35,553 bases of DNA from an uncultured Rhodospirillales bacterium (GTDB lineage: Bacteria > Pseudomonadota > Alphaproteobacteria > Acetobacterales > Acetobacteraceae), in the NCBI GenBank assembly GCA_903928895.1, contig CAIYSR010000054.1, forward strand, positions 1 through 35,553. Reading direction: 5' to 3'. Positions 1-35,553 of the stretch are shown in pieces; within the stretch, counting starts at the first letter, position 1; the number at the start of each line of letters is the position of its first letter. Under the pieces are notes generated by a model that was not told the origin of the DNA, did not search any database, and saw nothing but the letters and a program-made list of their open reading frames with translations. The position numbers and the translations under genes are program-made.

Positions 1-150
1 CCTACACCACCACCCTTCTGCGAATCTGCTATCCGGCGGAGTCGTGGGGGCTGGAAAGCGCACGAGTCCTGCGGTTTTGCGGGGACGACCCGGGGCTCCG
101 AGGTCGTAACGAATGCCAGAATCTCTCTCCAAAGGGCCAATTCTCTCCGC

Positions 151-183
151 GACCTGGGACTAGGGGTGTTTTAGCCCCAGGTC
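151..183. repeat. Inverted repeat, 8-bp perfect stem
   Basis: The arms GACCTGGG (151-158) and CCCAGGTC (176-183) are perfectly complementary around a 17-base spacer. An alternative inner pairing, GGGG with CCCC, is also possible. There is no T-run on either strand, so a classical intrinsic terminator is unlikely. It may be a recombination or protein-binding site, or only an mRNA hairpin. Confidence 0.45.
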
Positions 184-297
184 ATAGTGCATTGAAATAT
201 ATCGAATTATCGGTGCTATATCGCACCGTAAGTTGGAGATTTGATTGGGTGGGTTGGGGAACCGGGAGCGAATCTCCGGTCCCAGGCCACTTCAAGT

Positions 298-352
298 CTC
301 TATGGCATCATGACCAATGCGCCCAAGGGTGAATGCGCACAATGCCATAGAG
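298..352 (-). repeat. Nested inverted repeat just past the end of drmC
   Basis: The outer arms CTCTATGGCAT (298-308) and ATGCCATAGAG (342-352) match perfectly over 11 bp. An inner pair, TGCGC (318-322) and GCGCA (335-339), is nested inside. The element starts 15 nt beyond the drmC stop. It could act as the 3' end structure of the defence operon transcript, although no poly-U tract follows on the minus strand. An element-end or regulatory repeat is the alternative. Confidence 0.5.
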
Positions 353-367
353 CCCAAAGCGCGCGGA

Positions 368-1129
368 CTATGCACTCTTAATCACCCGGGTCTCAATAAG
401 CGCGCACAAATGCGCCCGTAGGCCAAACGGCAAATCGCCGCCGGTTATCAAGACGCCAGCCTCCATGTTCTTCTCAAGGGCATGCCCGGTCAGGTTTGCG
501 CTGGTCAGGAATGCAGTTCTTCCGTCGGCAACCGCCAACTTTGCGTGAACCCGACCGTTGGTGAATGGTGCTGGCCGGTCCGTCCAGGCGTACAACTCCG
601 CCGAAGGTACACAGGTCCTCATTGTGGCGATGGGATCGACCGACAAGCTGCCACCGTGGTTTGAGGAGGTTTCCAGCAGAATTTGAATCTTGATGCCGCG
701 CCCTGCTGCGGCGTTCAGTGCGTCGACGACCGACGAGACATCATATGCGACGAAACTGACGAGGAAGAGGTCGCTCTTCGCATGATCGATGAGATCCAGA
801 AGCACCTGCTCGGTGCGACGGGTGGCGACGGCGGGAGTCGTAGGGCCCGTCCAGACGAGTTCGACACTAGTCTCCCGCTGTGCCTGTTGGCGGGCGTAGG
901 CCGCGCCAACTAAGATACCAGCCAATACCTCGCCTGATATTTTCGTCTTCTTCCAAGCGGCGATCATGCGATCAAGCGCAGTGCGAGCAGCGGGCGTGGT
1001 GACAAGCTGGTGAAGGCCCACATCCTTCTCGGCCGACGGTGAGCCTCGGATACGATCAGCAAGTGCGTCAATCCTCAGCGGAGACAGAAGGGCCACGAGG
1101 TCCGTAGCGGCGATCAGCATCGCAGTCAT
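368..1129 (-). CDS. drmC: DISARM protein DrmC, phospholipase D-like
   Basis: This 253-aa protein carries one phospholipase D/HKD-type motif near residues 195-202 (H195, K197, D202), followed by a typical TSANLTGHALEKN stretch. A helical N-terminal region of about 100 residues precedes the domain. Small single-HKD proteins at the end of drmA-drmB operons are DrmC. Its presence is characteristic of DISARM, but published work finds it dispensable in at least one system. PLD folds cut phosphodiester bonds and usually need two HKD motifs, so a dimer is expected. The ATG overlaps the drmB stop by one base (TGATG), implying translational coupling. It is the last gene of the operon, with a nested hairpin just after the stop. 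Confidence 0.9.
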   Translation of the reverse strand: MTAMLIAATDLVALLSPLRIDALADRIRGSPSAEKDVGLHQLVTTPAARTALDRMIAAWKKTKISGEVLAGILVGAAYARQQAQRETSVELVWTGPTTPAVATRRTEQVLLDLIDHAKSDLFLVSFVAYDVSSVVDALNAAAGRGIKIQILLETSSNHGGSLSVDPIATMRTCVPSAELYAWTDRPAPFTNGRVHAKLAVADGRTAFLTSANLTGHALEKNMEAGVLITGGDLPFGLRAHLCALIETRVIKSA

Positions 1130-2970
1130 CAGACGGTCTCGAAAAAGGCTGCATCGGGGTTTTCTAGCGTGGGCACGACCAGCGAGCGATCCAGATGGCG
1201 ATTGCCGCGCTCACATGAGGTCTCCGACACAAAAGAACATGCGTGACACGCTGCGCCGTGGAGCGACTGATCTTTGCTCGGGTCATGTTCCGCACAGAGC
1301 GGATCGGATGCACAAATGTGGGCTCGGTCTAGTGCCTGGCGCAGAAGTCGGCCGAGATTTTCGGGGTTCCCAAGCTCGACCAGCCCCCCCAGCGTTCCAT
1401 CGGAGTCTGCAGCGGCCGTGTAGATAAGAAATCCGGCTTGATCCATGCCGTCGTCGACATCTGCGTATATTCGCTCACGAACGCTCGCAGCATTGTATCC
1501 GCACTCCAGGGCCAGTTCGCGGATGAGCATATGCGCGAGGGTATGGAGCATGACGTAGCGGACACCCGGATAACCTTCGTTCGGATCAAGGTTTCGTTTG
1601 TGGCGCCATCCTCGGTGCCCCTGTCGGAGCCTTGCATCAATCGCCTTTACGGGGGCCTTTTCCGCCCAAATCTTCAAAGCATCAGAATTGAAACTGATGA
1701 AAATGCCTTCTCCGTGGACTTGGGTGGCGGGCACCCAGTTCGGCGCGGCACGTCCGAGTGGTGCCCGTGGAGCTGCATCGTCTCCAGCGCCCTCATCAGG
1801 GGACTCGACTCTCGTGAATCCGAGGAGAGCGTTCACCTCTCGAAGACGCTCTAGCAAAAGCACGCGCGTGATCGCTGGATCGAATCCGGAAGGGACGCCT
1901 ACTTTCTTGCTCATGAAGTGCGGGTAGTCGGTGGGAGGGTTGGCAGCTGTGAGCACATCCCATTCGGGACCCTTCAAATCGCTTTGCTCGACCTTGGGTC
2001 CGCCATTGCGGTGGGCTTCTACCGCCGTCCAGATCTGCTCGTCGGTGAATTGGTCTATGCCGGGCAGCTGAGCCGTCTTCTTCAGTGTTTTTACGACGAA
2101 TGACACTTCGGAGACAGACGAAACGTCCTCGAAGAACGTCCAGCCGTCCGCGATCAGTTGAGCCAAGGGACTTCCCGTCTGCGGGATGGCGAGGACCGAT
2201 AGCGTTACGGGAAACCAGCCATTCGTCGCTCCGAGAAGAATGGCGCGAGGGTCTTCGCTGCAATCATCTTCGAATCTGTCGATATGCGGATGCCGTCCGC
2301 GGCACCCCGGTAGATTGTCTCGACCAGCCTGTCCGAACGCCTGCGCCATGTTCTTCGATTTGCTACAGCCGTCACACTTGACCCAAAGGTTCTCGGTCTG
2401 AAGCGATGCGCCGCTCTCAAAAAAACGTAGTGTTGCGCGGCATGGATCCGGCCCGCCATGGACAAACCAGTGCCAGGCGAAGTCATCCAAATGGCCGGCA
2501 CGGCAGGCCATGAGGAAGCGAGCTGGAACGGCATCGGCATCCCTGGCCCGTCCAGTGTTGCTTGATCCCCGGCAGCCTTCATGCACAAATCGTGTCGACT
2601 CTGGACGGTACCGGTTCTCCTTCAGCTTGAACAATCCGGCATCATAGGGTGACAGCAAGCCGCATTTCACGCAGCGGAGCCACCGCGGAAAAGGCTTCAC
2701 GGGGACGCCTATCAGTGCCGCGGCAGAAAAGGGATCAACGATATCCCTCTCGCCTATCGGGGGCATGCGCAATGAATCGACCTGTGGTCCAAGGACACTT
2801 CGAACATTGGCCAGTAGCCGCCCCTCTTGAATCGGCTGGCATCTGTCCTTCTCCCAGCGATCGATGCCCATCGTGACCACCGATATGTTGGGGAGGTCGA
2901 TCAAAGCTCCCGGACCATAGGTCCATAGAAGCTGGCTCGGTCGGATCTCGCCTACAGGTGTCCTGCTCAT
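1129..2970 (-). CDS. drmB: DISARM protein DrmB (DUF1998)
   Basis: I chose the ATG at 2970 (613 aa) over an upstream in-frame start at 3009. A strong GAGGAGG ribosome site lies about 7 nt before it, and the ATG overlaps the drmA stop as ATGA. The N-terminus has the DrmB-like signature RPSQLLWTYGPGALIDLP. A Cys pair CVKC lies near residues 100-103, with further Cys/His pairs around 120-240. A DUF1998 block includes HTLAHML near 476-482, and a Cys-rich cluster covers about 554-587, consistent with zinc binding. In characterised systems DrmB forms the core complex with the DrmA helicase, and the gene order here fits that partnership. Family assignment is firm; the biochemical role in this operon is inferred. 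Confidence 0.93.
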   Translation of the reverse strand: MSRTPVGEIRPSQLLWTYGPGALIDLPNISVVTMGIDRWEKDRCQPIQEGRLLANVRSVLGPQVDSLRMPPIGERDIVDPFSAAALIGVPVKPFPRWLRCVKCGLLSPYDAGLFKLKENRYRPESTRFVHEGCRGSSNTGRARDADAVPARFLMACRAGHLDDFAWHWFVHGGPDPCRATLRFFESGASLQTENLWVKCDGCSKSKNMAQAFGQAGRDNLPGCRGRHPHIDRFEDDCSEDPRAILLGATNGWFPVTLSVLAIPQTGSPLAQLIADGWTFFEDVSSVSEVSFVVKTLKKTAQLPGIDQFTDEQIWTAVEAHRNGGPKVEQSDLKGPEWDVLTAANPPTDYPHFMSKKVGVPSGFDPAITRVLLLERLREVNALLGFTRVESPDEGAGDDAAPRAPLGRAAPNWVPATQVHGEGIFISFNSDALKIWAEKAPVKAIDARLRQGHRGWRHKRNLDPNEGYPGVRYVMLHTLAHMLIRELALECGYNAASVRERIYADVDDGMDQAGFLIYTAAADSDGTLGGLVELGNPENLGRLLRQALDRAHICASDPLCAEHDPSKDQSLHGAACHACSFVSETSCERGNRHLDRSLVVPTLENPDAAFFETV

Positions 2971-5900
2971 TGCCGATCCTCCTCGGCTCTGGTCACTTTC
3001 GGTCGCCAAGTCGGATCAGTGGTCGAGCGGTCGTCCTCCATCACAAGTCTTACGCCTGGCTCGACCTCGCGCATGGACATCGGGACTGTCCAGTCGGTCC
3101 AGGGCTTGATGCCGGGTGCTGATAGGAGCGGATAGGCGGTGGGGCCGGCGCCATACTTTTGGTAGACGAGCGTTCGCCCGCCAACGCCTGCTTCACTGGC
3201 CCATTCGTCGGCACGGCTCTTCATTTCGGCTTCGGCTAGCGCCTTCTTTCCCGAATCCTCGGTCACTTCCCAGGTTCGGGCGGTAATCGCGGCTATCGTT
3301 TCAAGCATCTCGTGGAGGCTTGGGCTATTCATGGCGCCGGCCCCGTCGTTCGCGGCGAATGGATCGTAGGTGTGGCGCATAATCGAAAGCATCGCGCCCG
3401 TAAGTCCTCGGTCCAACGCACGCGGCGAGAATGGCGTGACAGATTGGGCTTCGACGTGCTGGTAGAAAGTCGCGTGGTAGTGTTCGAACGTCTCGTAGTG
3501 CGACAGGTCGCGCGGCCGCGCCCAAGTCAACACCGTCGCCACGAGTCCTGGCGGCGTGCGGCCCACGCGGCTTGTCGCTTGGATATATTCGGCAGTTCCC
3601 TTGGGCTGGCCGTTGACGACCATCACCCCAAGGCGGTTCACGTCCACACCGACTGACAGCATGTTGGTCGCAAGGACGGCATCGATTGGTCTTGCGTCTC
3701 CGGGTTTCCTGTTGGTCACCCATTTGGCTTGCGCAGAGTCATAGGTCCCGTCGAACGGGACCTCGAGCTGATCTAGGTATCGAGGAATGTCCTGACTGGA
3801 GACGCGCGACGTCAATTCGCTGACTTCTTCAACGCGTCGCTGGCAGAGCCCCGGCCGGTCCACCAAGCTCATATTGACGCGGAAAGAACGCGTCTGGACG
3901 TCGTCTTCCGCCAACCGCTTCATGCCACCGAGCTCTCGGAGCGAGTTGAAATAGCCGACGAGCGTCATATAGGGGTCCGCTATCGGGCCGAACCGATCGA
4001 ACAGGGCCTGGGCGGCAGTGAGGAATGCCGTGTATGTCCTGATCAGAACTGCTGGACGCGAGCTACCAGGCGCACAGATGCCCATGTAGCGCCGCCCGGG
4101 TTTCTCGCTGATCGGACGTTGAACGGAAAAAAAGTTGTCTTCGACGTCAAGTCCGGTCGGAGGAAACACAGAGATCCTCCGCATGAACACGTTTCGCACT
4201 TGATCATCGGCACGCCGCACGGTTGCTGTTGATGCGACGACCTTCGGTCGAACTTTAGTGCCGCCGAGGGTCCAGCTGCTCAGCTCATCGACGGCCGTCT
4301 CATACAGGCCCACCATCGTACCCAGTGGACCGCTGATGAGGTGGAACTCATCCTGAATGATCAGGTCTGGCGGCCTGATGGCGCGGACTGGCTTCACACT
4401 GGCGGCTGGATATGAGCCTCGCGCTCGATGCCCGGTGCCACAGTCATGGCTCGGCCAAAGCAGGCCATGGCGTCCGCACTCCTGCTCGACCCGGCCGAAA
4501 AGATTCCGCACTTCCGGGCGCCACGCCATCATGGCGAACTTGTCCACGGTCGCGATCATCATAGTCGGAGGACGGTGATAAATCTCTTCGTCGACGACCT
4601 TCACCGGCAGGCCGGGGTGAGGCTGGCCACTCGATTTTGCTTTCGAGAAGTCGCATCCACCGAGCTTGTCTCCGCAGTGGATCAGGGTTCGGCCGGCGAT
4701 CCTGTCTACCTCGATGTCGCGTCCGCCGGAGATTTCAGAGCCGCACCACGGGCAGCTAGTCAGCTGTGCGGGCGAAGCTATCCCCGCCTTATTCCGATCA
4801 TTGTTGCGAATGGCGTCGACGGCTTGATGAGACGCTTCGGTCGTGCCCGGCGTGACACGGTTGCCGACCCATAAGCCTAGCGAGAACGGCTCCTTGCCCC
4901 AGGTCTTGTCATCCGCGCGGCGGATGACTTCCATCGCGCAGAGCAAGGTAGTCGCCCGCTGGAACTGCTGCAGGGTCAGAAGGCGCAGCGTGTAGCGCAT
5001 GATGACGGCGAGGCCGCGCGTCGCGTCCAAACCACCCAGATCATTCTTCAATCGTCGCATCGCCATGGCGAAGGCGGCCACGCCGAGATAGGCCTCGGTC
5101 TTGCCGCCACCGGTCGGAAACCAGAGGAGATCGGCGAATGCCTCAACGGGCTTCGTTCGGTCCGGATGGGCGGGATCAGCAAGCGATGGGATGGACAGAA
5201 GCAGGAATGCGAGCTGGAACGGGCGCCACGATCTGTTCTTCGGGACGTCCAGTGTAGCGACGTCGACTTCCTCGTTTCGCCTGCGCTTGAGCGAGTATAT
5301 GCTTCGCACGCGCTGCATCGCCATGGACCGGTTGGCGAAGCGGAAAGCTTCCAACGCGTTCACATCGGTAAAAAGAGTATCCTGACCTTCCCGAAGGCGG
5401 CGCAGGATCTCCTCACAGCGCGCAATTACGTCTTTGCCAGGATCGTCGAAACCGGTGATCTCGGTTCCCAACCGCTTCTTTTGCTCGTCGATCCAGACAG
5501 CGTAATCGTCGATCAGGCAGGATAGCGCCTCGCGGAGACCGTCAGGGCCCATTTCGGCCAGACGTGTCATGTCGAGCCACCCTTCATCGAGCATGCGCCG
5601 CATGGCGGGACGGTCTCTCGAGTCGAGGCCTGGGGTTTCCGTTACGGCGACTTCGTATCGGGGCACGATCTCGGTTCGGACGAGGTGCGCTTTCGCCGAG
5701 TCATCGCGTGTCGTTTCGGCATGGACTGACACCCCGTGTCCGACGGCGTATTCCAGACGGCTGCGATATATGAGCGCAAGCCGGTCGCGTTCCGGGTCGT
5801 CGACCACTACCTCATTGGACGGGCGCCGCCGGAAAACCGCTTTGTCAGTATCGCCCTCGGCGGCTTGGACGCTGATCTTTGGCTGGAACAGCCATGCGCG

Positions 5901-6944
5901 GTCCTTATTGTCGTCTGGCTCCAGTTGGCCATTCACCAGGAACAGAGTGACGAGCCGTTCGCCCTTGTTGTTCGTCCGCACCGTGCCCTGCAAGCGGACG
6001 TCCGGCTGGTCTCGATCGGGGGTGGACGGCTTGATCTGGCCATCGACGAGGGGCAGCGTGACCACACCGCCGCAGGGGATCCGTTGCCAGACTCGGACCT
6101 TTACTTCTTCCTCGTGACCCGTCGCGCGGTTCTTACGGGTCTTGACGACCTTATGCTCGCCATTGGGAACACGTTCATAGCGCCCCCAGCGTGCGTCGAC
6201 GGTCAATTTCGCGACGTCGGGTGCCACGCAGAAGGTGAGGCCCATGCTGGATGGGACAAGGGACTGGTTGTTCGTGGTGTCGATCTCGTCAAGGGCGTCA
6301 TCCTCGGTTTCCACTCGGCCCGATGCGCTCGCGAATTCGGCGCCGGGCTCGTGGAGCGGCGCTGCTCGCTCATCCTCCAGGTCGCCGCTTTCCTCGGCCG
6401 CCGAGGCAGGCTCAACCCGAGCTTCCTGGTCGTCGTCCGGCCGCCGCGGGGCCAGCTTCCCGACAAGATAGCGGTCGCGAACGCTCATGTCCTTTATCTG
6501 CTCGTGCGGTCCACCGGCGGGGCCGAGAAGATCGTCGCGGATAGCTAATTCGAGCAGATCGCGCACATAGGCGACATTCTGGATGAGTGGAACGTCAGCG
6601 ACTGCGGTACCGCCTAGCGCGATGATTTTTGCAAGGTCCTCGGGACGGAGTCGTCCGATGGGGCCGGAAGGTAGCCTCAGACCGATGTCGATGACGGAGG
6701 TTTGCGGACAGACTGCGTGCATTCGGTCGAAATAGATCGTCGTTGTCGCAAGATCGGAACGTATACGTAGAATCCGACCGACGCACTTCAGGGCGCCGTT
6801 GGCTTCAGCCGCGACGACCCAATGCCCTTCGTCCAAAGCAGCGAAGGTCGAACGCGCTCCGTCTAGTCGAATGACGTGAGGGCCAAGCCATGTCGGTTCC
6901 TTGGTGAGCCATCCTTGTCCGCTTGGATCAATGATCGAGGTCAT
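2967..6944 (-). CDS. drmA: DISARM helicase DrmA
   Basis: This 1325-aa superfamily 2 helicase has Walker A FPTGGGKTE near 609-617, a DEFH box near 865-868, motif III-like STATV near 904-908, and motif VI QATSRVGR near 1123-1130. A putative zinc site (CPWC near 731-734, then CGDKLGGC) sits between Walker A and the DEFH box. About 165-222 is an acidic, low-complexity linker. Length and layout match DrmA, the DISARM DNA translocase that works with DrmB and discriminates incoming DNA. The ATG follows a GGGGGCG ribosome site. It starts 20 nt after the 331-aa gene and overlaps drmB by 4 nt. Confidence 0.94.
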   Translation of the reverse strand: MTSIIDPSGQGWLTKEPTWLGPHVIRLDGARSTFAALDEGHWVVAAEANGALKCVGRILRIRSDLATTTIYFDRMHAVCPQTSVIDIGLRLPSGPIGRLRPEDLAKIIALGGTAVADVPLIQNVAYVRDLLELAIRDDLLGPAGGPHEQIKDMSVRDRYLVGKLAPRRPDDDQEARVEPASAAEESGDLEDERAAPLHEPGAEFASASGRVETEDDALDEIDTTNNQSLVPSSMGLTFCVAPDVAKLTVDARWGRYERVPNGEHKVVKTRKNRATGHEEEVKVRVWQRIPCGGVVTLPLVDGQIKPSTPDRDQPDVRLQGTVRTNNKGERLVTLFLVNGQLEPDDNKDRAWLFQPKISVQAAEGDTDKAVFRRRPSNEVVVDDPERDRLALIYRSRLEYAVGHGVSVHAETTRDDSAKAHLVRTEIVPRYEVAVTETPGLDSRDRPAMRRMLDEGWLDMTRLAEMGPDGLREALSCLIDDYAVWIDEQKKRLGTEITGFDDPGKDVIARCEEILRRLREGQDTLFTDVNALEAFRFANRSMAMQRVRSIYSLKRRRNEEVDVATLDVPKNRSWRPFQLAFLLLSIPSLADPAHPDRTKPVEAFADLLWFPTGGGKTEAYLGVAAFAMAMRRLKNDLGGLDATRGLAVIMRYTLRLLTLQQFQRATTLLCAMEVIRRADDKTWGKEPFSLGLWVGNRVTPGTTEASHQAVDAIRNNDRNKAGIASPAQLTSCPWCGSEISGGRDIEVDRIAGRTLIHCGDKLGGCDFSKAKSSGQPHPGLPVKVVDEEIYHRPPTMMIATVDKFAMMAWRPEVRNLFGRVEQECGRHGLLWPSHDCGTGHRARGSYPAASVKPVRAIRPPDLIIQDEFHLISGPLGTMVGLYETAVDELSSWTLGGTKVRPKVVASTATVRRADDQVRNVFMRRISVFPPTGLDVEDNFFSVQRPISEKPGRRYMGICAPGSSRPAVLIRTYTAFLTAAQALFDRFGPIADPYMTLVGYFNSLRELGGMKRLAEDDVQTRSFRVNMSLVDRPGLCQRRVEEVSELTSRVSSQDIPRYLDQLEVPFDGTYDSAQAKWVTNRKPGDARPIDAVLATNMLSVGVDVNRLGVMVVNGQPKGTAEYIQATSRVGRTPPGLVATVLTWARPRDLSHYETFEHYHATFYQHVEAQSVTPFSPRALDRGLTGAMLSIMRHTYDPFAANDGAGAMNSPSLHEMLETIAAITARTWEVTEDSGKKALAEAEMKSRADEWASEAGVGGRTLVYQKYGAGPTAYPLLSAPGIKPWTDWTVPMSMREVEPGVRLVMEDDRSTTDPTWRPKVTRAEEDRQ

Positions 6945-6964
6945 GTGTCGCCCCCATTGAGCTT

Positions 6965-7960
6965 CTATAGCTCGACGCGAGAAAAGTGCGGGTAGATTCG
7001 ATAGAACTTCCTGAAAACCAAGAATGGATCCTCGCCCATGTCGGACTTAGGCAAATCGAAGGACAGTTTCGCCCGAGCGTCTTCGCTCGACTCCATCGTC
7101 AACCGCTCCAGGGTGGAAAGGGCTGGCAGGTCGAGACGATGGGGGGAGTCTGGTATCGAGTGGAATTCCCACCCCTGCAGAAGATCATCGATTGATCTCT
7201 CGTTGGGGGCGCATATCACGAGTGCCGCGGTCACCATCGCCTGACCGTCTTTGTAGTGGGTCGCCAGCGCCCACACCATCCGACGATCACGAAAGTTGAG
7301 CGCTTCCTTTTCGACCGCCAGCTTGAGGACGCGGAGCAAGCTCAAACCGTAGTTCTTGTGTGTCATGCAGTCGGCGGGCAGCCCGCTCGGGAAGAGGTGC
7401 CCGACCCGCTCCTTGAAGCGAGCGAGTCGCCACTCCTGTGTCGTCGGCTTTTGCTTACGGTCAGCCGACGCCGAGTCGTCGACTTCAACAGATATTTCGT
7501 TGGTGGTCGGCTTTCCGAGAGACTCCGGATTTGCGTTGAGCGTCACGCGCAGCACGCTTCCGAGTGGAACCGTTCCGATGGTTCGTGCGAAGCGTTCGAT
7601 CTGCGTGGTGATGCCTTTTGGCTCCGTGTAATCAAACCAGATGATCGCAGGCGCTTCGAATTCTTGTCCGTCCAGATAATCTTCGAGCGTCGCGTGGACG
7701 CATTCGATCGATGCGATCGGACGATTGAAGAGTTGCCGCTTGTGAACCTCTAGTTCGGTTTCCACACATGCCATCCGACTGACGCCGAGCCGGGCGTGCA
7801 CCAATCTGAAATCCTCCAGAAAGGGGCCGCCGAGTCCGATGTACTGGTATTTTTCCAGCGACAGACTGGGAGCCAGCCGCATCAGCAGCGACAGGAACAG
7901 TTCACGGTCAACGGCCTTATTGGGCCTCAACCGATACGGGAGTGACGATCCGGTGCTCAT
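6965..7960 (-). CDS. Putative Rossmann-fold methyltransferase-like protein, partner of the GHKL ATPase
   Basis: I do not recognise a named family for this 331-aa protein. The first half reads like a class I methyltransferase-type Rossmann fold: a glycine-rich loop YIGLGGPF near residues 38-45, an acidic strand end VETE, a further strand-helix unit ECVHATLEDYL, WFDYTEP after the fourth strand, and VLRVTLNAN after it. The glycine loop is not a standard GxGxG, so SAM binding is unproven. The second half is helical with a conserved-looking THKNYGLSLLRVLK block. There is no signal peptide or membrane segment. It starts 3 nt after the GHKL ATPase stop and ends 20 nt before drmA, so both genes sit inside the DISARM backbone. 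It could instead be a non-enzymatic Rossmann partner of the ATPase. Confidence 0.75.
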   Translation of the reverse strand: MSTGSSLPYRLRPNKAVDRELFLSLLMRLAPSLSLEKYQYIGLGGPFLEDFRLVHARLGVSRMACVETELEVHKRQLFNRPIASIECVHATLEDYLDGQEFEAPAIIWFDYTEPKGITTQIERFARTIGTVPLGSVLRVTLNANPESLGKPTTNEISVEVDDSASADRKQKPTTQEWRLARFKERVGHLFPSGLPADCMTHKNYGLSLLRVLKLAVEKEALNFRDRRMVWALATHYKDGQAMVTAALVICAPNERSIDDLLQGWEFHSIPDSPHRLDLPALSTLERLTMESSEDARAKLSFDLPKSDMGEDPFLVFRKFYRIYPHFSRVEL

Positions 7961-7963
7961 GTA

Positions 7964-9376
7964 TCAGCCGTCCCGCTTCTTGGCTTTGGTGAGCGTTAGC
8001 TCGAAACATTTTTCACCTATGATTCCCGGCTTCTCATCATCCACGTCGAACAGCATCTTGGAGACGAGCCGTATTTCCTCGATGGGCCGCGAGAATACGA
8101 TCCTCCGCGACGAGGGGGTCTTACCTGGTGGTTCTGGCAGTACTCGCGCCTTCTGTGGATTGAACTCGACCTGGTCGCCCGTTTTCCTGACCTCATCGCG
8201 CGATACGACTGCAGCGATTGCTGCCTTCAACGGAAGTGGACGTGCATCCTCCCAGTAGTTCGACTGGTCGGCACGGGGGTGATTCTTCCACTGGTTCGTA
8301 TACGAAATCCAGATTCGCATACCCTCTTTCATCTTTACCAGTGACTCGAGCCATACGTTCGACGACGTGTCGAGCGCGCGCTTTGTCGTCGTGACCGGGA
8401 GCTTGTCGGCTCGTTTCGAGCGGAACTCGATGATGCCGGTGATGATGGCGAACTGCGGGTGGTACAGCGGAATTCCGTCACCCCAACCAGTGAGACGACT
8501 TTTGTCGCCGACGATCACCGCGCGATCGTTGCAGAGGACCGTCCAGCCGGCGGTGGCCGAAGAGCGGTCACCCTCGAAATCCGCGTCGTCCTCCTTGTCG
8601 GTGCCGAGGCTGCGCCCGGTGTTCAAGCCGACCGTGATCGAGACCAGTACATCGTCGATCGTCTTCTGAAACACGAAAGGTGCGGGTCCATCGTCGCGCT
8701 TTGACACGAGTACCTCGACGAGCACTGGCTCAACCGGTTTGCCGTTGAGATCTACCTTGAGGCCCAACTGTAGGAACATGGTGAAGTGTTCGGAGATGGC
8801 GGTGCGAACCTCGTTCTCGAACGCTTCGTTGGCGAAGTGTCTAGAGACGCCGTCATACAGTTCACGGACTTGGATGATCGTGCCTGGTTCGGCGAGCTTT
8901 TCACTTGCTTCTGTCGGTTCGTTGATCGGCAGCGGCTCCCAGCCTTTGGCGTCGAGCCAGGCCGAGGTGATCGGGACCTCGAATGTGTCCACGCCGTGCC
9001 GGGTCCGCACGAGCGCCTCGTGTCCCATCTTGAAGATCGCACGTTTCATTCCCACGCCGTACATGCCGATGGTCTCGGTATCCGAATCGCGCTCGTCTCC
9101 TGTGTCGCGGCCCATTTTGAACGCATAGTTCTTCGCGATCTCACGCGGGATGCCGCCGCAATTGTCCTCGATCGCAAAATGATCCGCGGCGAGTTCGATC
9201 TTAACGAAATGCTGCGTGTAGTCGACGTCGTTGCCATTCGCGAGCCGGAGTGCACCGTCAATACAGTTATCGAGAAGGTCTAGGATCGCATCAGCGAGGT
9301 TAATGTCGCGCGTCAGCATCGAGACGAAGAACTGTTTGGTCGGGACCGCTATAGCGGTGTCCGCACTCGGTTTCAT
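7964..9376 (-). CDS. GHKL (Hsp90/MutL/MORC-type) ATPase inserted in the DISARM operon
   Basis: This 470-aa protein has an N-terminal Bergerat ATP-binding fold. The N box is ADAILDLLDNCIDGA near residues 28-42, the G1 box is EDNCGGI near 74-80, and the G2 glycine loop is GMYGVGMKRA near 104-113. This resembles the HATPase_c_3 type found in MORC-, MutL- and Hsp90-like ATPases, whose N-domains dimerise when ATP binds. There is no histidine-kinase phosphoacceptor domain and no membrane segment, so a sensor kinase is unlikely. The C-terminal half is a second mixed domain of unknown role. It overlaps drmMI by 4 nt (ATGA) and is followed after 3 nt by the 331-aa gene. A DNA-clamp or assembly role in defence is inference. 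Confidence 0.88.
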   Translation of the reverse strand: MKPSADTAIAVPTKQFFVSMLTRDINLADAILDLLDNCIDGALRLANGNDVDYTQHFVKIELAADHFAIEDNCGGIPREIAKNYAFKMGRDTGDERDSDTETIGMYGVGMKRAIFKMGHEALVRTRHGVDTFEVPITSAWLDAKGWEPLPINEPTEASEKLAEPGTIIQVRELYDGVSRHFANEAFENEVRTAISEHFTMFLQLGLKVDLNGKPVEPVLVEVLVSKRDDGPAPFVFQKTIDDVLVSITVGLNTGRSLGTDKEDDADFEGDRSSATAGWTVLCNDRAVIVGDKSRLTGWGDGIPLYHPQFAIITGIIEFRSKRADKLPVTTTKRALDTSSNVWLESLVKMKEGMRIWISYTNQWKNHPRADQSNYWEDARPLPLKAAIAAVVSRDEVRKTGDQVEFNPQKARVLPEPPGKTPSSRRIVFSRPIEEIRLVSKMLFDVDDEKPGIIGEKCFELTLTKAKKRDG

Positions 9377-12300
9377 TTGCTGGTCCTCTGTGTGCGGGAC
9401 TTCTTCACAGGCTCGGTGGCATTGGTCTTGGACGCCTTCGGGTCGGCCCCGGTCGGGTCGATAAGAGCGAAGGTGCCTTGCGCGCCCGGAGACTTCGCCC
9501 CCCGCTTCGCCGGTCTTGCCGAAGTCGCTGCAATGGCCAAGTCAGTTCCGCCTTCGACCCTTTGCAGATTCAGTCCGATAAGGCGATGAAGCAGCTCGCG
9601 TCGTGTGGCATCCGAGAGAGTGAACCGAAGGTTCTTCCCTTTCGGGAGGCGCTCGGCGGCGAAGAACCCCATACTCGTGGAAACGTCCGTCCAGCCGTAC
9701 GCAGCAACGACCGTCGCGTTAAGCTGCTCATGAAGGTGCCGAAGTCTGAGAATGTCTGAAGCCGTTTCGTTTTCTGCATGAAACAGGTTGTATATCTCGG
9801 TGAGACCAACTCCACGGCCTTTGATGAGCTGCTGGCGGTATGCGTAGTAGTCGGCTCCAACGCGTTGCAAATCGGCGGTTAGAATCGGAAACGGGAACGT
9901 CGAGAGGACCGTCGTCGCGGTATATCGGATCAAGTCCAGGCTCGTGGAGCAGAACTGCCATACCCAGAGTTCATGAACCGACGACTGTAAGCATGCGTAC
10001 AGCCCATGGCTTGGACGCACAACCACGACGATAGGATGCGCAAACACTGAACGCGCCGAGACGAACGTAGGGAAGATGTACTTGGCGGTGAACGGAAGAA
10101 CAATGACTTGGTCAAGGTGCCGAGCGGCGTTCTCAAGACCAGGGCGCGCTTCGGCGTAGCGCCACCAACGTTCCTTGTTCGCTTTCCGCTTGACGAGATC
10201 CCGTTCGGGTTTGACGAGCGCGCGAACGATGTCGAGGCACTCGGGGTAGTTTTGCCGGCACTCCTCCAACGACCGCATTGAGAAGTTGATGGCGAAATTC
10301 CTCGAGGTCTGCTCCACTTTGTTGTTGATGTCATCACCGCGAATCAGCGGGAACAGGACGTCGGCGTTATTTGCCCTGAGGCCACGCAGGCGTGATGCTT
10401 CTTCCTCAGAGATAACGAAGCCTTGACCCATCAAATAGTGACCAGAAAAAGCCAGCCCTTCGTTCTCGACGAGTTCACGCGGCGACTCGATCTTGTGCTC
10501 TGTTTCCAGTTGCAAGAATGAGCTGATTCGGCCCTCGACAACGGCATCATCAACGACGACTTTCCCCGTCCACAAGAAGTTTGTCAGATGGACGTGGGCG
10601 ATTTTGACGCCAGCCGCCCCCGGCCAAGTCCGCGACGGAACGCACGAGTAGACGGTAAGCCCTTCACCGAGCAGCCGTTCGAGGCCGTTTCTTCGAGACT
10701 CCCCTTGAGAGATGATGTCGCTCAATACCAAGCCGATGAATCCAGGCCTCGCGACAATCATAGCAGCTCGAAGGAGGAAGTAGACGCAGAGGTCGGTAGT
10801 GCCTGCTGGACCGAGAAGCCACCGTTTCAGATACGAAAGTAATGCATCCGAGTGCCTGAAACTGATCCGCCGTCCTCCAAGCATAGGTGGGTTGCCAATA
10901 ATGGCGTCGAAACCAGAATTGCCCTGGAAGACGTGAGGGAATGCCAACGGCCAGTGGAGCGGGCGGCGTGCTTCTCCTCTGGTGGAATCTTTTGAGAGGT
11001 CGGCCAGCGCGCGCCTCGACAATGCGGCGAGCGCCTGAGGGTCTTTCCGCAACACTCGGTCGGCATCGGCTGCGAGTACAGCGATGCGTGTCTCAACGTC
11101 GCCACTGTCCGCCGCGAACACCACGCCGATGAAGGCGTCGGCGAGCAACTCAGCAGCTTCGAGCTTCTTGCGAGTCTCGGCGTCCAGCGTAGCCATCGCC
11201 TCGACATCGTGGATGTCGCGAATGGGAATCTTGTGCAGCTTCCGGCGTAGCTCGACGGCATCGGCCACCGCGCGCTCAATGGCCTTGCCGAACAGACGGC
11301 CCTGCTTCGTGGTTGCCGGGTCAAGTGACAGCTCAGTGAGCTGATCAAGGCGGCTGATGCCGAGAAGGCTATCGCCGCTCCGAAGGTTGTGGTCGAGGAA
11401 ACCGAAGGGCCGCCCTTTGGCGAGCGTGGTCAGCCACAGTGACAACTTAGCTAGTTCGACCGCGAGCGGGTTTTTGTCGACGCCGTAGAGGCAGCGCTCG
11501 GCGATCAGCCGGCGCGCCAATATCGCGCGCTCCTCGGTATCGCGCGACAGCGACTCGTACCCGACCGGGTCATCCATAGAAAGCATGCGGCCTTCGGCAT
11601 CGATCCGGCCGCCACCCGCTTCCACGTCGGACCAAGCCTCGACGAGCCGATCGGCGAGCCAACGGCAGGCCTGTACGAGGAACGCACCTGATCCCATTGC
11701 GGGATCGCAGACCTTGAGGTCGAGGAGTACATCGGCGCTCTTGAGCCTCCAATCTTCGCGCGCCGCACCTTCGGCTGGGCCGTGATAGACGATCGGGGTC
11801 AGCGTCTCCTCGACGATCTTCTCGGTCAGGCTCTTGGGCGTGTAGTGCGTCCCGCTCTCGCGCCGATCAGCGCCTAGAACTACGACGAAAGCACCCGCGT
11901 GATGGACCAACGGGTATCCCCACGGGTCCGTCCGCAGTAGTGCGGCAAAGGGTAGGATGCGGTCTCGCAGGGCCACGTCGCCACGGCAGACGGTGAGCAG
12001 GCGCGCCGCCACGTGCTCGTCCGGCTCCCGGTCGATGGCGTTGCGAATGGCGGGCTCGGAACGCTCGCTCCGCTCCTTCAGGAGATCGACGATCCTGGCG
12101 GCGCTATCGAGGCGCACGGTTTCGATCTCGCCCAGCGTGACGCGCGCATTCTTCGCCTTGGCCGATCCTTCGAGCTCAAGCGTCACATCATCGACGCGCT
12201 GCACCGTGCGTTCGAGGAGACCCTCGTAGACGTGGCCGATCTGCTCTACGTCGAGGGCGCGGTAGGAGAGCGTGCGTCCTTCGAAGGTCTGGATCGCTTC

Positions 12301-13479
12301 CAGTAGGAGCAAGACCGTTCGGTCGTCGATGGGCAGCGGCTCCGCAGGATCGCTCCGCCAACCGGTCCCCTTCTTTCGTCCTTCGAGGAAAGGGTAGCGG
12401 TCTGGATCGAAGAGAGACCCCCCCATCGCCGGGAGCCGAAGCGTCGGATGGTCGATGCCGCCAAAGACGCCACGGAACAGAGCGAGCAGCCGAGACCATG
12501 ACGACCGCCGACGCTCCAAGATCTCCTCCGAATCCGCGCGAAGCTGCATCCGCAGGCTAGATATCGCATAGAAGGCTTCGTAGCGGGGATCGCCGAGCAG
12601 CAGCAGTCCACGTTCCTCGGCTGCGAGCAGGAAGACGAGCCGCATCATGACCGTCAAGCCGGCCTCGTAGAGTTCTCGTGGGTCGACGTCGCGCAGAAGG
12701 TCGCGGTTGCGGTCCTGGTCGGCGCGATCCAGGGCCTGGACGAGCACTTCGATGGCGCGCCGGACCTGCTCTCCGAGCGCTTCAGTCACGTCGCCCTGGT
12801 GCTTCAGAGACCGCTCGTAGAGCGCGGGCAACGTGCCCTCGTCGGGTCCGAAGAAACGACGAACACCCAGCAGGCTGACGAAGGCGCGCAGCGTTTCCAG
12901 TTCCTGGCCCCAAAGGCGCGCATACCAGCTCGCGAAGCCTGCTACGGCGCCGACGGGCGCGTGGACGAGCATCCAGCGCTCCCCATTGGTGACGATACCA
13001 GTGGGGCATCCCGTCGCTCGGAGCAGCGCGACCATCCGGTCGGCCGGGGTGATCGCGAGGCCATCGAAACGGCGCGTCGCGTCCAGATCGGTATCGGGCT
13101 CGTAGACGTGGATGAGCAGGAGCGGTTCGTCGGAGTGCGTCGGATTCACGACGGCTAGGTCGGGCGCGACCGTGACCCCGTGTTCGGGCATTGAGACAGT
13201 CAACTGCTCAGGCAGTGTCGCGCCCCTGCGCAGCACCGCCTCATCCATTTCCAAGGCAGTGACCAGCACATCGTCGATCCAGGCCGCGTGCAGCGCGGGA
13301 AGGTCGAGGTCGTCCATGTCGACGGCATCGCGCCATTCCTCATAGGTCCTACGAAGCCGCTGAGGCCGCCCGGAAGGCAGAGCTTCGAGGCCTTGCGGGA
13401 AGACATCCCGCAGCACGGGCACCGCCAGAAACGGCCCAGAGACTTCGACGAGGTTCAGCCACTCGTGATCGTTGCTCAT
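9373..13479 (-). CDS. drmMI: DISARM methylase DrmMI (N6-adenine-type DNA methyltransferase)
   Basis: This 1368-aa protein has a long N-terminal region of about 540 residues resembling the N-termini of type IIG/Eco57I-like enzymes. A HYTPKSLTEKIV stretch then leads into the methylase. Motif I is DPAMGSGAF near 592-600, and GVDKNPLAVELAKLSLWL follows. Motif IV is NPPM at 863-866, where this family normally has NPPY or NPPF. The C-terminus is a specificity-like region ending in a basic tail. In class 1 DISARM, DrmMI marks host DNA so that the helicases ignore it. It overlaps drmD and the GHKL gene by 4 nt each. Family assignment is firm; the methionine in motif IV leaves activity uncertain. Confidence 0.93.
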   Translation of the reverse strand: MSNDHEWLNLVEVSGPFLAVPVLRDVFPQGLEALPSGRPQRLRRTYEEWRDAVDMDDLDLPALHAAWIDDVLVTALEMDEAVLRRGATLPEQLTVSMPEHGVTVAPDLAVVNPTHSDEPLLLIHVYEPDTDLDATRRFDGLAITPADRMVALLRATGCPTGIVTNGERWMLVHAPVGAVAGFASWYARLWGQELETLRAFVSLLGVRRFFGPDEGTLPALYERSLKHQGDVTEALGEQVRRAIEVLVQALDRADQDRNRDLLRDVDPRELYEAGLTVMMRLVFLLAAEERGLLLLGDPRYEAFYAISSLRMQLRADSEEILERRRSSWSRLLALFRGVFGGIDHPTLRLPAMGGSLFDPDRYPFLEGRKKGTGWRSDPAEPLPIDDRTVLLLLEAIQTFEGRTLSYRALDVEQIGHVYEGLLERTVQRVDDVTLELEGSAKAKNARVTLGEIETVRLDSAARIVDLLKERSERSEPAIRNAIDREPDEHVAARLLTVCRGDVALRDRILPFAALLRTDPWGYPLVHHAGAFVVVLGADRRESGTHYTPKSLTEKIVEETLTPIVYHGPAEGAAREDWRLKSADVLLDLKVCDPAMGSGAFLVQACRWLADRLVEAWSDVEAGGGRIDAEGRMLSMDDPVGYESLSRDTEERAILARRLIAERCLYGVDKNPLAVELAKLSLWLTTLAKGRPFGFLDHNLRSGDSLLGISRLDQLTELSLDPATTKQGRLFGKAIERAVADAVELRRKLHKIPIRDIHDVEAMATLDAETRKKLEAAELLADAFIGVVFAADSGDVETRIAVLAADADRVLRKDPQALAALSRRALADLSKDSTRGEARRPLHWPLAFPHVFQGNSGFDAIIGNPPMLGGRRISFRHSDALLSYLKRWLLGPAGTTDLCVYFLLRAAMIVARPGFIGLVLSDIISQGESRRNGLERLLGEGLTVYSCVPSRTWPGAAGVKIAHVHLTNFLWTGKVVVDDAVVEGRISSFLQLETEHKIESPRELVENEGLAFSGHYLMGQGFVISEEEASRLRGLRANNADVLFPLIRGDDINNKVEQTSRNFAINFSMRSLEECRQNYPECLDIVRALVKPERDLVKRKANKERWWRYAEARPGLENAARHLDQVIVLPFTAKYIFPTFVSARSVFAHPIVVVVRPSHGLYACLQSSVHELWVWQFCSTSLDLIRYTATTVLSTFPFPILTADLQRVGADYYAYRQQLIKGRGVGLTEIYNLFHAENETASDILRLRHLHEQLNATVVAAYGWTDVSTSMGFFAAERLPKGKNLRFTLSDATRRELLHRLIGLNLQRVEGGTDLAIAATSARPAKRGAKSPGAQGTFALIDPTGADPKASKTNATEPVKKSRTQRTSK

Positions 13480-16400
13480 CCGCGCTTCTCCGTCGCGATG
13501 GAGTTCGGAACCAGCAGCACCACGGCCACGGGGAAGGTATGCTCGACGGCGTTGGAATGCCGTTCCTCGATCGCCCGTACTTCCTGCTCGCGTTCCTTTG
13601 GAATACGTGCGCGGCGAGCTTCCAAAGCGGCGTGATCTCGCTTCAGCTGAGTGCGTTCGTCATCAGAGAAGAGGTCGAGTTGTTGCGGCGCGCGTTCGGC
13701 GACAAGCTCAGTCTTCAGCGCTCGCTCGAGATCATCGAGCACCTGTCGGATATCTTCTATTTCCTTGAGTTTTTGGGCATCGATCTTGTTTACGAGGAAG
13801 CGCAAACGCTCCTTTGATCGCGCCTCGACAGCGGCGAGAATGGCGTCACGTTGCTTGTCGAAGCGCGTCCGTAGGGCATCGAAAGTAGAACTCGACAGGG
13901 CCGCGGGTTGAGAGTCTTCAAGCCAACGGCGAACCTCCGTAACCCTGTCTTCCCGTCGGAAGTTGGCATCGCGCAGATAGCCTCCCGCTTCCGTGAGTTC
14001 CTCGTGTAGGCGGTTATGGTTCCCGCCAGTCACGACCAGCCGCGACATCACGACCACGGCTGGTCCCTCGATCCGCCCATCCGGTAACGAGCGAACGGTG
14101 ACGCGATTCAGTTTCTTAACGTCGTCGCGCGCCCAAATCTCGGCACGCAGGAGACGGAGGCTCATTTGGACCAGGCGGTGGTTCAGGTGGACGAGAACGA
14201 CGTCATCACGTCCCTTGGCAACGTCGTGGTCGAAGGTGATGGGGCGGATCTTTTGGGTGTACGGATGTTCGAGCCCCTCTAGGCATCGCGACCACGACCC
14301 CGACAAGGGTGGCATACGAAAGACGGTCCCGTCCGGAGTCCCGACAAGCGAGGCCGGCTCCAGATCAGGCTTATCTGCGATCCGCAACGCCGTTCGGACA
14401 GCCCGCTCGATGTGGTCCGGAACCAAACTCTGCTCGCGCCGGGTCTCGTTCAGCCGCTCGTGGAGTTTGGCGACCCGGTCGCGAAGATCGCGCTCGACCT
14501 TCACGAAACGGCGAGACCGTTCCATCCTGGCCTCGGCTTGCCGCGTGTCGAGATCGCGGCGGCGGCCTTCGAGCAGGTCGGACAGTTGAGGCGCGATGAC
14601 CGGATTGACACTGCCCATGTCGGCACGCATCGCATCCAGTTTGCGGAGAGCGCGCAGGATATCGTCACCGTGGCCACCTTCGGCATCCACCGGGTGCCAA
14701 ATGACGACCTCGCTGGCGCGTTGACCGTGCCGATCGATACGGCCGTTCCGCTGCTCCATCACGTTCGGGTTGTAAGGAATTTCGAGGTGGATCATCAGGT
14801 GACAATGGTTCTGTAGATCGATGCCCTCTGACGCAGCGTCGGTGGCCAATAGGATCCTTACCGGGGATTCGGAGGGGTCAGCCTGGAACGCGGCTTTCAC
14901 GGCCTCCCTTTCCTTCGGATCCATGCCGCCGTAGATCAGAGCTAGGCGGTCTGCCCCGAAACCGTGCGCCGATAGGATCTCCTGCATCCATTGCTGAGTG
15001 GCTCGATATTCGGTGAACAGGATCACCCGTTCGTTCGTCCACCGGTCGCCGTCTTTCAGGTGTTTGGCCAGCCAATCCAGTAGGGCGTTGGCCTTGGCAT
15101 CCGTTCGACGAGCCGCCTGCTGTGCCCATGAGCGCAAATGGTCGAGCATACGTCGTTCGTCGTCGTTTGGTGGTCGGGAGTGTTTACCAGCTTCCTCGAT
15201 CGCCTCAGCCTCGGCGGCGTCCCGCTGAGCGTCGTCTGAATAGTCCTCTTCTGTCTTTGCTATAGCCTTGCGAAGGATACGGTCATCGAACTTTTTCTGG
15301 CTGCGCTCAGTCGTCGCCCGGCCCTCGATCGTCGCGATATGCCGTTCCAGCGTTGCTGCGAAAGCCGCGGGAGACGAAGCGAGGCGCTTGCGCAGTAATT
15401 GGTGCACGAAGTGATCGACGGCACGCCGACCTTCGGATCCGCTTTCGCGGCTCTTTATGTATGCGTCGAGCCGCCGCCGCACATCTCTTTCGCCGCTGGC
15501 GTAATCAATGCGCAGCGCTTCCAGACGCCTCTCAGGGAAGATACGCTTGCCATTCGCATCGACGAGATCACTCTTGAGCCGGCGGACCATGACCCGAGCA
15601 AGCTGCGCGTCACTAGGAAGCACGTTTCTTGCGAACCGCTGATCATCAAGGAGCTCGAGCAGTGCGGTGAAGGACTCTGTGTAGCCGTCGTGCGGCGTGG
15701 CGGTGAGAAACAGTTTGTGCTGGAAGTGTGGTGCAGCCAGGCGGACCAAGCGTGTCCTGAGGCTTTCGACAGCGTAGCGGCCAACAGTCGGCGCGACGTT
15801 GTGGGCCTCGTCAATGATCAGCAGGTCGAACTTTCGGGGATGGCTCACGTGGGGGGGCAAAGCATCCCGCAGGAGACGCAGGCCTTCGCCTTGCTTTGCC
15901 CAGTCCATCGAAGTGATTAGTCGGGGAAAAGACGTCCATGGATTCGCATGCAGTCCCCGCTCCCGGCGCAGACGCTTGACATAATCCGTGTCGACGATCC
16001 GGAACTCGAGCCCGAATTTCTCCTGCATCTCGACACGCCACTTCTCCTGCAAAGAGGCAGGGCATAGGACGAGGACGGTACGGGCACGGTGACGCAGGAG
16101 CATCTCCTGAACGACGAGCCCGGCCTCAATGGTCTTCCCGAGCCCGACGTCATCGGCGATCAGCAGATTGGTGCGCGCCATGTCGATTGCCCGCACGAGC
16201 GGGTCCAGCTGGAAGTCTTCGATACTGACTCCACTGCGGAATGGCGCCTGGAGATAGCCCCGGTCAGCGTTCGTTGCAGCCCCCCAAGCGACGGCATCAA
16301 GGAAGGCTTGAAGTGTCGAGGGGTCATCCAGTCCGGTGATGCGCGGGAGTCCCGCCCTCTCGATCACATGAGCTCCGGGCTCTAGCTCCCAGAGCACTTC

Positions 16401-16589
16401 GATCTCTTCACCCAGCGCGTCCTCGTCGATTGAAGCAAGCCGAACGAGGTGCCGCTTCGGTAGTCCTGGTGCAACCGAACCGCCGTCGATCTCGGAGACT
16501 ATCCACTGGCGACGGCGAGCCTCGACCAGCTGGCCCGGCTCTGGAGCAGTGGCGTGAGCGACCTTGGCCACCATTTCATCGGCGGTCAT
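13476..16589 (-). CDS. drmD: DISARM SNF2-family helicase DrmD
   Basis: From the ATG at 16589 the protein is 1037 aa. That ATG overlaps the vsr stop as ATGA, like other junctions here; an ATG two codons earlier (16595) is equally possible. An SNF2-type ATPase core starts near residue 145 with ADDVGLGKTIEAG (Walker A), then IIDEAHN near 260, FLTATPHDGY, and a second RecA lobe with LLATDAASEGIDLQ and NGRIDRHGQ. A helical, charged C-terminal region of roughly 350 residues follows. SNF2 helicases next to a large adenine methylase and drmA-drmB-drmC define class 1 DISARM. The stop overlaps the drmMI start by 4 nt. Confidence 0.92.
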   Translation of the reverse strand: MTADEMVAKVAHATAPEPGQLVEARRRQWIVSEIDGGSVAPGLPKRHLVRLASIDEDALGEEIEVLWELEPGAHVIERAGLPRITGLDDPSTLQAFLDAVAWGAATNADRGYLQAPFRSGVSIEDFQLDPLVRAIDMARTNLLIADDVGLGKTIEAGLVVQEMLLRHRARTVLVLCPASLQEKWRVEMQEKFGLEFRIVDTDYVKRLRRERGLHANPWTSFPRLITSMDWAKQGEGLRLLRDALPPHVSHPRKFDLLIIDEAHNVAPTVGRYAVESLRTRLVRLAAPHFQHKLFLTATPHDGYTESFTALLELLDDQRFARNVLPSDAQLARVMVRRLKSDLVDANGKRIFPERRLEALRIDYASGERDVRRRLDAYIKSRESGSEGRRAVDHFVHQLLRKRLASSPAAFAATLERHIATIEGRATTERSQKKFDDRILRKAIAKTEEDYSDDAQRDAAEAEAIEEAGKHSRPPNDDERRMLDHLRSWAQQAARRTDAKANALLDWLAKHLKDGDRWTNERVILFTEYRATQQWMQEILSAHGFGADRLALIYGGMDPKEREAVKAAFQADPSESPVRILLATDAASEGIDLQNHCHLMIHLEIPYNPNVMEQRNGRIDRHGQRASEVVIWHPVDAEGGHGDDILRALRKLDAMRADMGSVNPVIAPQLSDLLEGRRRDLDTRQAEARMERSRRFVKVERDLRDRVAKLHERLNETRREQSLVPDHIERAVRTALRIADKPDLEPASLVGTPDGTVFRMPPLSGSWSRCLEGLEHPYTQKIRPITFDHDVAKGRDDVVLVHLNHRLVQMSLRLLRAEIWARDDVKKLNRVTVRSLPDGRIEGPAVVVMSRLVVTGGNHNRLHEELTEAGGYLRDANFRREDRVTEVRRWLEDSQPAALSSSTFDALRTRFDKQRDAILAAVEARSKERLRFLVNKIDAQKLKEIEDIRQVLDDLERALKTELVAERAPQQLDLFSDDERTQLKRDHAALEARRARIPKEREQEVRAIEERHSNAVEHTFPVAVVLLVPNSIATEKRG

Positions 16590-17026
16590 CGACATAGATG
16601 GACCCCATTCTGCTTCCGCGAGTCGACAAGCTCGGCGATGCGGTCCGCGGCTTTCCGAGCATCTTCGTGTTCCCAGATCCGGACCGTCGCCCAACCAAGA
16701 GCGTTCAGCCGCTGATCGGTATCGGCATCTCTGGATCGATTGGTTTCGATCTTCTCCCGCCAAAAATCGGCATTACTCTTCGGCCAGGAAGCGTGCTTTG
16801 GGCATCCGTGCCAGAAACATCCGTCGACGAACACGGCTAGTCTCACGCTGGGGAAGACGATATCGGCGACGCGTCTGGGCTTCGTCAGGAGCGGAACGTG
16901 GAGGCGATAGCGCAGCCCCTTGGCATGCAGAATTTTGCGGAGGTCGATCTCCGCTTGCGTGCCCTTCTGTCGCACGCAGGCCATCCGACGACTGGCGTCA
17001 TGCGACGAGGGACTTACTTGCGTCAT
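16586..17026 (-). CDS. vsr: Very short patch repair endonuclease Vsr
   Basis: This 146-aa protein matches the normal Vsr length. It shows the family core: VADIVFPSVRLAVFVDGCFW, then HGCPKH, then a WREKI segment and GWATVRIWEHE near the end. The aspartate of VADIVFP fits the catalytic position, and the Cys/His residues fit the structural zinc site. Vsr nicks beside T:G mismatches produced by deamination of 5-methylcytosine, in the sequence context made by its partner methylase. It overlaps the 3' end of the upstream cytosine methyltransferase by 29 bp and the drmD start by 4 bp. It probably limits the mutational cost of that methylase. Confidence 0.93.
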   Translation of the reverse strand: MTQVSPSSHDASRRMACVRQKGTQAEIDLRKILHAKGLRYRLHVPLLTKPRRVADIVFPSVRLAVFVDGCFWHGCPKHASWPKSNADFWREKIETNRSRDADTDQRLNALGWATVRIWEHEDARKAADRIAELVDSRKQNGVHLCR

Positions 17027-18134
17027 CCACGATGGCTCCCTTCTTCCTTTTCATCGTCTCGGCTTCAATCCCAAGATGGGCTGCGATGCTCTGACCGATC
17101 ACCTCGCCGAGCGTGACGGGAACCGCGTTCCCGATCATGCGGCCCAACGCCTTGAAGTGAACGGGGGCTCCGTCCGGGAGGAAAGAATAAGACTTAGGAA
17201 AGCCTTGAAGGATTGCCCCTTCTCGAAGGGAAATGGCGCGATCCTGTTCGGGATGTCCGAACCGACCGTTCCCAAAGCCATAGAACTGGGTCGTCAAAGT
17301 CGGAGCGGGTTCATCCCATACCATCCGGCCATATACGCCCGGATAGGTATGCCCCGTCTCTCGCCGATGACAGTCAGCGACGAGATGCTTCGGCCAATCC
17401 CGCCATGTACCTCCGGGGCGAGAGGCACGAATGCGTTCCCGGTTCAAATCGGATAGCTTCGACGCAGCATGAAGCGGGTCCATAAGCTGGGCCTCACCCT
17501 GCATGATCGGTGCGAGCCCACCGATCGCAGCGCGGACAGTCATCGGGAAACTAAGTGTCGGGGCGATCAACTCTATGTGGCCGAGGCGGGACGCGAGTAG
17601 CACCAACCGTCGCCGATTTTGTGGCAGCCCATAGAGGGAGCAATCAACCACCTGCTGGTTGATGTGGTACCCCAGTTTCTGAAGCGTCTGGACAAAGTCG
17701 TCGAACACTGCGTGCTTGGCGACGGACGGAACATTCTCCATCGTGACCAAGTCCGGTCGTGTGCCTTTTATCAGCCGTCCGAATTGATAGAGCAGGCCCC
17801 AACGCGGGCTCCCAACGACATCATACCGCTGGGCGTAGGTCGAGAATGGTTGGCATGGTGCGCACCCGGCAAGCACCCGGAATTCAGCATCACCGAACAT
17901 CTCGCTGAGACGTTTTGGGGCTAGGCGCCCCACGTCTCCATTGATGAAGCGCGCTGCATTGTTAGCTTCGAAGGGATGACGGCAGGCAGCGTCAACATCT
18001 ATACCTGCGACAACCTTGATCCCTTCTGAAATCAGCCCGTGAGTGAGGCCTCCCGCCCCGCAGAATAGGTCGACGCACGCTATATTTTCCGAAATTGCTC
18101 GAGAGGATGTCTTTATTTCTGTATTGCCCAGCAT
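16998..18134 (-). CDS. C5-cytosine DNA methyltransferase (DrmMII/Dcm-like)
   Basis: This 378-aa protein has the ordered motifs of 5mC methyltransferases: DLFCGAGG near residues 22-29 (SAM site), GCAPCQPFS near 90-98 with the catalytic PCQ cysteine, MENVPS (motif VI), QNRRR (motif VIII), a target-recognition region, and IGNAVP near the C-terminus. Length is typical. Class 2 DISARM uses a 5mC methylase (DrmMII, CCWGG in the characterised Bacillus system). Here one is joined to a class 1 backbone together with vsr. The start has a GGAG ribosome site 7 nt upstream. The first 20 codons and upstream DNA are AT-richer than the rest of the operon. The target site cannot be read from the sequence. Confidence 0.94.
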   Translation of the reverse strand: MLGNTEIKTSSRAISENIACVDLFCGAGGLTHGLISEGIKVVAGIDVDAACRHPFEANNAARFINGDVGRLAPKRLSEMFGDAEFRVLAGCAPCQPFSTYAQRYDVVGSPRWGLLYQFGRLIKGTRPDLVTMENVPSVAKHAVFDDFVQTLQKLGYHINQQVVDCSLYGLPQNRRRLVLLASRLGHIELIAPTLSFPMTVRAAIGGLAPIMQGEAQLMDPLHAASKLSDLNRERIRASRPGGTWRDWPKHLVADCHRRETGHTYPGVYGRMVWDEPAPTLTTQFYGFGNGRFGHPEQDRAISLREGAILQGFPKSYSFLPDGAPVHFKALGRMIGNAVPVTLGEVIGQSIAAHLGIEAETMKRKKGAIVDDASKSLVA

Positions 18135-18311
18135 TCACTCGCTCCACATTTCAGAGCGACTTCGTCTATTATTTGCAAAGTTGGGCCTATAAGGTGTCCC
18201 ATGCACTTCGTTGGCTGCCATGACGGCAACTAGAGCATACCCGGTTCGAGTGGCAACGATGACACCAATTGTCTCGTTCCTAGTCTGGAATGGATCAATT
18301 GTGTCTGCCAT
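18135..18311 (-). CDS. Possible 58-aa leader ORF of the defence operon
   Basis: This is a short ORF from ATG 18311 to a TGA that directly abuts the methyltransferase ATG (TGAATG). AAGGG and GGAGGG purine runs lie 6-20 nt before the start. The peptide has a hydrophobic centre (ALVAVMAAN) and a basic C-terminus. I recognise no family, and codon use is AT-rich like the start of the next gene. The frame stays open further upstream, to 18440. The interval 18135-18420 must also hold the defence operon promoter unless it is transcribed from the 206-aa gene. I see no clean -35/-10 pair, so this could be plain leader DNA. Confidence 0.3.
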   Translation of the reverse strand: MADTIDPFQTRNETIGVIVATRTGYALVAVMAANEVHGTPYRPNFANNRRSRSEMWSE

Positions 18312-18420
18312 ATCGAACCCTTGCCTGACCCTCCAGAATCTGCGTCCCAGTGTTAGCCAATTTGGGCAGCAGCGCAATGCATCACTCGCCTCAATGCCTT
18401 CGGCGCGGCCTGGCTGGTCC

Positions 18421-19041
18421 TCAGGGGTAGCGCTCAACATCCATCGGCCGCTTCCCGATCAGCCATGCCTCTGGCGGCAGCATGTCACCAGCAATCGCTA
18501 TCAGAAGCCGGTCGTCTGCGCCACTCTCAAGCGTGCAATCCGCCTCAGCATACCCGGCAATATATCGACTGACCGAGCGGCAAGACGTGATTCGAGGCTG
18601 GCCATGGCGAACGATCCGACCAGCAGCATCGACCAAACCGAGTTCCAGCGCCAGTTTCGGGCCGATCTGATGCAGGACGCCCTCCCGCTCCTCATGGAGC
18701 ACATATACTCCGGTCTCTGAATTCCGCACTGCATAGCCCAATCGGGGCAGGTGATCCCATCCGAAGTCCGTCACACTGCCCCGCCCCTCGTCCCAGCCGA
18801 GCACCAAGTGCGCGGCGACGGGCGTGTCGGGTGCGCCGGCAAGGGGCAGTTCGGTGATTTCCATGACCAGGGCGGCGACCGGTGACGGGGCGATTCGTCC
18901 AGCCGCTTCAAGTTCGCCTGCCCGCTTTGAATCAAGCTCGGTCACCTTGAAGAACCGTCGGAGGGTCCCGATCGTTTGCTTCCGACCGCCAATCACCAGC
19001 GCCGTGGTGCGACGGTCCAACAGGAAGGTGTTCACGCCCAT
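18421..19041 (-). CDS. Protein of unknown function, 206 aa
   Basis: I do not recognise this protein. The ORF has an AAGGA ribosome site 8 nt before its ATG and normal codon bias, so it is probably real. The sequence looks like a soluble alpha/beta protein with a basic N-terminal part (LLDRRTTALVIGGRKQTIGT) and no signal peptide, membrane helix or obvious catalytic motif. It lies between the recombination module and the defence operon, on the same strand as both, about 290 bp before the methyltransferase gene. It could be the first gene of the defence transcript, a regulator, or cargo of the element. Confidence 0.7.
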   Translation of the reverse strand: MGVNTFLLDRRTTALVIGGRKQTIGTLRRFFKVTELDSKRAGELEAAGRIAPSPVAALVMEITELPLAGAPDTPVAAHLVLGWDEGRGSVTDFGWDHLPRLGYAVRNSETGVYVLHEEREGVLHQIGPKLALELGLVDAAGRIVRHGQPRITSCRSVSRYIAGYAEADCTLESGADDRLLIAIAGDMLPPEAWLIGKRPMDVERYP

Positions 19042-19091
19042 GGCTTATCCTTGATGCAACTCTCTCTCGCACATTCGCGCTCTCGCGACAA

Positions 19092-19113
19092 AACTCAAGT
19101 CAATAGCTGAGTT
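19092..19113 (-). terminator. Weak stem-loop after the recombination module
   Basis: On the minus strand AACTCA and TGAGTT can pair across a 10-base loop, and TT follows. It lies about 100 nt past the stop of the 137-aa gene, between it and the 206-aa gene. The stem is short and AT-containing, so termination would be weak. The 170-bp gap 19042-19211 otherwise shows no gene. Confidence 0.25.
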
Positions 19114-19211
19114 CTTTGGCATGCGGCTCGGCTGAACGTTCGCGTCAATGTACTGCGCACGGCGATCTGGTCGGAATCCACTTTTCCTTGGAGCGAGAGC
19201 AGTCTCCGCTA

Positions 19212-19625
19212 TCAGGAGGCGTTGCACGCGATCCTGCAGGACAGCCACTGACCCCTCTGTTCCCCCCACTCCACCGGAACTCCCTCCCGGAGCACGTGCA
19301 CCCCGAGTTCCGCTGGCTGCCGCCCGTCGAGTATCGCCTCCACTATGTCGGGCGCCAGCAGCGTCAGCATAAGGACGCGCCCGAGATAGCCGCGATCCAG
19401 CTTCTCCGCCGTCGCCAGCTCGCTGACCGACCCGTAGCGCCCCGCGTCAAGCATCCGCTTCCACCGGTGGGCGCGTGCGAGGGCCTTGATCAATGTGCTG
19501 TCGATCCGCGCCCGTGGCGGTGGCAACGTGCCCACTGTGCCATCCGGCGAAACGACGAGTTTCCGCCCTCCCCTCTTACGGATGGTGATCGGAACCCGCA
19601 CGATGACGCTGGTCATCGCGCTCAT
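19212..19625 (-). CDS. Recombinase-associated HTH-like small protein
   Basis: This 137-aa basic protein begins with an ATGA overlap on the recombinase stop. The middle part (RYGSVSELATAEKLDRGYLG and the following helix) looks like a helix-turn-helix, with SVSELA and YLGRVL as the two helices, followed by APDIVEAILDGRQP. Similar small proteins follow large serine recombinases in alphaproteobacterial elements. I infer that it binds DNA and assists or regulates recombination, but no function can be assigned from sequence alone. Confidence 0.75.
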   Translation of the reverse strand: MSAMTSVIVRVPITIRKRGGRKLVVSPDGTVGTLPPPRARIDSTLIKALARAHRWKRMLDAGRYGSVSELATAEKLDRGYLGRVLMLTLLAPDIVEAILDGRQPAELGVHVLREGVPVEWGEQRGQWLSCRIACNAS

Positions 19626-20962
19626 GCCGCCCGCCGATCTAGGCCAGCCGGCCGCAGATCCCGCATCAGGCTGGCCAACCCCTCAAGCCGCAACCGGATG
19701 TCGGCGCCGGTCGGGCTGACATCCACCCGTTCGACCAGCAACCGCACGATCCGCGCCTGCTCCGCGGGGAATAGCTCGTCCCACAGCGGGTCCAACCGCT
19801 CCAGGGCCTCGCGGGCCTCCGCCTCGGTCAGATCCCGATCCTCCGCCCGCGCCGCCCGCCACGTTCCCATCACTACTTCAGGCTGCCGCAGCAGCGCCCG
19901 CACCTGGTCAATCACCGCCGTCTCGATCTCCCCGGCCGCGATGCGCCGGACCAGGCAGCCGTTGTCGGTGCCCTTCAGCACGGCCTGGGCCACATAGTAC
20001 CTATATATCTTGCCGTGCTTCCGCGTGTGGCTTGGCGACAGCGCCCGCCCATCCGGCCCAAAGATCAGCCCGCGCAGTAGCGCCGGCGTCTCGCCCCGGT
20101 TCTCGTTGGCGCGCACCTGGGTGCTTTCCGACATGATCTCGTGCGCCTCGTCCCACACGCGCCGAGAGATAATCGGGGCGTGCTCGCCCTGGTAGGTATT
20201 GCCCTTGTGGGCGATTTCGCCGATCAGCAGCCTGTTGTTCAGCAGCTTGTAGATCGCTCCCTTGTCGACCGGGCGTCCCGTCTTGGTGCGCACGCCTTCG
20301 GCCTGCAGCATCGGCACCAGCTTCGTGGCCGACCGCGTCTCGACGAACCCGGCGAATATCCGCCGCACCCAAGCCGCCTCGCTGTCGTTGATGACGAGCT
20401 TTCGGTCCTTCACCTCGTAGCCCAGCGGTGGCGGCCCGCCCATCCACATCCCGCGCGCCTTCGACGCCGCTACCTTGTCCCGGATGCGCTCGCCGGCGAG
20501 TTCTCGCTCGAATTGCGCGAACGACAGCAATATGTTGAGCGTCAGACGCCCCATGCTCGTCGTTGTGGAGAACGACTGAGTCACCGAGACGAACGTCACC
20601 TGGTTGGCGTCGAACACCTCGACCAATTTCGAGAAGTCCATCAGCGAGCGGCTCAGCCGATCGAGTTTATAGACGATAATGCAATCAATAAGCCCCGCCT
20701 CGATATCGCGCAGCAGGCGTTGCAGCGCCGGGCGTTCGAGAGTGCCACCGGAGATGCCACCGTCGTCGTAGCGGTCTGGAACCAGCACCCATCCCTCTGC
20801 GCGCTGGCTGGTGACGTAGGCCTCGCAGGACTCGCGCTGGGCATCGAGCGAGTTGAACTCCTTGTCGAGCCCCTCGTCGGTCGATTTGCGGGTGTAGACG
20901 GCGCAGCGGATTTTGCGCACCGTCGGCGCCGCGGCCGTGGTGGTTTGCGGACGCCGGCTCAT
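19622..20962 (-). CDS. Large serine recombinase (resolvase/invertase family)
   Basis: From the ATG at 20962, which overlaps the DUF2924 stop by 4 nt, the protein is 446 aa. The catalytic domain starts with CAVYTRKST, giving Ser27 as the likely nucleophile. It continues with SLDAQRESC, GGISGGTLERPALQRLL and the active-site VYKLDRLSR, then LSFAQFERE and the long E helix. A recombinase domain (GGPPPLGYEV, VRRIF, GRPVDKGAIYKLLNN, YQGEHAPIIS) and a C-terminal helical region follow. The central zinc ribbon is reduced: only isolated cysteines (CLVRR) remain. Serine integrases of this kind insert and excise elements by synapsing attP and attB. Confidence 0.93.
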   Translation of the reverse strand: MSRRPQTTTAAAPTVRKIRCAVYTRKSTDEGLDKEFNSLDAQRESCEAYVTSQRAEGWVLVPDRYDDGGISGGTLERPALQRLLRDIEAGLIDCIIVYKLDRLSRSLMDFSKLVEVFDANQVTFVSVTQSFSTTTSMGRLTLNILLSFAQFERELAGERIRDKVAASKARGMWMGGPPPLGYEVKDRKLVINDSEAAWVRRIFAGFVETRSATKLVPMLQAEGVRTKTGRPVDKGAIYKLLNNRLLIGEIAHKGNTYQGEHAPIISRRVWDEAHEIMSESTQVRANENRGETPALLRGLIFGPDGRALSPSHTRKHGKIYRYYVAQAVLKGTDNGCLVRRIAAGEIETAVIDQVRALLRQPEVVMGTWRAARAEDRDLTEAEAREALERLDPLWDELFPAEQARIVRLLVERVDVSPTGADIRLRLEGLASLMRDLRPAGLDRRAA

Positions 20963-21471
20963 GTGGCACCTCGGTTGTTCTTCAAGCCGAAGAAGGCCCA
21001 GCCGTTCCAGCGGGTGCCGGTGATGGCCCGCGCGACGGCGGACAGCGACTGAAACGGACGCCCCTGCCACTCGTAACCGTCGGCCAGCACCGTGACGGTG
21101 TGCTCGACCCCCTGGTAGTTCCGCATCAGCCGGGTGCCGGTCACCGGCTTGTCGTCGACACGAATGCGGCGCAGCACCGGGTTGCCGCCATCGAGTTGCT
21201 CGCCCAGAGCCTCGAGCCGGGCCAGCGTCGCGGGCTTCAGTCCGCCATAGGCAAGCTCTTGAATCCGATATCCAAGCCGGCTCTGGAGGTAGGCCCGATT
21301 ATGCGGCGGCGGCTCCTTGCCGAACAGGTCGCGCCACTGCTGTTTCAGCGTCGGCGCATCGGCGTCCTGCAGCGCCGCGAGACGGCCGAGCACGTCGGCG
21401 GGCGGGATGGCGGGGATGGTCGGCGTCGCCGCGGCAGGGGCCGCGGCCGTAGGTCTTGCGTGTCGTGTCAT
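20959..21471 (-). CDS. DUF2924 family protein
   Basis: This 170-aa protein has an Ala/Pro-rich N-terminus. It then carries the DUF2924 pattern: LKQQWRDLFGKEPPPHNRAY, LGYRIQELAYGGL, GTRLMRNYQGVEHTVTVL, FQSLSAVARAITGTRWNGW and FFGL. Members sit directly upstream of large serine recombinases in alphaproteobacterial prophages and islands, as here (4-nt overlap with the recombinase, 4-nt overlap with the preceding ORF). The biochemical role is not known. The conserved pairing suggests a recombination accessory factor, which is inference. Confidence 0.9.
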   Translation of the reverse strand: MTRHARPTAAAPAAATPTIPAIPPADVLGRLAALQDADAPTLKQQWRDLFGKEPPPHNRAYLQSRLGYRIQELAYGGLKPATLARLEALGEQLDGGNPVLRRIRVDDKPVTGTRLMRNYQGVEHTVTVLADGYEWQGRPFQSLSAVARAITGTRWNGWAFFGLKNNRGAT

Positions 21472-21692
21472 GTGGCTCTCCGGTTGGTCTGGTTTGCAGA
21501 CACGCGCTGGCAGGGCACCAAGTGTAGGCGAAACTCTCCGCAGTCCCCGGTCGCGGCGGTGTCAACGGCCATTTCCTCGGCGGTGCGGCTGCGGAGCCGC
21601 AGCAGGCCGCGCACGAGGAGGGCACAGACCTCTTGGAGGTCGGGTGGGAGATGCGGATTGACGCCGCGATCGGTGCTGCTGGGGCGATGCAT
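21468..21692 (-). CDS. Small protein at the head of the recombination module
   Basis: This 74-aa ORF starts at ATG 21692 (a TTG at 21707 would add five residues) and overlaps the DUF2924 start as ATGA. The helical segment PPDLQEVCALLVRGLLRLRS is its most protein-like part. I recognise no family. It is the first gene after the operator-like palindrome at 21738-21747, so it heads the recombinase operon. Confidence 0.6.
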   Translation of the reverse strand: MHRPSSTDRGVNPHLPPDLQEVCALLVRGLLRLRSRTAEEMAVDTAATGDCGEFRLHLVPCQRVSANQTNRRAT

Positions 21693-21735
21693 CGCGCGAC
21701 AATACAAATCGCTCCGCCTCGCGGGGAGTGCTATT

Positions 21736-21747
21736 TTGTAGCGCTAC
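21736..21747. promoter_or_regulatory. Operator-like palindrome before the recombination module
   Basis: GTAGCGCTAC (21738-21747) is a perfect 10-bp palindrome. It lies 45 nt before the 74-aa gene and just past the repressor stop. It is the most symmetrical of six related sites in the window, so the S24 repressor probably binds here and controls recombinase expression. Confidence 0.55.
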
Positions 21748-21778
21748 GCCGAATTCGATTGGTGCGACAGCGTTGCCC

Positions 21779-22555
21779 TCAGGAGCCGATTTGTCGTCCC
21801 AGCCAAATCACGCGGCCGACCACGGCGACGTCGTTCGGGCTGACACTGCGCTGGGCGTCATACTGCTTGTTGTCCGACAGGATGGAGAGCTTGCCCTCCG
21901 CGACCTCGACCTGCAGTCGCTTGATCTGCAGCCCGCCATCGGTGCGGATGACATAGATCCCGTCCTTCCGCTGCGGCCGCTTCTGCCCGAAGTCGACCAG
22001 GACCGAATCCCCCTGGCGCAGCGTCGGCTCCATGGAATCGCCGTCCACCGTGATCACCGCCAACTGATCGAGCGGCGCATTGGTGATGGACCGCAGCCAG
22101 TCCTCCCGGAACGCGATGCGGTAGAGCACGGTCTCGCTGTCGATCGCGCGGCCCGGCCCGGCGGAGGCCCGCGCATCGTAAACCGGCAGCAAAGCCCAGC
22201 TATCTCCTGCCATCACCACCAGTTCGGCCGACAGCGACCGGCCCGGCAGAGCCGTCGCCGCCTCGGGCTTGCGGCTGGCACGTTGGCCGAGCAGTGCCGA
22301 GGCCTGCACAGCGGTGGTCACCACGCCCTCCAGCGCTGCGGCCTCATGACCAAACAACAGCGCCTGCCAGGTGATGCCCAGCGGCACCGCCAACTCGCGC
22401 GCCGCCCGCGGCGTCAGCGGTCGTCGCCCGGCCTCATAGGCACGATAGGTGGCTTCAGGGATGCCCGCGAGACGGGCCAACTCGGCGCCACTGCCGATGC
22501 CCTTCTCCTCGCGGATGCGTTTCAGACGGTCTGATGTATGTTCCATGCGTTGCAT
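21779..22555 (-). CDS. XRE-family phage repressor with S24 (LexA-like) autopeptidase domain
   Basis: This 258-aa protein has an N-terminal Cro/C1-type helix-turn-helix (GSGAELARLAGIPEATYRAY near residues 21-40). The C-terminal S24 domain carries VDGDSMEP with Ser174 and a Lys at 212 (GLQIKRLQ), a spacing normal for the Ser-Lys dyad. A likely self-cleavage Ala-Gly lies at 132-133 in YDARASAGPG. Such repressors keep prophages silent and are inactivated by RecA-stimulated self-cleavage after DNA damage. GGAAAG lies 9 nt before the ATG at 22555; an ATG at 22546 is an alternative. The ribosome site overlaps an operator-like repeat, suggesting autoregulation. Confidence 0.92.
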   Translation of the reverse strand: MQRMEHTSDRLKRIREEKGIGSGAELARLAGIPEATYRAYEAGRRPLTPRAARELAVPLGITWQALLFGHEAAALEGVVTTAVQASALLGQRASRKPEAATALPGRSLSAELVVMAGDSWALLPVYDARASAGPGRAIDSETVLYRIAFREDWLRSITNAPLDQLAVITVDGDSMEPTLRQGDSVLVDFGQKRPQRKDGIYVIRTDGGLQIKRLQVEVAEGKLSILSDNKQYDAQRSVSPNDVAVVGRVIWLGRQIGS

Positions 22556-22556
22556 T

Positions 22557-22626
22557 ATGTAGCGCTTTCCGTGGGAGTGTGTAGCGCTTATTTTTTTTCA
22601 GAACAAGCCTATTTTGTGACGCTACT
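22557..22626. promoter_or_regulatory. Three operator-like repeats in the divergent repressor/early-gene region
   Basis: The sites TGTAGCGCTT (22558-22567), TGTAGCGCTT (22580-22589) and, inverted, GTGACGCTAC (22616-22625) share the half-site GTAGCG. Their centres are 22 and 35 bp apart. They fill the gap between the minus-strand repressor and the first plus-strand early gene. A T-rich run (22589-22598) lies between the second and third. This layout matches a lambda-type OR region. A possible minus-strand promoter is TTGTTC with a 17-bp spacer and TACACA, but it is weak. Confidence 0.65.
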
Positions 22627-22645
22627 TTATGTTTTTGTCTGGCCT

Positions 22646-22939
22646 ATGAGCCAGCTCACATCACCCCGCCGCTCTCACCCCAAGCACCGTTCAACTGGGC
22701 TTTCCCGACCTTTGGCTCCGCCCGTCAGCTTTGCCGCCGTCATCGGCCTGTGGCCGAGTGCGGCCGAACTGGCCGAGGTGCTCGACGTCGAAGCCGTCAC
22801 CGTCCGCGCCTGGCGCCGCCGCGGCATTCCCGCCCGCTACTGGTCCGCCGTGGCGCTGGCCGCACGTCTCAGCAACCGACCGGTCGACGAGCGCCTGCTC
22901 GCCGAACTCGGCTCGCTCAGGAGCCATCGCCATGGGTAA
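22646..22939 (+). CDS. Small HTH protein, first gene of the early operon
   Basis: This 97-aa protein has a basic, Pro-rich N-terminal third. A helix-turn-helix of the Cro/YdaS kind follows: LWPSAAELAEVLDVEAVTVR, then AWRRRGIPARYW, the usual pattern with the recognition helix near VTVRAWRRR. It probably acts as a Cro/CII-like regulator opposing the divergent repressor; that role is inference. The ATG has no good ribosome site and lies close to the putative promoter, so the mRNA may be nearly leaderless. It overlaps the next gene by 8 nt. Confidence 0.7.
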   Translation: MSQLTSPRRSHPKHRSTGLSRPLAPPVSFAAVIGLWPSAAELAEVLDVEAVTVRAWRRRGIPARYWSAVALAARLSNRPVDERLLAELGSLRSHRHG

Positions 22940-23354
22940 GGCATCACGTGACAAGGGCCTGCGCCGCGAGCGCGCCATCGTCGACCTGCACAGCAAATGC
23001 GGCCTCCGCGCCGAGAGGGTGCCGTTGTCCGGCGCCACGCACTACCGCGGCAATGGCGCCGACGTCGATCTCTACGTCCGCGGCACTGCGCCGGTGAAGG
23101 CCGAGGTCAAGGCCCGGGGCGACGGCGATGGATTTCGCACCCTGGAGCGCTGGCTCGGCGGCAATGACGCCCTGTTCCTCTGGCGCGACCGCGCAGCCCC
23201 GTTCGTCGTCCTGCCGCTGCATGTCTGGCTCGAGATCGCCGGCCGCAGCGCCCGTGCCGATGCCGATACCGACAGTGCCCGCATCGAACGCCGCCGCGGT
23301 CTCGAATTGGGCCCGGTTCCCGCCAACGACGCTATCGCCCGCAACGTCGCCTGA
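22932..23354 (+). CDS. PD-(D/E)XK nuclease, Holliday-junction-resolvase-like
   Basis: This 140-aa basic protein has the archaeal/phage Hjc-like arrangement: GKASRDKGLRRERAIVDL (helix with the first Glu), GNGADVDLYVRG (the Asp strand) and KAEVKARGDG (the ExK strand), followed by FRTLERWLGGNDALFLWRD and FVVLPLHVWLEI. These acidic residues coordinate the metal in PD-(D/E)XK nucleases. A junction-resolving or DNA-processing role in phage recombination is likely. It lies in the early operon behind the HTH gene. Confidence 0.75.
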   Translation: MGKASRDKGLRRERAIVDLHSKCGLRAERVPLSGATHYRGNGADVDLYVRGTAPVKAEVKARGDGDGFRTLERWLGGNDALFLWRDRAAPFVVLPLHVWLEIAGRSARADADTDSARIERRRGLELGPVPANDAIARNVA

Positions 23355-23404
23355 CACCGTGGACCGCCCCGCCTGTGCCTTTCCTCAACTCGAATGGAGA
23401 ACAT

Positions 23405-23881
23405 ATGTTGAACAATAGACCCCGATTGGCCGATCTGCAGGGCATGGACGTGCCGCAGATCGCCCGTCTGCCCGTCGACCAACTCGCCGTGCTGGCCGAG
23501 GACGTCGACGAGATGAAGACCGAAGCCAAGCGGCTCGGCGATCTCATGAGCCTCGCGTTGCACCAGCGCTTCGGCGATGCCGCCGCCACGTTGCGGCACG
23601 CCGAGGGCAAGGACACGGGCCGCGTCCGCCTCACCGAGAACGGCTGCGAGATCATCGCCGATCTCGCGAAAAAAGTGTCGTGGGACCAACCCCGCATGGC
23701 CGAGGCGCTAGCCACCCTGCGCGCCTGGGGCGAGAGCCCGGCCGACTACGTCACCACTGAGGTGAGCGTCCCCGAGAGCCGGTTCACCGCCTGGCCGCCG
23801 CGCATCCGCGCGCTGTTCGAACCCGCCCGCACCGTCGCGGCCGGGCGCCCTTCCTACACCCTGAGGAGCATTCATCCATGA
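23405..23881 (+). CDS. Phage protein of unknown function, 158 aa
   Basis: The ATG at 23405 has a GGAGAA ribosome site 5-6 nt upstream. The protein is helical and acidic, with a central KRLGDLMSLALHQRFGDAAA and a C-terminal RMAEALATLRAWGE segment. I recognise no domain. The stop overlaps the next ATG (ATGA), so it belongs to the early operon with the recombination ATPase genes downstream. Confidence 0.75.
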   Translation: MLNNRPRLADLQGMDVPQIARLPVDQLAVLAEDVDEMKTEAKRLGDLMSLALHQRFGDAAATLRHAEGKDTGRVRLTENGCEIIADLAKKVSWDQPRMAEALATLRAWGESPADYVTTEVSVPESRFTAWPPRIRALFEPARTVAAGRPSYTLRSIHP

Positions 23882-24084
23882 ACAAATACGTCCCCATGGG
23901 CCAGCGCGTCCGCGAGGCCGGCGACCAGGCTGTGCCGATGCTGGTCGACATCTTGATCAGAGCCGCGGCGCAGACCTGCGCGGCTATCGATGCGCTGGGT
24001 GACGAGACCGAGCCGCCTAACCTCGAGGAAATCGATCAGCGCCTGACGAACATCCTTCGCATCCTGATGATGGGAGAGAAGTGA
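23878..24084 (+). CDS. Small phage protein, 68 aa
   Basis: This is a short helical, acidic protein with ATGA coupling to the gene before it and TGATG coupling to the gene after it. No domain is recognisable. The coupling on both sides and the GGAG ribosome site (GAGGAGC) before the start support a real gene. Confidence 0.7.
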   Translation: MNKYVPMGQRVREAGDQAVPMLVDILIRAAAQTCAAIDALGDETEPPNLEEIDQRLTNILRILMMGEK

Positions 24085-24299
24085 TGCACGAACTCCGCAT
24101 CGAGGCCGCCATCCCGCTGGCCGGCGACGCCATCGCCCGGGCCAAGGATGTCGCCGCCTTCGAGGCCACCCTGGACCCCTTGACTGAAGCTGTTGCCCGC
24201 GCAGGCGGTCGCATCAGCGTCGACGTCATCAAGGCCAAGCCGCGGACCGCCCAAGCCACGGCGACCACCCAGGCCACCGATGGAAAGGAGCCCAACTGA
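24084..24299 (+). CDS. Small phage protein, 71 aa
   Basis: The ATG at 24084 is preceded by GGGAGAAG and shares a base with the previous stop. A GTG directly before it could also be used. The protein has an Ala-rich helical body and a Thr-rich tail. The stop overlaps the start of the recombination ATPase. I cannot assign a function. Confidence 0.7.
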   Translation: MHELRIEAAIPLAGDAIARAKDVAAFEATLDPLTEAVARAGGRISVDVIKAKPRTAQATATTQATDGKEPN

Positions 24300-25078
24300 T
24301 GGCAATCTCCCTCGCCTCCCTGCACCGCAGCGGCGCGCCGCAGCCTCCGCGCCTGCTGGTCTATGGCGTCGCTGGTGTCGGCAAAACCAAGCTGGCAACC
24401 GACGCACCGGCGCCGGTGTTCCTGCAGACCGAGGACGGTCTCGGCAAGCTGGGTGCGGCCACCTTCGGGGTGCTGCGCAGCTACGCCGACGTCCAGGATG
24501 CGCTCGACGTGCTGCTGGAGCAGCCGCACGACTTCCAGACGGTCGTGGTCGATAGCCTCGACTGGCTGGAGCCGCTGATCTGGCGGGAGACGGCCGCGCG
24601 CAACAAGTGGACTGACATCGAGCAGCCCGGCTACGGCAAAGGCTATGCCGCGGCATTGGACACCTGGCGCGGCTTCCTCGACGGGATGACCCTGCTGCGC
24701 GACGACCGCGGCATGGCGGTGATCCTGATCGCGCACGCCGACATCAAGCGCTTCGACAGTCCGGAGACCGAGCCCTACGACCGCTACCAGCCGAAGCTCC
24801 ATAGCCGCGCCGCAGCGCTGGTGCAGGAGCACGTCGACGCCGTGCTGTTCGCCAACTACCGCGTCAGCACGATCAAGTCGGACGCCGGCTTCGGCAAGAA
24901 GGTCGTGCGCGGCGTCAGCGGCGGCGACCGGCTGCTGCACACCATCGAGCGGCCAGCCTTTCTCGCCAAGAACCGCTTCGGCCTCGAAGAGAGCATCGAT
25001 CTCAACTGGGCCGAGCTCGCTGCCGGCATCCCGTACTACGCGGCCAGCGCCGACCCCAACACCAACAGTGGAGCCTGA
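24299..25078 (+). CDS. Sak4-like phage recombination ATPase (RecA/AAA-type)
   Basis: This 259-aa P-loop protein has Walker A GVAGVGKTK at residues 23-31 and Walker B VVVDSLDW near 85-92. A later AVILIAHADIKRFD segment resembles motif 3 of RecA-fold phage ATPases of the Sak4/AAA_24 group. Such proteins assist single-strand annealing recombination in phages. The adjacent DUF669 SSB-like gene and exonuclease support this: together they would form an exonuclease / annealing ATPase / SSB module. Confidence 0.85.
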   Translation: MAISLASLHRSGAPQPPRLLVYGVAGVGKTKLATDAPAPVFLQTEDGLGKLGAATFGVLRSYADVQDALDVLLEQPHDFQTVVVDSLDWLEPLIWRETAARNKWTDIEQPGYGKGYAAALDTWRGFLDGMTLLRDDRGMAVILIAHADIKRFDSPETEPYDRYQPKLHSRAAALVQEHVDAVLFANYRVSTIKSDAGFGKKVVRGVSGGDRLLHTIERPAFLAKNRFGLEESIDLNWAELAAGIPYYAASADPNTNSGA

Positions 25079-25081
25079 TCC

Positions 25082-25657
25082 ATGGCACAAATCAGCTTCG
25101 ACGCCAGCGGCGTCGAGCCCGCCGTTCCGTTCGAGTTACTGCCGCCCGGCAAGTACCGCGCGCAGATCGTGCAGAGCGAGATGCAGCCGACCAAGCAGGG
25201 CGACGGGCAGATGCTCTGCCTCGAGTTCGACGTGCTCGATGGTCCCTACCAGGGCCTCAAGCTCTGGGAGCGGCTGAACCTGGTCAATCGCAGCCAGCAG
25301 ACTGTCGACATCGCGCAGCGGCAGCTCTCGGCGATCTGCCATGCCGTCGATCGCATCCAGGTCACCGACAGCGAGCAACTGCACTTCCGGCCGATGCTGC
25401 TGACGGTGACGGTCGAGCAGGACAAGCGGGATGAAAATCTTCCTCTTGAGGAGCGGCGTAAGCAGAACCGGATCAAGGGGTTTGCCAAGGCGTCCAGCGC
25501 GGCGACGGCGACGGCGCAACGGACAGCGCCGGCACAGCGGACGGCACCGGCCCCAGCGGCGCTGCCCCGCACGCCAGGGGCTACCGTCACCGCGGCACCT
25601 GCCACCACAGCGGCGAACACACAGCTTGCCGATCCGCCGTGGCGCCGGGCGGGCTGA
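25082..25657 (+). CDS. DUF669 family single-strand-binding-like protein
   Basis: This 191-aa protein has the DUF669 pattern: LPPGKYRAQIVQSEMQPTK, then LCLEFDVLDGPYQGLKLWER, then VDIAQRQLSAICHAV and the basic RRKQNRIKGF. A long Ala/Thr/Pro linker ends in DPPWRRAG. DUF669 proteins have an OB-like fold and appear beside Sak4-like ATPases. The disordered tail recalls SSB tails but is not acidic. It starts 3 nt after the ATPase stop with a GGAG ribosome site. Confidence 0.85.
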   Translation: MAQISFDASGVEPAVPFELLPPGKYRAQIVQSEMQPTKQGDGQMLCLEFDVLDGPYQGLKLWERLNLVNRSQQTVDIAQRQLSAICHAVDRIQVTDSEQLHFRPMLLTVTVEQDKRDENLPLEERRKQNRIKGFAKASSAATATAQRTAPAQRTAPAPAALPRTPGATVTAAPATTAANTQLADPPWRRAG

Positions 25658-25669
25658 GGCACCACGGCC

Positions 25670-26599
25670 ATGGCCACTCTCCCCACCCCCTCCACGCCTA
25701 CGGTCTCGGCCATCTACACTGCCTACGAGGCGGCGGCCGACACCGGTTGGCGCGAGCATCTCGGTGCCTCCCTGATCGGCACCGGGTGCGACCGCGCGCT
25801 GTGGTATTCGTTCCGCTGGGTAACCCGGGCCCGGCACACCGGACGACTGCTGCGGCTGTTCGAAACCGGGAACCTGGCCGAGGCCCGCTTCGTCGCTGAC
25901 CTGCGCCGGATCGGCGTGACCGTGCTGGACGTTGACCCTGCGTCCGGACGGCAGTGGAATCTGCGCGATCCCGGCGGCCACTTCGGCGGCAGCATGGATG
26001 CGGTGGCGATCGGGTTGCCCGAGGCGCCGAAAGCCTGGCACGTCTGCGAGTTCAAGACCCACAGCCTGAAGTCGTTCACTAAGCTGCAGGCCGAGGGAGT
26101 GGAGAAGTCCAAGCCGCTGCACTGGGCGCAGATGCAGGCCTACATGCATCTTGCCGGGATCGAGCGCGGCTTCTACCTCGCAGTCTGCAAGGATAATGAT
26201 GCGCTCTACCAGGAGCGCCTCCACCACGATGCCGAGGCCGGCATGCGCATCGTGGCGCGCGCGCAGCGCATCGTCGCGGCGCCCCGCCCGCTGGCGCGGA
26301 TCAGCGAGGATCCCGCCTGGTTCGAGTGCCGGTTCTGCGATCACCATGCCGTCTGTCACGGCGACGCGGCGATCGAACGCCATTGCAGGTCCTGCCTCCA
26401 CGCCACACCGGTCGCCGATGGCGCCTGGCATTGCGCCCGTCATCAGATGCCGCTGGCGCGCCGCGACCAGATCGCTGGTTGCGCGGCGCATCTTTACCTC
26501 CCCGACCTGGTCCCGGGCGAACAGGTCGATGCCGGCGAGGACTGGGTCAGCTATCGCCTGCCCGATGGCAGCACCTGGCGGGATGGGGTGGCGGCATGA
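25670..26599 (+). CDS. Cas4/RecB-like Fe-S exonuclease
   Basis: This 309-aa protein combines a PD-(D/E)XK core with a likely 4Fe-4S cluster. Nuclease residues are Asp109 in GGSMDAV and Glu127/Lys129 in CEFKTHS, plus a C-terminal QMQAYMHLAG helix. Cluster cysteines would be Cys40 (TGCDRALWY) and Cys220, Cys223, Cys229 (CX2CX5C), the Cas4/AddB arrangement. A second Cys/His group (C239, C242, H254, C255, H258) follows and could bind zinc. It probably resects DNA ends for the neighbouring annealing ATPase. No CRISPR genes are present, so this is not an adaptation Cas4. Confidence 0.85.
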   Translation: MATLPTPSTPTVSAIYTAYEAAADTGWREHLGASLIGTGCDRALWYSFRWVTRARHTGRLLRLFETGNLAEARFVADLRRIGVTVLDVDPASGRQWNLRDPGGHFGGSMDAVAIGLPEAPKAWHVCEFKTHSLKSFTKLQAEGVEKSKPLHWAQMQAYMHLAGIERGFYLAVCKDNDALYQERLHHDAEAGMRIVARAQRIVAAPRPLARISEDPAWFECRFCDHHAVCHGDAAIERHCRSCLHATPVADGAWHCARHQMPLARRDQIAGCAAHLYLPDLVPGEQVDAGEDWVSYRLPDGSTWRDGVAA

Positions 26600-28182
26600 C
26601 CATCACCCTGCGCCCCTATCAGCGCTCTGCGATCGATGCGCTCTACGAGTATTTTGCGGGCAACACTGGCAATCCGCTGGTTGTCCTGCCGACCGGCACG
26701 GGCAAGAGCCTATGCATTGCCGGGTTCATCCGCGAGGCCATCACCGCCTACGCCGACACCCGCATCCTCGTCCTCACGCACGTCAAGGAACTGATCCAGC
26801 AGAACTTCATGGCCCTGCTGCGGGCCTGGCCCGAGGCGCCCGCCGGCATCTATTCGGCCGGCCTCTCCCGCCGCGACATCCGCGCCCAGATCCTGTTCGC
26901 CGGCATCCAGTCGATCCACCGCCACGCGCTCCGAGTGCAGCGCTGCGACCTCGTGCTGATCGACGAGGCTCACCTGCTCGGGCGCAGCGACAGCGGAATG
27001 TATCGCGCTTTCCTCAAAGAATTGAACGAGGTCAACGCCGGCCTGCTCAAGGTGGTCGGCTTCACTGCCACGCCCTATCGGCTCGACAGCGGCCTGCTGC
27101 ACGAGGGCAAGGACCGGCTGTTCACCGACATCGCCTACGACGTGCCGGTGCTGGAGATGATGCAGCAGGGCTATCTCTGTCCCGTCGTGCCCAAGCAAAC
27201 CGAGACCCAACTCGATGTCGGCGGCGTCGGTAGCCGTGGCGGCGAATTCATCGCCAAGGACCTCGAGGCAGCCGTTGATCGCGACGAGGTGACAGCCACC
27301 GCCGTCGCAGAGATTGTCGAGCACGGCGCGGGCCGTGGCTCCTGGATGGTATTCTGCTCCGGCGTCGCCCACGCCGAGCACGTCCGCGATGCGATCCGTG
27401 TCCACGGCATTTCTTGCGAGACGGTCACCGGTGACACACCAGCGCCCGAGCGCGATCGCATCCTGGCCGCCTTCAAGGCGGGGCGGCTGCGATGCGTCAC
27501 CAACGCCAACGTGCTCACCACCGGGTTCGACGCGCCAGGAACCGACCTCATCGCCCTGCTGCGGCCGACCAAGAGCGTCGGCCTCTATGTCCAGATGGTC
27601 GGCCGCGGCACTCGCCTCGCCGAAGGGAAGGACGATTGCTTGGTGCTCGACTTCGCCGGCAACACCGCGCGCCACGGCCCGATCGATACCGTCGACGGGC
27701 GCATGAAGGAAAACGGCGAGGAACCCGGCGCGGCTCCGATCAAGGTCTGCCCAGAGTGCCAGACCATCAACCACGCCAGCGTGCGTCATTGCGTCGAGTG
27801 CGACTACGCATTCCCGCCGCCCGAGGTGAAGGTGGCACCGAACGCTGCAACCAATGCGCTGCTGTCAACGCAAATCCAAACCACCTGGTTCAAAGTCGAA
27901 GGCGTCAGCTACGCAGTCCACGAGAAGCCTGGCAAGCCGACCTCGCTGCGCGTCACCTACGAGAGCGGCCTCGCGCGGCACAGTGAATGGGTTTGCCTGG
28001 AGCACACTGGGTTTCCGCGAGAGAAAGCTGTGGCGTGGTGGCGACGCCGCGCACCGCATCTGCCTGCACCCGCCACGGTCCGCGAGGCGCTAGAGCACCA
28101 GGACGCACTTCGGCAGCCGGTTGCCATTCAGACCCGCCCGTCCGGCCAATACACCGAGATCGTCAACACGAGGTTCTTATAA
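26596..28182 (+). CDS. DEAD/DEAH-box superfamily 2 DNA helicase
   Basis: This 528-aa helicase starts with the Q-like motif LRPYQRSAIDAL. It continues with Walker A LPTGTGKS (31-38), DEAH (123-126), GFTATPYR, VFCSGVAHAEHV, TTGFDAPGTDLIALLRPT and motif VI QMVGRGTR. A Cys4 zinc ribbon, CPECQTIN...CVECDY, and a DNA-handling C-terminal domain follow. This is the standard phage replicative or recombination SF2 helicase. Its ATG overlaps the exonuclease stop, so helicase and nuclease are co-translated. Confidence 0.92.
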   Translation: MTITLRPYQRSAIDALYEYFAGNTGNPLVVLPTGTGKSLCIAGFIREAITAYADTRILVLTHVKELIQQNFMALLRAWPEAPAGIYSAGLSRRDIRAQILFAGIQSIHRHALRVQRCDLVLIDEAHLLGRSDSGMYRAFLKELNEVNAGLLKVVGFTATPYRLDSGLLHEGKDRLFTDIAYDVPVLEMMQQGYLCPVVPKQTETQLDVGGVGSRGGEFIAKDLEAAVDRDEVTATAVAEIVEHGAGRGSWMVFCSGVAHAEHVRDAIRVHGISCETVTGDTPAPERDRILAAFKAGRLRCVTNANVLTTGFDAPGTDLIALLRPTKSVGLYVQMVGRGTRLAEGKDDCLVLDFAGNTARHGPIDTVDGRMKENGEEPGAAPIKVCPECQTINHASVRHCVECDYAFPPPEVKVAPNAATNALLSTQIQTTWFKVEGVSYAVHEKPGKPTSLRVTYESGLARHSEWVCLEHTGFPREKAVAWWRRRAPHLPAPATVREALEHQDALRQPVAIQTRPSGQYTEIVNTRFL

Positions 28183-28781
28183 TGCCTGCACCTTGGAGAA
28201 AGCCCGCAGAGTCGATGCCTGCACCTCCGCCACCAATGAGGGACGCAGAGAAAGTGGCGGACAAAAAGCAAAGGAACCGGGAAGCACAGCAGCGATACCG
28301 CGACGCGAACCGGCAACAGATCCTGGCCGCTCAACGGGAGCGCCGCGCTGCAAATCCTGAGAAGGCCCGACTGCAGCGGGAGCAGTCTATGAAGCGTTGG
28401 AAGGAGCGTAACCCAGAGAAGGTCATTGCCAAATACGTATTACGTTACGAAGCCGTGGGCGACCGTGAGCGTGCCGCGGCCCGGCTGCGGTCGCAGGAGC
28501 GACGCGAGCGGGATCGCGAGGCTGCGCGAGAAGCAGATCGGCAGTATCGCGCCCAGAATCTGGAGCGGATGAGGGCCAAGGCACGCGAGCGTTACGCGCG
28601 AAAGAAACAGTTGGAGGCAGCAACTGAGAATGCGGAGCGACCTGATGCGATGCCGCACGTGTCCTCGCCTCGCCCGCCACTGGGACTGGTTCCTCCGCTA
28701 TCGCGGCATTCGGCTCCACTGGACGGTGCCGGCCTGCTCCCCGGTCTGCCTCGAACTCTGGAAAGGGCGACGCATGATTGA
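28182..28781 (+). CDS. Basic coiled-coil protein of unknown function
   Basis: This 199-aa ORF is coupled to the helicase stop (TAATG). Residues about 25-150 are a near-continuous highly charged helix with repeats such as RERRAANPEK and KRWKERNPEK, a pattern seen next to phage HNH nucleases, but no HNH residues are present. The last 50 residues look less protein-like and overlap the next gene in another frame by 152 bp, so the true C-terminus may be non-conserved. A nucleic-acid-binding role is likely from charge only. Confidence 0.65.
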   Translation: MPAPWRKPAESMPAPPPPMRDAEKVADKKQRNREAQQRYRDANRQQILAAQRERRAANPEKARLQREQSMKRWKERNPEKVIAKYVLRYEAVGDRERAAARLRSQERRERDREAAREADRQYRAQNLERMRAKARERYARKKQLEAATENAERPDAMPHVSSPRPPLGLVPPLSRHSAPLDGAGLLPGLPRTLERATHD

Positions 28782-28995
28782 TCCCAACCCGATTGAGCTC
28801 GCCGCCATGCGCCAAGCCGGCGCGCGCGCTGGCGACTACATCGATAGCCTAGGCCGCACCGACATGGCCGGCTGGTCCGAGCCGGAGTGGACGGCGTTCA
28901 TCGCCGCGATCTGCGGCGGATATGTCGACGCGCTGATCTACCAGCAACTGGCTGCCAACGAGGCGGCGGGCAAGGTGACGGGAGTGCCGTTCTGA
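28630..28995 (+). CDS. DUF6511-like phage protein with N-terminal zinc motif
   Basis: This 121-aa protein opens with a Cys pair (CRTC) and a second (CSPVC) 25 residues later, a probable zinc knuckle. It then has the DUF6511-like body MIDPNPIELAAMRQAGARAG, SLGRTDMAGWSEPEWTAFI and a terminal VPF. The zinc part lies in the stretch where the preceding ORF continues in another frame. A shorter start at 28774 with a GGAAAGG site is possible but would remove the cysteines. The stop is coupled to the primase start (TGATG). Function is unknown. Confidence 0.75.
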   Translation: MRSDLMRCRTCPRLARHWDWFLRYRGIRLHWTVPACSPVCLELWKGRRMIDPNPIELAAMRQAGARAGDYIDSLGRTDMAGWSEPEWTAFIAAICGGYVDALIYQQLAANEAAGKVTGVPF

Positions 28996-31313
28996 TGGCG
29001 CAATCCGCTATGGCCATGCACGGCGCACGCCTGATCGACAACGGCTATCCGGTGCTACCGATCATGCCCGGCACCAAGGTCCCGGGCCGGTTCACCCAGG
29101 GCGAGTGGCGCCCCTACGCGGACTGGGCGCGTCACTGCGATCGGGCCACGACCGAGACCGAGGTCGAGGTCTGGCAGACCTGGCCTGACTGCGGGGTGGG
29201 AGTCTCCTGCGGCGCCGTTGTCGGGATCGACATCGACCTGCTGGACGCTGAAGTGGCAATCAAAGTGGCGGACCTGGCGCAGGAGATGCTCGGGTCGACG
29301 CCCTGTATCCGCATCGGCCAGTCGCCCAAACGGCTCCTGGTCTACCGCAGTGAGGGGCCATTTGCCGGCCGCAAGCGCCATCCGCTCGAGGTGCTTGCAC
29401 GCGGTCAGCAATTCGTCGCACACGCCATTCATCCTGGCACCGGGCAGCCCTATGCATGGCCCGAGGATAACCTCATCGACGTGTCCCTCGACCGACTGCC
29501 GATGATCACCGAGGCGCAGGCGATGGATTGGCTCGATCGCGCCCACGCCATGATCCCGGCGGAGTTAAAGCCGGAATCGCTGATCGGAGAGATGACCAAC
29601 GGAGCGCAGTGGAAGGGCCCGTCCGATCCGCGCGGCACCTACGATGCCATCGCCGCGGCCCTCGCCTTCATCCCCAACGAAGACCTCGACGGCACTTCCT
29701 GGATCACCATCGGCAATGCCATCAAGGCCGCGCTCGGCGAGGAGGGAAAGGAGCTCTGGTGCGCTTGGTCACGCCAATCGACCAAGTCGGGAGCATCCGG
29801 CAAGCCCAACACGCCGGAGCGCCGCTGGTCGCGGTTGCGGCCGCACAGCATCGGCGCCGGCACCCTCTACGGCCTGGCCGTCGACCGCGGCTGGGTGCCG
29901 CCCCCCGACGTAATCCTGAACGCCGGCGCGGCAGAGCAGGCGACGCAGCCGCACCCCGCCTCCGGCTTGCTGGCCAAGCTCGCGGCGCTGCAAAGCGCAA
30001 CACCGCCAGCCCCGACACCGTATCGGGTGCCACCCGCCCTGCTCGAGGTGGACGGAGCGCTCCGGCTGTTCATCGACTACGCCACCAGCACCGCCGTGAG
30101 CCCGCAGCCGTTCCTGGCCCTGGGCGCGGCACTGTGCCTGATCGGCGCCGTCGCCGGGCGCCGTTATCGCACGCCCACCGACCTGCGCAGCAATCTGTAC
30201 GCCATTGGGATCGCCGACAGCGGTGGCGGCAAGGATCACGCCCGCCGCTGCGTGAAGCGCCTGCTCTTCGCAGCTGGACTTGATCGTTACTTGGGTGGTG
30301 AAGATTTGGCCTCCTCGACAGGCCTGCTCTCCGCCCTCCAGATCCACCCTTCGCGCCTGTTCCAGCTCGACGAATTCGGCCAGTTCCTGAAGCTGGTACT
30401 GAACCCGCGCTCGCCGTTCCACAAGACGGCGATCTGGACCGAGTTCACCAAGCTGTTCACCTCGGCGGCCGAGCCCTACATCGGCTCCGAGTATGCGGAT
30501 CAGAAGGAACGTCCGCGCAAAACCATCCAGCAACCCTGTGCCTGCGTGTGGGGCGTCACCGTGCCGGCGCCGTTCTGGGCGGCGCTGGAGGGCGGGGCAC
30601 TCGCAGACGGGTCGCTCGCCCGCTTCCTGGTGTTCCTGACCGACGATGACTACCCGGAGCGCACCGATAACCCCCTCATGATCGACCCACCCGCGGAACT
30701 CGTAGCCAGTCTCCAAGCGATTGCCGCCGGCGTGCCAGGCCATGATCATGGCGGCAACATCGCCGATAGCATGGACGCCACGACGCCGATCAAGCCCTAC
30801 ACGGTGCCTTTGGCGCCGGCCGCCGATGCCGCTATGGCGGCGGTGCGCCGGGAGGCCACAGAGTTGCTGCGCAGCAATCGAGGCACCTACGCCACGGCCA
30901 TGTTCGGCCGATACGCCGAGAACACCGCGAAGCTCGCCATGCTGGCCGCGATCAGCCGCAATCCGGCTGCACCTGTCACCGACGCCAGGGACGTGATCTG
31001 GGCCGCCGGCTTGGTGGAGCACTGCATCGGCACATTGCTTCGCGAGGCCGACCGGCGCGTCGCTGACAACGAGGTCGAGGCTCGCCTCAAGAAGATGCTC
31101 GAGGTCATTCGGGCCGGGCGACGACTGTCCCGCTCCGACCTCGTCCGCAAGACCCAGTTCCTGTCGCGGCGAGAGCGCGAGGAGATCCTGGCCTCCCTCA
31201 CCGAGAGCGGCCTGGTGATCGCGCAGGTCGAGGCTGGGGTCACCAAGAGCACGACCTTCTACGTTGCCACTGCCACGCCCGAGCGAGCCGGGAACCGGAG
31301 GCTCAGTTCATGA
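28995..31313 (+). CDS. Bifunctional primase-polymerase / ATPase (phage replication)
   Basis: This 772-aa protein has an N-terminal prim-pol domain: NGYPVLPIMPGTKVPG, the catalytic DID at 79-81, then RKRHPLEVLARGQQF and HAIHPGTG. A PriCT-like segment (near 225-262, ALAFIPNEDLDGTSWITIGN) precedes an ATPase-like region with a P-loop-like SGGGKD at 409-414 and LFQLDEFGQF near 455-464 as Walker B. The C-terminus has a winged-helix-like RSDLVRKTQFLSRREREEIL. It would prime and unwind DNA at the element's origin. It follows the DUF6511 gene with a TGATG overlap. Confidence 0.88.
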   Translation: MAQSAMAMHGARLIDNGYPVLPIMPGTKVPGRFTQGEWRPYADWARHCDRATTETEVEVWQTWPDCGVGVSCGAVVGIDIDLLDAEVAIKVADLAQEMLGSTPCIRIGQSPKRLLVYRSEGPFAGRKRHPLEVLARGQQFVAHAIHPGTGQPYAWPEDNLIDVSLDRLPMITEAQAMDWLDRAHAMIPAELKPESLIGEMTNGAQWKGPSDPRGTYDAIAAALAFIPNEDLDGTSWITIGNAIKAALGEEGKELWCAWSRQSTKSGASGKPNTPERRWSRLRPHSIGAGTLYGLAVDRGWVPPPDVILNAGAAEQATQPHPASGLLAKLAALQSATPPAPTPYRVPPALLEVDGALRLFIDYATSTAVSPQPFLALGAALCLIGAVAGRRYRTPTDLRSNLYAIGIADSGGGKDHARRCVKRLLFAAGLDRYLGGEDLASSTGLLSALQIHPSRLFQLDEFGQFLKLVLNPRSPFHKTAIWTEFTKLFTSAAEPYIGSEYADQKERPRKTIQQPCACVWGVTVPAPFWAALEGGALADGSLARFLVFLTDDDYPERTDNPLMIDPPAELVASLQAIAAGVPGHDHGGNIADSMDATTPIKPYTVPLAPAADAAMAAVRREATELLRSNRGTYATAMFGRYAENTAKLAMLAAISRNPAAPVTDARDVIWAAGLVEHCIGTLLREADRRVADNEVEARLKKMLEVIRAGRRLSRSDLVRKTQFLSRREREEILASLTESGLVIAQVEAGVTKSTTFYVATATPERAGNRRLSS

Positions 31314-31570
31314 CGACACCGCCACAATGGAAGCGTCCGACCCGCCGAAAGCCAGGACGGAGGCTGGTTTGCGCGCAAAGCTCAATAAATCAAATTTTTC
31401 GCGCGCACGCGAACATATACACATGCTGGGGTACCATAGAGAGATATAGTAATATAATTATAATTATTGAATTATTCTCTCTACTCCTAGGAGGTCCTGG
31501 GGTTCTGGGGGGTCTATCGTTCAATTCGTTCTTGGATCGGCGTGAAATAGGCCGGGGGGTAGGCGCATGA
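31310..31570 (+). CDS. Doubtful 86-aa ORF across an AT-rich insert
   Basis: The start overlaps the primase stop (ATGA) and the stop overlaps the next start (ATGA), as expected of an operon gene. The first 20 residues (MTTPPQWKRPTRRKPGRRL) look like a basic phage protein. The middle encodes a run of isoleucines across an AT-rich palindrome, and the end is Gly/Leu-rich, so the present ORF may be an original small gene interrupted in frame, or chance. No family is recognised. Confidence 0.3.
   Translation: MTTPPQWKRPTRRKPGRRLVCAQSSINQIFRAHANIYTCWGTIERYSNIIIIIELFSLLLGGPGVLGGLSFNSFLDRREIGRGVGA
31439..31481. repeat. AT-rich imperfect palindrome
   Basis: Forty-three bases with only 8 G or C form an imperfect inverted repeat: outer arms GAGAGA and TCTCTC, and a perfect central palindrome ATAATTATAATTAT. 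The surrounding genes are about two-thirds G+C. It follows the primase gene directly. It could be a DNA-unwinding part of a replication origin, a transcription-processing hairpin, or a small inserted element. Confidence 0.6.
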
Positions 31571-31797
31571 CCCTGCCCGGTGCACCCCGTCTGCCCCGCA
31601 GCAGCCTCGACCGCGGCACACGCAGCCCCGCCACGAGCCCCGAGATGGAGGCCCTGCGCCGGCGCGTCTGGCGCGACCAGGGCGTGGTCTCCCTTGCCCT
31701 CGATGACATCACCGACCCCTGGCTCCGCCAGGCCGTCACCAACGAAGCCGTGCGCCGCTGGGGCCCACGCAATGGAGGATCGAACCATGGCCGTTAA
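31567..31797 (+). CDS. Small phage protein, 76 aa
   Basis: The ATG at 31567 has GGGGGGTAGG as a purine-rich site upstream. The protein has a central MEALRRRVWRDQGVVSL and an ITDPWLRQAVTNEAVRRWG C-terminal helix. I recall similar small proteins in the early regions of alphaproteobacterial prophages, but I know of no function. Its stop lies 10 nt inside the next gene. Confidence 0.7.
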   Translation: MTLPGAPRLPRSSLDRGTRSPATSPEMEALRRRVWRDQGVVSLALDDITDPWLRQAVTNEAVRRWGPRNGGSNHGR

Positions 31798-32341
31798 GCG
31801 CAAGCGCAAGACCACCGCGCAGCCCGCCGACGATCTCTCGAAACCCACCGCATGGCGCAAGCAGCACGGCGGCTTCGAGGCCGCCAGGCTCGACGTCGAT
31901 CCGGACAGCGGCGCGACGGTCAGTCACCATCGCGCGTTCGACACGCTGGGTGTGATGCTGACCAATGGCACCATCACGCCCGAGATGCATGATGCTGGCG
32001 TGCAGTTCCGTCGGCAGTTCCGGGCCGCCGCGCTCGACACACTGCGGTCGATGCCGCTGATCCGCATCCCCGGTGGCAACGGCGATACCATCACCGAGCA
32101 GAACCATGCCGCCCGCCGCAAGGTGGCCGCCGCGATGGTGGCGTTGGGTGGCAGCGACAGCATCGCTGGAAGCTGCGTCTGGCATGTCGTGGGTTGCGAG
32201 TGCTCCGTCCGGGAGTGGGCCCTGCGCCAGGGCTGGGGTGGCCGCCCGTTGGCTCCGAACCAGAGCCAGGGAGTGCTGCTGGCCTCCCTCGGCGTGCTCG
32301 CCGGACATTATGGGCTCGGCCGGAGTGGGCTTACGGCATGA
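31787..32341 (+). CDS. DUF6456-like phage protein
   Basis: This 184-aa protein has a GGAGG ribosome site 8 nt before the ATG and a Lys/Arg-rich N-terminus. Conserved-looking parts are AGVQFRRQFRAAALDTL, SCVWHVVGCECSVREWALRQ and LLASLGVLAGHYGL. The mid-domain and terminal LAGHYG pattern resemble DUF6456 proteins, which are small DNA-binding-like proteins of alphaproteobacteria and their phages. The match is from memory, so the family call is tentative. Confidence 0.7.
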   Translation: MAVKRKRKTTAQPADDLSKPTAWRKQHGGFEAARLDVDPDSGATVSHHRAFDTLGVMLTNGTITPEMHDAGVQFRRQFRAAALDTLRSMPLIRIPGGNGDTITEQNHAARRKVAAAMVALGGSDSIAGSCVWHVVGCECSVREWALRQGWGGRPLAPNQSQGVLLASLGVLAGHYGLGRSGLTA

Positions 32342-32751
32342 CTTTTCGAACCCAACGCACACGCCGCGATGGTCTAATGTGCGGGAATGTAGCGCTTGAG
32401 CAGGGTCATTCCATGGCCGTGCGCGCGAAACCCCAGGACCATCGCGGCGCCCGCGCATTCGAAAAATACTTGATCAACGCTACATCTTTGCACTCCCCGC
32501 TAAATCTCGGATGGACTACCATCCTGACAGTCGCCACCAAAGGGACGACGCAGCGCACCGGCATCGCCAAGGCCATGGTTCCTTCCCATGCCGGATCGAT
32601 GCGGGAAGCGGAAGCGCGATAGCCCGCTAGCGACAGACCTAAATTATGGTTCGCAGTTCGCACGCGCCACTTCGGCGTGGCGGTTTTCCGCCAATCCTGC
32701 CTCCTGCGAACTGTTCGCGGTTTGCACCCCAAACACAGCACGGATGCCCTG
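32342..32751 (+). promoter_or_regulatory. Intergenic control region with two operator-like sites
   Basis: This 410-bp gap before the methyltransferase genes holds ATGTAGCGCTTG (32387-32398) and, inverted, TCAACGCTACAT (32474-32485). Both carry the GTAGCG half-site found around the repressor gene. A 94-codon ORF in the same interval (32338-32622) is coupled to the previous stop as ATGA but has poor codon bias, so I do not call it a gene. No clean promoter is visible. The region probably carries a separate, repressor-controlled promoter for the two methyltransferases. Confidence 0.5.
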
Positions 32752-34224
32752 ATGACCCTCCCATGGATGGCCGCGAAAATCGTGCTGCGCCTCGTGACGG
32801 AACTGCGCCCGCACGCCGGCAACGCCCGGCTGCACTCAGCGGACCAGCTGGAGCAGATCAAGGCCAGCATGCTGGCGTTCGGCTTCACCAACCCGCTGCT
32901 GGTGGATGAGGCGGGCGAACTGATCGCCGGACACGGACGCCTCGAGGCTGCAGCGGCGCTCGGCATCACCAAGGTGCCGGTGATCGTGCTGCGGCATTTG
33001 TCGGCGGGGCAGAAAGATGCGCTGCGGCTGGCGGACAATCGCATCGCCGAAAACGCGACTTGGGACCAGGCGCTGCTGCGCGATGCCCTGGCCGGGCTTC
33101 AAGAGGCCGGTGAGGTCGACCTGTTGGCGATCGGGTTCTCGCGCGACGAGATCAGCGCCATCCTGGCCGCGGCGGAAGAGGCCGTCATCGATGGCGATGC
33201 GCTGGATGAACAGGATGACGCCGATCAGGTCGCCGAGAATGGAGGCGGCGCGGCCGCCGCAACCGACGACGCCGAGGATCCCGCCGACGCCGAGCCTGAG
33301 CCGCCCCGTGCGGCAGTGACGCGGCCGGGCGACCTATGGCTGCTCGGCGAGCATCGCCTGCTATGCGGGGACTCCACCGACGCAACCGCCGTGGCGCGAC
33401 TGATGGGCGACGACCGCGCCGCGCTGCTGTTCACCTCGCCGCCCTATGGCAACCAGCGCGACTACACCACCGGTGGCATCGGTGACTGGGACGCCCTGAT
33501 GCGCGGCGCGTGCGGCCACCTCGAAGCCGCCATCGCCGCGGACGGGCAGATGCTGGTCAATCTCGGCCTGATCCATCGCGACGCCGAGTGGCAGCCCTAC
33601 TGGTCCGGTTGGATCGATTGGATGCGGACGATCGGCTGGCGACGGTTCGGCTGGTACGTCTGGGATCAAGGCCCCGGCCTTCCCGGCGACTGGAACGGGC
33701 GCCTCGCGCCGTCCTTCGAGTTCGTCTTCCACTTCAACCGCGCCGCGCGCCAGGCCAACAAGATCATCCCGTGCCGCTGGGCTGGCCACGTCAACAGCGA
33801 GAAAGGCGGGCTTCGTGCGAAGGACGGCACGGTGGGCGAATGGACCCATGCCGGCCAAGGCGTGCAGGAGACCCGGATCCCGGACAACGTGCTGCGCATC
33901 ACCCGACACAAGGCGCGCGGCATCGAGACCGAGCATCCCGCTGTGTTCCCGGTGAAGCTGCCGGAGTTCCTGATCCAGACTTTCACCGACGAAGGCAACC
34001 TGGTGTTCGAGCCCTTCGCGGGATCCGGCACCACCATCCTGGCCGGCCAGCGGACCGGCCGGCCGGTGCGAGCGATCGAACTGGCGTCAGCCTACGTGGA
34101 CTTGGCCATTGCCCGGTTCCGGTCGCTGCATCCCGACCTGCCCATCACGCTGGACGGCGACGGCCGGGAGTATGACGCCGTCGCCGCAGCGCGCGGCGTG
34201 ACGGAGGTTGCCGATGCAGCATGA
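32752..34224 (+). CDS. ParB-domain–DNA methyltransferase fusion (TSPPY type)
   Basis: From the ATG at 32752 the protein is 490 aa; an ATG at 32767 and longer in-frame starts are possible. Residues about 10-100 form a ParB/sulfiredoxin-like domain (RPHAGNARLHS, NPLLVDEAGELIAGHGRLEA). An acidic Ala-rich linker follows, then a beta-class methyltransferase with motif IV TSPPYGNQ at 228-235 and motif I FEPFAGSGTT near the C-terminus. TSPPY is typical of N4-cytosine methylases. Phages use such enzymes to protect or mark their own DNA. The gene precedes a second fusion that overlaps its end by 11 nt. Confidence 0.9.
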   Translation: MTLPWMAAKIVLRLVTELRPHAGNARLHSADQLEQIKASMLAFGFTNPLLVDEAGELIAGHGRLEAAAALGITKVPVIVLRHLSAGQKDALRLADNRIAENATWDQALLRDALAGLQEAGEVDLLAIGFSRDEISAILAAAEEAVIDGDALDEQDDADQVAENGGGAAAATDDAEDPADAEPEPPRAAVTRPGDLWLLGEHRLLCGDSTDATAVARLMGDDRAALLFTSPPYGNQRDYTTGGIGDWDALMRGACGHLEAAIAADGQMLVNLGLIHRDAEWQPYWSGWIDWMRTIGWRRFGWYVWDQGPGLPGDWNGRLAPSFEFVFHFNRAARQANKIIPCRWAGHVNSEKGGLRAKDGTVGEWTHAGQGVQETRIPDNVLRITRHKARGIETEHPAVFPVKLPEFLIQTFTDEGNLVFEPFAGSGTTILAGQRTGRPVRAIELASAYVDLAIARFRSLHPDLPITLDGDGREYDAVAAARGVTEVADAA

Positions 34225-35515
34225 TCTCGCCGTCATGGCGATGCCGACGGCGTCGCTGGTGCCGTATGCCGCCAATGCGCGGACGCATTCGGATGCCCAG
34301 GTGGCGCAGATCGCCGCCTCTATTGCCGAATTTGGTTTCGTGAACCCGGTGCTGGTGGACGCCGCAGGCGTGCTGGTTGCCGGCCATGGTCGCGTGCTGG
34401 CCGCCAAGCGGCTCGGACTGGCCTCCGTGCCGGCGATCCAGCTGGCGCATCTGTCTGAGGCGCAGGCCCGGGCGCTGCGGCTCGCGGACAACCAGATAGC
34501 GCTCAATTCCGGCTGGGATGAAGCATTGCTGGCCACCGAACTCGCGCGCATCCGCGACGACGGCGCCGTGGACCTCGATGTGCTCGGCTTCTCGCCACTC
34601 GAACTCGACCAGTTGCTCGCAGCAGCCGACGCCGGCGACGATGGTGACGCCGATGAGGTGCCGCCAGTGCCGGAGACTCCGGTCTCCAAGACAGGCGACC
34701 TGTGGCGCTGTGGCGACCATCGGGTGCTGTGCGGCGACGCCACCAACCTCGTCGACGTGCAGCGCGCACTCGGCGCCGATCGGTTGGCGGACATGGCCTT
34801 TCTAGACCCTCCCTATAATGTTGCGTATGAGGGAGGAACGGCGGCGAAGATGACCATCGCCAACGATGCCCTCGGTGGCGGCTTCATCGACTTCCTGCGG
34901 CCGGCCTTCACCAATCTGCTCGCGGTCACCAAAGGCGCCAGTTACGTCTGCATGTCCTCGTCGGAATGGCCGACGCTGCACCGCGCCTGGCAGGAGGCTG
35001 GCGGCAAATGGTCCAGCACCATCATCTGGGCCAAGAACACCTTTGCCCTCGGGCGCGCTGACTACCACCAGCAGTTCGAGGCGATGCTCTACGGCTGGAA
35101 GGCTGGCAGCCAGCACTACTGGTGCGGCGCCCGCGACCAGGGGAATGTCTGGCACTTCGACAAGCCGGCCCGAAACGACCTGCATCCCACGATGAAGCCG
35201 GTGGCGCTGGTCGAGCGTGCCATCCGCAACAGCAGCAAGCAGCGCGACACCGTGCTGGACTTGTTCGGCGGCTCTGGCACGACGATGATCGCGGCGGAGC
35301 GCACCGGGCGCCAGGCAGTTCTGCTGGAGATCGATCCTCGGTATGTCGACGTGATCGTGCGGCGGTGGCAGGAGACGAGCGGCGAAAAGGCCGTGCTGAT
35401 CGCCGACGGACAAACCTTTGACGACCTGACGACTTCCCGGCTCGCGGAGCAGTCTGGCAGTCTCTCGGAGTTCGCAGACTCAAGGGTCAGTGCTGTGCCT
35501 CAATCGCGAGCGTAG
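34214..35515 (+). CDS. ParB-domain–DNA methyltransferase fusion (DPPY type)
   Basis: The ATG at 34214 has GGAGG 6-7 nt upstream, inside the end of the previous gene. The 433-aa protein has the same layout as its neighbour: a ParB-like domain (VPYAANARTHSDAQVAQIAA, GHGRVLAAKR), a short acidic linker, then motif IV DPPYNVAYEGG from about residue 198 and motif I LDLFGGSGTT near 360. DPPY suggests N6-adenine methylation, unlike the TSPPY neighbour. The two are probably ancient duplicates that now modify different bases. The last 40 residues are Ser-rich and unassigned. Confidence 0.92.
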   Translation: MQHDLAVMAMPTASLVPYAANARTHSDAQVAQIAASIAEFGFVNPVLVDAAGVLVAGHGRVLAAKRLGLASVPAIQLAHLSEAQARALRLADNQIALNSGWDEALLATELARIRDDGAVDLDVLGFSPLELDQLLAAADAGDDGDADEVPPVPETPVSKTGDLWRCGDHRVLCGDATNLVDVQRALGADRLADMAFLDPPYNVAYEGGTAAKMTIANDALGGGFIDFLRPAFTNLLAVTKGASYVCMSSSEWPTLHRAWQEAGGKWSSTIIWAKNTFALGRADYHQQFEAMLYGWKAGSQHYWCGARDQGNVWHFDKPARNDLHPTMKPVALVERAIRNSSKQRDTVLDLFGGSGTTMIAAERTGRQAVLLEIDPRYVDVIVRRWQETSGEKAVLIADGQTFDDLTTSRLAEQSGSLSEFADSRVSAVPQSRA

Positions 35516-35553
35516 TTGTTCGAAATAGGCGTGGTCGGCCGGTGGTCCCGGCG

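Follow-up and report, generated by a model that had tools for sequence, protein, structure and literature searches.

A GHKL–Methyltransf_35 cassette at the drmMI–drmA junction of a class 1 DISARM operon from an uncultured Rhodospirillales bacterium

Introduction

The window analyzed here, a stretch of 35,553 nucleotides from an uncultured Rhodospirillales bacterium (contig CAIYSR010000054.1), carries an operon in which DISARM genes stand together with a 5mC DNA methylase gene (M5C), a vsr gene, and genes for a GHKL ATPase and a Methyltransf_35 protein (MT35). Does this operon represent a distinct DISARM subtype that mixes class 1 and class 2 parts and marks self with two modifications, as a first-pass annotation had proposed, or does a known class of DISARM harbor a separate cassette? 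Vsr is the usual companion of 5mC methylases and repairs deaminated 5mC. As a defence system, GHKL–MT35 seems not to have been examined yet; in openly licensed PMC papers, we found no description of the pair, of the composite operon or of nesting in DISARM.

Results

Nine genes, all located on the minus strand between positions 368 and 18134, form one operon. From the 5' end these are:

16998..18134, minus strand: M5C, 5mC DNA methylase, DrmMII-like (378 aa; PF00145, 178 bits, cut-off 22)
16586..17026, minus strand: vsr, Vsr mismatch nicking endonuclease (146 aa; TIGR00632, 114.7 bits, cut-off 97.85)
13476..16763, minus strand: drmD, SNF2-like helicase (NF038317, 1356 bits, cut-off 610)
9373..13479, minus strand: drmMI, MmeI-like adenine methylase (PADLOC PDLC02643, 1708 bits)
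7964..9376, minus strand: GHKL ATPase, MutL/MORC-like (470 aa; PF13589 HATPase_c_3, 34.1 bits, cut-off 25)
6965..7960, minus strand: MT35 (Methyltransf_35), second gene of the cassette (331 aa; PF20553, 267.5 bits, cut-off 27)
2967..6944, minus strand: drmA, YprA-family helicase, class 1 form (NF038325, 1463.5 bits, cut-off 950; PDB 7s9v_A, 1769 bits)
1129..3009, minus strand: drmB, DUF1998/MZB protein (NF038324, 747 bits, cut-off 240; PDB 7s9v_B, 1023 bits)
368..1129, minus strand: drmC, phospholipase-D-like nuclease with H.K motif (NF038319, 259 bits, cut-off 133)

M5C and vsr overlap by 29 nt, vsr and drmD by 178 nt (with the longest drmD start), drmD and drmMI by 4 nt, and drmMI and GHKL by 4 nt; GHKL and MT35 are separated by 3 nt and MT35 and drmA by 20 nt, while drmA and drmB overlap by 43 nt and drmB and drmC by 1 nt. 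The true start of drmD probably lies further downstream than that of the longest open reading frame, since the annotated Microvirga drmD overlaps vsr by only 20 nt. Profile matches and junction lengths confirm the tight packing and the order of the nine co-oriented genes described in the first-pass annotation, and its gene names stand, with the former "Rossmann-like protein" now assigned to Methyltransf_35. All of the GAGG, PCQP, ENV, NRRR and GNAV motifs were found in M5C, and its best PADLOC families are DrmMII (PDLC02651, 296 bits) and then MTase_II (270 bits); as the generic family matches too, the DrmMII match is not diagnostic of class 2.

To the right of the operon lie a serine recombinase and phage-like genes, i.e., a mobile neighborhood. 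A 101-aa open reading frame at 18135–18440 is probably no gene (PADLOC and NCBIfam without match). A small HTH gene of Microvirga (L007) has matches in 13 further loci, the one in L011 being weak, and stands directly upstream of M5C in 13/14 loci including L007 (L114 shows no M5C in view). It has no match in the window at E 1e-3, and an HTH controller gene upstream of the window M5C was therefore rejected. A promoter and terminator scan gave results at chance level.

Judged by homology, the operon core (drmD, drmMI, drmA, drmB, drmC) is class 1 DISARM, a known anti-virus system: DrmD, DrmA, DrmB and DrmC all score above the profile cut-offs, and DrmMI is recognized by its PADLOC family. Class 2 DISARM shares with the window a 5mC methylase (DrmMII) and drmA-drmB-drmC, but the window has drmD and drmMI, and drmE is absent among the PADLOC matches listed for the nine products and the 101-aa open reading frame, the best 25 in the case of four proteins, on a contig that ends 367 bases past drmC. 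Every gene inside the operon has an assignment, and the annotated Microvirga operon likewise has no drmE. The same drmD-drmMI-drmA-drmB-drmC core is found in the class 1 DISARM of Serratia sp. SCBI (PDB 7s9v/7s9w), whose DrmA matches the DrmA of the window and of two relatives at 1769–2095 bits and whose DrmB matches that of the window at 1023 bits. The Serratia operon was reported to contain both 5mC and adenine methylases (PMC9142583). With no drmE among the matches listed and dual methylases already reported for Serratia, the proposed mixture of classes was not borne out and a class 1/class 2 hybrid was rejected. Likened to the Serratia system by DrmA, DrmB and the reported methylases, the window may differ from it by GHKL–MT35 between drmMI and drmA.

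Motif IV of the window DrmMI reads NPPM (aa 863–866), and the C-terminal half of this protein, from about aa 700, is sharply unlike its kin. The form NPP[YFW] is taken as defining activity, and NPP[FYW] is present in 35/36 relatives, the remaining one being a 373-aa fragment. The deviating motif casts doubt on the activity of the window copy, not on its homology, which also makes the suggested marking of self by two modifications doubtful here.

The full nine-gene order and strand are kept in 13 of 23 related loci, which span Alpha-, Beta- and Gammaproteobacteria, Myxococcota and Planctomycetota; a single GHKL scan, which retained 80/408 relatives, supplied 22 of these 23. The extra genes thus recur with DISARM in other genomes. 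We compared protein distances between genes, using only proteins longer than 55% of the window protein. For M5C against drmA–D, Spearman coefficients are 0.75–0.81 (drmA 0.75, drmB 0.80, drmD 0.81), and for vsr 0.45–0.78. M5C and vsr follow the DISARM genes in their variation and belong to the operon, as first annotated, not to a separate unit. GHKL and MT35 correlate with each other at 0.87, and with the remaining genes at 0.11–0.45 (GHKL–drmA 0.38, MT35–drmD 0.14), in a set of loci picked for their similarity in GHKL, a choice that restricts the range of GHKL distances and depresses the GHKL correlations. In composite operons M5C–GHKL stands at 0.40, below the M5C–DISARM values. The distances form two blocks, one of DISARM genes with M5C and vsr and the other of GHKL with MT35.

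Individual loci agree with this division. The cassette of L031 is of myxobacterial type, with GHKL 85% and MT35 90% identical to L028, whereas its drmA is 85% identical to that of L022 and 61% to that of L028. The AU test, with groups named only after the trees had been inspected, gave p 7e-56 for L031 and p 0.006 for L032 and supports an exchange of the cassette between DISARM operons. In the GHKL tree (loci of at least 50% identity plus nine picked distant loci, with L006 and the duplicate L141 left out), the DISARM-linked GHKLs form almost a single clade (24 rows, 3 changes versus a shuffled mean of 13.2). The GHKLs of L026 and L033 fall in this clade yet lie outside DISARM, the L033 contig stopping soon after MT35. 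M5Cs from composite and cassette-free loci group with those from most solo loci in one clade (33 rows, 99*) in a tree of proteins of at least 180 aa plus nine picked distant rows. The DrmA tree comprised proteins longer than 900 aa, and L183–L187 are in no tree.

In the window, GHKL–MT35 occupies the drmMI–drmA junction. The same junction is empty in the sister operons L123, L133, L138 and L186, of which the first three are 86–91% identical in drmA/drmB/drmD and yet lack GHKL–MT35. With such close kin devoid of a cassette that is itself exchanged, the label of a distinct DISARM subtype overstates the case for GHKL–MT35. Elsewhere the junction holds other genes: DRT UG5-nitrilase (a DRT reverse transcriptase) in L129, PD-T7-1 in L185, and in L183 a GHKL protein, named "REase_II" (type II restriction enzyme) by PADLOC, with a Schlafen-type protein; L184 has open reading frames equal in size to those of L183. 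In Deinococcus L134, a GHKL enzyme of the "REase_II" type adjoins M5C and Vsr beside DISARM. None of the seven readable junctions from drmD/drmA genome searches (L183 and L184 being near-copies) contains GHKL–MT35, which is therefore a minority occupant. These DISARM searches covered three overlapping draws of 398, 369 and 372 genomes as well as two orders, represented by 201 and 196 genomes. When 196 genomes were additionally searched for DrmA, only the already known L123 genome was returned, 60 relatives of the window genome gave only distant drmA copies (36–41%) besides the window's own, and a distant DNA search of E. coli genomes with Pseudomonas drmA gave no match. DrmA matches were present in 54 plasmid records, 5 of which were inspected.

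Outside DISARM, GHKL–MT35 usually stands beside a 5mC methylase. M5C lies at most 3.5 kb from GHKL in 33/37 distant loci, versus 1/21 beyond 5 kb. MT35 is not adjacent to GHKL in 2 of 51 distant loci, L055 and L057, which have no MT35 match. On viral contigs carrying MT35 (n = 41), GHKL is adjacent in 40/41 and M5C is near in 40/41, with a Vsr match in 1/41. A region covering at least 80% of the GHKL–MT35–M5C query is present in 172 of 5426 complete E. coli genomes.

The GHKL protein contains the ATP-binding motifs DLLDNCID, DNCGG and GVGMKRA, and its identification is also backed by invariant columns over 61 sequences. MT35 is predicted to adopt a class I SAM methyltransferase fold (AlphaFold model, pLDDT 91.5), and its listed fold matches include Trm1, METTL16, PsiM and rRNA/tRNA methyltransferases. 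A fold of this kind is no less compatible with an enzyme that modifies its substrate than with a restriction role. Searches of GHKL and MT35 against Pfam, PADLOC and NCBIfam (E 0.01) revealed no nuclease domain, and PADLOC returned no family for either. Sequence searches of the PDB returned nothing for the GHKL profile or DrmMI and a single match at E = 1 for the MT35 profile.

Discussion

We favor, at about even confidence, the reading that this is a class 1 DISARM with a 5mC self-mark, in which the drmMI–drmA junction serves as a plug-in slot that here holds an independent, 5mC-reading GHKL–MT35 arm. The operon and its conservation, the exchange of the cassette, the slot, the frequent pairing with M5C outside DISARM and the ATPase motifs are observed, and the MT35 fold is predicted from a model. 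M5C, together with DrmMI if active, would mark host DNA, and DrmAB would load where DNA is unmarked and has free 5' ends, in line with what was reported for the Serratia complex. GHKL–MT35 would form a second restriction arm that reads the same mark: a GHKL dimer, as an ATP-driven clamp like MutL, may engage DNA that lacks or half-lacks the mark, with SAM-binding MT35, and may trigger its removal by an activity of its own or through a nuclease acting as partner, be it Vsr, DrmC or an enzyme of the host. DNA restriction by the pair, its reading of 5mC and its mode of action are what we infer.

Alternatively, GHKL–MT35 and M5C could be a modification or epigenetic unit and not a restriction system, with a protective role and, in phages, an anti-restriction role; MT35 would add a second modification or act on RNA, and GHKL would remodel DNA. 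The predicted fold of MT35, with Trm1, METTL16 and PsiM among the matches listed, and the presence on 41 viral contigs fit this view. We nevertheless consider it unlikely, roughly one chance among four, as a GHKL protein named "type II restriction enzyme" sits at this very junction in L183, with other defence genes there in further operons, and L134 has such an enzyme with M5C and Vsr next to DISARM. Rather improbable, too, is an integrated subtype in which all nine genes are one machine and GHKL and MT35 are true subunits acting on DrmAB, e.g., as an ATP-driven matchmaker and a third modification enzyme. The nearly constant gene order with short overlaps, its identity in distant phyla and the near-single clade of DISARM-linked GHKLs argue for it; against it stand the closely related operons L123, L133 and L138 that lack the cassette, the conflicting histories of cassette and core in distances and AU tests, and the many loci and viral contigs with GHKL–MT35 and no DISARM. 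Although defence genes tend to cluster and the neighborhood is mobile, ordinary clustering of unrelated co-oriented neighbors is very improbable, and chance clustering as sole cause was rejected, given the nine-gene order repeated in 13/23 loci over several phyla.

Several known systems come close to this operon. MORC/paraMORC GHKL ATPases of restriction-modification operons, whose ATP-binding motifs the window protein possesses (PF13589 above cut-off), likewise stand beside a cytosine methylase and Vsr, but mostly with SFII helicases and RE-fold nucleases, unlike the window pair, and the available part of that account mentions no Methyltransf_35-type partner (Iyer et al., 2008; PMC2292703). 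In BREX, BrxU between brxC and pglX is a second independent defence gene nested in a methylase-based operon, as proposed here; BrxU attacks modified DNA, whereas the window cassette is a GHKL and methyltransferase-fold pair at a junction with several alternative systems (PMC8565348). ARMADA resembles class 1 DISARM in its YprA-like helicase, DrmD-like helicase and PglX-like methylase and also has Vsr-type nuclease domains, but in ARMADA the helicase and the Vsr domain are fused, while the window has an independent vsr gene and drmA/drmB of DISARM type; the account of ARMADA, BRIGADE and other YprA-helicase systems never uses the term GHKL (PMC12458937).

More tentatively, M5C–GHKL–MT35 may be a widespread uncharacterised anti-DNA system that needs no classical endonuclease and was captured by a general docking slot of DISARM, in which alternative effectors share the 5mC self-mark. 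On this docking-slot reading, M5C–GHKL–MT35 also lives alone in prophages and chromosomes, and a GHKL clamp with a methyltransferase-fold partner would be a new effector pair.

Taken together, our analysis suggests that DISARM operons act as a chassis, in which a conserved core brings its own 5mC mark and entire defence cassettes are exchanged at a slot. This view bears on whether nested systems share one self-mark. In E. coli, GHKL–MT35 with its 5mC methylase would be a defence or modification unit open to laboratory study.

The nine-gene operon and its proteins

The first-pass annotation had read a composite DISARM operon from the sequence, and its claim of nine same-strand genes at 368-18134 is borne out. 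The genes lie on the minus strand in the order M5C (5mC DNA methylase, DrmMII-like), vsr, drmD, drmMI (MmeI-like adenine methylase), GHKL ATPase, MT35 (Methyltransf_35, PF20553), drmA, drmB and drmC, the widest gap between neighbors being 20 nt. DrmA, DrmB, DrmC and DrmD, the four with NCBIfam models, passed the cut-offs, and DrmMI gave a PADLOC match (1708 bits). The contig stops 367 bases past drmC. Given the genes on its other side, this DISARM may be carried on a mobile element.

Features within and beside the operon
9373-11380: C-terminal half of DrmMI; steep identity drop from about residue 700 in nine of nine pairs compared
10865-10910, minus strand: DrmMI motif IV, NPPM and not NPP[FYW]; one ATG codon
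18421-35515, right of the operon: phage or integrative-element genes (serine recombinase at 19622-21070, DUF2924, S24 repressor, AAA_24, primase/DUF3987, helicase, two ParB-domain DNA methylases)

Compared with six close kin, DrmMI is 74-97% identical per 100 residues up to residue 700, 37-57% from 700 to 900 and 17-35% past 900; with three more distant kin, identity is 22-44% beyond 800 or so. This looks like exchange of the specificity half as a module, judging from these alignments. No drop of this kind was found in M5C (residues 51-350). NPPM may mark a methylase that has lost activity, natural variation, or an error in sequencing. ATP-binding motifs are present in the GHKL ATPase. MT35 is confidently predicted to adopt a class I SAM methyltransferase fold (pLDDT 91.5), the matches listed including Trm1, METTL16 and PsiM, and its 13 invariant residues across 81 sequences (R12, K15, D50, W108 and D110 among them) suggest a putative active site.

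Conservation of the gene order

In a tblastn search of plasmids, pR24_2 of Microvirga terrae (L007; L-numbers denote compared loci) proved to carry all nine genes in the window's order. A GHKL-profile scan of 84,980 species genomes yielded 408 relatives, and DISARM genes stood beside GHKL-MT35 in 22 of the best 80 of these 408, giving 23 composite loci with Microvirga. All nine genes were found in the same order and strand in 13 of the 23, and eight of nine in L030, whose stored DNA stops short of drmC. Five have M5C upstream without a Vsr match (L017, also without a drmD match, L022, L027, L031, L060), two carry vsr and M5C downstream (L020, L023), and two run off the end of their contigs (L015, L024). 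According to record titles, the 23 include Alpha-, Beta- and Gammaproteobacteria, Myxococcota and Planctomycetota. A small helix-turn-helix gene (L007, 5012-5233) has matches in 13 further loci and none in the window; it lies directly upstream of M5C in 13 of these 14 loci, and is a possible controller.

The GHKL-MT35 cassette outside DISARM

MT35 adjoins GHKL in 49 of 51 distant GHKL loci. Where enough DNA was present (37 loci), M5C lay within 3.5 kb of GHKL in 33 and Vsr in 20; at greater distances (from 5 to about 10 kb), each was found in 1 of 21. Scanning viral contigs for MT35 turned up 41 loci, with GHKL adjoining in 40, M5C near in 40, a Vsr match in one and no DISARM match above 100 bits. 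In L009, M5C-GHKL-MT35 (63-71% identity) is next to phage-like structural genes, which we read from their ORFs as probably Mu-like. A distant search with GHKL-MT35-M5C found matches in 224 of 5426 E. coli genomes, and in 172 of these at least 80% of the query was covered; one genome was inspected.

L182 (E. coli O157:H7 PA20), 6968-10467: GHKL-MT35-M5C among prophage genes

PA20 annotates the three as ATP-binding protein, O-methyltransferase and DNA cytosine methyltransferase, with no defence function.

The drmMI-drmA slot and its occupants

DrmD searches of 398, 369 and 372 genomes (overlapping draws) turned up 11 class 1 loci apart from that of the window. Three of these (L123, L133, L129) fall in the window's DrmA clade (29 rows, support 100). 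This tree and those of GHKL and M5C are quick trees, with long branches for several rows. L123 and L133 read M5C-vsr-drmD-drmMI-drmA-drmB-drmC, at up to 91% identity and without the cassette. The remaining eight, three of them short, gave no Vsr match, and a distant M5C match in L126 only.

L129, 4140-7322, minus strand: 1060-aa protein between drmMI and drmA; PADLOC DRT UG5-nitrilase reverse transcriptase (948 bits)

The drmMI of L129 is broken by an IS66 transposase. A DrmA search of 201 genomes from the order of L129's genome added L183-L187, whose drmA (56-63% to the window) was compared by identity, outside the DrmA tree; among 196 genomes from the order of L123's genome, none beyond its own was found. 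The L183 junction holds a GHKL protein (PADLOC REase_II, 402 bits) and a protein combining Schlafen AlbA and Fic-like domains; L184 resembles it by ORF size alone. L185 carries PD-T7-1 (586 bits), the L186 junction is empty, with overlapping drmMI and drmA frames, and that of L187 was unreadable. The junction of IMG/VR contig L138 is also empty. As GHKL-MT35 occupies none of seven readable junctions from the drmD/drmA genome searches, the cassette is one of several slot occupants, and a minority one.

In composites the cassette is accompanied by additions: an AspBHI-type methyl-directed endonuclease (L019; ORFs at this position in L023 and L027 are similar by size alone), PDC-M65A/B (L030), a PIN protein (L028), and an Mrr-type nuclease between drmD and drmMI (L016, and cassette-free L186; L018 and L021 resemble it by ORF alone).

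Exchange of the cassette

Pairwise protein distances were compared for the window and the 23 loci, dropping, gene by gene, proteins below 55% of window length. Spearman correlations were 0.84-0.96 among drmA-D; against drmA-D they were 0.74-0.87 for drmMI, 0.75-0.81 for M5C and 0.45-0.78 for vsr. GHKL and MT35 correlated at 0.87 with each other and at just 0.11-0.45 with any other operon gene, where picking loci by GHKL similarity lowers the GHKL values, MT35 not being directly selected. L031 carries a myxobacterial-type cassette (GHKL 85%, MT35 90% to L028) and a drmA 85% identical to L022 and 61% to L028. AU tests rejected constraining its GHKL to the Burkholderiales rows (p 7e-56), and gave p 0.006 for L032 constrained with L012-L015; both values are optimistic because the groups were named after the trees were seen.

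DISARM-linked GHKLs make up 24 of 41 rows of the GHKL tree, with 3 label changes against a shuffled mean of 13.2, which may represent one capture and two departures. Cassette presence needs 4 changes on the DrmA tree. In the M5C tree, one clade (33 rows, 99) takes in the composite and cassette-free loci and all of the eight solo loci (cassette without DISARM) but L033; one methylase lineage is therefore shared by DISARM operons lacking the cassette, by stand-alone cassettes and by composites.

Precedents and proposed mechanism

DISARM with two methylases is already known; no description of the nested cassette and slot was found in the papers searched. The available portion of a 2025 YprA-helicase preprint mentions many uncharacterised DISARM-like classes, and GHKL is absent from that text (PMC12458937). 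BREX with BrxU between brxC and pglX is a precedent for nesting (PMC8565348).

The ATPase of Serratia DrmAB is reported to be strongly stimulated by unmethylated DNA and lowered with 5mC DNA, and the complex to bind ssDNA and 5'-overhang DNA (PMC9142583). A further arrangement follows class 1 DISARM on a Deinococcus plasmid, apparently a separate DISARM and GHKL system pairing.

L134, 21593-25302: vsr, M5C and a 664-aa GHKL REase_II protein

In the window operon, M5C would lay down DISARM's own mark, and GHKL-MT35 would act as a second arm reading it, a reading to which its frequent M5C partnership, the GHKL restriction enzyme at the L183 junction and the similar GHKL enzyme of L134 point indirectly.
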